Source: Phytopythium helicoides (lineage: Eukaryota > Oomycota > Peronosporomycetes > Pythiales > Pythiaceae). From it: 64,000 nt of DNA. The DNA lies in NCBI GenBank assembly GCA_024867545.1, contig JANFNE010000005.1, positions 372,001-436,000 of the forward strand, read 5' to 3'. This document shows, piece by piece, positions 1-64,000 of the stretch. The notes beneath the pieces were generated by a model that made no database searches, was not told where the DNA came from, and was given only the letters and a program-made list of their open reading frames with translations. Both the position numbers and the translations under genes were made by a program. The stretch's first letter is position 1. The number at the start of each line of letters is the position of its first letter.

Positions 1-1494
1 CGCAGCGAATCCAGCGCAGTCTCCGCTTCAAAGCAAGGGAACCCGACCAAGACTAACACCGTAAATGATGTTGCCAACTCTGACCCAGCTGGTGAGAAAC
101 CAAGTCTGAAATCAACTTCCAGTGGAAATGACGATAGCCGAAGCGAAACGAGTGTATCAGAGAGCCGAGCCCTTGCCAACTCCAGTGTCAGCGACCCACT
201 GCGATCCTCGGGTTCTTCTCGAGGGTCAGCAATTATTTCAAACGGAAATAGCGCCTCTGCCAAAGAGAACTATGGACTGTCGAGTGGAGAGGAGCGTCAG
301 TCCATGATCTCTATGGTGCAACCGCCATCATTTTTTGACAAGTTCCAGCCAGAAGCAACTCTTGCGGCAATGAACATGGTTGAACAGGTTGTGTTGGAGC
401 ATATTATCGCGCACGAAAGTGCTCCCGGCAATGGGGCACTTCGAGATAACCTCCGATTCTTGAAAGAGCAGGTTGATCTGGTGCACGATTACGTCGTCAG
501 CAAGCGGAAACAGCGCCACACGGCGGTAGAATCAGCGTTTGGAGAGACGTTTGAGGAGAAAAAACAACGGCTGCGAATGTCATCAAGACATTTGAACACG
601 TTCGACTCAAGCAACTGGGACTGCGTTGCGTTTATCGTCAAGTCAAATGATGATTTGCGCCAAGAAGTGCTTTGTCAGCAACTCATCCGCCAGATCCAGG
701 ACATCTTCCAAAGCGCAGACCTTCCGCTACGATTGCTGCCGTATTCAATTATCGCCACGTCGGCTTCGACGGGCATGATCGAGTACGTGAAGAATGCCGT
801 GTCACTTGACAGCTTGAAGAAGCGAGATGGGTACACTACTCTCGCAAACCACTTTCGTAAGACCTACGGGGATCCGTCTTCGTCGTTGTACAAGACAGCA
901 ATGAGCAACTTTGTTCGCAGCATGGCAGCGTACTCGCTTGCATGCTACTTTTTGCAGATCAAGGACCGACACAATGGCAACATCATGATTGACAGCGAGG
1001 GCCATGTCATTCATATTGACTTTGGCTTCATTCTCGGAATCGCTCCAGGCGGACGGTTCAGTCTCGAAACTGCTCCTTTCAAGCTTACAGCCGAGATGGT
1101 TGAAGCGATGGGTGGAACGCAGTCGGAGTACTTCAAGGCTTACGTTATCTTTCTGATCCAAGGCTTCTTGGCGCTGCAGGTCAGTAGACGTAGAATTGTC
1201 TATTGTATCGTGTTATACTTGCTCTAACCGTGAATTGTCTGATCGCAATGCCAGCAACACGCCGACACCCTGCTCATGATGATCGCCATTATGGCTCAGG
1301 AGTCATCGTGTCCGTGCTTTCTGTCGCAGAACCCGCGAGACGTGCTGACCAACACGAAGCAGCTCTTCCGCCTTGAGCTCGATCAGAGCCAGGTCATCAA
1401 ATACGTCCTTGCACTGGTACGCCGCAGCCACAATAGCTATCGAACGCGCCAATACGACGTCTTCCAGCGGATGACAAATGGCATCATGCCGTAG
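1..1494 (+). CDS. PI4KB: Phosphatidylinositol 4-kinase III beta (Pik1/PI4KB family), C-terminal part, 5' partial
   Basis: Phosphorylates phosphatidylinositol at the 4 position to give PI4P; in this family it acts mainly on Golgi and endosomal membranes. The reading frame is open from base 1, so the start lies outside the window; I read join(<1..1179,1255..1494), 472 visible codons. Codons 1-100 are a Ser/Asn-rich low-complexity linker. The kinase domain runs from about codon 175 to the end: Lys214, matching the ATP-contacting, wortmannin-reactive lysine of PI3/PI4 kinases, just before DDLRQE (217-222); GMIE (258-261); catalytic loop DRHNGN (322-327); activation-loop DFG (340-342). The end, RMTNGIMP, matches the LTNGIM-type C-terminus of the beta class and not the alpha class. 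The intron removal restores the length expected between GFLAL and the last helices. All catalytic residues are present, so the gene looks functional. It converges on the gene ending at 1651. Confidence 0.93.
1180..1254 (+). other. Intron (75 nt, phase 0) in the PI4K gene
   Basis: Donor GTCAGT follows CAG at 1177-1179; a branch-site-like CTAAC lies at 1224-1228; acceptor CCAG ends at 1254. Reading through would hit an in-frame TAA at 1225-1227, while removal joins two parts of the kinase domain without gain or loss of residues relative to the family. Confidence 0.88.
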
Positions 1495-1650
1495 TTGACG
1501 GCATTTAGAGAGGCAGGAGGTGTGAATTGAGTGACACGTCGACCACGCTCTCGGTACGAGGAGACCTCATCAATGTGAACACCAGATTGCAATGTACATC
1601 GAGATTTTTTACAGCGACAGCTTCGCCTCCGTGTTATGTGCGCGGGCGAC
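1495..1650. other. Convergent intergenic region
   Basis: 156 bp between the two converging stop codons. It must hold both 3' UTRs or part of them. I see no gene or clear polyadenylation signal. Confidence 0.6.
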
Positions 1651-4236
1651 TTACTGACTCTTGGACTTCAGTCCGTGTCGCTTGACAACCTTGATGCCAC
1701 TATCTTGGGAGAACGGGTTCTTGGATGACTTCTTCAGTTTTGCAACTGGGATCCGGTCAAGTGAGAACCGGTTCTTCGCCAGAGACGACATGAGCAAACT
1801 ATTGGTCTCTTGAGCTGTGATTGTCGACATCTAACACGTTAGTGAAACTCGTTGCAGTGAAGATTACTGACACCACTTACAGCTCTGTGCCAATGGAATG
1901 TCGACAGAAGAGACCGAGTCCTGGGAGTCAGTGACCACGTCGTCGCTCTGCGAGAGGACGACTTTGTTCAGCTTCTTTGCCTTTGGCTTCTCCGGTGAGG
2001 GCACATCTGAATCCTCCTCGTCCGACCCTAAAAACGAAACCCCATCGAGCAATCAATAACACTGGGCACGGCCAGAAAGATGTGCATTAAGCAATTTGCA
2101 CTAACCATGCTTGGTGAGATCTGCCAGGAGACTCTGCGAGTAGTCAAGTTCCTCATCAGACGAGTCGCTGTCCGACGACGAAGGCGACTTGGTAACAACG
2201 GCTGGGCGCGCCTTCTGAGAGATCGGCTTCTTCGATGGGAGTGAGTCTTCAAGCTCGGTCGCAGACGAATCCGAGTCTGATGACGGCTCAGGGACCTGAA
2301 CTGGCGGGGAGGCAACCACCTTCGGCTTGACTGATGAAACTTTTGGCGAGACCTTCGACGCGACCTTAGGAGAAACCTTCGGCGACGCCTTCGGGGTCTC
2401 GACGGCGGGTGTTGACTTCTTTACCGAAGGTTTTGGGTCGGTGTGATCGGCCTTGGGTTCAGAAGCCTCGACTTCTCCTTGAGCCATCTTGTGCTGCTGA
2501 GCAACATCGGCTCGCGCGGCGGCCAGTCTTTCAGTAAAAGTTAGAAGCACCTTTCGGCGGGCCTTGGTCTCGGAGCCATTCGAGCTCTGCTCAGTCTCAC
2601 CATCTCCATTACCCTTTTCAGTGACCTTCGGTGATTTCTTGGACTCGTTCAGCTTCTTGGGGGCTTCACCAGCAGGTCCCGCAGCCGCAGCCGCAGCAGC
2701 GGCAGCCTCCTTGTCGGCCTTTGAAGGACGACCTAGCTTTTTGGCTGGCTTGACTGGCGCAAAAGTCGTAGTCTGATCAGCCGCGGCAGCCGCAGCGGCA
2801 GCTTCCAAGTCAGCCTTTGAGGGACGGCCAACCTTCTTCTTCACTGGTGCGGCGCCAACGTCAGTCGCAGCGGTAGAACCTCCAGCTGCAGCCGCAGCCT
2901 CCTTGTCAGCCTTGGAAGGACGTCCAACCTTCTTCTTCACGACGGCAGGCTGCGCTGGCGTAGGGCTATTATCGGCCGCAAGAGCAGCGGCAGCCGCAGC
3001 GGCAGCCTCCTTTTCTGCGTTGGAAGGACGACCAACCTTCTTCTTGACTACCGCCGGAGCAGGAGCCTGAGATTCGGCTGCCACGCCAGCAGCAGCAGCC
3101 GCCGCTTCAATATCTGCCTTTGAAGGACGGCCAACCTTCTTTTTCACAACCACAGGCGTAGTAACTTCCTCAGTGCCTGCTGTCTTGGCAGGGCGACCAG
3201 CCTTTTTGGGTTTCTCTTGCGTTGAGGTTTCAATTTTGGCTGGTGTCACACTCTTTGTCGTTGTGGATTGCTGCTTCAGCACATCCCCGAACTTCTTTGA
3301 GGTCAGAGATTCCTTTTCCTTGGCAACCTCTTCCTCGGTCTTCTGACGCTTCGCGGCGGGCTGCTTCGTGTCTGCTGTCTCTTCAGACGCCTTCTTCTTC
3401 GTCTTCTTGGCAGTCGTCTTGTCGACAGCCGCCTTCGCACTGGGAGTAGTGCTGCTGGTCGCAGCAGCATCGGTCGCGGTCTCCTTCACCTTCTTGACCT
3501 TGGTGGGCTTGGTCGTCTCGCTAGGCGTCACCTCTTTCGACTTCTTCGCTTTAACTTTCGTGGAATCAATTAGAGCGGCAGGCTTGTCATTGACGGTATC
3601 TTGCTTGTCAGCAGGTGACTTGACCTTGGCTTTCTTAGTGGGAGCGGCGTCCGCCTCGTGCGACTTGCCGAGCTCCGCAGCAGCTGAGCGTGGGCGCTTG
3701 GTCTTGGCGTCCTCCTTGGCCGCATCCTTGCCTGCCTTGTCGTCGTCCGCCTTGGTCTTGTGCGGCTTGGCTCCTTCGGCAGGCTTGTCGTGCTTCTTCT
3801 TGTCGGCGTGCGGGGCCGGCAGCGCGCCGAGCTTGGGCTTGTTGAAGACGACGTACACGGGCTCCATGTCCTGAAAGACGTTGCCCACCTGCACGTTCTT
3901 GCCCAGGTCCACAAACACGCCGTCGGCGCTGCTCTTTCCTGAGCTCGAGAGCTGCCGCCGGTCCTGCACCTCTGCCGTCTTCATGCACTTCTGCAGGCGA
4001 ACGTCGCGGCTGAGCGCCGGCCGGTGCGGGAACACGCGCGCGTACTCGTCCGCGATGAAGCGCTCCAGCTCGCCCACCTGGCGCCGCCGCGGCGTCTGGA
4101 TCACCAGCCGCTCATCCTCGTGCGGCAGCATCGCCAGCAGCAGCATCTCGCCCTCCATGCCCGTCGCGCTCATGGCCGCCGCGGTCGTTGCCCGGCGGAG
4201 GAAGGTCGAATGGCCGCCATGCATTGGACCCCCCAC
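1651..4236 (-). CDS. AT-hook-like, Lys/Ala-rich nuclear protein with Ser/Asp-rich tail (hypothetical)
   Basis: Not a named family I recognise. I read complement(join(1651..1814,1881..2027,2106..4236)), 813 residues. Residues 40-131 look like a small folded domain: strand RLVIQ, helix GELERFIADEYARVF, later strands DVRLQK and PVYVVF, possibly a ubiquitin-like beta-grasp. Residues 140-340 are Lys/Ala/Thr-rich with nuclear-localisation-like KRPR (180-183) and PAAKRQKT (293-300). Residues 341-519 hold six GRP cores (347, 369, 402, 438, 470, 502), each after basic residues and followed, from the second on, by an alanine-rich helix. Residues 617-640 repeat S-P-K-V; acidic SDSDSS clusters at 653-657 and 688-693 resemble casein-kinase-2 targets. 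The tail is basic and ends GLKSKSQ. Such composition fits a chromatin or nucleolar protein, by inference. Other starts are possible at Met5, Met22 or Met27. Confidence 0.75.
1815..1880 (-). other. Intron 2 (66 nt, phase 1) of the AT-hook-like gene
   Basis: Donor AGCT|GTAAGT at 1881/1880, branch-site-like CTAAC, acceptor ATCACAG ending at 1815. This acceptor keeps open a basic 54-codon last exon. The upstream alternative acceptor GTGTTAG (ending at 1831) would give a stop after about ten residues, so I rejected it. Confidence 0.68.
2028..2105 (-). other. Intron 1 (78 nt, phase 1) of the AT-hook-like gene
   Basis: On the - strand CATG|GTTAGT at 2106/2105 is the donor and GTTTCGTTTTTAG ending at 2028 the acceptor, after a pyrimidine-rich stretch. 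Without splicing the protein would stop four bases after the donor; with it the Ser/Asp-rich tail continues as GSDEEDSDVPSPEKP. Confidence 0.8.
2680..3216 (-). repeat. Coding repeats: six GRP/AT-hook-like motifs with alanine runs
   Basis: Residues 341-519 of the - strand protein consist of a module of about 22-36 residues: KKKVGRPSKA (or a close variant) plus E-A-A-A-rich helix. The classic AT-hook core is R-G-R-P flanked by basic residues; here the residue before GRP is V, A or L, so minor-groove binding is plausible but not certain. Confidence 0.75.
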
Positions 4237-4682
4237 GCGGGATAGGCGGTAGGAGAGGATCCTGTGATAGAGGGGAAACTGTCCAACAGACTATACTGCT
4301 ATGCAATTGTTGCCAGTAAGAGGAGACATTCCAGGGCGGTGGCAGGTACCAGCGCTGAAATGGAAACTACTCGCATTCCATGGGCCACGGAAGGCATTTT
4401 ACCGTACGCACATGACCAAAAGACCGCTGCAAGGGCTCGCCGGCTGAGAATGAGCTAAAGCTCGATAAAAATCGATGCCCAATCAATAGAAACCCAGTAC
4501 TCCCAGCGGCATAAAAATAATGTGTTGGAAAGCAGAAAGTGGTGGCTACTGGGCAAATAGTGGTGACTCGACCTGTGCCTCAGGGGTACAGTATGTGACT
4601 TGCAGACAATATGAACGGGTTCCCTTCGATAAAAAGCTCGAAATAAAAACCGCGCTCCTTCCTTGCAAGTCTTGATGAAAGT
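4237..4682. other. Intergenic, 5' flank of the AT-hook-like gene
   Basis: This should contain the promoter and 5' UTR of the - strand gene. No convincing coding frame, RNA gene or core promoter motif was seen. Confidence 0.5.
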
Positions 4683-5349
4683 CTACAGATTCCGGTGTGT
4701 GCGCGAAAATTTTTCTGCTAGCACTCGGTTGTAAGACTCAAGTGGGTTGTTTGCCTTCGCCAAGATCTCAAAGTTCCCCTTGAGCATATGACTCACTTTC
4801 CGTGCGCACAACTCGTATGAGGACAGCCTTATTGCACGAAGTACGACCAAAACGGCGCCCATGATTTCTTGTCGCCACATTGTATCAACACCACACTTTG
4901 CACACATAAAATCCCTTATTCAATATTTTAGCAGGGAGAACCGTGAGCAAACCCAATACACCTGACTTCATAAGACTCGTGGCTTGATCGGTTGTGATCT
5001 GCAATGCCAACACTTTCTTGCGTATCGCTTGTTTCCATTGAGAAAGGCAGCCCACACACTGATCCTTTATAAACTGATCATTACACCTTTCATGAGCGCG
5101 AGTTTAAAGCCGCAGCATTCAGTTGATGGCGTTAACGGATGCATCCTATCATTCTATCCTAGTCGAGGATTGCCAGTAGGTCCACTCAGTTCTGGCATCA
5201 GCCAGATGTAAAAAGCTGGCACAAAGCAATTGCGTCCACTGTTTAGCGCCATCGCTGAGAGCATGGGCTAGGGGTAATAGAGAATGTTTGCTAATGTTAG
5301 ACTTGAGGGTAATTGAGTAGGTAGAGTAGGTTAGGATCCGGAATTCCAA
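4683..5349 (-). pseudogene. Mutator-like (MULE-type) transposase relic, multiply frameshifted
   Basis: Translating all three - strand frames gives, in the correct order, pieces typical of MULE-type transposases, scattered over different frames: CFVPAFYIWLM and TEWTYWQS (5349-5149), a frame open at 5103-4885 with CLSQWKQAIRKK and VLGLLTVLPAKI, then KSWAPFWSYF (about 4875-4835), and NNPLESYNR (4751-4725) before a stop at 4683. There are several frame changes and in-frame stops, one of them TGA at the expected tryptophan after VNAIN. The element therefore cannot make a transposase. I found no terminal inverted repeats or target-site duplication. Confidence 0.62.
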
Positions 5350-5382
5350 TCAGCCAGTAAAATATTGTCTTGATTGTGTAGC

Positions 5383-5553
5383 TCAGGTGCCCACAATGAA
5401 CTGCAGAAAATGGCGCTCTTCATCCACGCTCATGTAACTTGTCGGTGCTACTTCCAGCGACCGGAACATGTCCTCACCAGTAATTTCGTTCGTGGTATCT
5501 TTAATAACAAGTGCAGCCGGTACTCGTATGCAAGATACATTGTACTGTTCGTA
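5383..5553 (-). other. Short open segment without start codon, possible coding remnant
   Basis: The - strand is open for 56 codons between TGA at 5554-5556 and TGA at 5383-5385, with a protein-like composition (ALVIKDTTNEITGEDMF, then SVDEERHFLQFIVGT). It has no early ATG. It may be a further remnant of a mobile element or of a lost gene; it could also be chance. Confidence 0.22.
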
Positions 5554-5573
5554 TCATACGAACTTTTTTTTTT
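5547..5573. repeat. 17-nt perfect palindrome followed by ten T
   Basis: GTTCGTAT-C-ATACGAAC at 5547-5563 is directly followed by T10 at 5564-5573. The shape looks like a bacterial terminator, but in a nuclear genome that reading has no basis; it may be the edge of a small inverted-repeat element or chance. Confidence 0.5.
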
Positions 5574-6050
5574 AATCCACATTACAACGAACTCTTGACA
5601 AAAGTGGAGGGGATTTCAATATTTAGGTCAAAAGGGTATTCGAGCGACAAAAGTGGTGAGGAAAGTGATGGTGGAGGCGATGTTGAAACTATGGTTAGTC
5701 ACCGACCTCACTATATACCAGTGTATTGTTGCATAGCACACAAAGCACCTGGTGTTTGGTTACTCATTCAATGACTCATACTATGATCTCGCCAACTGTT
5801 TTCACACACACGTACGTGGTTGCTTGATTGGTCTGTCCTACTACGATCGTTCGAAACAAAACTGGGCCTGACAGAAGTTGGGCAAGCTACAAGTTCCATT
5901 TCAATTTTATGGAGCTGCGGTACAAATCTCCCACCTTGGCGACGTTAGCGTTTTAGAAATTAACACAGAAAAAACCAAGTCACAATTACTGCTGATCAAA
6001 AACCAACAATGTGACAGTATACACTAGATACAATTAGAAGTTTGTGAAAT
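5574..6050. other. Unique sequence left of the tRNA array
   Basis: No coding frame, RNA gene or repeat could be supported. It shows no resemblance to the 525-bp unit up to the junction at 6050/6051. Confidence 0.5.
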
Positions 6051-6069
6051 TGTTTGACGGAGCAAGGCG

Positions 6070-6160
6070 TGTGTGTCAAAGAATGTGTGAGTGTGTATGT
6101 GTGTTGTGTGTGTGTTGTGGTGTGTCGTCGTTTGTATTTGTGTGTGTGTGGAGTATTCAC
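6070..6160 (+). repeat. GT-rich 5' flank of the tRNA (unit 1 as example)
   Basis: Degenerate GT dinucleotide tract (runs of TGTGTGTG broken by A or C) ending just before GGAGTATTCACT and the tRNA. It recurs at the same place in every unit. Alternating purine/pyrimidine runs of this kind can adopt Z-DNA; an effect on transcription here is inference. Confidence 0.85.
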
Positions 6161-6170
6161 TGTGGTCGTA

Positions 6171-6182
6171 TAGCTCAGTCGG
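6171..6182 (+). promoter_or_regulatory. Pol III A box inside the tRNA gene (unit 1 as example)
   Basis: TAGCTCAGTCGG, tRNA positions 8-19, matches the TRGYNNARNNG consensus. It is present unchanged at the same offset in all 111 copies. Confidence 0.9.
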
Positions 6183-6214
6183 TAGAGCACAGTGCTAATA
6201 ACGCTGCGGTCCAG

Positions 6215-6225
6215 GGTTCGAGCCC
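6215..6225 (+). promoter_or_regulatory. Pol III B box (TFIIIC site) inside the tRNA gene (unit 1 as example)
   Basis: GGTTCGAGCCC matches the GGTTCGANNCC consensus. It recurs every 525 bp; only copy 40 has an indel at its edge (extra C in the run after the loop). This makes the array a dense series of potential TFIIIC sites. Confidence 0.9.
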
Positions 6226-6249
6226 CTGTATGACCACTTCCTTTGCGTC

Positions 6250-6253
6250 TTTT
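6250..6253 (+). terminator. Pol III T4 terminator after the tRNA (unit 1 as example)
   Basis: First run of four T on the + strand after the tRNA, 13 nt past its last base; another T4 follows at 6263-6266. Both are conserved in types A and B. No CCA is encoded: the discriminator A is followed by CTTCC. Confidence 0.7.
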
Positions 6254-6688
6254 GCCGCCTGCTTTTGCCTGTTTCTGCTCACTCTCCTCTCCTCCTCTTG
6301 CTCGCATTGCTCGCATTGTGCTGGCGAGATAGCCTCCTTTCCGTGTGTCTGCGTACCTCGCGCCTCGCGGGTGGGTCCGTCATGGTCCTCTCTTGTCGGT
6401 TCTCCTCGATTCGACTGGATTGCCGGGCCTCTTTTCGTTTCGCATTTCGCGTTCCGAGTCCTGTTTTTGCACCAATCGATCTTTCATTTTGGTCGCTATT
6501 CTTTCTTGCGTGCAATCGGATGCAGGTGGTCGAAATTGTCAAAATCGGGTGCGTGTATGCGATTGTGTGATTGTGTGTTTGACGGAGCAAGGCGTGTGTG
6601 TCAAAGAATGTGTGAGTGTGTATGTGTGTTGTGTGTGTGTTGTGGTGTGTCGTCGTTTGTATTTGTGTGTGTGTGGAGTATTCACTGT

Positions 6689-6761
6689 GGTCGTATAGCT
6701 CAGTCGGTAGAGCACAGTGCTAATAACGCTGCGGTCCAGGGTTCGAGCCCCTGTATGACCA
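6689..6761 (+). tRNA. tRNA-Ile-AAT: tRNA-Ile(AAT), copy 2
   Basis: Identical to copy 1; GGG spacer downstream. Confidence 0.96.
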
Positions 6762-7213
6762 CTTCCTTTGCGTCTTTTGCCGCCTGCTTTTGCCTGTTTC
6801 TGCTCACTCTCCTCTCCTCCTCTTGCTCGCATTGCTCGCATTGTGCTGGCGAGATAGCCTCCTTTCCGTGTGTCTGCGTACCTCGCGCCTCGCGGGTGGG
6901 TCCGTCATGGTCCTCTCTTGTCGGTTCTCCTCGATTCGACTGGATTGCCGGGCCTCTTTTCGTTTCGCATTTCGCGTTCCGAGTCCTGTTTTTGCACCAA
7001 TCGATCTTTCATTTTGGTCGCTATTCTTTCTTGCGTGCAATCGGATGCAGGTGGTCGAAATTGTCAAAATCGGGTGCGTGTATGCGATTGTGTGATTGTG
7101 TGTTTGACGGAGCAAGGCGTGTGTGTCAAAGAATGTGTGAGTGTGTATGTGTGTTGTGTGTGTGTTGTGGTGTGTCGTCGTTTGTATTTGTGTGTGTGTG
7201 GAGTATTCACTGT

Positions 7214-7286
7214 GGTCGTATAGCTCAGTCGGTAGAGCACAGTGCTAATAACGCTGCGGTCCAGGGTTCGAGCCCCTGTATGACCA
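7214..7286 (+). tRNA. tRNA-Ile-AAT: tRNA-Ile(AAT), copy 3
   Basis: Identical to copy 1; GGG spacer downstream. Confidence 0.96.
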
Positions 7287-7738
7287 CTTCCTTTGCGTCT
7301 TTTGCCGCCTGCTTTTGCCTGTTTCTGCTCACTCTCCTCTCCTCCTCTTGCTCGCATTGCTCGCATTGTGCTGGCGAGATAGCCTCCTTTCCGTGTGTCT
7401 GCGTACCTCGCGCCTCGCGGGTGGGTCCGTCATGGTCCTCTCTTGTCGGTTCTCCTCGATTCGACTGGATTGCCGGGCCTCTTTTCGTTTCGCATTTCGC
7501 GTTCCGAGTCCTGTTTTTGCACCAATCGATCTTTCATTTTGGTCGCTATTCTTTCTTGCGTGCAATCGGATGCAGGTGGTCGAAATTGTCAAAATCGGGT
7601 GCGTGTATGCGATTGTGTGATTGTGTGTTTGACGGAGCAAGGCGTGTGTGTCAAAGAATGTGTGAGTGTGTATGTGTGTTGTGTGTGTGTTGTGGTGTGT
7701 CGTCGTTTGTATTTGTGTGTGTGTGGAGTATTCACTGT

Positions 7739-7811
7739 GGTCGTATAGCTCAGTCGGTAGAGCACAGTGCTAATAACGCTGCGGTCCAGGGTTCGAGCCC
7801 CTGTATGACCA
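7739..7811 (+). tRNA. tRNA-Ile-AAT: tRNA-Ile(AAT), copy 4
   Basis: Identical to copy 1; GGG spacer downstream. Confidence 0.96.
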
Positions 7812-8263
7812 CTTCCTTTGCGTCTTTTGCCGCCTGCTTTTGCCTGTTTCTGCTCACTCTCCTCTCCTCCTCTTGCTCGCATTGCTCGCATTGTGCTGGC
7901 GAGATAGCCTCCTTTCCGTGTGTCTGCGTACCTCGCGCCTCGCGGGTGGGTCCGTCATGGTCCTCTCTTGTCGGTTCTCCTCGATTCGACTGGATTGCCG
8001 GGCCTCTTTTCGTTTCGCATTTCGCGTTCCGAGTCCTGTTTTTGCACCAATCGATCTTTCATTTTGGTCGCTATTCTTTCTTGCGTGCAATCGGATGCAG
8101 GTGGTCGAAATTGTCAAAATCGGGTGCGTGTATGCGATTGTGTGATTGTGTGTTTGACGGAGCAAGGCGTGTGTGTCAAAGAATGTGTGAGTGTGTATGT
8201 GTGTTGTGTGTGTGTTGTGGTGTGTCGTCGTTTGTATTTGTGTGTGTGTGGAGTATTCACTGT

Positions 8264-8336
8264 GGTCGTATAGCTCAGTCGGTAGAGCACAGTGCTAATA
8301 ACGCTGCGGTCCAGGGTTCGAGCCCCTGTATGACCA
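8264..8336 (+). tRNA. tRNA-Ile-AAT: tRNA-Ile(AAT), copy 5
   Basis: Identical to copy 1; GGG spacer downstream. Confidence 0.96.
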
Positions 8337-8788
8337 CTTCCTTTGCGTCTTTTGCCGCCTGCTTTTGCCTGTTTCTGCTCACTCTCCTCTCCTCCTCTTG
8401 CTCGCATTGCTCGCATTGTGCTGGCGAGATAGCCTCCTTTCCGTGTGTCTGCGTACCTCGCGCCTCGCGGGTGGGTCCGTCATGGTCCTCTCTTGTCGGT
8501 TCTCCTCGATTCGACTGGATTGCCGGGCCTCTTTTCGTTTCGCATTTCGCGTTCCGAGTCCTGTTTTTGCACCAATCGATCTTTCATTTTGGTCGCTATT
8601 CTTTCTTGCGTGCAATCGGATGCAGGTGGTCGAAATTGTCAAAATCGGGTGCGTGTATGCGATTGTGTGATTGTGTGTTTGACGGAGCAAGGCGTGTGTG
8701 TCAAAGAATGTGTGAGTGTGTATGTGTGTTGTGTGTGTGTTGTGGTGTGTCGTCGTTTGTATTTGTGTGTGTGTGGAGTATTCACTGT

Positions 8789-8861
8789 GGTCGTATAGCT
8801 CAGTCGGTAGAGCACAGTGCTAATAACGCTGCGGTCCAGGGTTCGAGCCCCTGTATGACCA
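8789..8861 (+). tRNA. tRNA-Ile-AAT: tRNA-Ile(AAT), copy 6
   Basis: Identical to copy 1; AAG spacer downstream, the first departure from GGG. Confidence 0.96.
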
Positions 8862-9313
8862 CTTCCTTTGCGTCTTTTGCCGCCTGCTTTTGCCTGTTTC
8901 TGCTCACTCTCCTCTCCTCCTCTTGCTCGCATTGCTCGCATTGTGCTGGCGAGATAGCCTCCTTTCCGTGTGTCTGCGTACCTCGCGCCTCGCGGGTGGG
9001 TCCGTCATAGTCCTCTCTTGTCGGTTCTCCTCGATTCGACTGGATTGCCGGACCTCTTTTCGTTTCGCATTTCGCGTTCCGAGTCCTGTTTTTGCACCAA
9101 TCGATCTTTCATTTTGGTCGCTATTCTTTCTTGCGTGCAATCGGATGCAGGTGGTCGAAATTGTCAAAATCGGGTGCGTGTATGCGATTGTGTGATTGTG
9201 TGTTTGACGGAGCAAGGCGTGTGTGTCAAAGAATGTGTGAGTGTGTATGTGTGTTGTGTGTGTGTTGTGGTGTGTCGTCGTTTGTATTTGTGTGTGTGTG
9301 GAGTATTCACTGT

Positions 9314-9386
9314 GGTCGTATAGCTCAGTCGGTAGAGCACAGTGCTAATAACGCTGCGGTCCAGGGTTCGAGCCCCTGTATGACCA
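9314..9386 (+). tRNA. tRNA-Ile-AAT: tRNA-Ile(AAT), copy 7
   Basis: Identical to copy 1; AAT spacer downstream. Confidence 0.96.
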
Positions 9387-9838
9387 CTTCCTTTGCGTCT
9401 TTTGCCGCCTGCTTTTGCCTGTTTCTGCTCACTCTCCTCTCCTCCTCTTGCTCGCATTGCTCGCATTGTGCTGGCGAGATAGCCTCCTTTCCGTGTGTCT
9501 GCGTACCTCGCGCCTCGCGGGTGGGTCCGTCATAGTCCTCTCTTGTCGGTTCTCCTCGATTCGACTGGATTGCCGGACCTCTTTTCGTTTCTCATTTCGC
9601 GTTCCGAGTCCTGTTTTTGCACCAATCGATCTTTCATTTTGGTCGCTATTCTTTCTTGCGTGCAATCGGATGCAGGTGGTCGAAATTGTCAAAATCGGGT
9701 GCGTGTATGCGATTGTGTGATTGTGTGTTTGACGGAGCAAGGCGTGTGTGTCAAAGAATGTGTGAGTGTGTATGTGTGTTGTGTGTGTGTTGTGGTGTGT
9801 CGTCGTTTGTATTTGTGTGTGTGTGGAGTATTCACTGT

Positions 9839-9911
9839 GGTCGTATAGCTCAGTCGGTAGAGCACAGTGCTAATAACGCTGCGGTCCAGGGTTCGAGCCC
9901 CTGTATGACCA
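9839..9911 (+). tRNA. tRNA-Ile-AAT: tRNA-Ile(AAT), copy 8
   Basis: Identical to copy 1; GGG spacer downstream. Confidence 0.96.
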
Positions 9912-10363
9912 CTTCCTTTGCGTCTTTTGCCGCCTGCTTTTGCCTGTTTCTGCTCACTCTCCTCTCCTCCTCTTGCTCGCATTGCTCGCATTGTGCTGGC
10001 GAGATAGCCTCCTTTCCGTGTGTCTGCGTACCTCGCGCCTCGCGGGTGGGTCCGTCATGGTCCTCTCTTGTCGGTTCTCCTCGATTCGACTGGATTGCCG
10101 GGCCTCTTTTCGTTTCGCATTTCGCGTTCCGAGTCCTGTTTTTGCACCAATCGATCTTTCATTTTGGTCGCTATTCTTTCTTGCGTGCAATCGGATGCAG
10201 GTGGTCGAAATTGTCAAAATCGGGTGCGTGTATGCGATTGTGTGATTGTGTGTTTGACGGAGCAAGGCGTGTGTGTCAAAGAATGTGTGAGTGTGTATGT
10301 GTGTTGTGTGTGTGTTGTGGTGTGTCGTCGTTTGTATTTGTGTGTGTGTGGAGTATTCACTGT

Positions 10364-10436
10364 GGTCGTATAGCTCAGTCGGTAGAGCACAGTGCTAATA
10401 ACGCTGCGGTCCAGGGTTCGAGCCCCTGTATGACCA
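10364..10436 (+). tRNA. tRNA-Ile-AAT: tRNA-Ile(AAT), copy 9
   Basis: Identical to copy 1; AAG spacer downstream. Confidence 0.96.
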
Positions 10437-10888
10437 CTTCCTTTGCGTCTTTTGCCGCCTGCTTTTGCCTGTTTCTGCTCACTCTCCTCTCCTCCTCTTG
10501 CTCGCATTGCTCGCATTGTGCTGGCGAGATAGCCTCCTTTCCGTGTGTCTGCGTACCTCGCGCCTCGCGGGTGGGTCCGTCATAGTCCTCTCTTGTCGGT
10601 TCTCCTCGATTCGACTGGATTGCCGGACCTCTTTTCGTTTCGCATTTCGCGTTCCGAGTCCTGTTTTTGCACCAATCGATCTTTCATTTTGGTCGCTATT
10701 CTTTCTTGCGTGCAATCGGATGCAGGTGGTCGAAATTGTCAAAATCGGGTGCGTGTATGCGATTGTGTGATTGTGTGTTTGACGGAGCAAGGCGTGTGTG
10801 TCAAAGAATGTGTGAGTGTGTATGTGTGTTGTGTGTGTGTTGTGGTGTGTCGTCGTTTGTATTTGTGTGTGTGTGGAGTATTCACTGT

Positions 10889-10961
10889 GGTCGTATAGCT
10901 CAGTCGGTAGAGCACAGTGCTAATAACGCTGCGGTCCAGGGTTCGAGCCCCTGTATGACCA
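10889..10961 (+). tRNA. tRNA-Ile-AAT: tRNA-Ile(AAT), copy 10
   Basis: Identical to copy 1; GGG spacer downstream. Confidence 0.96.
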
Positions 10962-11413
10962 CTTCCTTTGCGTCTTTTGCCGCCTGCTTTTGCCTGTTTC
11001 TGCTCACTCTCCTCTCCTCCTCTTGCTCGCATTGCTCGCATTGTGCTGGCGAGATAGCCTCCTTTCCGTGTGTCTGCGTACCTCGCGCCTCGCGGGTGGG
11101 TCCGTCATGGTCCTCTCTTGTCGGTTCTCCTCGATTCGACTGGATTGCCGGGCCTCTTTTCGTTTCGCATTTCGCGTTCCGAGTCCTGTTTTTGCACCAA
11201 TCGATCTTTCATTTTGGTCGCTATTCTTTCTTGCGTGCAATCGGATGCAGGTGGTCGAAATTGTCAAAATCGGGTGCGTGTATGCGATTGTGTGATTGTG
11301 TGTTTGACGGAGCAAGGCGTGTGTGTCAAAGAATGTGTGAGTGTGTATGTGTGTTGTGTGTGTGTTGTGGTGTGTCGTCGTTTGTATTTGTGTGTGTGTG
11401 GAGTATTCACTGT

Positions 11414-11486
11414 GGTCGTATAGCTCAGTCGGTAGAGCACAGTGCTAATAACGCTGCGGTCCAGGGTTCGAGCCCCTGTATGACCA
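11414..11486 (+). tRNA. tRNA-Ile-AAT: tRNA-Ile(AAT), copy 11
   Basis: Identical to copy 1; GGG spacer downstream. Confidence 0.96.
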
Positions 11487-11938
11487 CTTCCTTTGCGTCT
11501 TTTGCCGCCTGCTTTTGCCTGTTTCTGCTCACTCTCCTCTCCTCCTCTTGCTCGCATTGCTCGCATTGTGCTGGCGAGATAGCCTCCTTTCCGTGTGTCT
11601 GCGTACCTCGCGCCTCGCGGGTGGGTCCGTCATGGTCCTCTCTTGTCGGTTCTCCTCGATTCGACTGGATTGCCGGGCCTCTTTTCGTTTCGCATTTCGC
11701 GTTCCGAGTCCTGTTTTTGCACCAATCGATCTTTCATTTTGGTCGCTATTCTTTCTTGCGTGCAATCGGATGCAGGTGGTCGAAATTGTCAAAATCGGGT
11801 GCGTGTATGCGATTGTGTGATTGTGTGTTTGACGGAGCAAGGCGTGTGTGTCAAAGAATGTGTGAGTGTGTATGTGTGTTGTGTGTGTGTTGTGGTGTGT
11901 CGTCGTTTGTATTTGTGTGTGTGTGGAGTATTCACTGT

Positions 11939-12011
11939 GGTCGTATAGCTCAGTCGGTAGAGCACAGTGCTAATAACGCTGCGGTCCAGGGTTCGAGCCC
12001 CTGTATGACCA
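11939..12011 (+). tRNA. tRNA-Ile-AAT: tRNA-Ile(AAT), copy 12
   Basis: Identical to copy 1; GAG spacer downstream, the only one of this type. Confidence 0.96.
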
Positions 12012-12463
12012 CTTCCTTTGCGTCTTTTGCCGCCTGCTTTTGCCTGTTTCTGCTCACTCTCCTCTCCTCCTCTTGCTCGCATTGCTCGCATTGTGCTGGC
12101 GAGATAGCCTCCTTTCCGTGTGTCTGCGTACCTCGCGCCTCGCGGGTGGGTCCGTCATGGTCCTCTCTTGTCGGTTCTCCTCGATTCGACTGGATTGCCG
12201 GACCTCTTTTCGTTTCGCATTTCGCGTTCCGAGTCCTGTTTTTGCACCAATCGATCTTTCATTTTGGTCGCTATTCTTTCTTGCGTGCAATCGGATGCAG
12301 GTGGTCGAAATTGTCAAAATCGGGTGCGTGTATGCGATTGTGTGATTGTGTGTTTGACGGAGCAAGGCGTGTGTGTCAAAGAATGTGTGAGTGTGTATGT
12401 GTGTTGTGTGTGTGTTGTGGTGTGTCGTCGTTTGTATTTGTGTGTGTGTGGAGTATTCACTGT

Positions 12464-12536
12464 GGTCGTATAGCTCAGTCGGTAGAGCACAGTGCTAATA
12501 ACGCTGCGGTCCAGGGTTCGAGCCCCTGTATGACCA
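12464..12536 (+). tRNA. tRNA-Ile-AAT: tRNA-Ile(AAT), copy 13
   Basis: Identical to copy 1; GGG spacer downstream. Confidence 0.96.
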
Positions 12537-12988
12537 CTTCCTTTGCGTCTTTTGCCGCCTGCTTTTGCCTGTTTCTGCTCACTCTCCTCTCCTCCTCTTG
12601 CTCGCATTGCTCGCATTGTGCTGGCGAGATAGCCTCCTTTCCGTGTGTCTGCGTACCTCGCGCCTCGCGGGTGGGTCCGTCATGGTCCTCTCTTGTCGGT
12701 TCTCCTCGATTCGACTGGATTGCCGGGCCTCTTTTCGTTTCGCATTTCGCGTTCCGAGTCCTGTTTTTGCACCAATCGATCTTTCATTTTGGTCGCTATT
12801 CTTTCTTGCGTGCAATCGGATGCAGGTGGTCGAAATTGTCAAAATCGGGTGCGTGTATGCGATTGTGTGATTGTGTGTTTGACGGAGCAAGGCGTGTGTG
12901 TCAAAGAATGTGTGAGTGTGTATGTGTGTTGTGTGTGTGTTGTGGTGTGTCGTCGTTTGTATTTGTGTGTGTGTGGAGTATTCACTGT

Positions 12989-13061
12989 GGTCGTATAGCT
13001 CAGTCGGTAGAGCACAGTGCTAATAACGCTGCGGTCCAGGGTTCGAGCCCCTGTATGACCA
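12989..13061 (+). tRNA. tRNA-Ile-AAT: tRNA-Ile(AAT), copy 14
   Basis: Identical to copy 1; GGG spacer downstream. Confidence 0.96.
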
Positions 13062-13513
13062 CTTCCTTTGCGTCTTTTGCCGCCTGCTTTTGCCTGTTTC
13101 TGCTCACTCTCCTCTCCTCCTCTTGCTCGCATTGCTCGCATTGTGCTGGCGAGATAGCCTCCTTTCCGTGTGTCTGCGTACCTCGCGCCTCGCGGGTGGG
13201 TCCGTCATGGTCCTCTCTTGTCGGTTCTCCTCGATTCGACTGGATTGCCGGGCCTCTTTTCGTTTCGCATTTCGCGTTCCGAGTCCTGTTTTTGCACCAA
13301 TCGATCTTTCATTTTGGTCGCTATTCTTTCTTGCGTGCAATCGGATGCAGGTGGTCGAAATTGTCAAAATCGGGTGCGTGTATGCGATTGTGTGATTGTG
13401 TGTTTGACGGAGCAAGGCGTGTGTGTCAAAGAATGTGTGAGTGTGTATGTGTGTTGTGTGTGTGTTGTGGTGTGTCGTCGTTTGTATTTGTGTGTGTGTG
13501 GAGTATTCACTGT

Positions 13514-13586
13514 GGTCGTATAGCTCAGTCGGTAGAGCACAGTGCTAATAACGCTGCGGTCCAGGGTTCGAGCCCCTGTATGACCA
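13514..13586 (+). tRNA. tRNA-Ile-AAT: tRNA-Ile(AAT), copy 15
   Basis: Identical to copy 1; AAT spacer downstream. Confidence 0.96.
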
Positions 13587-14038
13587 CTTCCTTTGCGTCT
13601 TTTGCCGCCTGCTTTTGCCTGTTTCTGCTCACTCTCCTCTCCTCCTCTTGCTCGCATTGCTCGCATTGTGCTGGCGAGATAGCCTCCTTTCCGTGTGTCT
13701 GCGTACCTCGCGCCTCGCGGGTGGGTCCGTCATAGTCCTCTCTTGTCGGTTCTCCTCGATTCGACTGGATTGCCGGACCTCTTTTCGTTTCTCATTTCGC
13801 GTTCCGAGTCCTGTTTTTGCACCAATCGATCTTTCATTTTGGTCGCTATTCTTTCTTGCGTGCAATCGGATGCAGGTGGTCGAAATTGTCAAAATCGGGT
13901 GCGTGTATGCGATTGTGTGATTGTGTGTTTGACGGAGCAAGGCGTGTGTGTCAAAGAATGTGTGAGTGTGTATGTGTGTTGTGTGTGTGTTGTGGTGTGT
14001 CGTCGTTTGTATTTGTGTGTGTGTGGAGTATTCACTGT

Positions 14039-14111
14039 GGTCGTATAGCTCAGTCGGTAGAGCACAGTGCTAATAACGCTGCGGTCCAGGGTTCGAGCCC
14101 CTGTATGACCA
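14039..14111 (+). tRNA. tRNA-Ile-AAT: tRNA-Ile(AAT), copy 16
   Basis: Identical to copy 1; AAG spacer downstream. Confidence 0.96.
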
Positions 14112-14563
14112 CTTCCTTTGCGTCTTTTGCCGCCTGCTTTTGCCTGTTTCTGCTCACTCTCCTCTCCTCCTCTTGCTCGCATTGCTCGCATTGTGCTGGC
14201 GAGATAGCCTCCTTTCCGTGTGTCTGCGTACCTCGCGCCTCGCGGGTGGGTCCGTCATAGTCCTCTCTTGTCGGTTCTCCTCGATTCGACTGGATTGCCG
14301 GACCTCTTTTCGTTTCGCATTTCGCGTTCCGAGTCCTGTTTTTGCACCAATCGATCTTTCATTTTGGTCGCTATTCTTTCTTGCGTGCAATCGGATGCAG
14401 GTGGTCGAAATTGTCAAAATCGGGTGCGTGTATGCGATTGTGTGATTGTGTGTTTGACGGAGCAAGGCGTGTGTGTCAAAGAATGTGTGAGTGTGTATGT
14501 GTGTTGTGTGTGTGTTGTGGTGTGTCGTCGTTTGTATTTGTGTGTGTGTGGAGTATTCACTGT

Positions 14564-14636
14564 GGTCGTATAGCTCAGTCGGTAGAGCACAGTGCTAATA
14601 ACGCTGCGGTCCAGGGTTCGAGCCCCTGTATGACCA
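14564..14636 (+). tRNA. tRNA-Ile-AAT: tRNA-Ile(AAT), copy 17
   Basis: Identical to copy 1; GGT spacer downstream, first of a run of five. Confidence 0.96.
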
Positions 14637-15088
14637 CTTCCTTTGCGTCTTTTGCCGCCTGCTTTTGCCTGTTTCTGCTCACTCTCCTCTCCTCCTCTTG
14701 CTCGCATTGCTCGCATTGTGCTGGCGAGATAGCCTCCTTTCCGTGTGTCTGCGTACCTCGCGCCTCGCGGGTGGGTCCGTCATGGTCCTCTCTTGTCGGT
14801 TCTCCTCGATTCGACTGGATTGCCGGGCCTCTTTTCGTTTCTCATTTCGCGTTCCGAGTCCTGTTTTTGCACCAATCGATCTTTCATTTTGGTCGCTATT
14901 CTTTCTTGCGTGCAATCGGATGCAGGTGGTCGAAATTGTCAAAATCGGGTGCGTGTATGCGATTGTGTGATTGTGTGTTTGACGGAGCAAGGCGTGTGTG
15001 TCAAAGAATGTGTGAGTGTGTATGTGTGTTGTGTGTGTGTTGTGGTGTGTCGTCGTTTGTATTTGTGTGTGTGTGGAGTATTCACTGT

Positions 15089-15161
15089 GGTCGTATAGCT
15101 CAGTCGGTAGAGCACAGTGCTAATAACGCTGCGGTCCAGGGTTCGAGCCCCTGTATGACCA
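15089..15161 (+). tRNA. tRNA-Ile-AAT: tRNA-Ile(AAT), copy 18
   Basis: Identical to copy 1; GGT spacer downstream. Confidence 0.96.
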
Positions 15162-15613
15162 CTTCCTTTGCGTCTTTTGCCGCCTGCTTTTGCCTGTTTC
15201 TGCTCACTCTCCTCTCCTCCTCTTGCTCGCATTGCTCGCATTGTGCTGGCGAGATAGCCTCCTTTCCGTGTGTCTGCGTACCTCGCGCCTCGCGGGTGGG
15301 TCCGTCATGGTCCTCTCTTGTCGGTTCTCCTCGATTCGACTGGATTGCCGGGCCTCTTTTCGTTTCTCATTTCGCGTTCCGAGTCCTGTTTTTGCACCAA
15401 TCGATCTTTCATTTTGGTCGCTATTCTTTCTTGCGTGCAATCGGATGCAGGTGGTCGAAATTGTCAAAATCGGGTGCGTGTATGCGATTGTGTGATTGTG
15501 TGTTTGACGGAGCAAGGCGTGTGTGTCAAAGAATGTGTGAGTGTGTATGTGTGTTGTGTGTGTGTTGTGGTGTGTCGTCGTTTGTATTTGTGTGTGTGTG
15601 GAGTATTCACTGT

Positions 15614-15686
15614 GGTCGTATAGCTCAGTCGGTAGAGCACAGTGCTAATAACGCTGCGGTCCAGGGTTCGAGCCCCTGTATGACCA
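15614..15686 (+). tRNA. tRNA-Ile-AAT: tRNA-Ile(AAT), copy 19
   Basis: Identical to copy 1; GGT spacer downstream. Confidence 0.96.
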
Positions 15687-16138
15687 CTTCCTTTGCGTCT
15701 TTTGCCGCCTGCTTTTGCCTGTTTCTGCTCACTCTCCTCTCCTCCTCTTGCTCGCATTGCTCGCATTGTGCTGGCGAGATAGCCTCCTTTCCGTGTGTCT
15801 GCGTACCTCGCGCCTCGCGGGTGGGTCCGTCATGGTCCTCTCTTGTCGGTTCTCCTCGATTCGACTGGATTGCCGGGCCTCTTTTCGTTTCTCATTTCGC
15901 GTTCCGAGTCCTGTTTTTGCACCAATCGATCTTTCATTTTGGTCGCTATTCTTTCTTGCGTGCAATCGGATGCAGGTGGTCGAAATTGTCAAAATCGGGT
16001 GCGTGTATGCGATTGTGTGATTGTGTGTTTGACGGAGCAAGGCGTGTGTGTCAAAGAATGTGTGAGTGTGTATGTGTGTTGTGTGTGTGTTGTGGTGTGT
16101 CGTCGTTTGTATTTGTGTGTGTGTGGAGTATTCACTGT

Positions 16139-16211
16139 GGTCGTATAGCTCAGTCGGTAGAGCACAGTGCTAATAACGCTGCGGTCCAGGGTTCGAGCCC
16201 CTGTATGACCA
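16139..16211 (+). tRNA. tRNA-Ile-AAT: tRNA-Ile(AAT), copy 20
   Basis: Identical to copy 1; GGT spacer downstream. Confidence 0.96.
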
Positions 16212-16663
16212 CTTCCTTTGCGTCTTTTGCCGCCTGCTTTTGCCTGTTTCTGCTCACTCTCCTCTCCTCCTCTTGCTCGCATTGCTCGCATTGTGCTGGC
16301 GAGATAGCCTCCTTTCCGTGTGTCTGCGTACCTCGCGCCTCGCGGGTGGGTCCGTCATGGTCCTCTCTTGTCGGTTCTCCTCGATTCGACTGGATTGCCG
16401 GGCCTCTTTTCGTTTCTCATTTCGCGTTCCGAGTCCTGTTTTTGCACCAATCGATCTTTCATTTTGGTCGCTATTCTTTCTTGCGTGCAATCGGATGCAG
16501 GTGGTCGAAATTGTCAAAATCGGGTGCGTGTATGCGATTGTGTGATTGTGTGTTTGACGGAGCAAGGCGTGTGTGTCAAAGAATGTGTGAGTGTGTATGT
16601 GTGTTGTGTGTGTGTTGTGGTGTGTCGTCGTTTGTATTTGTGTGTGTGTGGAGTATTCACTGT

Positions 16664-16736
16664 GGTCGTATAGCTCAGTCGGTAGAGCACAGTGCTAATA
16701 ACGCTGCGGTCCAGGGTTCGAGCCCCTGTATGACCA
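16664..16736 (+). tRNA. tRNA-Ile-AAT: tRNA-Ile(AAT), copy 21
   Basis: Identical to copy 1; GGT spacer downstream. Confidence 0.96.
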
Positions 16737-17188
16737 CTTCCTTTGCGTCTTTTGCCGCCTGCTTTTGCCTGTTTCTGCTCACTCTCCTCTCCTCCTCTTG
16801 CTCGCATTGCTCGCATTGTGCTGGCGAGATAGCCTCCTTTCCGTGTGTCTGCGTACCTCGCGCCTCGCGGGTGGGTCCGTCATGGTCCTCTCTTGTCGGT
16901 TCTCCTCGATTCGACTGGATTGCCGGGCCTCTTTTCGTTTCTCATTTCGCGTTCCGAGTCCTGTTTTTGCACCAATCGATCTTTCATTTTGGTCGCTATT
17001 CTTTCTTGCGTGCAATCGGATGCAGGTGGTCGAAATTGTCAAAATCGGGTGCGTGTATGCGATTGTGTGATTGTGTGTTTGACGGAGCAAGGCGTGTGTG
17101 TCAAAGAATGTGTGAGTGTGTATGTGTGTTGTGTGTGTGTTGTGGTGTGTCGTCGTTTGTATTTGTGTGTGTGTGGAGTATTCACTGT

Positions 17189-17261
17189 GGTCGTATAGCT
17201 CAGTCGGTAGAGCACAGTGCTAATAACGCTGCGGTCCAGGGTTCGAGCCCCTGTATGACCA
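17189..17261 (+). tRNA. tRNA-Ile-AAT: tRNA-Ile(AAT), copy 22
   Basis: Identical to copy 1; GGG spacer downstream. Confidence 0.96.
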
Positions 17262-17713
17262 CTTCCTTTGCGTCTTTTGCCGCCTGCTTTTGCCTGTTTC
17301 TGCTCACTCTCCTCTCCTCCTCTTGCTCGCATTGCTCGCATTGTGCTGGCGAGATAGCCTCCTTTCCGTGTGTCTGCGTACCTCGCGCCTCGCGGGTGGG
17401 TCCGTCATGGTCCTCTCTTGTCGGTTCTCCTCGATTCGACTGGATTGCCGGGCCTCTTTTCGTTTCGCATTTCGCGTTCCGAGTCCTGTTTTTGCACCAA
17501 TCGATCTTTCATTTTGGTCGCTATTCTTTCTTGCGTGCAATCGGATGCAGGTGGTCGAAATTGTCAAAATCGGGTGCGTGTATGCGATTGTGTGATTGTG
17601 TGTTTGACGGAGCAAGGCGTGTGTGTCAAAGAATGTGTGAGTGTGTATGTGTGTTGTGTGTGTGTTGTGGTGTGTCGTCGTTTGTATTTGTGTGTGTGTG
17701 GAGTATTCACTGT

Positions 17714-17786
17714 GGTCGTATAGCTCAGTCGGTAGAGCACAGTGCTAATAACGCTGCGGTCCAGGGTTCGAGCCCCTGTATGACCA
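17714..17786 (+). tRNA. tRNA-Ile-AAT: tRNA-Ile(AAT), copy 23
   Basis: Identical to copy 1; GGT spacer downstream. Confidence 0.96.
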
Positions 17787-18238
17787 CTTCCTTTGCGTCT
17801 TTTGCCGCCTGCTTTTGCCTGTTTCTGCTCACTCTCCTCTCCTCCTCTTGCTCGCATTGCTCGCATTGTGCTGGCGAGATAGCCTCCTTTCCGTGTGTCT
17901 GCGTACCTCGCGCCTCGCGGGTGGGTCCGTCATGGTCCTCTCTTGTCGGTTCTCCTCGATTCGACTGGATTGCCGGGCCTCTTTTCGTTTCTCATTTCGC
18001 GTTCCGAGTCCTGTTTTTGCACCAATCGATCTTTCATTTTGGTCGCTATTCTTTCTTGCGTGCAATCGGATGCAGGTGGTCGAAATTGTCAAAATCGGGT
18101 GCGTGTATGCGATTGTGTGATTGTGTGTTTGACGGAGCAAGGCGTGTGTGTCAAAGAATGTGTGAGTGTGTATGTGTGTTGTGTGTGTGTTGTGGTGTGT
18201 CGTCGTTTGTATTTGTGTGTGTGTGGAGTATTCACTGT

Positions 18239-18311
18239 GGTCGTATAGCTCAGTCGGTAGAGCACAGTGCTAATAACGCTGCGGTCCAGGGTTCGAGCCC
18301 CTGTATGACCA
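18239..18311 (+). tRNA. tRNA-Ile-AAT: tRNA-Ile(AAT), copy 24
   Basis: Identical to copy 1; GGG spacer downstream. Confidence 0.96.
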
Positions 18312-18763
18312 CTTCCTTTGCGTCTTTTGCCGCCTGCTTTTGCCTGTTTCTGCTCACTCTCCTCTCCTCCTCTTGCTCGCATTGCTCGCATTGTGCTGGC
18401 GAGATAGCCTCCTTTCCGTGTGTCTGCGTACCTCGCGCCTCGCGGGTGGGTCCGTCATGGTCCTCTCTTGTCGGTTCTCCTCGATTCGACTGGATTGCCG
18501 GGCCTCTTTTCGTTTCGCATTTCGCGTTCCGAGTCCTGTTTTTGCACCAATCGATCTTTCATTTTGGTCGCTATTCTTTCTTGCGTGCAATCGGATGCAG
18601 GTGGTCGAAATTGTCAAAATCGGGTGCGTGTATGCGATTGTGTGATTGTGTGTTTGACGGAGCAAGGCGTGTGTGTCAAAGAATGTGTGAGTGTGTATGT
18701 GTGTTGTGTGTGTGTTGTGGTGTGTCGTCGTTTGTATTTGTGTGTGTGTGGAGTATTCACTGT

Positions 18764-18836
18764 GGTCGTATAGCTCAGTCGGTAGAGCACAGTGCTAATA
18801 ACGCTGCGGTCCAGGGTTCGAGCCCCTGTATGACCA
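18764..18836 (+). tRNA. tRNA-Ile-AAT: tRNA-Ile(AAT), copy 25
   Basis: Identical to copy 1; GGT spacer downstream. Confidence 0.96.
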
Positions 18837-19288
18837 CTTCCTTTGCGTCTTTTGCCGCCTGCTTTTGCCTGTTTCTGCTCACTCTCCTCTCCTCCTCTTG
18901 CTCGCATTGCTCGCATTGTGCTGGCGAGATAGCCTCCTTTCCGTGTGTCTGCGTACCTCGCGCCTCGCGGGTGGGTCCGTCATGGTCCTCTCTTGTCGGT
19001 TCTCCTCGATTCGACTGGATTGCCGGGCCTCTTTTCGTTTCTCATTTCGCGTTCCGAGTCCTGTTTTTGCACCAATCGATCTTTCATTTTGGTCGCTATT
19101 CTTTCTTGCGTGCAATCGGATGCAGGTGGTCGAAATTGTCAAAATCGGGTGCGTGTATGCGATTGTGTGATTGTGTGTTTGACGGAGCAAGGCGTGTGTG
19201 TCAAAGAATGTGTGAGTGTGTATGTGTGTTGTGTGTGTGTTGTGGTGTGTCGTCGTTTGTATTTGTGTGTGTGTGGAGTATTCACTGT

Positions 19289-19361
19289 GGTCGTATAGCT
19301 CAGTCGGTAGAGCACAGTGCTAATAACGCTGCGGTCCAGGGTTCGAGCCCCTGTATGACCA
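19289..19361 (+). tRNA. tRNA-Ile-AAT: tRNA-Ile(AAT), copy 26
   Basis: Identical to copy 1; AGG spacer downstream, the first of the type that later fills the array. Confidence 0.96.
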
Positions 19362-19813
19362 CTTCCTTTGCGTCTTTTGCCGCCTGCTTTTGCCTGTTTC
19401 TGCTCACTCTCCTCTCCTCCTCTTGCTCGCATTGCTCGCATTGTGCTGGCGAGATAGCCTCCTTTCCGTGTGTCTGCGTACCTCGCGCCTCGCGGGTGGG
19501 TCCGTCATAGTCCTCTCTTGTCGGTTCTCCTCGATTCGACTGGATTGCCGGGCCTCTTTTCGTTTCGCATTTCGCGTTCCGAGTCCTGTTTTTGCACCAA
19601 TCGATCTTTCATTTTGGTCGCTATTCTTTCTTGCGTGCAATCGGATGCAGGTGGTCGAAATTGTCAAAATCGGGTGCGTGTATGCGATTGTGTGATTGTG
19701 TGTTTGACGGAGCAAGGCGTGTGTGTCAAAGAATGTGTGAGTGTGTATGTGTGTTGTGTGTGTGTTGTGGTGTGTCGTCGTTTGTATTTGTGTGTGTGTG
19801 GAGTATTCACTGT

Positions 19814-19886
19814 GGTCGTATAGCTCAGTCGGTAGAGCACAGTGCTAATAACGCTGCGGTCCAGGGTTCGAGCCCCTGTATGACCA
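19814..19886 (+). tRNA. tRNA-Ile-AAT: tRNA-Ile(AAT), copy 27
   Basis: Identical to copy 1; AGG spacer downstream. Confidence 0.96.
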
Positions 19887-20338
19887 CTTCCTTTGCGTCT
19901 TTTGCCGCCTGCTTTTGCCTGTTTCTGCTCACTCTCCTCTCCTCCTCTTGCTCGCATTGCTCGCATTGTGCTGGCGAGATAGCCTCCTTTCCGTGTGTCT
20001 GCGTACCTCGCGCCTCGCGGGTGGGTCCGTCATAGTCCTCTCTTGTCGGTTCTCCTCGATTCGACTGGATTGCCGGGCCTCTTTTCGTTTCGCATTTCGC
20101 GTTCCGAGTCCTGTTTTTGCACCAATCGATCTTTCATTTTGGTCGCTATTCTTTCTTGCGTGCAATCGGATGCAGGTGGTCGAAATTGTCAAAATCGGGT
20201 GCGTGTATGCGATTGTGTGATTGTGTGTTTGACGGAGCAAGGCGTGTGTGTCAAAGAATGTGTGAGTGTGTATGTGTGTTGTGTGTGTGTTGTGGTGTGT
20301 CGTCGTTTGTATTTGTGTGTGTGTGGAGTATTCACTGT

Positions 20339-20411
20339 GGTCGTATAGCTCAGTCGGTAGAGCACAGTGCTAATAACGCTGCGGTCCAGGGTTCGAGCCC
20401 CTGTATGACCA
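20339..20411 (+). tRNA. tRNA-Ile-AAT: tRNA-Ile(AAT), copy 28
   Basis: Identical to copy 1; GGG spacer downstream. Confidence 0.96.
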
Positions 20412-20863
20412 CTTCCTTTGCGTCTTTTGCCGCCTGCTTTTGCCTGTTTCTGCTCACTCTCCTCTCCTCCTCTTGCTCGCATTGCTCGCATTGTGCTGGC
20501 GAGATAGCCTCCTTTCCGTGTGTCTGCGTACCTCGCGCCTCGCGGGTGGGTCCGTCATGGTCCTCTCTTGTCGGTTCTCCTCGATTCGACTGGATTGCCG
20601 GGCCTCTTTTCGTTTCGCATTTCGCGTTCCGAGTCCTGTTTTTGCACCAATCGATCTTTCATTTTGGTCGCTATTCTTTCTTGCGTGCAATCGGATGCAG
20701 GTGGTCGAAATTGTCAAAATCGGGTGCGTGTATGCGATTGTGTGATTGTGTGTTTGACGGAGCAAGGCGTGTGTGTCAAAGAATGTGTGAGTGTGTATGT
20801 GTGTTGTGTGTGTGTTGTGGTGTGTCGTCGTTTGTATTTGTGTGTGTGTGGAGTATTCACTGT

Positions 20864-20936
20864 GGTCGTATAGCTCAGTCGGTAGAGCACAGTGCTAATA
20901 ACGCTGCGGTCCAGGGTTCGAGCCCCTGTATGACCA
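20864..20936 (+). tRNA. tRNA-Ile-AAT: tRNA-Ile(AAT), copy 29
   Basis: Identical to copy 1; AGT spacer downstream, the only one of this type. Confidence 0.96.
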
Positions 20937-21388
20937 CTTCCTTTGCGTCTTTTGCCGCCTGCTTTTGCCTGTTTCTGCTCACTCTCCTCTCCTCCTCTTG
21001 CTCGCATTGCTCGCATTGTGCTGGCGAGATAGCCTCCTTTCCGTGTGTCTGCGTACCTCGCGCCTCGCGGGTGGGTCCGTCATAGTCCTCTCTTGTCGGT
21101 TCTCCTCGATTCGACTGGATTGCCGGGCCTCTTTTCGTTTCTCATTTCGCGTTCCGAGTCCTGTTTTTGCACCAATCGATCTTTCATTTTGGTCGCTATT
21201 CTTTCTTGCGTGCAATCGGATGCAGGTGGTCGAAATTGTCAAAATCGGGTGCGTGTATGCGATTGTGTGATTGTGTGTTTGACGGAGCAAGGCGTGTGTG
21301 TCAAAGAATGTGTGAGTGTGTATGTGTGTTGTGTGTGTGTTGTGGTGTGTCGTCGTTTGTATTTGTGTGTGTGTGGAGTATTCACTGT

Positions 21389-21461
21389 GGTCGTATAGCT
21401 CAGTCGGTAGAGCACAGTGCTAATAACGCTGCGGTCCAGGGTTCGAGCCCCTGTATGACCA
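21389..21461 (+). tRNA. tRNA-Ile-AAT: tRNA-Ile(AAT), copy 30
   Basis: Identical to copy 1; GGG spacer downstream. Confidence 0.96.
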
Positions 21462-21913
21462 CTTCCTTTGCGTCTTTTGCCGCCTGCTTTTGCCTGTTTC
21501 TGCTCACTCTCCTCTCCTCCTCTTGCTCGCATTGCTCGCATTGTGCTGGCGAGATAGCCTCCTTTCCGTGTGTCTGCGTACCTCGCGCCTCGCGGGTGGG
21601 TCCGTCATGGTCCTCTCTTGTCGGTTCTCCTCGATTCGACTGGATTGCCGGGCCTCTTTTCGTTTCGCATTTCGCGTTCCGAGTCCTGTTTTTGCACCAA
21701 TCGATCTTTCATTTTGGTCGCTATTCTTTCTTGCGTGCAATCGGATGCAGGTGGTCGAAATTGTCAAAATCGGGTGCGTGTATGCGATTGTGTGATTGTG
21801 TGTTTGACGGAGCAAGGCGTGTGTGTCAAAGAATGTGTGAGTGTGTATGTGTGTTGTGTGTGTGTTGTGGTGTGTCGTCGTTTGTATTTGTGTGTGTGTG
21901 GAGTATTCACTGT

Positions 21914-21986
21914 GGTCGTATAGCTCAGTCGGTAGAGCACAGTGCTAATAACGCTGCGGTCCAGGGTTCGAGCCCCTGTATGACCA
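21914..21986 (+). tRNA. tRNA-Ile-AAT: tRNA-Ile(AAT), copy 31
   Basis: Identical to copy 1; GGT spacer downstream. Confidence 0.96.
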
Positions 21987-22438
21987 CTTCCTTTGCGTCT
22001 TTTGCCGCCTGCTTTTGCCTGTTTCTGCTCACTCTCCTCTCCTCCTCTTGCTCGCATTGCTCGCATTGTGCTGGCGAGATAGCCTCCTTTCCGTGTGTCT
22101 GCGTACCTCGCGCCTCGCGGGTGGGTCCGTCATGGTCCTCTCTTGTCGGTTCTCCTCGATTCGACTGGATTGCCGGGCCTCTTTTCGTTTCTCATTTCGC
22201 GTTCCGAGTCCTGTTTTTGCACCAATCGATCTTTCATTTTGGTCGCTATTCTTTCTTGCGTGCAATCGGATGCAGGTGGTCGAAATTGTCAAAATCGGGT
22301 GCGTGTATGCGATTGTGTGATTGTGTGTTTGACGGAGCAAGGCGTGTGTGTCAAAGAATGTGTGAGTGTGTATGTGTGTTGTGTGTGTGTTGTGGTGTGT
22401 CGTCGTTTGTATTTGTGTGTGTGTGGAGTATTCACTGT

Positions 22439-22511
22439 GGTCGTATAGCTCAGTCGGTAGAGCACAGTGCTAATAACGCTGCGGTCCAGGGTTCGAGCCC
22501 CTGTATGACCA
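22439..22511 (+). tRNA. tRNA-Ile-AAT: tRNA-Ile(AAT), copy 32
   Basis: Identical to copy 1; AGG spacer downstream, first of a run of five. Confidence 0.96.
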
Positions 22512-22963
22512 CTTCCTTTGCGTCTTTTGCCGCCTGCTTTTGCCTGTTTCTGCTCACTCTCCTCTCCTCCTCTTGCTCGCATTGCTCGCATTGTGCTGGC
22601 GAGATAGCCTCCTTTCCGTGTGTCTGCGTACCTCGCGCCTCGCGGGTGGGTCCGTCATAGTCCTCTCTTGTCGGTTCTCCTCGATTCGACTGGATTGCCG
22701 GGCCTCTTTTCGTTTCGCATTTCGCGTTCCGAGTCCTGTTTTTGCACCAATCGATCTTTCATTTTGGTCGCTATTCTTTCTTGCGTGCAATCGGATGCAG
22801 GTGGTCGAAATTGTCAAAATCGGGTGCGTGTATGCGATTGTGTGATTGTGTGTTTGACGGAGCAAGGCGTGTGTGTCAAAGAATGTGTGAGTGTGTATGT
22901 GTGTTGTGTGTGTGTTGTGGTGTGTCGTCGTTTGTATTTGTGTGTGTGTGGAGTATTCACTGT

Positions 22964-23036
22964 GGTCGTATAGCTCAGTCGGTAGAGCACAGTGCTAATA
23001 ACGCTGCGGTCCAGGGTTCGAGCCCCTGTATGACCA
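22964..23036 (+). tRNA. tRNA-Ile-AAT: tRNA-Ile(AAT), copy 33
   Basis: Identical to copy 1; AGG spacer downstream. Confidence 0.96.
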
Positions 23037-23488
23037 CTTCCTTTGCGTCTTTTGCCGCCTGCTTTTGCCTGTTTCTGCTCACTCTCCTCTCCTCCTCTTG
23101 CTCGCATTGCTCGCATTGTGCTGGCGAGATAGCCTCCTTTCCGTGTGTCTGCGTACCTCGCGCCTCGCGGGTGGGTCCGTCATAGTCCTCTCTTGTCGGT
23201 TCTCCTCGATTCGACTGGATTGCCGGGCCTCTTTTCGTTTCGCATTTCGCGTTCCGAGTCCTGTTTTTGCACCAATCGATCTTTCATTTTGGTCGCTATT
23301 CTTTCTTGCGTGCAATCGGATGCAGGTGGTCGAAATTGTCAAAATCGGGTGCGTGTATGCGATTGTGTGATTGTGTGTTTGACGGAGCAAGGCGTGTGTG
23401 TCAAAGAATGTGTGAGTGTGTATGTGTGTTGTGTGTGTGTTGTGGTGTGTCGTCGTTTGTATTTGTGTGTGTGTGGAGTATTCACTGT

Positions 23489-23561
23489 GGTCGTATAGCT
23501 CAGTCGGTAGAGCACAGTGCTAATAACGCTGCGGTCCAGGGTTCGAGCCCCTGTATGACCA
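23489..23561 (+). tRNA. tRNA-Ile-AAT: tRNA-Ile(AAT), copy 34
   Basis: Identical to copy 1; AGG spacer downstream. Confidence 0.96.
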
Positions 23562-24013
23562 CTTCCTTTGCGTCTTTTGCCGCCTGCTTTTGCCTGTTTC
23601 TGCTCACTCTCCTCTCCTCCTCTTGCTCGCATTGCTCGCATTGTGCTGGCGAGATAGCCTCCTTTCCGTGTGTCTGCGTACCTCGCGCCTCGCGGGTGGG
23701 TCCGTCATAGTCCTCTCTTGTCGGTTCTCCTCGATTCGACTGGATTGCCGGGCCTCTTTTCGTTTCGCATTTCGCGTTCCGAGTCCTGTTTTTGCACCAA
23801 TCGATCTTTCATTTTGGTCGCTATTCTTTCTTGCGTGCAATCGGATGCAGGTGGTCGAAATTGTCAAAATCGGGTGCGTGTATGCGATTGTGTGATTGTG
23901 TGTTTGACGGAGCAAGGCGTGTGTGTCAAAGAATGTGTGAGTGTGTATGTGTGTTGTGTGTGTGTTGTGGTGTGTCGTCGTTTGTATTTGTGTGTGTGTG
24001 GAGTATTCACTGT

Positions 24014-24086
24014 GGTCGTATAGCTCAGTCGGTAGAGCACAGTGCTAATAACGCTGCGGTCCAGGGTTCGAGCCCCTGTATGACCA
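24014..24086 (+). tRNA. tRNA-Ile-AAT: tRNA-Ile(AAT), copy 35
   Basis: Identical to copy 1; AGG spacer downstream. Confidence 0.96.
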
Positions 24087-24538
24087 CTTCCTTTGCGTCT
24101 TTTGCCGCCTGCTTTTGCCTGTTTCTGCTCACTCTCCTCTCCTCCTCTTGCTCGCATTGCTCGCATTGTGCTGGCGAGATAGCCTCCTTTCCGTGTGTCT
24201 GCGTACCTCGCGCCTCGCGGGTGGGTCCGTCATAGTCCTCTCTTGTCGGTTCTCCTCGATTCGACTGGATTGCCGGGCCTCTTTTCGTTTCGCATTTCGC
24301 GTTCCGAGTCCTGTTTTTGCACCAATCGATCTTTCATTTTGGTCGCTATTCTTTCTTGCGTGCAATCGGATGCAGGTGGTCGAAATTGTCAAAATCGGGT
24401 GCGTGTATGCGATTGTGTGATTGTGTGTTTGACGGAGCAAGGCGTGTGTGTCAAAGAATGTGTGAGTGTGTATGTGTGTTGTGTGTGTGTTGTGGTGTGT
24501 CGTCGTTTGTATTTGTGTGTGTGTGGAGTATTCACTGT

Positions 24539-24611
24539 GGTCGTATAGCTCAGTCGGTAGAGCACAGTGCTAATAACGCTGCGGTCCAGGGTTCGAGCCC
24601 CTGTATGACCA
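24539..24611 (+). tRNA. tRNA-Ile-AAT: tRNA-Ile(AAT), copy 36
   Basis: Identical to copy 1; AGG spacer downstream. Confidence 0.96.
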
Positions 24612-25063
24612 CTTCCTTTGCGTCTTTTGCCGCCTGCTTTTGCCTGTTTCTGCTCACTCTCCTCTCCTCCTCTTGCTCGCATTGCTCGCATTGTGCTGGC
24701 GAGATAGCCTCCTTTCCGTGTGTCTGCGTACCTCGCGCCTCGCGGGTGGGTCCGTCATAGTCCTCTCTTGTCGGTTCTCCTCGATTCGACTGGATTGCCG
24801 GGCCTCTTTTCGTTTCGCATTTCGCGTTCCGAGTCCTGTTTTTGCACCAATCGATCTTTCATTTTGGTCGCTATTCTTTCTTGCGTGCAATCGGATGCAG
24901 GTGGTCGAAATTGTCAAAATCGGGTGCGTGTATGCGATTGTGTGATTGTGTGTTTGACGGAGCAAGGCGTGTGTGTCAAAGAATGTGTGAGTGTGTATGT
25001 GTGTTGTGTGTGTGTTGTGGTGTGTCGTCGTTTGTATTTGTGTGTGTGTGGAGTATTCACTGT

Positions 25064-25136
25064 GGTCGTATAGCTCAGTCGGTAGAGCACAGTGCTAATA
25101 ACGCTGCGGTCCAGGGTTCGAGCCCCTGTATGACCA
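25064..25136 (+). tRNA. tRNA-Ile-AAT: tRNA-Ile(AAT), copy 37
   Basis: Identical to copy 1; GGG spacer downstream, the last of this type. Confidence 0.96.
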
Positions 25137-25588
25137 CTTCCTTTGCGTCTTTTGCCGCCTGCTTTTGCCTGTTTCTGCTCACTCTCCTCTCCTCCTCTTG
25201 CTCGCATTGCTCGCATTGTGCTGGCGAGATAGCCTCCTTTCCGTGTGTCTGCGTACCTCGCGCCTCGCGGGTGGGTCCGTCATGGTCCTCTCTTGTCGGT
25301 TCTCCTCGATTCGACTGGATTGCCGGGCCTCTTTTCGTTTCGCATTTCGCGTTCCGAGTCCTGTTTTTGCACCAATCGATCTTTCATTTTGGTCGCTATT
25401 CTTTCTTGCGTGCAATCGGATGCAGGTGGTCGAAATTGTCAAAATCGGGTGCGTGTATGCGATTGTGTGATTGTGTGTTTGACGGAGCAAGGCGTGTGTG
25501 TCAAAGAATGTGTGAGTGTGTATGTGTGTTGTGTGTGTGTTGTGGTGTGTCGTCGTTTGTATTTGTGTGTGTGTGGAGTATTCACTGT

Positions 25589-25661
25589 GGTCGTATAGCT
25601 CAGTCGGTAGAGCACAGTGCTAATAACGCTGCGGTCCAGGGTTCGAGCCCCTGTATGACCA
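25589..25661 (+). tRNA. tRNA-Ile-AAT: tRNA-Ile(AAT), copy 38
   Basis: Identical to copy 1; AGG spacer downstream. Confidence 0.96.
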
Positions 25662-26113
25662 CTTCCTTTGCGTCTTTTGCCGCCTGCTTTTGCCTGTTTC
25701 TGCTCACTCTCCTCTCCTCCTCTTGCTCGCATTGCTCGCATTGTGCTGGCGAGATAGCCTCCTTTCCGTGTGTCTGCGTACCTCGCGCCTCGCGGGTGGG
25801 TCCGTCATAGTCCTCTCTTGTCGGTTCTCCTCGATTCGACTGGATTGCCGGGCCTCTTTTCGTTTCGCATTTCGCGTTCCGAGTCCTGTTTTTGCACCAA
25901 TCGATCTTTCATTTTGGTCGCTATTCTTTCTTGCGTGCAATCGGATGCAGGTGGTCGAAATTGTCAAAATCGGGTGCGTGTATGCGATTGTGTGATTGTG
26001 TGTTTGACGGAGCAAGGCGTGTGTGTCAAAGAATGTGTGAGTGTGTATGTGTGTTGTGTGTGTGTTGTGGTGTGTCGTCGTTTGTATTTGTGTGTGTGTG
26101 GAGTATTCACTGT

Positions 26114-26186
26114 GGTCGTATAGCTCAGTCGGTAGAGCACAGTGCTAATAACGCTGCGGTCCAGGGTTCGAGCCCCTGTATGACCA
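26114..26186 (+). tRNA. tRNA-Ile-AAT: tRNA-Ile(AAT), copy 39
   Basis: Identical to copy 1; AGG spacer downstream, with a one-base loss near 26422 that starts the seam. Confidence 0.96.
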
Positions 26187-26422
26187 CTTCCTTTGCGTCT
26201 TTTGCCGCCTGCTTTTGCCTGTTTCTGCTCACTCTCCTCTCCTCCTCTTGCTCGCATTGCTCGCATTGTGCTGGCGAGATAGCCTCCTTTCCGTGTGTCT
26301 GCGTACCTCGCGCCTCGCGGGTGGGTCCGTCATAGTCCTCTCTTGTCGGTTCTCCTCGATTCGACTGGATTGCCGGGCCTCTTTTCGTTTCGCATTTCGC
26401 GTTCCGAGTCCTGTTTTTGCAC

Positions 26423-27162
26423 AATCGATCTTTCATTTTGGTCGCTATTCTTTCTTGCGTGCAATCGGATGCAGGTGGTCGAAATTGTCAAAATCGGGTG
26501 CGTGTATGCGATTGTGTGATTGTGTGTTTGACGGAGCAAGGCGTGTGTGTCAAAGAATGTGTGAGTGTGTATGTGTGTTGTGTGTGTGTTGTGGTGTGTC
26601 GTCGTTTGTATTTGTGTGTGTGTGGAGTATTCACTGTGGTCGTATAGCTCAGTCGGTAGAGCACAGTGCTAATAACGCTGCGGTCCAGGGTTCGAGCCCC
26701 CTGTAGGACCACTTCCTTTGCGTCTTTTGCCGCCTGCTTTTGCTGTTTCTGCTCACTCTCCTCCTCCTCCTCTTGCTCGCATTGCTCGCATTGTGCTGGC
26801 GAGATAGCCTCCTTTCCGTGTGTCTGCGTACCTCGCGCCTCGCGGTGGGTCCGTCATGGTCCTCTCTTGTCGGTTCTCCTCGATTCGACTGGATTGCCGG
26901 GCCTCTTTTCGTTTCTCATTTCGCGTTCCGAGTCCTGTTTTTGCACCAATCGATCTTTCATTTTGGTCGCTATTCTTTCTTGCGTGCAATCGGATGCAGG
27001 TGGTCGAAATTGTCAAAATCGGGGTGCGTGTATGCGATTGTGTGATTGTGTGTTTGACGGTGCAAGGCGTGTGTGTCAAGAATGTGTGAGTGTGTATGTG
27101 TGTTGTGTGTGTGTTGTGGTGTGTCGTCGTTTGTATTTGTGTGTGTGTGGAGTATTCACTGT
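26423..27162 (+). repeat. Array seam: one unit with a cluster of small indels (around copy 40)
   Basis: Compared with neighbouring units: one-base loss near 26422, extra C near 26700, T to G at 26706, loss near 26743, gain near 26763, loss near 26844, gain near 27023, A to T at 27061, loss near 27079. Its spacer type is GGT. No other type A unit has any indel. Most changes are in homopolymers or short repeats, as in uncorrected long reads. Confidence 0.85.
26638..26711 (+). tRNA. tRNA-Ile-AAT: tRNA-Ile(AAT), copy 40, damaged (74 nt)
   Basis: It has one extra C in the C-run on the 3' side of the T loop and T to G at 26706, which turns the G5-T68 acceptor wobble pair into G-G. The anticodon and A box are intact. 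Real, this would be a weakened or dead tRNA; but it sits in the cluster of indels that resembles read error, so it may be a sequencing fault. Confidence 0.7.
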
Positions 27163-27235
27163 GGTCGTATAGCTCAGTCGGTAGAGCACAGTGCTAATAA
27201 CGCTGCGGTCCAGGGTTCGAGCCCCTGTATGACCA
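27163..27235 (+). tRNA. tRNA-Ile-AAT: tRNA-Ile(AAT), copy 41
   Basis: Identical to copy 1; starts the homogeneous AGG block. Confidence 0.96.
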
Positions 27236-27687
27236 CTTCCTTTGCGTCTTTTGCCGCCTGCTTTTGCCTGTTTCTGCTCACTCTCCTCTCCTCCTCTTGC
27301 TCGCATTGCTCGCATTGTGCTGGCGAGATAGCCTCCTTTCCGTGTGTCTGCGTACCTCGCGCCTCGCGGGTGGGTCCGTCATAGTCCTCTCTTGTCGGTT
27401 CTCCTCGATTCGACTGGATTGCCGGGCCTCTTTTCGTTTCGCATTTCGCGTTCCGAGTCCTGTTTTTGCACCAATCGATCTTTCATTTTGGTCGCTATTC
27501 TTTCTTGCGTGCAATCGGATGCAGGTGGTCGAAATTGTCAAAATCGGGTGCGTGTATGCGATTGTGTGATTGTGTGTTTGACGGAGCAAGGCGTGTGTGT
27601 CAAAGAATGTGTGAGTGTGTATGTGTGTTGTGTGTGTGTTGTGGTGTGTCGTCGTTTGTATTTGTGTGTGTGTGGAGTATTCACTGT

Positions 27688-27760
27688 GGTCGTATAGCTC
27701 AGTCGGTAGAGCACAGTGCTAATAACGCTGCGGTCCAGGGTTCGAGCCCCTGTATGACCA
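27688..27760 (+). tRNA. tRNA-Ile-AAT: tRNA-Ile(AAT), copy 42
   Basis: Identical to copy 1; AGG spacer. Confidence 0.95.
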
Positions 27761-28212
27761 CTTCCTTTGCGTCTTTTGCCGCCTGCTTTTGCCTGTTTCT
27801 GCTCACTCTCCTCTCCTCCTCTTGCTCGCATTGCTCGCATTGTGCTGGCGAGATAGCCTCCTTTCCGTGTGTCTGCGTACCTCGCGCCTCGCGGGTGGGT
27901 CCGTCATAGTCCTCTCTTGTCGGTTCTCCTCGATTCGACTGGATTGCCGGGCCTCTTTTCGTTTCGCATTTCGCGTTCCGAGTCCTGTTTTTGCACCAAT
28001 CGATCTTTCATTTTGGTCGCTATTCTTTCTTGCGTGCAATCGGATGCAGGTGGTCGAAATTGTCAAAATCGGGTGCGTGTATGCGATTGTGTGATTGTGT
28101 GTTTGACGGAGCAAGGCGTGTGTGTCAAAGAATGTGTGAGTGTGTATGTGTGTTGTGTGTGTGTTGTGGTGTGTCGTCGTTTGTATTTGTGTGTGTGTGG
28201 AGTATTCACTGT

Positions 28213-28285
28213 GGTCGTATAGCTCAGTCGGTAGAGCACAGTGCTAATAACGCTGCGGTCCAGGGTTCGAGCCCCTGTATGACCA
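28213..28285 (+). tRNA. tRNA-Ile-AAT: tRNA-Ile(AAT), copy 43
   Basis: Identical to copy 1; AGG spacer. Confidence 0.95.
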
Positions 28286-28737
28286 CTTCCTTTGCGTCTT
28301 TTGCCGCCTGCTTTTGCCTGTTTCTGCTCACTCTCCTCTCCTCCTCTTGCTCGCATTGCTCGCATTGTGCTGGCGAGATAGCCTCCTTTCCGTGTGTCTG
28401 CGTACCTCGCGCCTCGCGGGTGGGTCCGTCATAGTCCTCTCTTGTCGGTTCTCCTCGATTCGACTGGATTGCCGGGCCTCTTTTCGTTTCGCATTTCGCG
28501 TTCCGAGTCCTGTTTTTGCACCAATCGATCTTTCATTTTGGTCGCTATTCTTTCTTGCGTGCAATCGGATGCAGGTGGTCGAAATTGTCAAAATCGGGTG
28601 CGTGTATGCGATTGTGTGATTGTGTGTTTGACGGAGCAAGGCGTGTGTGTCAAAGAATGTGTGAGTGTGTATGTGTGTTGTGTGTGTGTTGTGGTGTGTC
28701 GTCGTTTGTATTTGTGTGTGTGTGGAGTATTCACTGT

Positions 28738-28810
28738 GGTCGTATAGCTCAGTCGGTAGAGCACAGTGCTAATAACGCTGCGGTCCAGGGTTCGAGCCCC
28801 TGTATGACCA
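28738..28810 (+). tRNA. tRNA-Ile-AAT: tRNA-Ile(AAT), copy 44
   Basis: Identical to copy 1; AGG spacer. Confidence 0.95.
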
Positions 28811-29262
28811 CTTCCTTTGCGTCTTTTGCCGCCTGCTTTTGCCTGTTTCTGCTCACTCTCCTCTCCTCCTCTTGCTCGCATTGCTCGCATTGTGCTGGCG
28901 AGATAGCCTCCTTTCCGTGTGTCTGCGTACCTCGCGCCTCGCGGGTGGGTCCGTCATAGTCCTCTCTTGTCGGTTCTCCTCGATTCGACTGGATTGCCGG
29001 GCCTCTTTTCGTTTCGCATTTCGCGTTCCGAGTCCTGTTTTTGCACCAATCGATCTTTCATTTTGGTCGCTATTCTTTCTTGCGTGCAATCGGATGCAGG
29101 TGGTCGAAATTGTCAAAATCGGGTGCGTGTATGCGATTGTGTGATTGTGTGTTTGACGGAGCAAGGCGTGTGTGTCAAAGAATGTGTGAGTGTGTATGTG
29201 TGTTGTGTGTGTGTTGTGGTGTGTCGTCGTTTGTATTTGTGTGTGTGTGGAGTATTCACTGT

Positions 29263-29335
29263 GGTCGTATAGCTCAGTCGGTAGAGCACAGTGCTAATAA
29301 CGCTGCGGTCCAGGGTTCGAGCCCCTGTATGACCA
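29263..29335 (+). tRNA. tRNA-Ile-AAT: tRNA-Ile(AAT), copy 45
   Basis: Identical to copy 1; AGG spacer. Confidence 0.95.
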
Positions 29336-29787
29336 CTTCCTTTGCGTCTTTTGCCGCCTGCTTTTGCCTGTTTCTGCTCACTCTCCTCTCCTCCTCTTGC
29401 TCGCATTGCTCGCATTGTGCTGGCGAGATAGCCTCCTTTCCGTGTGTCTGCGTACCTCGCGCCTCGCGGGTGGGTCCGTCATAGTCCTCTCTTGTCGGTT
29501 CTCCTCGATTCGACTGGATTGCCGGGCCTCTTTTCGTTTCGCATTTCGCGTTCCGAGTCCTGTTTTTGCACCAATCGATCTTTCATTTTGGTCGCTATTC
29601 TTTCTTGCGTGCAATCGGATGCAGGTGGTCGAAATTGTCAAAATCGGGTGCGTGTATGCGATTGTGTGATTGTGTGTTTGACGGAGCAAGGCGTGTGTGT
29701 CAAAGAATGTGTGAGTGTGTATGTGTGTTGTGTGTGTGTTGTGGTGTGTCGTCGTTTGTATTTGTGTGTGTGTGGAGTATTCACTGT

Positions 29788-29860
29788 GGTCGTATAGCTC
29801 AGTCGGTAGAGCACAGTGCTAATAACGCTGCGGTCCAGGGTTCGAGCCCCTGTATGACCA
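29788..29860 (+). tRNA. tRNA-Ile-AAT: tRNA-Ile(AAT), copy 46
   Basis: Identical to copy 1; AGG spacer. Confidence 0.95.
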
Positions 29861-30312
29861 CTTCCTTTGCGTCTTTTGCCGCCTGCTTTTGCCTGTTTCT
29901 GCTCACTCTCCTCTCCTCCTCTTGCTCGCATTGCTCGCATTGTGCTGGCGAGATAGCCTCCTTTCCGTGTGTCTGCGTACCTCGCGCCTCGCGGGTGGGT
30001 CCGTCATAGTCCTCTCTTGTCGGTTCTCCTCGATTCGACTGGATTGCCGGGCCTCTTTTCGTTTCGCATTTCGCGTTCCGAGTCCTGTTTTTGCACCAAT
30101 CGATCTTTCATTTTGGTCGCTATTCTTTCTTGCGTGCAATCGGATGCAGGTGGTCGAAATTGTCAAAATCGGGTGCGTGTATGCGATTGTGTGATTGTGT
30201 GTTTGACGGAGCAAGGCGTGTGTGTCAAAGAATGTGTGAGTGTGTATGTGTGTTGTGTGTGTGTTGTGGTGTGTCGTCGTTTGTATTTGTGTGTGTGTGG
30301 AGTATTCACTGT

Positions 30313-30385
30313 GGTCGTATAGCTCAGTCGGTAGAGCACAGTGCTAATAACGCTGCGGTCCAGGGTTCGAGCCCCTGTATGACCA
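30313..30385 (+). tRNA. tRNA-Ile-AAT: tRNA-Ile(AAT), copy 47
   Basis: Identical to copy 1; AGG spacer. Confidence 0.95.
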
Positions 30386-30837
30386 CTTCCTTTGCGTCTT
30401 TTGCCGCCTGCTTTTGCCTGTTTCTGCTCACTCTCCTCTCCTCCTCTTGCTCGCATTGCTCGCATTGTGCTGGCGAGATAGCCTCCTTTCCGTGTGTCTG
30501 CGTACCTCGCGCCTCGCGGGTGGGTCCGTCATAGTCCTCTCTTGTCGGTTCTCCTCGATTCGACTGGATTGCCGGGCCTCTTTTCGTTTCGCATTTCGCG
30601 TTCCGAGTCCTGTTTTTGCACCAATCGATCTTTCATTTTGGTCGCTATTCTTTCTTGCGTGCAATCGGATGCAGGTGGTCGAAATTGTCAAAATCGGGTG
30701 CGTGTATGCGATTGTGTGATTGTGTGTTTGACGGAGCAAGGCGTGTGTGTCAAAGAATGTGTGAGTGTGTATGTGTGTTGTGTGTGTGTTGTGGTGTGTC
30801 GTCGTTTGTATTTGTGTGTGTGTGGAGTATTCACTGT

Positions 30838-30910
30838 GGTCGTATAGCTCAGTCGGTAGAGCACAGTGCTAATAACGCTGCGGTCCAGGGTTCGAGCCCC
30901 TGTATGACCA
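30838..30910 (+). tRNA. tRNA-Ile-AAT: tRNA-Ile(AAT), copy 48
   Basis: Identical to copy 1; AGG spacer. Confidence 0.95.
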
Positions 30911-31362
30911 CTTCCTTTGCGTCTTTTGCCGCCTGCTTTTGCCTGTTTCTGCTCACTCTCCTCTCCTCCTCTTGCTCGCATTGCTCGCATTGTGCTGGCG
31001 AGATAGCCTCCTTTCCGTGTGTCTGCGTACCTCGCGCCTCGCGGGTGGGTCCGTCATAGTCCTCTCTTGTCGGTTCTCCTCGATTCGACTGGATTGCCGG
31101 GCCTCTTTTCGTTTCGCATTTCGCGTTCCGAGTCCTGTTTTTGCACCAATCGATCTTTCATTTTGGTCGCTATTCTTTCTTGCGTGCAATCGGATGCAGG
31201 TGGTCGAAATTGTCAAAATCGGGTGCGTGTATGCGATTGTGTGATTGTGTGTTTGACGGAGCAAGGCGTGTGTGTCAAAGAATGTGTGAGTGTGTATGTG
31301 TGTTGTGTGTGTGTTGTGGTGTGTCGTCGTTTGTATTTGTGTGTGTGTGGAGTATTCACTGT

Positions 31363-31435
31363 GGTCGTATAGCTCAGTCGGTAGAGCACAGTGCTAATAA
31401 CGCTGCGGTCCAGGGTTCGAGCCCCTGTATGACCA
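31363..31435 (+). tRNA. tRNA-Ile-AAT: tRNA-Ile(AAT), copy 49
   Basis: Identical to copy 1; AGG spacer. Confidence 0.95.
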
Positions 31436-31887
31436 CTTCCTTTGCGTCTTTTGCCGCCTGCTTTTGCCTGTTTCTGCTCACTCTCCTCTCCTCCTCTTGC
31501 TCGCATTGCTCGCATTGTGCTGGCGAGATAGCCTCCTTTCCGTGTGTCTGCGTACCTCGCGCCTCGCGGGTGGGTCCGTCATAGTCCTCTCTTGTCGGTT
31601 CTCCTCGATTCGACTGGATTGCCGGGCCTCTTTTCGTTTCGCATTTCGCGTTCCGAGTCCTGTTTTTGCACCAATCGATCTTTCATTTTGGTCGCTATTC
31701 TTTCTTGCGTGCAATCGGATGCAGGTGGTCGAAATTGTCAAAATCGGGTGCGTGTATGCGATTGTGTGATTGTGTGTTTGACGGAGCAAGGCGTGTGTGT
31801 CAAAGAATGTGTGAGTGTGTATGTGTGTTGTGTGTGTGTTGTGGTGTGTCGTCGTTTGTATTTGTGTGTGTGTGGAGTATTCACTGT

Positions 31888-31960
31888 GGTCGTATAGCTC
31901 AGTCGGTAGAGCACAGTGCTAATAACGCTGCGGTCCAGGGTTCGAGCCCCTGTATGACCA
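31888..31960 (+). tRNA. tRNA-Ile-AAT: tRNA-Ile(AAT), copy 50
   Basis: Identical to copy 1; AGG spacer. Confidence 0.95.
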
Positions 31961-32412
31961 CTTCCTTTGCGTCTTTTGCCGCCTGCTTTTGCCTGTTTCT
32001 GCTCACTCTCCTCTCCTCCTCTTGCTCGCATTGCTCGCATTGTGCTGGCGAGATAGCCTCCTTTCCGTGTGTCTGCGTACCTCGCGCCTCGCGGGTGGGT
32101 CCGTCATAGTCCTCTCTTGTCGGTTCTCCTCGATTCGACTGGATTGCCGGGCCTCTTTTCGTTTCGCATTTCGCGTTCCGAGTCCTGTTTTTGCACCAAT
32201 CGATCTTTCATTTTGGTCGCTATTCTTTCTTGCGTGCAATCGGATGCAGGTGGTCGAAATTGTCAAAATCGGGTGCGTGTATGCGATTGTGTGATTGTGT
32301 GTTTGACGGAGCAAGGCGTGTGTGTCAAAGAATGTGTGAGTGTGTATGTGTGTTGTGTGTGTGTTGTGGTGTGTCGTCGTTTGTATTTGTGTGTGTGTGG
32401 AGTATTCACTGT

Positions 32413-32485
32413 GGTCGTATAGCTCAGTCGGTAGAGCACAGTGCTAATAACGCTGCGGTCCAGGGTTCGAGCCCCTGTATGACCA
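32413..32485 (+). tRNA. tRNA-Ile-AAT: tRNA-Ile(AAT), copy 51
   Basis: Identical to copy 1; AGG spacer. Confidence 0.95.
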
Positions 32486-32937
32486 CTTCCTTTGCGTCTT
32501 TTGCCGCCTGCTTTTGCCTGTTTCTGCTCACTCTCCTCTCCTCCTCTTGCTCGCATTGCTCGCATTGTGCTGGCGAGATAGCCTCCTTTCCGTGTGTCTG
32601 CGTACCTCGCGCCTCGCGGGTGGGTCCGTCATAGTCCTCTCTTGTCGGTTCTCCTCGATTCGACTGGATTGCCGGGCCTCTTTTCGTTTCGCATTTCGCG
32701 TTCCGAGTCCTGTTTTTGCACCAATCGATCTTTCATTTTGGTCGCTATTCTTTCTTGCGTGCAATCGGATGCAGGTGGTCGAAATTGTCAAAATCGGGTG
32801 CGTGTATGCGATTGTGTGATTGTGTGTTTGACGGAGCAAGGCGTGTGTGTCAAAGAATGTGTGAGTGTGTATGTGTGTTGTGTGTGTGTTGTGGTGTGTC
32901 GTCGTTTGTATTTGTGTGTGTGTGGAGTATTCACTGT

Positions 32938-33010
32938 GGTCGTATAGCTCAGTCGGTAGAGCACAGTGCTAATAACGCTGCGGTCCAGGGTTCGAGCCCC
33001 TGTATGACCA
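32938..33010 (+). tRNA. tRNA-Ile-AAT: tRNA-Ile(AAT), copy 52
   Basis: Identical to copy 1; AGG spacer. Confidence 0.95.
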
Positions 33011-33462
33011 CTTCCTTTGCGTCTTTTGCCGCCTGCTTTTGCCTGTTTCTGCTCACTCTCCTCTCCTCCTCTTGCTCGCATTGCTCGCATTGTGCTGGCG
33101 AGATAGCCTCCTTTCCGTGTGTCTGCGTACCTCGCGCCTCGCGGGTGGGTCCGTCATAGTCCTCTCTTGTCGGTTCTCCTCGATTCGACTGGATTGCCGG
33201 GCCTCTTTTCGTTTCGCATTTCGCGTTCCGAGTCCTGTTTTTGCACCAATCGATCTTTCATTTTGGTCGCTATTCTTTCTTGCGTGCAATCGGATGCAGG
33301 TGGTCGAAATTGTCAAAATCGGGTGCGTGTATGCGATTGTGTGATTGTGTGTTTGACGGAGCAAGGCGTGTGTGTCAAAGAATGTGTGAGTGTGTATGTG
33401 TGTTGTGTGTGTGTTGTGGTGTGTCGTCGTTTGTATTTGTGTGTGTGTGGAGTATTCACTGT

Positions 33463-33535
33463 GGTCGTATAGCTCAGTCGGTAGAGCACAGTGCTAATAA
33501 CGCTGCGGTCCAGGGTTCGAGCCCCTGTATGACCA
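33463..33535 (+). tRNA. tRNA-Ile-AAT: tRNA-Ile(AAT), copy 53
   Basis: Identical to copy 1; AGG spacer. Confidence 0.95.
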
Positions 33536-33987
33536 CTTCCTTTGCGTCTTTTGCCGCCTGCTTTTGCCTGTTTCTGCTCACTCTCCTCTCCTCCTCTTGC
33601 TCGCATTGCTCGCATTGTGCTGGCGAGATAGCCTCCTTTCCGTGTGTCTGCGTACCTCGCGCCTCGCGGGTGGGTCCGTCATAGTCCTCTCTTGTCGGTT
33701 CTCCTCGATTCGACTGGATTGCCGGGCCTCTTTTCGTTTCGCATTTCGCGTTCCGAGTCCTGTTTTTGCACCAATCGATCTTTCATTTTGGTCGCTATTC
33801 TTTCTTGCGTGCAATCGGATGCAGGTGGTCGAAATTGTCAAAATCGGGTGCGTGTATGCGATTGTGTGATTGTGTGTTTGACGGAGCAAGGCGTGTGTGT
33901 CAAAGAATGTGTGAGTGTGTATGTGTGTTGTGTGTGTGTTGTGGTGTGTCGTCGTTTGTATTTGTGTGTGTGTGGAGTATTCACTGT

Positions 33988-34060
33988 GGTCGTATAGCTC
34001 AGTCGGTAGAGCACAGTGCTAATAACGCTGCGGTCCAGGGTTCGAGCCCCTGTATGACCA
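33988..34060 (+). tRNA. tRNA-Ile-AAT: tRNA-Ile(AAT), copy 54
   Basis: Identical to copy 1; AGG spacer. Confidence 0.95.
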
Positions 34061-34512
34061 CTTCCTTTGCGTCTTTTGCCGCCTGCTTTTGCCTGTTTCT
34101 GCTCACTCTCCTCTCCTCCTCTTGCTCGCATTGCTCGCATTGTGCTGGCGAGATAGCCTCCTTTCCGTGTGTCTGCGTACCTCGCGCCTCGCGGGTGGGT
34201 CCGTCATAGTCCTCTCTTGTCGGTTCTCCTCGATTCGACTGGATTGCCGGGCCTCTTTTCGTTTCGCATTTCGCGTTCCGAGTCCTGTTTTTGCACCAAT
34301 CGATCTTTCATTTTGGTCGCTATTCTTTCTTGCGTGCAATCGGATGCAGGTGGTCGAAATTGTCAAAATCGGGTGCGTGTATGCGATTGTGTGATTGTGT
34401 GTTTGACGGAGCAAGGCGTGTGTGTCAAAGAATGTGTGAGTGTGTATGTGTGTTGTGTGTGTGTTGTGGTGTGTCGTCGTTTGTATTTGTGTGTGTGTGG
34501 AGTATTCACTGT

Positions 34513-34585
34513 GGTCGTATAGCTCAGTCGGTAGAGCACAGTGCTAATAACGCTGCGGTCCAGGGTTCGAGCCCCTGTATGACCA
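34513..34585 (+). tRNA. tRNA-Ile-AAT: tRNA-Ile(AAT), copy 55
   Basis: Identical to copy 1; AGG spacer. Confidence 0.95.
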
Positions 34586-35037
34586 CTTCCTTTGCGTCTT
34601 TTGCCGCCTGCTTTTGCCTGTTTCTGCTCACTCTCCTCTCCTCCTCTTGCTCGCATTGCTCGCATTGTGCTGGCGAGATAGCCTCCTTTCCGTGTGTCTG
34701 CGTACCTCGCGCCTCGCGGGTGGGTCCGTCATAGTCCTCTCTTGTCGGTTCTCCTCGATTCGACTGGATTGCCGGGCCTCTTTTCGTTTCGCATTTCGCG
34801 TTCCGAGTCCTGTTTTTGCACCAATCGATCTTTCATTTTGGTCGCTATTCTTTCTTGCGTGCAATCGGATGCAGGTGGTCGAAATTGTCAAAATCGGGTG
34901 CGTGTATGCGATTGTGTGATTGTGTGTTTGACGGAGCAAGGCGTGTGTGTCAAAGAATGTGTGAGTGTGTATGTGTGTTGTGTGTGTGTTGTGGTGTGTC
35001 GTCGTTTGTATTTGTGTGTGTGTGGAGTATTCACTGT

Positions 35038-35110
35038 GGTCGTATAGCTCAGTCGGTAGAGCACAGTGCTAATAACGCTGCGGTCCAGGGTTCGAGCCCC
35101 TGTATGACCA
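35038..35110 (+). tRNA. tRNA-Ile-AAT: tRNA-Ile(AAT), copy 56
   Basis: Identical to copy 1; AGG spacer. Confidence 0.95.
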
Positions 35111-35562
35111 CTTCCTTTGCGTCTTTTGCCGCCTGCTTTTGCCTGTTTCTGCTCACTCTCCTCTCCTCCTCTTGCTCGCATTGCTCGCATTGTGCTGGCG
35201 AGATAGCCTCCTTTCCGTGTGTCTGCGTACCTCGCGCCTCGCGGGTGGGTCCGTCATAGTCCTCTCTTGTCGGTTCTCCTCGATTCGACTGGATTGCCGG
35301 GCCTCTTTTCGTTTCGCATTTCGCGTTCCGAGTCCTGTTTTTGCACCAATCGATCTTTCATTTTGGTCGCTATTCTTTCTTGCGTGCAATCGGATGCAGG
35401 TGGTCGAAATTGTCAAAATCGGGTGCGTGTATGCGATTGTGTGATTGTGTGTTTGACGGAGCAAGGCGTGTGTGTCAAAGAATGTGTGAGTGTGTATGTG
35501 TGTTGTGTGTGTGTTGTGGTGTGTCGTCGTTTGTATTTGTGTGTGTGTGGAGTATTCACTGT

Positions 35563-35635
35563 GGTCGTATAGCTCAGTCGGTAGAGCACAGTGCTAATAA
35601 CGCTGCGGTCCAGGGTTCGAGCCCCTGTATGACCA
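35563..35635 (+). tRNA. tRNA-Ile-AAT: tRNA-Ile(AAT), copy 57
   Basis: Identical to copy 1; AGG spacer. Confidence 0.95.
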
Positions 35636-36087
35636 CTTCCTTTGCGTCTTTTGCCGCCTGCTTTTGCCTGTTTCTGCTCACTCTCCTCTCCTCCTCTTGC
35701 TCGCATTGCTCGCATTGTGCTGGCGAGATAGCCTCCTTTCCGTGTGTCTGCGTACCTCGCGCCTCGCGGGTGGGTCCGTCATAGTCCTCTCTTGTCGGTT
35801 CTCCTCGATTCGACTGGATTGCCGGGCCTCTTTTCGTTTCGCATTTCGCGTTCCGAGTCCTGTTTTTGCACCAATCGATCTTTCATTTTGGTCGCTATTC
35901 TTTCTTGCGTGCAATCGGATGCAGGTGGTCGAAATTGTCAAAATCGGGTGCGTGTATGCGATTGTGTGATTGTGTGTTTGACGGAGCAAGGCGTGTGTGT
36001 CAAAGAATGTGTGAGTGTGTATGTGTGTTGTGTGTGTGTTGTGGTGTGTCGTCGTTTGTATTTGTGTGTGTGTGGAGTATTCACTGT

Positions 36088-36160
36088 GGTCGTATAGCTC
36101 AGTCGGTAGAGCACAGTGCTAATAACGCTGCGGTCCAGGGTTCGAGCCCCTGTATGACCA
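36088..36160 (+). tRNA. tRNA-Ile-AAT: tRNA-Ile(AAT), copy 58
   Basis: Identical to copy 1; AGG spacer. Confidence 0.95.
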
Positions 36161-36612
36161 CTTCCTTTGCGTCTTTTGCCGCCTGCTTTTGCCTGTTTCT
36201 GCTCACTCTCCTCTCCTCCTCTTGCTCGCATTGCTCGCATTGTGCTGGCGAGATAGCCTCCTTTCCGTGTGTCTGCGTACCTCGCGCCTCGCGGGTGGGT
36301 CCGTCATAGTCCTCTCTTGTCGGTTCTCCTCGATTCGACTGGATTGCCGGGCCTCTTTTCGTTTCGCATTTCGCGTTCCGAGTCCTGTTTTTGCACCAAT
36401 CGATCTTTCATTTTGGTCGCTATTCTTTCTTGCGTGCAATCGGATGCAGGTGGTCGAAATTGTCAAAATCGGGTGCGTGTATGCGATTGTGTGATTGTGT
36501 GTTTGACGGAGCAAGGCGTGTGTGTCAAAGAATGTGTGAGTGTGTATGTGTGTTGTGTGTGTGTTGTGGTGTGTCGTCGTTTGTATTTGTGTGTGTGTGG
36601 AGTATTCACTGT

Positions 36613-36685
36613 GGTCGTATAGCTCAGTCGGTAGAGCACAGTGCTAATAACGCTGCGGTCCAGGGTTCGAGCCCCTGTATGACCA
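36613..36685 (+). tRNA. tRNA-Ile-AAT: tRNA-Ile(AAT), copy 59
   Basis: Identical to copy 1; AGG spacer. Confidence 0.95.
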
Positions 36686-37137
36686 CTTCCTTTGCGTCTT
36701 TTGCCGCCTGCTTTTGCCTGTTTCTGCTCACTCTCCTCTCCTCCTCTTGCTCGCATTGCTCGCATTGTGCTGGCGAGATAGCCTCCTTTCCGTGTGTCTG
36801 CGTACCTCGCGCCTCGCGGGTGGGTCCGTCATAGTCCTCTCTTGTCGGTTCTCCTCGATTCGACTGGATTGCCGGGCCTCTTTTCGTTTCGCATTTCGCG
36901 TTCCGAGTCCTGTTTTTGCACCAATCGATCTTTCATTTTGGTCGCTATTCTTTCTTGCGTGCAATCGGATGCAGGTGGTCGAAATTGTCAAAATCGGGTG
37001 CGTGTATGCGATTGTGTGATTGTGTGTTTGACGGAGCAAGGCGTGTGTGTCAAAGAATGTGTGAGTGTGTATGTGTGTTGTGTGTGTGTTGTGGTGTGTC
37101 GTCGTTTGTATTTGTGTGTGTGTGGAGTATTCACTGT

Positions 37138-37210
37138 GGTCGTATAGCTCAGTCGGTAGAGCACAGTGCTAATAACGCTGCGGTCCAGGGTTCGAGCCCC
37201 TGTATGACCA
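37138..37210 (+). tRNA. tRNA-Ile-AAT: tRNA-Ile(AAT), copy 60
   Basis: Identical to copy 1; AGG spacer. Confidence 0.95.
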
Positions 37211-37662
37211 CTTCCTTTGCGTCTTTTGCCGCCTGCTTTTGCCTGTTTCTGCTCACTCTCCTCTCCTCCTCTTGCTCGCATTGCTCGCATTGTGCTGGCG
37301 AGATAGCCTCCTTTCCGTGTGTCTGCGTACCTCGCGCCTCGCGGGTGGGTCCGTCATAGTCCTCTCTTGTCGGTTCTCCTCGATTCGACTGGATTGCCGG
37401 GCCTCTTTTCGTTTCGCATTTCGCGTTCCGAGTCCTGTTTTTGCACCAATCGATCTTTCATTTTGGTCGCTATTCTTTCTTGCGTGCAATCGGATGCAGG
37501 TGGTCGAAATTGTCAAAATCGGGTGCGTGTATGCGATTGTGTGATTGTGTGTTTGACGGAGCAAGGCGTGTGTGTCAAAGAATGTGTGAGTGTGTATGTG
37601 TGTTGTGTGTGTGTTGTGGTGTGTCGTCGTTTGTATTTGTGTGTGTGTGGAGTATTCACTGT

Positions 37663-37735
37663 GGTCGTATAGCTCAGTCGGTAGAGCACAGTGCTAATAA
37701 CGCTGCGGTCCAGGGTTCGAGCCCCTGTATGACCA
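37663..37735 (+). tRNA. tRNA-Ile-AAT: tRNA-Ile(AAT), copy 61
   Basis: Identical to copy 1; AGG spacer. Confidence 0.95.
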
Positions 37736-38187
37736 CTTCCTTTGCGTCTTTTGCCGCCTGCTTTTGCCTGTTTCTGCTCACTCTCCTCTCCTCCTCTTGC
37801 TCGCATTGCTCGCATTGTGCTGGCGAGATAGCCTCCTTTCCGTGTGTCTGCGTACCTCGCGCCTCGCGGGTGGGTCCGTCATAGTCCTCTCTTGTCGGTT
37901 CTCCTCGATTCGACTGGATTGCCGGGCCTCTTTTCGTTTCGCATTTCGCGTTCCGAGTCCTGTTTTTGCACCAATCGATCTTTCATTTTGGTCGCTATTC
38001 TTTCTTGCGTGCAATCGGATGCAGGTGGTCGAAATTGTCAAAATCGGGTGCGTGTATGCGATTGTGTGATTGTGTGTTTGACGGAGCAAGGCGTGTGTGT
38101 CAAAGAATGTGTGAGTGTGTATGTGTGTTGTGTGTGTGTTGTGGTGTGTCGTCGTTTGTATTTGTGTGTGTGTGGAGTATTCACTGT

Positions 38188-38260
38188 GGTCGTATAGCTC
38201 AGTCGGTAGAGCACAGTGCTAATAACGCTGCGGTCCAGGGTTCGAGCCCCTGTATGACCA
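38188..38260 (+). tRNA. tRNA-Ile-AAT: tRNA-Ile(AAT), copy 62
   Basis: Identical to copy 1; AGG spacer. Confidence 0.95.
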
Positions 38261-38712
38261 CTTCCTTTGCGTCTTTTGCCGCCTGCTTTTGCCTGTTTCT
38301 GCTCACTCTCCTCTCCTCCTCTTGCTCGCATTGCTCGCATTGTGCTGGCGAGATAGCCTCCTTTCCGTGTGTCTGCGTACCTCGCGCCTCGCGGGTGGGT
38401 CCGTCATAGTCCTCTCTTGTCGGTTCTCCTCGATTCGACTGGATTGCCGGGCCTCTTTTCGTTTCGCATTTCGCGTTCCGAGTCCTGTTTTTGCACCAAT
38501 CGATCTTTCATTTTGGTCGCTATTCTTTCTTGCGTGCAATCGGATGCAGGTGGTCGAAATTGTCAAAATCGGGTGCGTGTATGCGATTGTGTGATTGTGT
38601 GTTTGACGGAGCAAGGCGTGTGTGTCAAAGAATGTGTGAGTGTGTATGTGTGTTGTGTGTGTGTTGTGGTGTGTCGTCGTTTGTATTTGTGTGTGTGTGG
38701 AGTATTCACTGT

Positions 38713-38785
38713 GGTCGTATAGCTCAGTCGGTAGAGCACAGTGCTAATAACGCTGCGGTCCAGGGTTCGAGCCCCTGTATGACCA
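38713..38785 (+). tRNA. tRNA-Ile-AAT: tRNA-Ile(AAT), copy 63
   Basis: Identical to copy 1; AGG spacer. Confidence 0.95.
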
Positions 38786-39237
38786 CTTCCTTTGCGTCTT
38801 TTGCCGCCTGCTTTTGCCTGTTTCTGCTCACTCTCCTCTCCTCCTCTTGCTCGCATTGCTCGCATTGTGCTGGCGAGATAGCCTCCTTTCCGTGTGTCTG
38901 CGTACCTCGCGCCTCGCGGGTGGGTCCGTCATAGTCCTCTCTTGTCGGTTCTCCTCGATTCGACTGGATTGCCGGGCCTCTTTTCGTTTCGCATTTCGCG
39001 TTCCGAGTCCTGTTTTTGCACCAATCGATCTTTCATTTTGGTCGCTATTCTTTCTTGCGTGCAATCGGATGCAGGTGGTCGAAATTGTCAAAATCGGGTG
39101 CGTGTATGCGATTGTGTGATTGTGTGTTTGACGGAGCAAGGCGTGTGTGTCAAAGAATGTGTGAGTGTGTATGTGTGTTGTGTGTGTGTTGTGGTGTGTC
39201 GTCGTTTGTATTTGTGTGTGTGTGGAGTATTCACTGT

Positions 39238-39310
39238 GGTCGTATAGCTCAGTCGGTAGAGCACAGTGCTAATAACGCTGCGGTCCAGGGTTCGAGCCCC
39301 TGTATGACCA
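39238..39310 (+). tRNA. tRNA-Ile-AAT: tRNA-Ile(AAT), copy 64
   Basis: Identical to copy 1; AGG spacer. Confidence 0.95.
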
Positions 39311-39762
39311 CTTCCTTTGCGTCTTTTGCCGCCTGCTTTTGCCTGTTTCTGCTCACTCTCCTCTCCTCCTCTTGCTCGCATTGCTCGCATTGTGCTGGCG
39401 AGATAGCCTCCTTTCCGTGTGTCTGCGTACCTCGCGCCTCGCGGGTGGGTCCGTCATAGTCCTCTCTTGTCGGTTCTCCTCGATTCGACTGGATTGCCGG
39501 GCCTCTTTTCGTTTCGCATTTCGCGTTCCGAGTCCTGTTTTTGCACCAATCGATCTTTCATTTTGGTCGCTATTCTTTCTTGCGTGCAATCGGATGCAGG
39601 TGGTCGAAATTGTCAAAATCGGGTGCGTGTATGCGATTGTGTGATTGTGTGTTTGACGGAGCAAGGCGTGTGTGTCAAAGAATGTGTGAGTGTGTATGTG
39701 TGTTGTGTGTGTGTTGTGGTGTGTCGTCGTTTGTATTTGTGTGTGTGTGGAGTATTCACTGT

Positions 39763-39835
39763 GGTCGTATAGCTCAGTCGGTAGAGCACAGTGCTAATAA
39801 CGCTGCGGTCCAGGGTTCGAGCCCCTGTATGACCA
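39763..39835 (+). tRNA. tRNA-Ile-AAT: tRNA-Ile(AAT), copy 65
   Basis: Identical to copy 1; AGG spacer. Confidence 0.95.
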
Positions 39836-40287
39836 CTTCCTTTGCGTCTTTTGCCGCCTGCTTTTGCCTGTTTCTGCTCACTCTCCTCTCCTCCTCTTGC
39901 TCGCATTGCTCGCATTGTGCTGGCGAGATAGCCTCCTTTCCGTGTGTCTGCGTACCTCGCGCCTCGCGGGTGGGTCCGTCATAGTCCTCTCTTGTCGGTT
40001 CTCCTCGATTCGACTGGATTGCCGGGCCTCTTTTCGTTTCGCATTTCGCGTTCCGAGTCCTGTTTTTGCACCAATCGATCTTTCATTTTGGTCGCTATTC
40101 TTTCTTGCGTGCAATCGGATGCAGGTGGTCGAAATTGTCAAAATCGGGTGCGTGTATGCGATTGTGTGATTGTGTGTTTGACGGAGCAAGGCGTGTGTGT
40201 CAAAGAATGTGTGAGTGTGTATGTGTGTTGTGTGTGTGTTGTGGTGTGTCGTCGTTTGTATTTGTGTGTGTGTGGAGTATTCACTGT

Positions 40288-40360
40288 GGTCGTATAGCTC
40301 AGTCGGTAGAGCACAGTGCTAATAACGCTGCGGTCCAGGGTTCGAGCCCCTGTATGACCA
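40288..40360 (+). tRNA. tRNA-Ile-AAT: tRNA-Ile(AAT), copy 66
   Basis: Identical to copy 1; AGG spacer. Confidence 0.95.
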
Positions 40361-40812
40361 CTTCCTTTGCGTCTTTTGCCGCCTGCTTTTGCCTGTTTCT
40401 GCTCACTCTCCTCTCCTCCTCTTGCTCGCATTGCTCGCATTGTGCTGGCGAGATAGCCTCCTTTCCGTGTGTCTGCGTACCTCGCGCCTCGCGGGTGGGT
40501 CCGTCATAGTCCTCTCTTGTCGGTTCTCCTCGATTCGACTGGATTGCCGGGCCTCTTTTCGTTTCGCATTTCGCGTTCCGAGTCCTGTTTTTGCACCAAT
40601 CGATCTTTCATTTTGGTCGCTATTCTTTCTTGCGTGCAATCGGATGCAGGTGGTCGAAATTGTCAAAATCGGGTGCGTGTATGCGATTGTGTGATTGTGT
40701 GTTTGACGGAGCAAGGCGTGTGTGTCAAAGAATGTGTGAGTGTGTATGTGTGTTGTGTGTGTGTTGTGGTGTGTCGTCGTTTGTATTTGTGTGTGTGTGG
40801 AGTATTCACTGT

Positions 40813-40885
40813 GGTCGTATAGCTCAGTCGGTAGAGCACAGTGCTAATAACGCTGCGGTCCAGGGTTCGAGCCCCTGTATGACCA
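40813..40885 (+). tRNA. tRNA-Ile-AAT: tRNA-Ile(AAT), copy 67
   Basis: Identical to copy 1; AGG spacer. Confidence 0.95.
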
Positions 40886-41337
40886 CTTCCTTTGCGTCTT
40901 TTGCCGCCTGCTTTTGCCTGTTTCTGCTCACTCTCCTCTCCTCCTCTTGCTCGCATTGCTCGCATTGTGCTGGCGAGATAGCCTCCTTTCCGTGTGTCTG
41001 CGTACCTCGCGCCTCGCGGGTGGGTCCGTCATAGTCCTCTCTTGTCGGTTCTCCTCGATTCGACTGGATTGCCGGGCCTCTTTTCGTTTCGCATTTCGCG
41101 TTCCGAGTCCTGTTTTTGCACCAATCGATCTTTCATTTTGGTCGCTATTCTTTCTTGCGTGCAATCGGATGCAGGTGGTCGAAATTGTCAAAATCGGGTG
41201 CGTGTATGCGATTGTGTGATTGTGTGTTTGACGGAGCAAGGCGTGTGTGTCAAAGAATGTGTGAGTGTGTATGTGTGTTGTGTGTGTGTTGTGGTGTGTC
41301 GTCGTTTGTATTTGTGTGTGTGTGGAGTATTCACTGT

Positions 41338-41410
41338 GGTCGTATAGCTCAGTCGGTAGAGCACAGTGCTAATAACGCTGCGGTCCAGGGTTCGAGCCCC
41401 TGTATGACCA
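41338..41410 (+). tRNA. tRNA-Ile-AAT: tRNA-Ile(AAT), copy 68
   Basis: Identical to copy 1; AGG spacer. Confidence 0.95.
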
Positions 41411-41862
41411 CTTCCTTTGCGTCTTTTGCCGCCTGCTTTTGCCTGTTTCTGCTCACTCTCCTCTCCTCCTCTTGCTCGCATTGCTCGCATTGTGCTGGCG
41501 AGATAGCCTCCTTTCCGTGTGTCTGCGTACCTCGCGCCTCGCGGGTGGGTCCGTCATAGTCCTCTCTTGTCGGTTCTCCTCGATTCGACTGGATTGCCGG
41601 GCCTCTTTTCGTTTCGCATTTCGCGTTCCGAGTCCTGTTTTTGCACCAATCGATCTTTCATTTTGGTCGCTATTCTTTCTTGCGTGCAATCGGATGCAGG
41701 TGGTCGAAATTGTCAAAATCGGGTGCGTGTATGCGATTGTGTGATTGTGTGTTTGACGGAGCAAGGCGTGTGTGTCAAAGAATGTGTGAGTGTGTATGTG
41801 TGTTGTGTGTGTGTTGTGGTGTGTCGTCGTTTGTATTTGTGTGTGTGTGGAGTATTCACTGT

Positions 41863-41935
41863 GGTCGTATAGCTCAGTCGGTAGAGCACAGTGCTAATAA
41901 CGCTGCGGTCCAGGGTTCGAGCCCCTGTATGACCA
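41863..41935 (+). tRNA. tRNA-Ile-AAT: tRNA-Ile(AAT), copy 69
   Basis: Identical to copy 1; AGG spacer. Confidence 0.95.
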
Positions 41936-42387
41936 CTTCCTTTGCGTCTTTTGCCGCCTGCTTTTGCCTGTTTCTGCTCACTCTCCTCTCCTCCTCTTGC
42001 TCGCATTGCTCGCATTGTGCTGGCGAGATAGCCTCCTTTCCGTGTGTCTGCGTACCTCGCGCCTCGCGGGTGGGTCCGTCATAGTCCTCTCTTGTCGGTT
42101 CTCCTCGATTCGACTGGATTGCCGGGCCTCTTTTCGTTTCGCATTTCGCGTTCCGAGTCCTGTTTTTGCACCAATCGATCTTTCATTTTGGTCGCTATTC
42201 TTTCTTGCGTGCAATCGGATGCAGGTGGTCGAAATTGTCAAAATCGGGTGCGTGTATGCGATTGTGTGATTGTGTGTTTGACGGAGCAAGGCGTGTGTGT
42301 CAAAGAATGTGTGAGTGTGTATGTGTGTTGTGTGTGTGTTGTGGTGTGTCGTCGTTTGTATTTGTGTGTGTGTGGAGTATTCACTGT

Positions 42388-42460
42388 GGTCGTATAGCTC
42401 AGTCGGTAGAGCACAGTGCTAATAACGCTGCGGTCCAGGGTTCGAGCCCCTGTATGACCA
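42388..42460 (+). tRNA. tRNA-Ile-AAT: tRNA-Ile(AAT), copy 70
   Basis: Identical to copy 1; AGG spacer. Confidence 0.95.
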
Positions 42461-42912
42461 CTTCCTTTGCGTCTTTTGCCGCCTGCTTTTGCCTGTTTCT
42501 GCTCACTCTCCTCTCCTCCTCTTGCTCGCATTGCTCGCATTGTGCTGGCGAGATAGCCTCCTTTCCGTGTGTCTGCGTACCTCGCGCCTCGCGGGTGGGT
42601 CCGTCATAGTCCTCTCTTGTCGGTTCTCCTCGATTCGACTGGATTGCCGGGCCTCTTTTCGTTTCGCATTTCGCGTTCCGAGTCCTGTTTTTGCACCAAT
42701 CGATCTTTCATTTTGGTCGCTATTCTTTCTTGCGTGCAATCGGATGCAGGTGGTCGAAATTGTCAAAATCGGGTGCGTGTATGCGATTGTGTGATTGTGT
42801 GTTTGACGGAGCAAGGCGTGTGTGTCAAAGAATGTGTGAGTGTGTATGTGTGTTGTGTGTGTGTTGTGGTGTGTCGTCGTTTGTATTTGTGTGTGTGTGG
42901 AGTATTCACTGT

Positions 42913-42985
42913 GGTCGTATAGCTCAGTCGGTAGAGCACAGTGCTAATAACGCTGCGGTCCAGGGTTCGAGCCCCTGTATGACCA
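42913..42985 (+). tRNA. tRNA-Ile-AAT: tRNA-Ile(AAT), copy 71
   Basis: Identical to copy 1; AGG spacer. Confidence 0.95.
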
Positions 42986-43437
42986 CTTCCTTTGCGTCTT
43001 TTGCCGCCTGCTTTTGCCTGTTTCTGCTCACTCTCCTCTCCTCCTCTTGCTCGCATTGCTCGCATTGTGCTGGCGAGATAGCCTCCTTTCCGTGTGTCTG
43101 CGTACCTCGCGCCTCGCGGGTGGGTCCGTCATAGTCCTCTCTTGTCGGTTCTCCTCGATTCGACTGGATTGCCGGGCCTCTTTTCGTTTCGCATTTCGCG
43201 TTCCGAGTCCTGTTTTTGCACCAATCGATCTTTCATTTTGGTCGCTATTCTTTCTTGCGTGCAATCGGATGCAGGTGGTCGAAATTGTCAAAATCGGGTG
43301 CGTGTATGCGATTGTGTGATTGTGTGTTTGACGGAGCAAGGCGTGTGTGTCAAAGAATGTGTGAGTGTGTATGTGTGTTGTGTGTGTGTTGTGGTGTGTC
43401 GTCGTTTGTATTTGTGTGTGTGTGGAGTATTCACTGT

Positions 43438-43510
43438 GGTCGTATAGCTCAGTCGGTAGAGCACAGTGCTAATAACGCTGCGGTCCAGGGTTCGAGCCCC
43501 TGTATGACCA
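43438..43510 (+). tRNA. tRNA-Ile-AAT: tRNA-Ile(AAT), copy 72
   Basis: Identical to copy 1; AGG spacer. Confidence 0.95.
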
Positions 43511-43962
43511 CTTCCTTTGCGTCTTTTGCCGCCTGCTTTTGCCTGTTTCTGCTCACTCTCCTCTCCTCCTCTTGCTCGCATTGCTCGCATTGTGCTGGCG
43601 AGATAGCCTCCTTTCCGTGTGTCTGCGTACCTCGCGCCTCGCGGGTGGGTCCGTCATAGTCCTCTCTTGTCGGTTCTCCTCGATTCGACTGGATTGCCGG
43701 GCCTCTTTTCGTTTCGCATTTCGCGTTCCGAGTCCTGTTTTTGCACCAATCGATCTTTCATTTTGGTCGCTATTCTTTCTTGCGTGCAATCGGATGCAGG
43801 TGGTCGAAATTGTCAAAATCGGGTGCGTGTATGCGATTGTGTGATTGTGTGTTTGACGGAGCAAGGCGTGTGTGTCAAAGAATGTGTGAGTGTGTATGTG
43901 TGTTGTGTGTGTGTTGTGGTGTGTCGTCGTTTGTATTTGTGTGTGTGTGGAGTATTCACTGT

Positions 43963-44035
43963 GGTCGTATAGCTCAGTCGGTAGAGCACAGTGCTAATAA
44001 CGCTGCGGTCCAGGGTTCGAGCCCCTGTATGACCA
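43963..44035 (+). tRNA. tRNA-Ile-AAT: tRNA-Ile(AAT), copy 73
   Basis: Identical to copy 1; AGG spacer. Confidence 0.95.
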
Positions 44036-44487
44036 CTTCCTTTGCGTCTTTTGCCGCCTGCTTTTGCCTGTTTCTGCTCACTCTCCTCTCCTCCTCTTGC
44101 TCGCATTGCTCGCATTGTGCTGGCGAGATAGCCTCCTTTCCGTGTGTCTGCGTACCTCGCGCCTCGCGGGTGGGTCCGTCATAGTCCTCTCTTGTCGGTT
44201 CTCCTCGATTCGACTGGATTGCCGGGCCTCTTTTCGTTTCGCATTTCGCGTTCCGAGTCCTGTTTTTGCACCAATCGATCTTTCATTTTGGTCGCTATTC
44301 TTTCTTGCGTGCAATCGGATGCAGGTGGTCGAAATTGTCAAAATCGGGTGCGTGTATGCGATTGTGTGATTGTGTGTTTGACGGAGCAAGGCGTGTGTGT
44401 CAAAGAATGTGTGAGTGTGTATGTGTGTTGTGTGTGTGTTGTGGTGTGTCGTCGTTTGTATTTGTGTGTGTGTGGAGTATTCACTGT

Positions 44488-44560
44488 GGTCGTATAGCTC
44501 AGTCGGTAGAGCACAGTGCTAATAACGCTGCGGTCCAGGGTTCGAGCCCCTGTATGACCA
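44488..44560 (+). tRNA. tRNA-Ile-AAT: tRNA-Ile(AAT), copy 74
   Basis: Identical to copy 1; AGG spacer. Confidence 0.95.
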
Positions 44561-45012
44561 CTTCCTTTGCGTCTTTTGCCGCCTGCTTTTGCCTGTTTCT
44601 GCTCACTCTCCTCTCCTCCTCTTGCTCGCATTGCTCGCATTGTGCTGGCGAGATAGCCTCCTTTCCGTGTGTCTGCGTACCTCGCGCCTCGCGGGTGGGT
44701 CCGTCATAGTCCTCTCTTGTCGGTTCTCCTCGATTCGACTGGATTGCCGGGCCTCTTTTCGTTTCGCATTTCGCGTTCCGAGTCCTGTTTTTGCACCAAT
44801 CGATCTTTCATTTTGGTCGCTATTCTTTCTTGCGTGCAATCGGATGCAGGTGGTCGAAATTGTCAAAATCGGGTGCGTGTATGCGATTGTGTGATTGTGT
44901 GTTTGACGGAGCAAGGCGTGTGTGTCAAAGAATGTGTGAGTGTGTATGTGTGTTGTGTGTGTGTTGTGGTGTGTCGTCGTTTGTATTTGTGTGTGTGTGG
45001 AGTATTCACTGT

Positions 45013-45085
45013 GGTCGTATAGCTCAGTCGGTAGAGCACAGTGCTAATAACGCTGCGGTCCAGGGTTCGAGCCCCTGTATGACCA
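45013..45085 (+). tRNA. tRNA-Ile-AAT: tRNA-Ile(AAT), copy 75
   Basis: Identical to copy 1; AGG spacer. Confidence 0.95.
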
Positions 45086-45537
45086 CTTCCTTTGCGTCTT
45101 TTGCCGCCTGCTTTTGCCTGTTTCTGCTCACTCTCCTCTCCTCCTCTTGCTCGCATTGCTCGCATTGTGCTGGCGAGATAGCCTCCTTTCCGTGTGTCTG
45201 CGTACCTCGCGCCTCGCGGGTGGGTCCGTCATAGTCCTCTCTTGTCGGTTCTCCTCGATTCGACTGGATTGCCGGGCCTCTTTTCGTTTCGCATTTCGCG
45301 TTCCGAGTCCTGTTTTTGCACCAATCGATCTTTCATTTTGGTCGCTATTCTTTCTTGCGTGCAATCGGATGCAGGTGGTCGAAATTGTCAAAATCGGGTG
45401 CGTGTATGCGATTGTGTGATTGTGTGTTTGACGGAGCAAGGCGTGTGTGTCAAAGAATGTGTGAGTGTGTATGTGTGTTGTGTGTGTGTTGTGGTGTGTC
45501 GTCGTTTGTATTTGTGTGTGTGTGGAGTATTCACTGT

Positions 45538-45610
45538 GGTCGTATAGCTCAGTCGGTAGAGCACAGTGCTAATAACGCTGCGGTCCAGGGTTCGAGCCCC
45601 TGTATGACCA
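45538..45610 (+). tRNA. tRNA-Ile-AAT: tRNA-Ile(AAT), copy 76
   Basis: Identical to copy 1; AGG spacer. Confidence 0.95.
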
Positions 45611-46062
45611 CTTCCTTTGCGTCTTTTGCCGCCTGCTTTTGCCTGTTTCTGCTCACTCTCCTCTCCTCCTCTTGCTCGCATTGCTCGCATTGTGCTGGCG
45701 AGATAGCCTCCTTTCCGTGTGTCTGCGTACCTCGCGCCTCGCGGGTGGGTCCGTCATAGTCCTCTCTTGTCGGTTCTCCTCGATTCGACTGGATTGCCGG
45801 GCCTCTTTTCGTTTCGCATTTCGCGTTCCGAGTCCTGTTTTTGCACCAATCGATCTTTCATTTTGGTCGCTATTCTTTCTTGCGTGCAATCGGATGCAGG
45901 TGGTCGAAATTGTCAAAATCGGGTGCGTGTATGCGATTGTGTGATTGTGTGTTTGACGGAGCAAGGCGTGTGTGTCAAAGAATGTGTGAGTGTGTATGTG
46001 TGTTGTGTGTGTGTTGTGGTGTGTCGTCGTTTGTATTTGTGTGTGTGTGGAGTATTCACTGT

Positions 46063-46135
46063 GGTCGTATAGCTCAGTCGGTAGAGCACAGTGCTAATAA
46101 CGCTGCGGTCCAGGGTTCGAGCCCCTGTATGACCA
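46063..46135 (+). tRNA. tRNA-Ile-AAT: tRNA-Ile(AAT), copy 77
   Basis: Identical to copy 1; AGG spacer. Confidence 0.95.
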
Positions 46136-46587
46136 CTTCCTTTGCGTCTTTTGCCGCCTGCTTTTGCCTGTTTCTGCTCACTCTCCTCTCCTCCTCTTGC
46201 TCGCATTGCTCGCATTGTGCTGGCGAGATAGCCTCCTTTCCGTGTGTCTGCGTACCTCGCGCCTCGCGGGTGGGTCCGTCATAGTCCTCTCTTGTCGGTT
46301 CTCCTCGATTCGACTGGATTGCCGGGCCTCTTTTCGTTTCGCATTTCGCGTTCCGAGTCCTGTTTTTGCACCAATCGATCTTTCATTTTGGTCGCTATTC
46401 TTTCTTGCGTGCAATCGGATGCAGGTGGTCGAAATTGTCAAAATCGGGTGCGTGTATGCGATTGTGTGATTGTGTGTTTGACGGAGCAAGGCGTGTGTGT
46501 CAAAGAATGTGTGAGTGTGTATGTGTGTTGTGTGTGTGTTGTGGTGTGTCGTCGTTTGTATTTGTGTGTGTGTGGAGTATTCACTGT

Positions 46588-46660
46588 GGTCGTATAGCTC
46601 AGTCGGTAGAGCACAGTGCTAATAACGCTGCGGTCCAGGGTTCGAGCCCCTGTATGACCA
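46588..46660 (+). tRNA. tRNA-Ile-AAT: tRNA-Ile(AAT), copy 78
   Basis: Identical to copy 1; AGG spacer. Confidence 0.95.
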
Positions 46661-47112
46661 CTTCCTTTGCGTCTTTTGCCGCCTGCTTTTGCCTGTTTCT
46701 GCTCACTCTCCTCTCCTCCTCTTGCTCGCATTGCTCGCATTGTGCTGGCGAGATAGCCTCCTTTCCGTGTGTCTGCGTACCTCGCGCCTCGCGGGTGGGT
46801 CCGTCATAGTCCTCTCTTGTCGGTTCTCCTCGATTCGACTGGATTGCCGGGCCTCTTTTCGTTTCGCATTTCGCGTTCCGAGTCCTGTTTTTGCACCAAT
46901 CGATCTTTCATTTTGGTCGCTATTCTTTCTTGCGTGCAATCGGATGCAGGTGGTCGAAATTGTCAAAATCGGGTGCGTGTATGCGATTGTGTGATTGTGT
47001 GTTTGACGGAGCAAGGCGTGTGTGTCAAAGAATGTGTGAGTGTGTATGTGTGTTGTGTGTGTGTTGTGGTGTGTCGTCGTTTGTATTTGTGTGTGTGTGG
47101 AGTATTCACTGT

Positions 47113-47185
47113 GGTCGTATAGCTCAGTCGGTAGAGCACAGTGCTAATAACGCTGCGGTCCAGGGTTCGAGCCCCTGTATGACCA
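47113..47185 (+). tRNA. tRNA-Ile-AAT: tRNA-Ile(AAT), copy 79
   Basis: Identical to copy 1; AGG spacer. Confidence 0.95.
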
Positions 47186-47637
47186 CTTCCTTTGCGTCTT
47201 TTGCCGCCTGCTTTTGCCTGTTTCTGCTCACTCTCCTCTCCTCCTCTTGCTCGCATTGCTCGCATTGTGCTGGCGAGATAGCCTCCTTTCCGTGTGTCTG
47301 CGTACCTCGCGCCTCGCGGGTGGGTCCGTCATAGTCCTCTCTTGTCGGTTCTCCTCGATTCGACTGGATTGCCGGGCCTCTTTTCGTTTCGCATTTCGCG
47401 TTCCGAGTCCTGTTTTTGCACCAATCGATCTTTCATTTTGGTCGCTATTCTTTCTTGCGTGCAATCGGATGCAGGTGGTCGAAATTGTCAAAATCGGGTG
47501 CGTGTATGCGATTGTGTGATTGTGTGTTTGACGGAGCAAGGCGTGTGTGTCAAAGAATGTGTGAGTGTGTATGTGTGTTGTGTGTGTGTTGTGGTGTGTC
47601 GTCGTTTGTATTTGTGTGTGTGTGGAGTATTCACTGT

Positions 47638-47710
47638 GGTCGTATAGCTCAGTCGGTAGAGCACAGTGCTAATAACGCTGCGGTCCAGGGTTCGAGCCCC
47701 TGTATGACCA
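47638..47710 (+). tRNA. tRNA-Ile-AAT: tRNA-Ile(AAT), copy 80
   Basis: Identical to copy 1; AGG spacer. Confidence 0.95.
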
Positions 47711-48162
47711 CTTCCTTTGCGTCTTTTGCCGCCTGCTTTTGCCTGTTTCTGCTCACTCTCCTCTCCTCCTCTTGCTCGCATTGCTCGCATTGTGCTGGCG
47801 AGATAGCCTCCTTTCCGTGTGTCTGCGTACCTCGCGCCTCGCGGGTGGGTCCGTCATAGTCCTCTCTTGTCGGTTCTCCTCGATTCGACTGGATTGCCGG
47901 GCCTCTTTTCGTTTCGCATTTCGCGTTCCGAGTCCTGTTTTTGCACCAATCGATCTTTCATTTTGGTCGCTATTCTTTCTTGCGTGCAATCGGATGCAGG
48001 TGGTCGAAATTGTCAAAATCGGGTGCGTGTATGCGATTGTGTGATTGTGTGTTTGACGGAGCAAGGCGTGTGTGTCAAAGAATGTGTGAGTGTGTATGTG
48101 TGTTGTGTGTGTGTTGTGGTGTGTCGTCGTTTGTATTTGTGTGTGTGTGGAGTATTCACTGT

Positions 48163-48235
48163 GGTCGTATAGCTCAGTCGGTAGAGCACAGTGCTAATAA
48201 CGCTGCGGTCCAGGGTTCGAGCCCCTGTATGACCA
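48163..48235 (+). tRNA. tRNA-Ile-AAT: tRNA-Ile(AAT), copy 81
   Basis: Identical to copy 1; AGG spacer. Confidence 0.95.
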
Positions 48236-48687
48236 CTTCCTTTGCGTCTTTTGCCGCCTGCTTTTGCCTGTTTCTGCTCACTCTCCTCTCCTCCTCTTGC
48301 TCGCATTGCTCGCATTGTGCTGGCGAGATAGCCTCCTTTCCGTGTGTCTGCGTACCTCGCGCCTCGCGGGTGGGTCCGTCATAGTCCTCTCTTGTCGGTT
48401 CTCCTCGATTCGACTGGATTGCCGGGCCTCTTTTCGTTTCGCATTTCGCGTTCCGAGTCCTGTTTTTGCACCAATCGATCTTTCATTTTGGTCGCTATTC
48501 TTTCTTGCGTGCAATCGGATGCAGGTGGTCGAAATTGTCAAAATCGGGTGCGTGTATGCGATTGTGTGATTGTGTGTTTGACGGAGCAAGGCGTGTGTGT
48601 CAAAGAATGTGTGAGTGTGTATGTGTGTTGTGTGTGTGTTGTGGTGTGTCGTCGTTTGTATTTGTGTGTGTGTGGAGTATTCACTGT

Positions 48688-48760
48688 GGTCGTATAGCTC
48701 AGTCGGTAGAGCACAGTGCTAATAACGCTGCGGTCCAGGGTTCGAGCCCCTGTATGACCA
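48688..48760 (+). tRNA. tRNA-Ile-AAT: tRNA-Ile(AAT), copy 82
   Basis: Identical to copy 1; AGG spacer. Confidence 0.95.
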
Positions 48761-49212
48761 CTTCCTTTGCGTCTTTTGCCGCCTGCTTTTGCCTGTTTCT
48801 GCTCACTCTCCTCTCCTCCTCTTGCTCGCATTGCTCGCATTGTGCTGGCGAGATAGCCTCCTTTCCGTGTGTCTGCGTACCTCGCGCCTCGCGGGTGGGT
48901 CCGTCATAGTCCTCTCTTGTCGGTTCTCCTCGATTCGACTGGATTGCCGGGCCTCTTTTCGTTTCGCATTTCGCGTTCCGAGTCCTGTTTTTGCACCAAT
49001 CGATCTTTCATTTTGGTCGCTATTCTTTCTTGCGTGCAATCGGATGCAGGTGGTCGAAATTGTCAAAATCGGGTGCGTGTATGCGATTGTGTGATTGTGT
49101 GTTTGACGGAGCAAGGCGTGTGTGTCAAAGAATGTGTGAGTGTGTATGTGTGTTGTGTGTGTGTTGTGGTGTGTCGTCGTTTGTATTTGTGTGTGTGTGG
49201 AGTATTCACTGT

Positions 49213-49285
49213 GGTCGTATAGCTCAGTCGGTAGAGCACAGTGCTAATAACGCTGCGGTCCAGGGTTCGAGCCCCTGTATGACCA
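49213..49285 (+). tRNA. tRNA-Ile-AAT: tRNA-Ile(AAT), copy 83
   Basis: Identical to copy 1; AGG spacer. Confidence 0.95.
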
Positions 49286-49737
49286 CTTCCTTTGCGTCTT
49301 TTGCCGCCTGCTTTTGCCTGTTTCTGCTCACTCTCCTCTCCTCCTCTTGCTCGCATTGCTCGCATTGTGCTGGCGAGATAGCCTCCTTTCCGTGTGTCTG
49401 CGTACCTCGCGCCTCGCGGGTGGGTCCGTCATAGTCCTCTCTTGTCGGTTCTCCTCGATTCGACTGGATTGCCGGGCCTCTTTTCGTTTCGCATTTCGCG
49501 TTCCGAGTCCTGTTTTTGCACCAATCGATCTTTCATTTTGGTCGCTATTCTTTCTTGCGTGCAATCGGATGCAGGTGGTCGAAATTGTCAAAATCGGGTG
49601 CGTGTATGCGATTGTGTGATTGTGTGTTTGACGGAGCAAGGCGTGTGTGTCAAAGAATGTGTGAGTGTGTATGTGTGTTGTGTGTGTGTTGTGGTGTGTC
49701 GTCGTTTGTATTTGTGTGTGTGTGGAGTATTCACTGT

Positions 49738-49810
49738 GGTCGTATAGCTCAGTCGGTAGAGCACAGTGCTAATAACGCTGCGGTCCAGGGTTCGAGCCCC
49801 TGTATGACCA
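49738..49810 (+). tRNA. tRNA-Ile-AAT: tRNA-Ile(AAT), copy 84
   Basis: Identical to copy 1; AGG spacer. Confidence 0.95.
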
Positions 49811-50262
49811 CTTCCTTTGCGTCTTTTGCCGCCTGCTTTTGCCTGTTTCTGCTCACTCTCCTCTCCTCCTCTTGCTCGCATTGCTCGCATTGTGCTGGCG
49901 AGATAGCCTCCTTTCCGTGTGTCTGCGTACCTCGCGCCTCGCGGGTGGGTCCGTCATAGTCCTCTCTTGTCGGTTCTCCTCGATTCGACTGGATTGCCGG
50001 GCCTCTTTTCGTTTCGCATTTCGCGTTCCGAGTCCTGTTTTTGCACCAATCGATCTTTCATTTTGGTCGCTATTCTTTCTTGCGTGCAATCGGATGCAGG
50101 TGGTCGAAATTGTCAAAATCGGGTGCGTGTATGCGATTGTGTGATTGTGTGTTTGACGGAGCAAGGCGTGTGTGTCAAAGAATGTGTGAGTGTGTATGTG
50201 TGTTGTGTGTGTGTTGTGGTGTGTCGTCGTTTGTATTTGTGTGTGTGTGGAGTATTCACTGT

Positions 50263-50335
50263 GGTCGTATAGCTCAGTCGGTAGAGCACAGTGCTAATAA
50301 CGCTGCGGTCCAGGGTTCGAGCCCCTGTATGACCA
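50263..50335 (+). tRNA. tRNA-Ile-AAT: tRNA-Ile(AAT), copy 85
   Basis: Identical to copy 1; AGG spacer. Confidence 0.95.
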
Positions 50336-50787
50336 CTTCCTTTGCGTCTTTTGCCGCCTGCTTTTGCCTGTTTCTGCTCACTCTCCTCTCCTCCTCTTGC
50401 TCGCATTGCTCGCATTGTGCTGGCGAGATAGCCTCCTTTCCGTGTGTCTGCGTACCTCGCGCCTCGCGGGTGGGTCCGTCATAGTCCTCTCTTGTCGGTT
50501 CTCCTCGATTCGACTGGATTGCCGGGCCTCTTTTCGTTTCGCATTTCGCGTTCCGAGTCCTGTTTTTGCACCAATCGATCTTTCATTTTGGTCGCTATTC
50601 TTTCTTGCGTGCAATCGGATGCAGGTGGTCGAAATTGTCAAAATCGGGTGCGTGTATGCGATTGTGTGATTGTGTGTTTGACGGAGCAAGGCGTGTGTGT
50701 CAAAGAATGTGTGAGTGTGTATGTGTGTTGTGTGTGTGTTGTGGTGTGTCGTCGTTTGTATTTGTGTGTGTGTGGAGTATTCACTGT

Positions 50788-50860
50788 GGTCGTATAGCTC
50801 AGTCGGTAGAGCACAGTGCTAATAACGCTGCGGTCCAGGGTTCGAGCCCCTGTATGACCA
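50788..50860 (+). tRNA. tRNA-Ile-AAT: tRNA-Ile(AAT), copy 86
   Basis: Identical to copy 1; AGG spacer. Confidence 0.95.
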
Positions 50861-51312
50861 CTTCCTTTGCGTCTTTTGCCGCCTGCTTTTGCCTGTTTCT
50901 GCTCACTCTCCTCTCCTCCTCTTGCTCGCATTGCTCGCATTGTGCTGGCGAGATAGCCTCCTTTCCGTGTGTCTGCGTACCTCGCGCCTCGCGGGTGGGT
51001 CCGTCATAGTCCTCTCTTGTCGGTTCTCCTCGATTCGACTGGATTGCCGGGCCTCTTTTCGTTTCGCATTTCGCGTTCCGAGTCCTGTTTTTGCACCAAT
51101 CGATCTTTCATTTTGGTCGCTATTCTTTCTTGCGTGCAATCGGATGCAGGTGGTCGAAATTGTCAAAATCGGGTGCGTGTATGCGATTGTGTGATTGTGT
51201 GTTTGACGGAGCAAGGCGTGTGTGTCAAAGAATGTGTGAGTGTGTATGTGTGTTGTGTGTGTGTTGTGGTGTGTCGTCGTTTGTATTTGTGTGTGTGTGG
51301 AGTATTCACTGT

Positions 51313-51385
51313 GGTCGTATAGCTCAGTCGGTAGAGCACAGTGCTAATAACGCTGCGGTCCAGGGTTCGAGCCCCTGTATGACCA
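51313..51385 (+). tRNA. tRNA-Ile-AAT: tRNA-Ile(AAT), copy 87
   Basis: Identical to copy 1; AGG spacer. Confidence 0.95.
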
Positions 51386-51837
51386 CTTCCTTTGCGTCTT
51401 TTGCCGCCTGCTTTTGCCTGTTTCTGCTCACTCTCCTCTCCTCCTCTTGCTCGCATTGCTCGCATTGTGCTGGCGAGATAGCCTCCTTTCCGTGTGTCTG
51501 CGTACCTCGCGCCTCGCGGGTGGGTCCGTCATAGTCCTCTCTTGTCGGTTCTCCTCGATTCGACTGGATTGCCGGGCCTCTTTTCGTTTCGCATTTCGCG
51601 TTCCGAGTCCTGTTTTTGCACCAATCGATCTTTCATTTTGGTCGCTATTCTTTCTTGCGTGCAATCGGATGCAGGTGGTCGAAATTGTCAAAATCGGGTG
51701 CGTGTATGCGATTGTGTGATTGTGTGTTTGACGGAGCAAGGCGTGTGTGTCAAAGAATGTGTGAGTGTGTATGTGTGTTGTGTGTGTGTTGTGGTGTGTC
51801 GTCGTTTGTATTTGTGTGTGTGTGGAGTATTCACTGT

Positions 51838-51910
51838 GGTCGTATAGCTCAGTCGGTAGAGCACAGTGCTAATAACGCTGCGGTCCAGGGTTCGAGCCCC
51901 TGTATGACCA
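51838..51910 (+). tRNA. tRNA-Ile-AAT: tRNA-Ile(AAT), copy 88
   Basis: Identical to copy 1; AGG spacer. Confidence 0.95.
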
Positions 51911-52362
51911 CTTCCTTTGCGTCTTTTGCCGCCTGCTTTTGCCTGTTTCTGCTCACTCTCCTCTCCTCCTCTTGCTCGCATTGCTCGCATTGTGCTGGCG
52001 AGATAGCCTCCTTTCCGTGTGTCTGCGTACCTCGCGCCTCGCGGGTGGGTCCGTCATAGTCCTCTCTTGTCGGTTCTCCTCGATTCGACTGGATTGCCGG
52101 GCCTCTTTTCGTTTCGCATTTCGCGTTCCGAGTCCTGTTTTTGCACCAATCGATCTTTCATTTTGGTCGCTATTCTTTCTTGCGTGCAATCGGATGCAGG
52201 TGGTCGAAATTGTCAAAATCGGGTGCGTGTATGCGATTGTGTGATTGTGTGTTTGACGGAGCAAGGCGTGTGTGTCAAAGAATGTGTGAGTGTGTATGTG
52301 TGTTGTGTGTGTGTTGTGGTGTGTCGTCGTTTGTATTTGTGTGTGTGTGGAGTATTCACTGT

Positions 52363-52435
52363 GGTCGTATAGCTCAGTCGGTAGAGCACAGTGCTAATAA
52401 CGCTGCGGTCCAGGGTTCGAGCCCCTGTATGACCA
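52363..52435 (+). tRNA. tRNA-Ile-AAT: tRNA-Ile(AAT), copy 89
   Basis: Identical to copy 1; AGG spacer. Confidence 0.95.
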
Positions 52436-52887
52436 CTTCCTTTGCGTCTTTTGCCGCCTGCTTTTGCCTGTTTCTGCTCACTCTCCTCTCCTCCTCTTGC
52501 TCGCATTGCTCGCATTGTGCTGGCGAGATAGCCTCCTTTCCGTGTGTCTGCGTACCTCGCGCCTCGCGGGTGGGTCCGTCATAGTCCTCTCTTGTCGGTT
52601 CTCCTCGATTCGACTGGATTGCCGGGCCTCTTTTCGTTTCGCATTTCGCGTTCCGAGTCCTGTTTTTGCACCAATCGATCTTTCATTTTGGTCGCTATTC
52701 TTTCTTGCGTGCAATCGGATGCAGGTGGTCGAAATTGTCAAAATCGGGTGCGTGTATGCGATTGTGTGATTGTGTGTTTGACGGAGCAAGGCGTGTGTGT
52801 CAAAGAATGTGTGAGTGTGTATGTGTGTTGTGTGTGTGTTGTGGTGTGTCGTCGTTTGTATTTGTGTGTGTGTGGAGTATTCACTGT

Positions 52888-52960
52888 GGTCGTATAGCTC
52901 AGTCGGTAGAGCACAGTGCTAATAACGCTGCGGTCCAGGGTTCGAGCCCCTGTATGACCA
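52888..52960 (+). tRNA. tRNA-Ile-AAT: tRNA-Ile(AAT), copy 90
   Basis: Identical to copy 1; AGG spacer. Confidence 0.95.
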
Positions 52961-53412
52961 CTTCCTTTGCGTCTTTTGCCGCCTGCTTTTGCCTGTTTCT
53001 GCTCACTCTCCTCTCCTCCTCTTGCTCGCATTGCTCGCATTGTGCTGGCGAGATAGCCTCCTTTCCGTGTGTCTGCGTACCTCGCGCCTCGCGGGTGGGT
53101 CCGTCATAGTCCTCTCTTGTCGGTTCTCCTCGATTCGACTGGATTGCCGGGCCTCTTTTCGTTTCGCATTTCGCGTTCCGAGTCCTGTTTTTGCACCAAT
53201 CGATCTTTCATTTTGGTCGCTATTCTTTCTTGCGTGCAATCGGATGCAGGTGGTCGAAATTGTCAAAATCGGGTGCGTGTATGCGATTGTGTGATTGTGT
53301 GTTTGACGGAGCAAGGCGTGTGTGTCAAAGAATGTGTGAGTGTGTATGTGTGTTGTGTGTGTGTTGTGGTGTGTCGTCGTTTGTATTTGTGTGTGTGTGG
53401 AGTATTCACTGT

Positions 53413-53485
53413 GGTCGTATAGCTCAGTCGGTAGAGCACAGTGCTAATAACGCTGCGGTCCAGGGTTCGAGCCCCTGTATGACCA
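53413..53485 (+). tRNA. tRNA-Ile-AAT: tRNA-Ile(AAT), copy 91
   Basis: Identical to copy 1; AGG spacer. Confidence 0.95.
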
Positions 53486-53937
53486 CTTCCTTTGCGTCTT
53501 TTGCCGCCTGCTTTTGCCTGTTTCTGCTCACTCTCCTCTCCTCCTCTTGCTCGCATTGCTCGCATTGTGCTGGCGAGATAGCCTCCTTTCCGTGTGTCTG
53601 CGTACCTCGCGCCTCGCGGGTGGGTCCGTCATAGTCCTCTCTTGTCGGTTCTCCTCGATTCGACTGGATTGCCGGGCCTCTTTTCGTTTCGCATTTCGCG
53701 TTCCGAGTCCTGTTTTTGCACCAATCGATCTTTCATTTTGGTCGCTATTCTTTCTTGCGTGCAATCGGATGCAGGTGGTCGAAATTGTCAAAATCGGGTG
53801 CGTGTATGCGATTGTGTGATTGTGTGTTTGACGGAGCAAGGCGTGTGTGTCAAAGAATGTGTGAGTGTGTATGTGTGTTGTGTGTGTGTTGTGGTGTGTC
53901 GTCGTTTGTATTTGTGTGTGTGTGGAGTATTCACTGT

Positions 53938-54010
53938 GGTCGTATAGCTCAGTCGGTAGAGCACAGTGCTAATAACGCTGCGGTCCAGGGTTCGAGCCCC
54001 TGTATGACCA
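53938..54010 (+). tRNA. tRNA-Ile-AAT: tRNA-Ile(AAT), copy 92
   Basis: Identical to copy 1; AGG spacer. Confidence 0.95.
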
Positions 54011-54462
54011 CTTCCTTTGCGTCTTTTGCCGCCTGCTTTTGCCTGTTTCTGCTCACTCTCCTCTCCTCCTCTTGCTCGCATTGCTCGCATTGTGCTGGCG
54101 AGATAGCCTCCTTTCCGTGTGTCTGCGTACCTCGCGCCTCGCGGGTGGGTCCGTCATAGTCCTCTCTTGTCGGTTCTCCTCGATTCGACTGGATTGCCGG
54201 GCCTCTTTTCGTTTCGCATTTCGCGTTCCGAGTCCTGTTTTTGCACCAATCGATCTTTCATTTTGGTCGCTATTCTTTCTTGCGTGCAATCGGATGCAGG
54301 TGGTCGAAATTGTCAAAATCGGGTGCGTGTATGCGATTGTGTGATTGTGTGTTTGACGGAGCAAGGCGTGTGTGTCAAAGAATGTGTGAGTGTGTATGTG
54401 TGTTGTGTGTGTGTTGTGGTGTGTCGTCGTTTGTATTTGTGTGTGTGTGGAGTATTCACTGT

Positions 54463-54535
54463 GGTCGTATAGCTCAGTCGGTAGAGCACAGTGCTAATAA
54501 CGCTGCGGTCCAGGGTTCGAGCCCCTGTATGACCA
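54463..54535 (+). tRNA. tRNA-Ile-AAT: tRNA-Ile(AAT), copy 93
   Basis: Identical to copy 1; AGG spacer. Confidence 0.95.
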
Positions 54536-54987
54536 CTTCCTTTGCGTCTTTTGCCGCCTGCTTTTGCCTGTTTCTGCTCACTCTCCTCTCCTCCTCTTGC
54601 TCGCATTGCTCGCATTGTGCTGGCGAGATAGCCTCCTTTCCGTGTGTCTGCGTACCTCGCGCCTCGCGGGTGGGTCCGTCATAGTCCTCTCTTGTCGGTT
54701 CTCCTCGATTCGACTGGATTGCCGGGCCTCTTTTCGTTTCGCATTTCGCGTTCCGAGTCCTGTTTTTGCACCAATCGATCTTTCATTTTGGTCGCTATTC
54801 TTTCTTGCGTGCAATCGGATGCAGGTGGTCGAAATTGTCAAAATCGGGTGCGTGTATGCGATTGTGTGATTGTGTGTTTGACGGAGCAAGGCGTGTGTGT
54901 CAAAGAATGTGTGAGTGTGTATGTGTGTTGTGTGTGTGTTGTGGTGTGTCGTCGTTTGTATTTGTGTGTGTGTGGAGTATTCACTGT

Positions 54988-55060
54988 GGTCGTATAGCTC
55001 AGTCGGTAGAGCACAGTGCTAATAACGCTGCGGTCCAGGGTTCGAGCCCCTGTATGACCA
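54988..55060 (+). tRNA. tRNA-Ile-AAT: tRNA-Ile(AAT), copy 94
   Basis: Identical to copy 1; AGG spacer. Confidence 0.95.
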
Positions 55061-55512
55061 CTTCCTTTGCGTCTTTTGCCGCCTGCTTTTGCCTGTTTCT
55101 GCTCACTCTCCTCTCCTCCTCTTGCTCGCATTGCTCGCATTGTGCTGGCGAGATAGCCTCCTTTCCGTGTGTCTGCGTACCTCGCGCCTCGCGGGTGGGT
55201 CCGTCATAGTCCTCTCTTGTCGGTTCTCCTCGATTCGACTGGATTGCCGGGCCTCTTTTCGTTTCGCATTTCGCGTTCCGAGTCCTGTTTTTGCACCAAT
55301 CGATCTTTCATTTTGGTCGCTATTCTTTCTTGCGTGCAATCGGATGCAGGTGGTCGAAATTGTCAAAATCGGGTGCGTGTATGCGATTGTGTGATTGTGT
55401 GTTTGACGGAGCAAGGCGTGTGTGTCAAAGAATGTGTGAGTGTGTATGTGTGTTGTGTGTGTGTTGTGGTGTGTCGTCGTTTGTATTTGTGTGTGTGTGG
55501 AGTATTCACTGT

Positions 55513-55585
55513 GGTCGTATAGCTCAGTCGGTAGAGCACAGTGCTAATAACGCTGCGGTCCAGGGTTCGAGCCCCTGTATGACCA
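55513..55585 (+). tRNA. tRNA-Ile-AAT: tRNA-Ile(AAT), copy 95
   Basis: Identical to copy 1; AGG spacer. Confidence 0.95.
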
Positions 55586-56037
55586 CTTCCTTTGCGTCTT
55601 TTGCCGCCTGCTTTTGCCTGTTTCTGCTCACTCTCCTCTCCTCCTCTTGCTCGCATTGCTCGCATTGTGCTGGCGAGATAGCCTCCTTTCCGTGTGTCTG
55701 CGTACCTCGCGCCTCGCGGGTGGGTCCGTCATAGTCCTCTCTTGTCGGTTCTCCTCGATTCGACTGGATTGCCGGGCCTCTTTTCGTTTCGCATTTCGCG
55801 TTCCGAGTCCTGTTTTTGCACCAATCGATCTTTCATTTTGGTCGCTATTCTTTCTTGCGTGCAATCGGATGCAGGTGGTCGAAATTGTCAAAATCGGGTG
55901 CGTGTATGCGATTGTGTGATTGTGTGTTTGACGGAGCAAGGCGTGTGTGTCAAAGAATGTGTGAGTGTGTATGTGTGTTGTGTGTGTGTTGTGGTGTGTC
56001 GTCGTTTGTATTTGTGTGTGTGTGGAGTATTCACTGT

Positions 56038-56110
56038 GGTCGTATAGCTCAGTCGGTAGAGCACAGTGCTAATAACGCTGCGGTCCAGGGTTCGAGCCCC
56101 TGTATGACCA
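56038..56110 (+). tRNA. tRNA-Ile-AAT: tRNA-Ile(AAT), copy 96
   Basis: Identical to copy 1; AGG spacer. Confidence 0.95.
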
Positions 56111-56562
56111 CTTCCTTTGCGTCTTTTGCCGCCTGCTTTTGCCTGTTTCTGCTCACTCTCCTCTCCTCCTCTTGCTCGCATTGCTCGCATTGTGCTGGCG
56201 AGATAGCCTCCTTTCCGTGTGTCTGCGTACCTCGCGCCTCGCGGGTGGGTCCGTCATAGTCCTCTCTTGTCGGTTCTCCTCGATTCGACTGGATTGCCGG
56301 GCCTCTTTTCGTTTCGCATTTCGCGTTCCGAGTCCTGTTTTTGCACCAATCGATCTTTCATTTTGGTCGCTATTCTTTCTTGCGTGCAATCGGATGCAGG
56401 TGGTCGAAATTGTCAAAATCGGGTGCGTGTATGCGATTGTGTGATTGTGTGTTTGACGGAGCAAGGCGTGTGTGTCAAAGAATGTGTGAGTGTGTATGTG
56501 TGTTGTGTGTGTGTTGTGGTGTGTCGTCGTTTGTATTTGTGTGTGTGTGGAGTATTCACTGT

Positions 56563-56635
56563 GGTCGTATAGCTCAGTCGGTAGAGCACAGTGCTAATAA
56601 CGCTGCGGTCCAGGGTTCGAGCCCCTGTATGACCA
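56563..56635 (+). tRNA. tRNA-Ile-AAT: tRNA-Ile(AAT), copy 97
   Basis: Identical to copy 1; AGG spacer. Confidence 0.95.
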
Positions 56636-57087
56636 CTTCCTTTGCGTCTTTTGCCGCCTGCTTTTGCCTGTTTCTGCTCACTCTCCTCTCCTCCTCTTGC
56701 TCGCATTGCTCGCATTGTGCTGGCGAGATAGCCTCCTTTCCGTGTGTCTGCGTACCTCGCGCCTCGCGGGTGGGTCCGTCATAGTCCTCTCTTGTCGGTT
56801 CTCCTCGATTCGACTGGATTGCCGGGCCTCTTTTCGTTTCGCATTTCGCGTTCCGAGTCCTGTTTTTGCACCAATCGATCTTTCATTTTGGTCGCTATTC
56901 TTTCTTGCGTGCAATCGGATGCAGGTGGTCGAAATTGTCAAAATCGGGTGCGTGTATGCGATTGTGTGATTGTGTGTTTGACGGAGCAAGGCGTGTGTGT
57001 CAAAGAATGTGTGAGTGTGTATGTGTGTTGTGTGTGTGTTGTGGTGTGTCGTCGTTTGTATTTGTGTGTGTGTGGAGTATTCACTGT

Positions 57088-57160
57088 GGTCGTATAGCTC
57101 AGTCGGTAGAGCACAGTGCTAATAACGCTGCGGTCCAGGGTTCGAGCCCCTGTATGACCA
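57088..57160 (+). tRNA. tRNA-Ile-AAT: tRNA-Ile(AAT), copy 98
   Basis: Identical to copy 1; AGG spacer. Confidence 0.95.
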
Positions 57161-57612
57161 CTTCCTTTGCGTCTTTTGCCGCCTGCTTTTGCCTGTTTCT
57201 GCTCACTCTCCTCTCCTCCTCTTGCTCGCATTGCTCGCATTGTGCTGGCGAGATAGCCTCCTTTCCGTGTGTCTGCGTACCTCGCGCCTCGCGGGTGGGT
57301 CCGTCATAGTCCTCTCTTGTCGGTTCTCCTCGATTCGACTGGATTGCCGGGCCTCTTTTCGTTTCGCATTTCGCGTTCCGAGTCCTGTTTTTGCACCAAT
57401 CGATCTTTCATTTTGGTCGCTATTCTTTCTTGCGTGCAATCGGATGCAGGTGGTCGAAATTGTCAAAATCGGGTGCGTGTATGCGATTGTGTGATTGTGT
57501 GTTTGACGGAGCAAGGCGTGTGTGTCAAAGAATGTGTGAGTGTGTATGTGTGTTGTGTGTGTGTTGTGGTGTGTCGTCGTTTGTATTTGTGTGTGTGTGG
57601 AGTATTCACTGT

Positions 57613-57685
57613 GGTCGTATAGCTCAGTCGGTAGAGCACAGTGCTAATAACGCTGCGGTCCAGGGTTCGAGCCCCTGTATGACCA
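57613..57685 (+). tRNA. tRNA-Ile-AAT: tRNA-Ile(AAT), copy 99
   Basis: Identical to copy 1; AGG spacer. Confidence 0.95.
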
Positions 57686-58137
57686 CTTCCTTTGCGTCTT
57701 TTGCCGCCTGCTTTTGCCTGTTTCTGCTCACTCTCCTCTCCTCCTCTTGCTCGCATTGCTCGCATTGTGCTGGCGAGATAGCCTCCTTTCCGTGTGTCTG
57801 CGTACCTCGCGCCTCGCGGGTGGGTCCGTCATAGTCCTCTCTTGTCGGTTCTCCTCGATTCGACTGGATTGCCGGGCCTCTTTTCGTTTCGCATTTCGCG
57901 TTCCGAGTCCTGTTTTTGCACCAATCGATCTTTCATTTTGGTCGCTATTCTTTCTTGCGTGCAATCGGATGCAGGTGGTCGAAATTGTCAAAATCGGGTG
58001 CGTGTATGCGATTGTGTGATTGTGTGTTTGACGGAGCAAGGCGTGTGTGTCAAAGAATGTGTGAGTGTGTATGTGTGTTGTGTGTGTGTTGTGGTGTGTC
58101 GTCGTTTGTATTTGTGTGTGTGTGGAGTATTCACTGT

Positions 58138-58210
58138 GGTCGTATAGCTCAGTCGGTAGAGCACAGTGCTAATAACGCTGCGGTCCAGGGTTCGAGCCCC
58201 TGTATGACCA
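58138..58210 (+). tRNA. tRNA-Ile-AAT: tRNA-Ile(AAT), copy 100
   Basis: Identical to copy 1; AGG spacer. Confidence 0.95.
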
Positions 58211-58662
58211 CTTCCTTTGCGTCTTTTGCCGCCTGCTTTTGCCTGTTTCTGCTCACTCTCCTCTCCTCCTCTTGCTCGCATTGCTCGCATTGTGCTGGCG
58301 AGATAGCCTCCTTTCCGTGTGTCTGCGTACCTCGCGCCTCGCGGGTGGGTCCGTCATAGTCCTCTCTTGTCGGTTCTCCTCGATTCGACTGGATTGCCGG
58401 GCCTCTTTTCGTTTCGCATTTCGCGTTCCGAGTCCTGTTTTTGCACCAATCGATCTTTCATTTTGGTCGCTATTCTTTCTTGCGTGCAATCGGATGCAGG
58501 TGGTCGAAATTGTCAAAATCGGGTGCGTGTATGCGATTGTGTGATTGTGTGTTTGACGGAGCAAGGCGTGTGTGTCAAAGAATGTGTGAGTGTGTATGTG
58601 TGTTGTGTGTGTGTTGTGGTGTGTCGTCGTTTGTATTTGTGTGTGTGTGGAGTATTCACTGT

Positions 58663-58735
58663 GGTCGTATAGCTCAGTCGGTAGAGCACAGTGCTAATAA
58701 CGCTGCGGTCCAGGGTTCGAGCCCCTGTATGACCA
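58663..58735 (+). tRNA. tRNA-Ile-AAT: tRNA-Ile(AAT), copy 101
   Basis: Identical to copy 1; AGG spacer. Confidence 0.95.
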
Positions 58736-59187
58736 CTTCCTTTGCGTCTTTTGCCGCCTGCTTTTGCCTGTTTCTGCTCACTCTCCTCTCCTCCTCTTGC
58801 TCGCATTGCTCGCATTGTGCTGGCGAGATAGCCTCCTTTCCGTGTGTCTGCGTACCTCGCGCCTCGCGGGTGGGTCCGTCATAGTCCTCTCTTGTCGGTT
58901 CTCCTCGATTCGACTGGATTGCCGGGCCTCTTTTCGTTTCGCATTTCGCGTTCCGAGTCCTGTTTTTGCACCAATCGATCTTTCATTTTGGTCGCTATTC
59001 TTTCTTGCGTGCAATCGGATGCAGGTGGTCGAAATTGTCAAAATCGGGTGCGTGTATGCGATTGTGTGATTGTGTGTTTGACGGAGCAAGGCGTGTGTGT
59101 CAAAGAATGTGTGAGTGTGTATGTGTGTTGTGTGTGTGTTGTGGTGTGTCGTCGTTTGTATTTGTGTGTGTGTGGAGTATTCACTGT

Positions 59188-59260
59188 GGTCGTATAGCTC
59201 AGTCGGTAGAGCACAGTGCTAATAACGCTGCGGTCCAGGGTTCGAGCCCCTGTATGACCA
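59188..59260 (+). tRNA. tRNA-Ile-AAT: tRNA-Ile(AAT), copy 102
   Basis: Identical to copy 1; AGG spacer. Confidence 0.95.
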
Positions 59261-59712
59261 CTTCCTTTGCGTCTTTTGCCGCCTGCTTTTGCCTGTTTCT
59301 GCTCACTCTCCTCTCCTCCTCTTGCTCGCATTGCTCGCATTGTGCTGGCGAGATAGCCTCCTTTCCGTGTGTCTGCGTACCTCGCGCCTCGCGGGTGGGT
59401 CCGTCATAGTCCTCTCTTGTCGGTTCTCCTCGATTCGACTGGATTGCCGGGCCTCTTTTCGTTTCGCATTTCGCGTTCCGAGTCCTGTTTTTGCACCAAT
59501 CGATCTTTCATTTTGGTCGCTATTCTTTCTTGCGTGCAATCGGATGCAGGTGGTCGAAATTGTCAAAATCGGGTGCGTGTATGCGATTGTGTGATTGTGT
59601 GTTTGACGGAGCAAGGCGTGTGTGTCAAAGAATGTGTGAGTGTGTATGTGTGTTGTGTGTGTGTTGTGGTGTGTCGTCGTTTGTATTTGTGTGTGTGTGG
59701 AGTATTCACTGT

Positions 59713-59785
59713 GGTCGTATAGCTCAGTCGGTAGAGCACAGTGCTAATAACGCTGCGGTCCAGGGTTCGAGCCCCTGTATGACCA
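59713..59785 (+). tRNA. tRNA-Ile-AAT: tRNA-Ile(AAT), copy 103
   Basis: Identical to copy 1; AGG spacer. Confidence 0.95.
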
Positions 59786-60237
59786 CTTCCTTTGCGTCTT
59801 TTGCCGCCTGCTTTTGCCTGTTTCTGCTCACTCTCCTCTCCTCCTCTTGCTCGCATTGCTCGCATTGTGCTGGCGAGATAGCCTCCTTTCCGTGTGTCTG
59901 CGTACCTCGCGCCTCGCGGGTGGGTCCGTCATAGTCCTCTCTTGTCGGTTCTCCTCGATTCGACTGGATTGCCGGGCCTCTTTTCGTTTCGCATTTCGCG
60001 TTCCGAGTCCTGTTTTTGCACCAATCGATCTTTCATTTTGGTCGCTATTCTTTCTTGCGTGCAATCGGATGCAGGTGGTCGAAATTGTCAAAATCGGGTG
60101 CGTGTATGCGATTGTGTGATTGTGTGTTTGACGGAGCAAGGCGTGTGTGTCAAAGAATGTGTGAGTGTGTATGTGTGTTGTGTGTGTGTTGTGGTGTGTC
60201 GTCGTTTGTATTTGTGTGTGTGTGGAGTATTCACTGT

Positions 60238-60310
60238 GGTCGTATAGCTCAGTCGGTAGAGCACAGTGCTAATAACGCTGCGGTCCAGGGTTCGAGCCCC
60301 TGTATGACCA
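60238..60310 (+). tRNA. tRNA-Ile-AAT: tRNA-Ile(AAT), copy 104
   Basis: Identical to copy 1; AGG spacer. Confidence 0.95.
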
Positions 60311-60762
60311 CTTCCTTTGCGTCTTTTGCCGCCTGCTTTTGCCTGTTTCTGCTCACTCTCCTCTCCTCCTCTTGCTCGCATTGCTCGCATTGTGCTGGCG
60401 AGATAGCCTCCTTTCCGTGTGTCTGCGTACCTCGCGCCTCGCGGGTGGGTCCGTCATAGTCCTCTCTTGTCGGTTCTCCTCGATTCGACTGGATTGCCGG
60501 GCCTCTTTTCGTTTCGCATTTCGCGTTCCGAGTCCTGTTTTTGCACCAATCGATCTTTCATTTTGGTCGCTATTCTTTCTTGCGTGCAATCGGATGCAGG
60601 TGGTCGAAATTGTCAAAATCGGGTGCGTGTATGCGATTGTGTGATTGTGTGTTTGACGGAGCAAGGCGTGTGTGTCAAAGAATGTGTGAGTGTGTATGTG
60701 TGTTGTGTGTGTGTTGTGGTGTGTCGTCGTTTGTATTTGTGTGTGTGTGGAGTATTCACTGT

Positions 60763-60835
60763 GGTCGTATAGCTCAGTCGGTAGAGCACAGTGCTAATAA
60801 CGCTGCGGTCCAGGGTTCGAGCCCCTGTATGACCA
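60763..60835 (+). tRNA. tRNA-Ile-AAT: tRNA-Ile(AAT), copy 105
   Basis: Identical to copy 1; last AGG spacer downstream. Confidence 0.95.
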
Positions 60836-61287
60836 CTTCCTTTGCGTCTTTTGCCGCCTGCTTTTGCCTGTTTCTGCTCACTCTCCTCTCCTCCTCTTGC
60901 TCGCATTGCTCGCATTGTGCTGGCGAGATAGCCTCCTTTCCGTGTGTCTGCGTACCTCGCGCCTCGCGGGTGGGTCCGTCATAGTCCTCTCTTGTCGGTT
61001 CTCCTCGATTCGACTGGATTGCCGGGCCTCTTTTCGTTTCGCATTTCGCGTTCCGAGTCCTGTTTTTGCACCAATCGATCTTTCATTTTGGTCGCTATTC
61101 TTTCTTGCGTGCAATCGGATGCAGGTGGTCGAAATTGTCAAAATCGGGTGCGTGTATGCGATTGTGTGATTGTGTGTTTGACGGAGCAAGGCGTGTGTGT
61201 CAAAGAATGTGTGAGTGTGTATGTGTGTTGTGTGTGTGTTGTGGTGTGTCGTCGTTTGTATTTGTGTGTGTGTGGAGTATTCACTGT

Positions 61288-61360
61288 GGTCGTATAGCTC
61301 AGTCGGTAGAGCACAGTGCTAATAACGCTGCGGTCCAGGGTTCGAGCCCCTGTATGACCA
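61288..61360 (+). tRNA. tRNA-Ile-AAT: tRNA-Ile(AAT), copy 106
   Basis: Identical to copy 1. Type A flank on the left, type B spacer on the right from 61371; that spacer lacks one C in its GATAGCCTCC segment. Confidence 0.96.
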
Positions 61361-61812
61361 CTTCCTTTGCTTCTTTTGCCGCCTGCTTTTGCCTGTTTCT
61401 GCTCGCTCGCTCTCCTCCTCTCGCTCGCGTTGCTCGCGTTGTGCTGGCGGGATAGCTCCTTTCCGCGTGCCTGTGTACCTCGCGGGTGGGTTTGCCATGG
61501 TCCTCTCTTGTCGGTTCTCCTCGATTCGACTCGATTGCCGGAGCTCGTTTCGTTTCGCGTTTCTCGTTCCGAGTCCTGTTTTTGCACCAATCGATCTTTC
61601 ATTTTGGTCGCTATTCTTTCTTGCGTGCAATCGGATGAGGGTGGTCGAAATTGTCAAAATTGTGTGCGTGTATGCGTTTGTGTGATTGTGTGATTGTGTT
61701 TTTGACGGAGCAAGGTGTGTGTGTAAAAGAATGTGTGAATGTGTATGTGGTTGTGTGTGTGCGTTGTGGTGTGTCGTCGTTTGTATTTGTGTGTGTGTGG
61801 AGTATTCACTGT

Positions 61813-61885
61813 GGTCGTATAGCTCAGTCGGTAGAGCACAGTGCTAATAACGCTGCGGTCCAGGGTTCGAGCCCCTGTATGACCA
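61813..61885 (+). tRNA. tRNA-Ile-AAT: tRNA-Ile(AAT), copy 107
   Basis: Identical to copy 1 although both flanks are type B. Its downstream spacer has a 2-bp loss (CGCGTTTCGCG) and one extra T (GGGTTTTGCC). Confidence 0.96.
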
Positions 61886-62337
61886 CTTCCTTTGCTTCTT
61901 TTGCCGCCTGCTTTTGCCTGTTTCTGCTCGCTCGCTCTCCTCCTCTCGCTCGCGTTTCGCGTTGTGCTGGCGGGATAGCCTCCTTTCCGCGTGCCTGTGT
62001 ACCTCGCGGGTGGGTTTTGCCATGGTCCTCTCTTGTCGGTTCTCCTCGATTCGACTCGATTGCCGGAGCTCGTTTCGTTTCGCGTTTCTCGTTCCGAGTC
62101 CTGTTTTTGCACCAATCGATCTTTCATTTTGGTCGCTATTCTTTCTTGCGTGCAATCGGATGAGGGTGGTCGAAATTGTCAAAATTGTGTGCGTGTATGC
62201 GTTTGTGTGATTGTGTGATTGTGTTTTTGACGGAGCAAGGTGTGTGTGTAAAAGAATGTGTGAATGTGTATGTGGTTGTGTGTGTGCGTTGTGGTGTGTC
62301 GTCGTTTGTATTTGTGTGTGTGTGGAGTATTCACTGT

Positions 62338-62410
62338 GGTCGTATAGCTCAGTCGGTAGAGCACAGTGCTAATAACGCTGCGGTCCAGGGTTCGAGCCCC
62401 TGTATGACCA
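62338..62410 (+). tRNA. tRNA-Ile-AAT: tRNA-Ile(AAT), copy 108
   Basis: Identical to copy 1; its downstream type B spacer lacks 2 bp in the GCTC repeat. Confidence 0.96.
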
Positions 62411-62861
62411 CTTCCTTTGCTTCTTTTGCCGCCTGCTTTTGCCTGTTTCTGCTCGCGCTCTCCTCCTCTCGCTCGCGTTGCTCGCGTTGTGCTGGCGGGA
62501 TAGCCTCCTTTCCGCGTGCCTGTGTACCTCGCGGGTGGGTTTGCCATGGTCCTCTCTTGTCGGTTCTCCTCGATTCGACTCGATTGCCGGAGCTCGTTTC
62601 GTTTCGCGTTTCTCGTTCCGAGTCCTGTTTTTGCACCAATCGATCTTTCATTTTGGTCGCTATTCTTTCTTGCGTGCAATCGGATGAGGGTGGTCGAAAT
62701 TGTCAAAATTGTGTGCGTGTATGCGTTTGTGTGATTGTGTGATTGTGTTTTTGACGGAGCAAGGTGTGTGTGTAAAAGAATGTGTGAATGTGTATGTGGT
62801 TGTGTGTGTGCGTTGTGGTGTGTCGTCGTTTGTATTTGTGTGTGTGTGGAGTATTCACTGT

Positions 62862-62934
62862 GGTCGTATAGCTCAGTCGGTAGAGCACAGTGCTAATAAC
62901 GCTGCGGTCCAGGGTTCGAGCCCCTGTATGACCA
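62862..62934 (+). tRNA. tRNA-Ile-AAT: tRNA-Ile(AAT), copy 109
   Basis: Identical to copy 1; its downstream type B spacer has lost one C (GCCGCTGC). Confidence 0.96.
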
Positions 62935-63386
62935 CTTCCTTTGCTTCTTTTGCCGCTGCTTTTGCCTGTTTCTGCTCGCTCGCTCTCCTCCTCTCGCTCG
63001 CGTTGCTCGCGTTGTGCTGGCGGGATAGCCTCCTTTCCGCGTGCCTGTGTACCTCGCGGGTGGGTTTGCCATGGTCCTCTCTTGTCGGTTCTCCTCGATT
63101 CGACTCGATTGCCGGAGCTCGTTTCGTTTCGCGTTTCTCGTTCCGAGTCCTGTTTTTGCACCAATCGATCTTTCATTTTGGTCGCTATTCTTTCTTGCGT
63201 GCAATCGGATGAGGGTGGTCGAAATTGTCAAAATTGTGTGCGTGTATGCGTTTGTGTGATTGTGTGATTGTGTTTTTGACGGAGCAAGGTGTGTGTGTAA
63301 AAGAATGTGTGAATGTGTATGTGGTTGTGTGTGTGCGTTGTGGTGTGTCGTCGTTTGTATTTGTGTGTGTGTGGAGTATTCACTGT

Positions 63387-63460
63387 GGTCGTATAGCTCA
63401 GTCGGTAGAGCACAGTGCTAATAACGCTGCGGTCCAGGGTTCGAGCCCCTGTATGAACCA
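63387..63460 (+). tRNA. tRNA-Ile-AAT: tRNA-Ile(AAT), copy 110, damaged (74 nt)
   Basis: One extra A in the 3' strand of the acceptor stem (TATGAACC in place of TATGACC) puts a bulge in the stem. The rest is consensus, including both Pol III boxes. It may be a slightly impaired gene or a homopolymer error. Confidence 0.8.
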
Positions 63461-63913
63461 CTTCCTTTGCTTCTTTTGCCGCCTGCTTTTGCCTGTTTCT
63501 GCTCGCTCGCTCTCCTCCTCTCGCTCGCGTTGCTCGCGTTGTGCTGGCGGGATAGCCTCCTTTCCGCGTGCCTGTGTACCTCGCGGGTGGGTTTGCCATG
63601 GTCCTCTCTTGTCGGTTCTCCTCGATTCGACTCGATTGCCGGAGCTCGTTTCGTTTCGCGTTTCTCGTTCCGAGTCCTGTTTTTGCACCAATCGATCTTT
63701 CATTTTGGTCGCTATTCTTTCTTGCGTGCAATCGGATGAGGGTGGTCGAAATTGTCAAAATTGTGTGCGTGTATGCGTTTGTGTGATTGTGTGATTGTGT
63801 TTTTGACGGAGCAAGGTGTGTGTGTAAAAGAATGTGTGAATGTGTATGTGGTTGTGTGTGTGCGTTGTGGTGTGTCGTCGTTTGTATTTGTGTGTGTGTG
63901 GAGTATTCACTGT

Positions 63914-63986
63914 GGTCGTATAGCTCAGTCGGTAGAGCACAGTGCTAATAACGCTGCGGTCCAGGGTTCGAGCCCCTGTATGACCA
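63914..63986 (+). tRNA. tRNA-Ile-AAT: tRNA-Ile(AAT), copy 111
   Basis: Identical to copy 1. It ends 14 nt before the window edge; the downstream bases CTTCCTTTGCTTCT are type B, so the array goes on. Confidence 0.96.
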
Positions 63987-64000
63987 CTTCCTTTGCTTCT

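What the first reader, a model, noticed from the sequence alone, without database searches (positions are those of the whole stretch)
6051..64000. Very large tandem array of a single tRNA-Ile(AAT) gene: 111 copies in 58 kb
Every 525 bp there is one complete 73-nt tRNA gene on the same strand, with Pol III A and B boxes and a T4 terminator, 109 of them identical. Tandem tRNA arrays are known (for example in Entamoeba, Xenopus and zebrafish), but an array of one isoacceptor with over a hundred units, open to the right, is unusual, and I know of no description of it in a stramenopile. One isoacceptor alone so amplified would skew tRNA gene dosage unless most copies are silent.
Basis: partly seen in the sequence, partly recalled or inferred. 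Interest (0 to 1): 0.92.

Follow-up and report, generated by a model that had tools for sequence, protein, structure and literature searches.

The report
Giant block of isoleucine tRNA genes
In the genome of what is likely an oomycete (water mould), 136 copies of one isoleucine tRNA gene stand head to tail in a single 71-kb block, one of at least 13 such tRNA blocks found there; they are likely real, working tRNA genes rather than the SINE-like mobile-element copies that a recent paper proposed for similar blocks.

Summary
The window has 111 tRNA-Ile(AAT) genes on one strand, about every 525 bp, 109 of them identical. The array ends 13 kb past the window, at 136 genes in 71 kb.

It is not new in kind. 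The same genome has at least 12 more tandem tRNA arrays (16 anticodons in all). Such arrays are described in Phytophthora infestans (PMC9584435, as tRNA genes) and Peronospora effusa (PMC11540230, as 'SINE-like' elements). Here the tests favour genes: all exact Ile copies lie at one locus, a T-run stop follows the tRNA, an intron-bearing tRNA-Tyr is arrayed, and in 7 of 18 families the tRNA varies less than its flanks (Lys: 0 of 73 columns against 122 of 329). The other 11 families do not show this, mostly for lack of any variation.

One feature I found in no listing searched: the ~120 bp before the gene is G/T-rich (0.72-0.91) and C-poor (1-11%) in 17 of 18 arrayed tRNA families, and before 5S genes. 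The 18th, His, has tRNA-Ala directly upstream. I infer a Pol III-associated leader; its function is untested.

Main caveat: 34 kb of the array is exactly periodic, so the copy number rests on the assembly.

The parts
6053..64000 (+). tRNA-Ile(AAT) tandem array (window part; continues to C46:449123, i.e. window-equivalent 77123)
6053..6577 (+). first 525-bp repeat unit
6053..6163 (+). G/T-rich, C-poor leader of the first unit (repeated in the units)
6164..6236 (+). tRNA-Ile(AAT) gene, first copy (73 nt)
   Evidence: 65.1 bits
6250..6253 (+). TTTT, predicted Pol III terminator, 14 nt after the tRNA
6254..6577 (+). spacer, C/T-rich near the gene
26114..27077 (+). units 38-39 with one-off indels, one holding a variant tRNA; possibly weak consensus or an assembly join
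27078..61370 (+). 34,293-bp exactly 525-periodic stretch (65 identical units); copy number here is assembly-dependent
61288..64000 (+). start of a block of 11 diverged units (46 to 50 differing columns each); the first five have one-off indels; tRNA at 63387 is a variant

Best explanation
This is a 71-kb head-to-tail array of 136 tRNA-Ile(AAT) genes that likely serves as this organism's main source of that tRNA and likely grows, shrinks and stays uniform through unequal recombination between its copies. Shown: each unit has a G/T-rich leader and a complete tRNA with internal A and B boxes, and all but the edge copy are followed by a T4 run; every exact copy in the 49-Mb assembly is in this one locus; at least 12 other arrays hold other isoacceptors, with the same leader type. 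Inferred: RNA polymerase III starts at the tRNA and stops at T4, so each unit gives one short tRNA precursor and the rest of the unit is untranscribed spacer. The leader probably keeps the Pol III start site open or helps TFIIIB bind; that step is the weakest. Purifying selection on tRNA function plus exchange between neighbours probably keeps the tRNA constant while the 3' spacer drifts.
For: Count, strand, period, flanks. Single locus: (135 forward, 0 reverse in the genome) against 135 in the array. Other arrays by ARAGORN on fetched pieces: Lys-CTT C50, Gln-TTG/CTG C72 and C11, Trp/Thr/Ser trio C4, Lys-TTT and Leu-CAA C14, Thr-TGT C57, Ala-His C25, Tyr with intron C28, Cys C74, Asn C76, Arg C10. 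tRNA varies less than its flanks, known edge copies dropped: Lys 0/73 columns against 122/329, Gln-CTG (C72) 0/73 against 114/309, Tyr 0/106 against 41/278, His 0/73 against 53/284, Trp, Gln-TTG (C11), Ile 5/74 against 56/277 (p = 0.0054); 7 of 18 families at p < 0.05. Ile after I dropped 10 of 134 units with indels: 0/73 against 54/451. Gln tRNAs identical (73/73) between C72 and C11 while flanks diverged. Local exchange: 89 adjacent identical pairs against a shuffled mean of 53, maximum 64 of 2,000. Leader.
Against: No expression data. 11 of 18 families show no significant difference between tRNA and flanks: most have almost no variation at all, but Thr-CGT and Ser-GCT of the C4 trio vary in the tRNA itself (10/75 and 9/81 columns, two copies each) as much as in the flanks, and Asn has one variable tRNA column and none in its flanks. 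My first version of the test (9 of 14 families) was inflated by edge copies, which sit next to unrelated DNA. Polishing of long reads can fake uniformity, and the exactly periodic 34 kb cannot be checked without reads. A diverged Ile-AAT gene elsewhere is not excluded, since needs an exact match. T4 within 15 nt of the tRNA is found in 10 of 18 families only; Arg and Ala (His follows it) have none within 150 nt.
Confidence: 0.82

Rival explanations
1. The units are SINE-like mobile elements that carry a tRNA-like head, as proposed for the same kind of array in Peronospora effusa; the cell's real tRNA genes lie elsewhere.
For: PMC11540230 section 9 (read) classes such clusters as SINE-like because they expand and shrink fast and have ORFs in the spacer. 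In the Ile array one frame is open through the first units (window 6044-9010). tRNAs of the C4 trio vary as much as their flanks.
Against: No exact Ile copy outside one locus. T4 14 or 15 nt after the Ile tRNA would end a Pol III transcript before the rest of the unit. 16 anticodons occur in arrays, one with an intron-bearing tRNA-Tyr, and 4 of 5 stretches fetched around B-box matches outside the recognised arrays hold no ARAGORN tRNA. In 7 of 18 families the tRNA is the more constant part. The open frame runs through the tRNA itself and the commonest unit has a stop in it.
Confidence: 0.08
2. Much of the array length is an assembly or polishing artefact; the true array is far shorter.
For: 34,293 bp are exactly periodic; neighbouring units 38, 39 and 105-109 carry one-off indels.
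Against: The 38 left-hand units carry an irregular mosaic of three variant sites. The contig joins non-array DNA on both sides. P. infestans array counts agreed with Illumina depth (PMC9584435 section 9).
Confidence: 0.15
3. The G/T-rich leader is a by-product of transcription-linked mutation (C to T and A to G on the exposed strand), not a promoter part.
For: C falls to 3-4% and A to 12-14% on the coding strand at about -100 to -25, as a mean over 17 family representatives. Between the two Gln arrays the leader keeps its composition while its sequence changes.
Against: Downstream DNA is on average C/T-rich, not G/T-rich, so one simple bias does not explain both sides. Within the Tyr array the leader does not vary (0/120) while the 3' side does (41/158). 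Substitution counts are too small to test direction.
Confidence: 0.35
4. Most copies are silent and the array serves chromosome structure (insulator, boundary, or telomere-like role).
For: Entamoeba authors think many arrayed copies are inactive and note a telomere proposal (PMC2652664 section 29, read).
Against: The array is internal (378-449 kb of a 1.66-Mb contig), so it is not an end structure in this assembly. Silent copies would let tRNA and spacer drift alike; 7 of 18 families speak against that, the C4 Thr and Ser tRNAs do not.
Confidence: 0.12

Closest known systems
Tandem tRNA gene arrays of Phytophthora infestans (PMC9584435; section 9 and search passages read)
   Same: Near-identical monomeric units of similar length (513-nt Cys unit), families mostly on one chromosome, variants grouped near edges; a Gln-CTG/TTG repeat and a Thr-CGT/Trp-CCA/Ser-GCT trio occur in both genomes, and the trio is the more variable kind in both.
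   Different: Different genome (49 Mb here; 219 Mb in 15 pseudochromosomes there). The G/T-rich leader was not in the passages I read. Order and strand inside the trio were not compared.
'SINE-like' tRNA clusters of Peronospora effusa (PMC11540230; section 9 and search passages read)
   Same: 10 to 970 tRNA units per cluster; in the 570-copy Arg cluster the tRNA is 100% identical and the rest less so; each repeat confined to one place.
   Different: Inversions inside a cluster are reported there; here all 136 Ile genes are on one strand. Those authors class them as SINE-like; my tests do not support that here.
Entamoeba tRNA arrays (PMC2652664; abstract and section 29 read)
   Same: Almost all tRNA genes there are in tandem arrays, some with 5S RNA; function unclear.
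   Different: Entamoeba units hold up to 5 tRNA genes, in E. histolytica with complex short repeats between them; 9 of the 13 arrays here have one tRNA gene per unit in the pieces read, behind a G/T-rich leader.
Xenopus and zebrafish tRNA clusters (recalled, not tested)
   Same: Repetition of tRNA genes in a eukaryote.
   Different: Recalled as multi-gene units; no sequence compared here.

Membership tests
Oomycete tandem tRNA gene array (P. infestans type) | Head-to-tail units of one tRNA gene, tens to hundreds of copies, near-identical | tested here: met
   136 genes, 133 identical, about 525-bp units
Oomycete tandem tRNA gene array (P. infestans type) | Family confined to one chromosomal locus | tested here: met
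   135 exact genome matches, 135 in the array; diverged copies elsewhere not excluded
Oomycete tandem tRNA gene array (P. infestans type) | Other isoacceptors also arrayed, some as dimers or trimers | tested here: met
   12 further arrays; Gln dimers, Trp/Thr/Ser trio, Ala-His dimer
Oomycete tandem tRNA gene array (P. infestans type) | Host is an oomycete | tested here: met
   Flanking PI4-kinase: best named hits include Hyaloperonospora, Peronosclerospora, Phytophthora kernoviae; one gene only, species not known
Oomycete tandem tRNA gene array (P. infestans type) | Copy number confirmed by read depth | not testable with these tools
   no reads held
SINE / SINE-like element | Dispersed copies in the genome | tested here: not met
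   no exact tRNA copy outside the array; a whole-unit search gave only weak, partial hits at other loci and did not list this array, as that search skips very common words
SINE / SINE-like element | Transcript runs from the tRNA head into the element body | tested here: not met
   T4 14 or 15 nt after the Ile tRNA in all 135 copies tested, not in the edge copy; a predicted stop, no RNA data; in 8 of 18 arrayed families T4 is farther away or absent
SINE / SINE-like element | Target-site duplications around copies | tested here: inconclusive
   units abut directly, so no insertion into other DNA was available to judge
SINE / SINE-like element | Mobilised by a partner LINE | not tested
   not examined
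Telomere-replacing tRNA array | Lies at chromosome ends | tested here: not met
   378-449 kb inside a 1.66-Mb contig; the C50 and C28 arrays begin near contig starts, which may be assembly breaks

The most novel reading that the evidence does not exclude
Arrayed Pol III genes of this oomycete (tRNA arrays and 5S repeats) sit behind a shared upstream element defined by composition rather than by a sequence motif: about 120 bp of G/T-rich, C-poor DNA on the coding strand. It would be a lineage-specific Pol III leader, kept in arrays of unrelated tRNAs, that opens the start site and may also drive the unequal exchange that keeps the arrays large and uniform.
Probability: 0.4. Interest if true: 0.7.

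Novelty: new member of a known kind. Interest (0 to 1): 0.5.

Why it matters
Two recent papers read the same kind of array in opposite ways: tRNA genes, or SINE-like elements that were added to a transposon library. For this genome the tests favour genes, so masking such arrays as transposons would hide tRNA genes for at least 16 anticodons. The shared G/T-rich leader, if it holds in other oomycetes, gives a testable upstream Pol III signal; my searches listed no oomycete paper on one. The arrays are also a clean natural case for asking how a cell keeps over a hundred copies of one tRNA gene constant.

Tried and rejected
Telomere-like role: rejected for this array, which is internal. Spacer-encoded protein: one frame is open through the first units (window 6044-9010) but it reads through the tRNA and the commonest unit has a stop in it; A is only 12% on this strand, which makes stops scarce, so I treat it as a by-product. 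Sequence homology between leaders of different arrays: the first hits cover TG-rich DNA or the tRNA itself, so I claim shared composition, not shared descent. Direction of mutation in the leader: too few substitutions. First tRNA-against-flank test: partly wrong, because edge copies sit beside unrelated DNA; redone without known edge copies and with more interior copies, where Thr-TGT, Cys, Leu-CAA and Ala lost significance; His and Trp, tested only there, are significant. B-box pattern with a T-run was too strict and told little. Rfam tRNA search of the genome scored only 63 of 3,472 candidates, so I give no total tRNA count; the B-box count 2,463 against 756 for the reversed pattern is only a rough sign of an excess, and for one form (GGTTCRACTCC) the control exceeded the count, 55 against 34. 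Searches for print on a G/T-rich leader listed no oomycete paper describing one; I saw only listings there. Searches gave nothing used; led to or repeated PMC11540230.
Full report
What is there. The window is C46:372001-436000 of a 49.06-Mb genome in 100 contigs. ARAGORN finds 111 tRNA-Ile(AAT) genes in the window, all on +. Rfam gives 65.1 bits for a complete tRNA in each of the four copies in window 1-8200, the only stretch given to that call. I fetched 10 kb to the left and 90 kb to the right. The array begins at C46:378053 (window 6053) and the last tRNA ends at 449123, so it holds 136 genes in 71 kb. Of these, 133 have the same 73 nt; three differ. To the left lie a PI3/PI4-kinase and a protein with an AT-hook match. 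No tRNA was called in C46:362001-378000 or in 449125-526000.

How uniform it is. Units from tRNA to tRNA: 135, of 20 kinds, the commonest 83 times. The left 38 units are a mosaic of three variant sites; 65 units in a row are identical; 11 units form a diverged block with 46 to 50 differing columns each; then the main kind returns, with a few variants, to the right edge. Identical neighbours are commoner than in shuffles (89 against a mean of 53, maximum 64 of 2,000; in the first 38 units 15 against 8.7, P about 0.01). This fits local unequal exchange, which is inferred. Units 38, 39 and 105-109 each have one-off indels, and two of the three variant tRNAs sit in units 39 and 109; these may be sequence errors. 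The 34,293-bp exactly periodic stretch is longer than ordinary long reads (recalled), so the copy number needs read data.

Not alone. Pattern, family and DNA searches of the genome led to 12 more arrays, each confirmed by ARAGORN on a fetched piece: C50 Lys-CTT (28 copies seen, begins near the contig start), C72 and C11 Gln-TTG/CTG, C4 Trp-CCA/Thr-CGT/Ser-GCT, C14 Lys-TTT and C14 Leu-CAA, C57 Thr-TGT, C25 Ala-AGC with His-GTG directly after it, C28 Tyr-GTA with an intron, C74 Cys-GCA, C76 Asn-GTT, C10 Arg-TCT (searches; pieces). I did not list all arrays; only the first 100 places of each pattern are shown. Of five stretches fetched around B-box matches outside the recognised arrays, four (C1 near 589 kb, C1 near 1,182 kb, C2, C6) held no tRNA by ARAGORN and one (C22) held two inverted tRNA-Leu-TAG.

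Genes or mobile elements. PMC9584435 (section 9 and search passages read) treats such arrays in P. infestans as tRNA genes and notes near-identical units with variants near edges. PMC11540230 (section 9 and search passages read) calls them SINE-like in P. effusa. Tests here: (a) the genome has 135 exact Ile copies and the array has 135. (b) T4 follows at 14 or 15 nt in all 135 Ile copies tested and is missing at the edge copy; over all families T4 lies within 15 nt in 10 of 18. (c) With known edge copies dropped, tRNA columns vary less than flanks at p < 0.05 in 7 of 18 families: Lys-CTT, Gln-CTG (C72), Tyr, His, Trp, Gln-TTG (C11), Ile. Eleven show no such difference. In most of these little or nothing varies, but the C4 Thr-CGT and Ser-GCT tRNAs vary as much as their flanks (two copies each), and Asn has one variable tRNA column and none in the flanks. 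An earlier run gave 9 of 14, partly because edge copies border unrelated DNA; this correction lowers my confidence in the gene reading slightly (0.85 to 0.82; SINE rival 0.07 to 0.08). For Ile the result is p = 0.0054 with 135 copies, p = 0.0026 with 134 units and longer flanks, and p = 0.00028 after dropping 10 units with indels. Columns of one alignment are not independent and several families have 2 or 3 copies, so p-values are rough. (d) Gln tRNAs are identical between two loci with diverged flanks. (e) An intron-bearing tRNA-Tyr is arrayed. I conclude that the arrays are tRNA genes in this genome. Expression is not shown.

The leader. On the coding strand the 120 bp (111 for Ile) before the tRNA has a mean G+T of 0.72 to 0.91 and C of 0.01 to 0.11 in 17 of 18 arrayed families, known edge copies dropped; the exception, His (0.68, C 0.16), has tRNA-Ala as its upstream DNA. 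In 3,840 background values from non-array DNA the 99% point of G+T is 0.625, 2 reach 0.72, mean C is 0.28 and its 1% point 0.167. One edge copy (Leu-CAA, C14:34675) lacks the leader (0.35). The 5S repeats have G+T 0.78 and C 0.10 upstream. The C22 tRNA-Leu pair, the only non-arrayed tRNAs examined, has 0.57; two genes are too few for a firm contrast. Constancy of the leader is mixed: it varies less than the 3' side in Tyr (0/120 against 41/158), Ile (10/114 against 46/163) and Lys (39/139 against 83/190), but more in Gln-CTG of C72 (77/140 against 37/169). [quoted passage not shown] pombe. I saw no paper describing this leader in the listings. Its role as a Pol III leader is inferred; mutation bias is the main rival.

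Host. The flanking PI4-kinase has named hits in Hyaloperonospora arabidopsidis, Peronosclerospora sorghi and Phytophthora kernoviae (85% over half the query) and a best hit of 94% over 59% to an unnamed JGI protein. It is an oomycete of the Peronosporales/Pythiales group by inference; the species is not known.

Verdict. It is a new member of a known kind, with one feature (the leader) that may be new.

Noticed in passing
L040-L043; G000:C56:285760 onward: 5S rRNA genes are also tandem, with a 525-bp unit on C56, the same length as the Ile unit, and 533 bp on C98; G+T is 0.78 upstream. B-box-like places about 11.6 kb apart alternate with them on C56 (possibly rDNA, not checked).
   Followed up: partly
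window 6044-9010: A 988-aa open frame runs through more than five units and through the tRNA genes; the commonest unit has a stop in this frame. Likely a by-product of an A-poor strand.
   Followed up: partly
G000:C25:254231-254378: tRNA-Ala and tRNA-His abut with no spacer in the units read, which suggests a two-tRNA precursor.
   Followed up: no
G000:C89, C91, C92: High-scoring tRNAs recur on both strands of these contigs, like a mitochondrial genome with inverted repeats, possibly assembled as concatemers.
   Followed up: no
L039 (C14:34675): The first Leu-CAA copy of its array lacks the G/T-rich leader (G+T 0.35) that the next two copies have (0.79): a natural test of the leader.
   Followed up: partly
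window 61288-64000: A block of 11 diverged units sits between runs of the main unit type, so it may be an older sub-array later flanked by new expansions.
   Followed up: partly
L024 (C4:765001-769000): In the Trp/Thr/Ser trio the Thr and Ser tRNAs differ between neighbouring units, unlike tRNAs of most single-gene arrays.
   Followed up: no
G000:C1:1182578-1196075: A B-box-like sequence recurs four times about 4.5 kb apart without an ARAGORN tRNA in the 6 kb fetched (L027).
   Followed up: no
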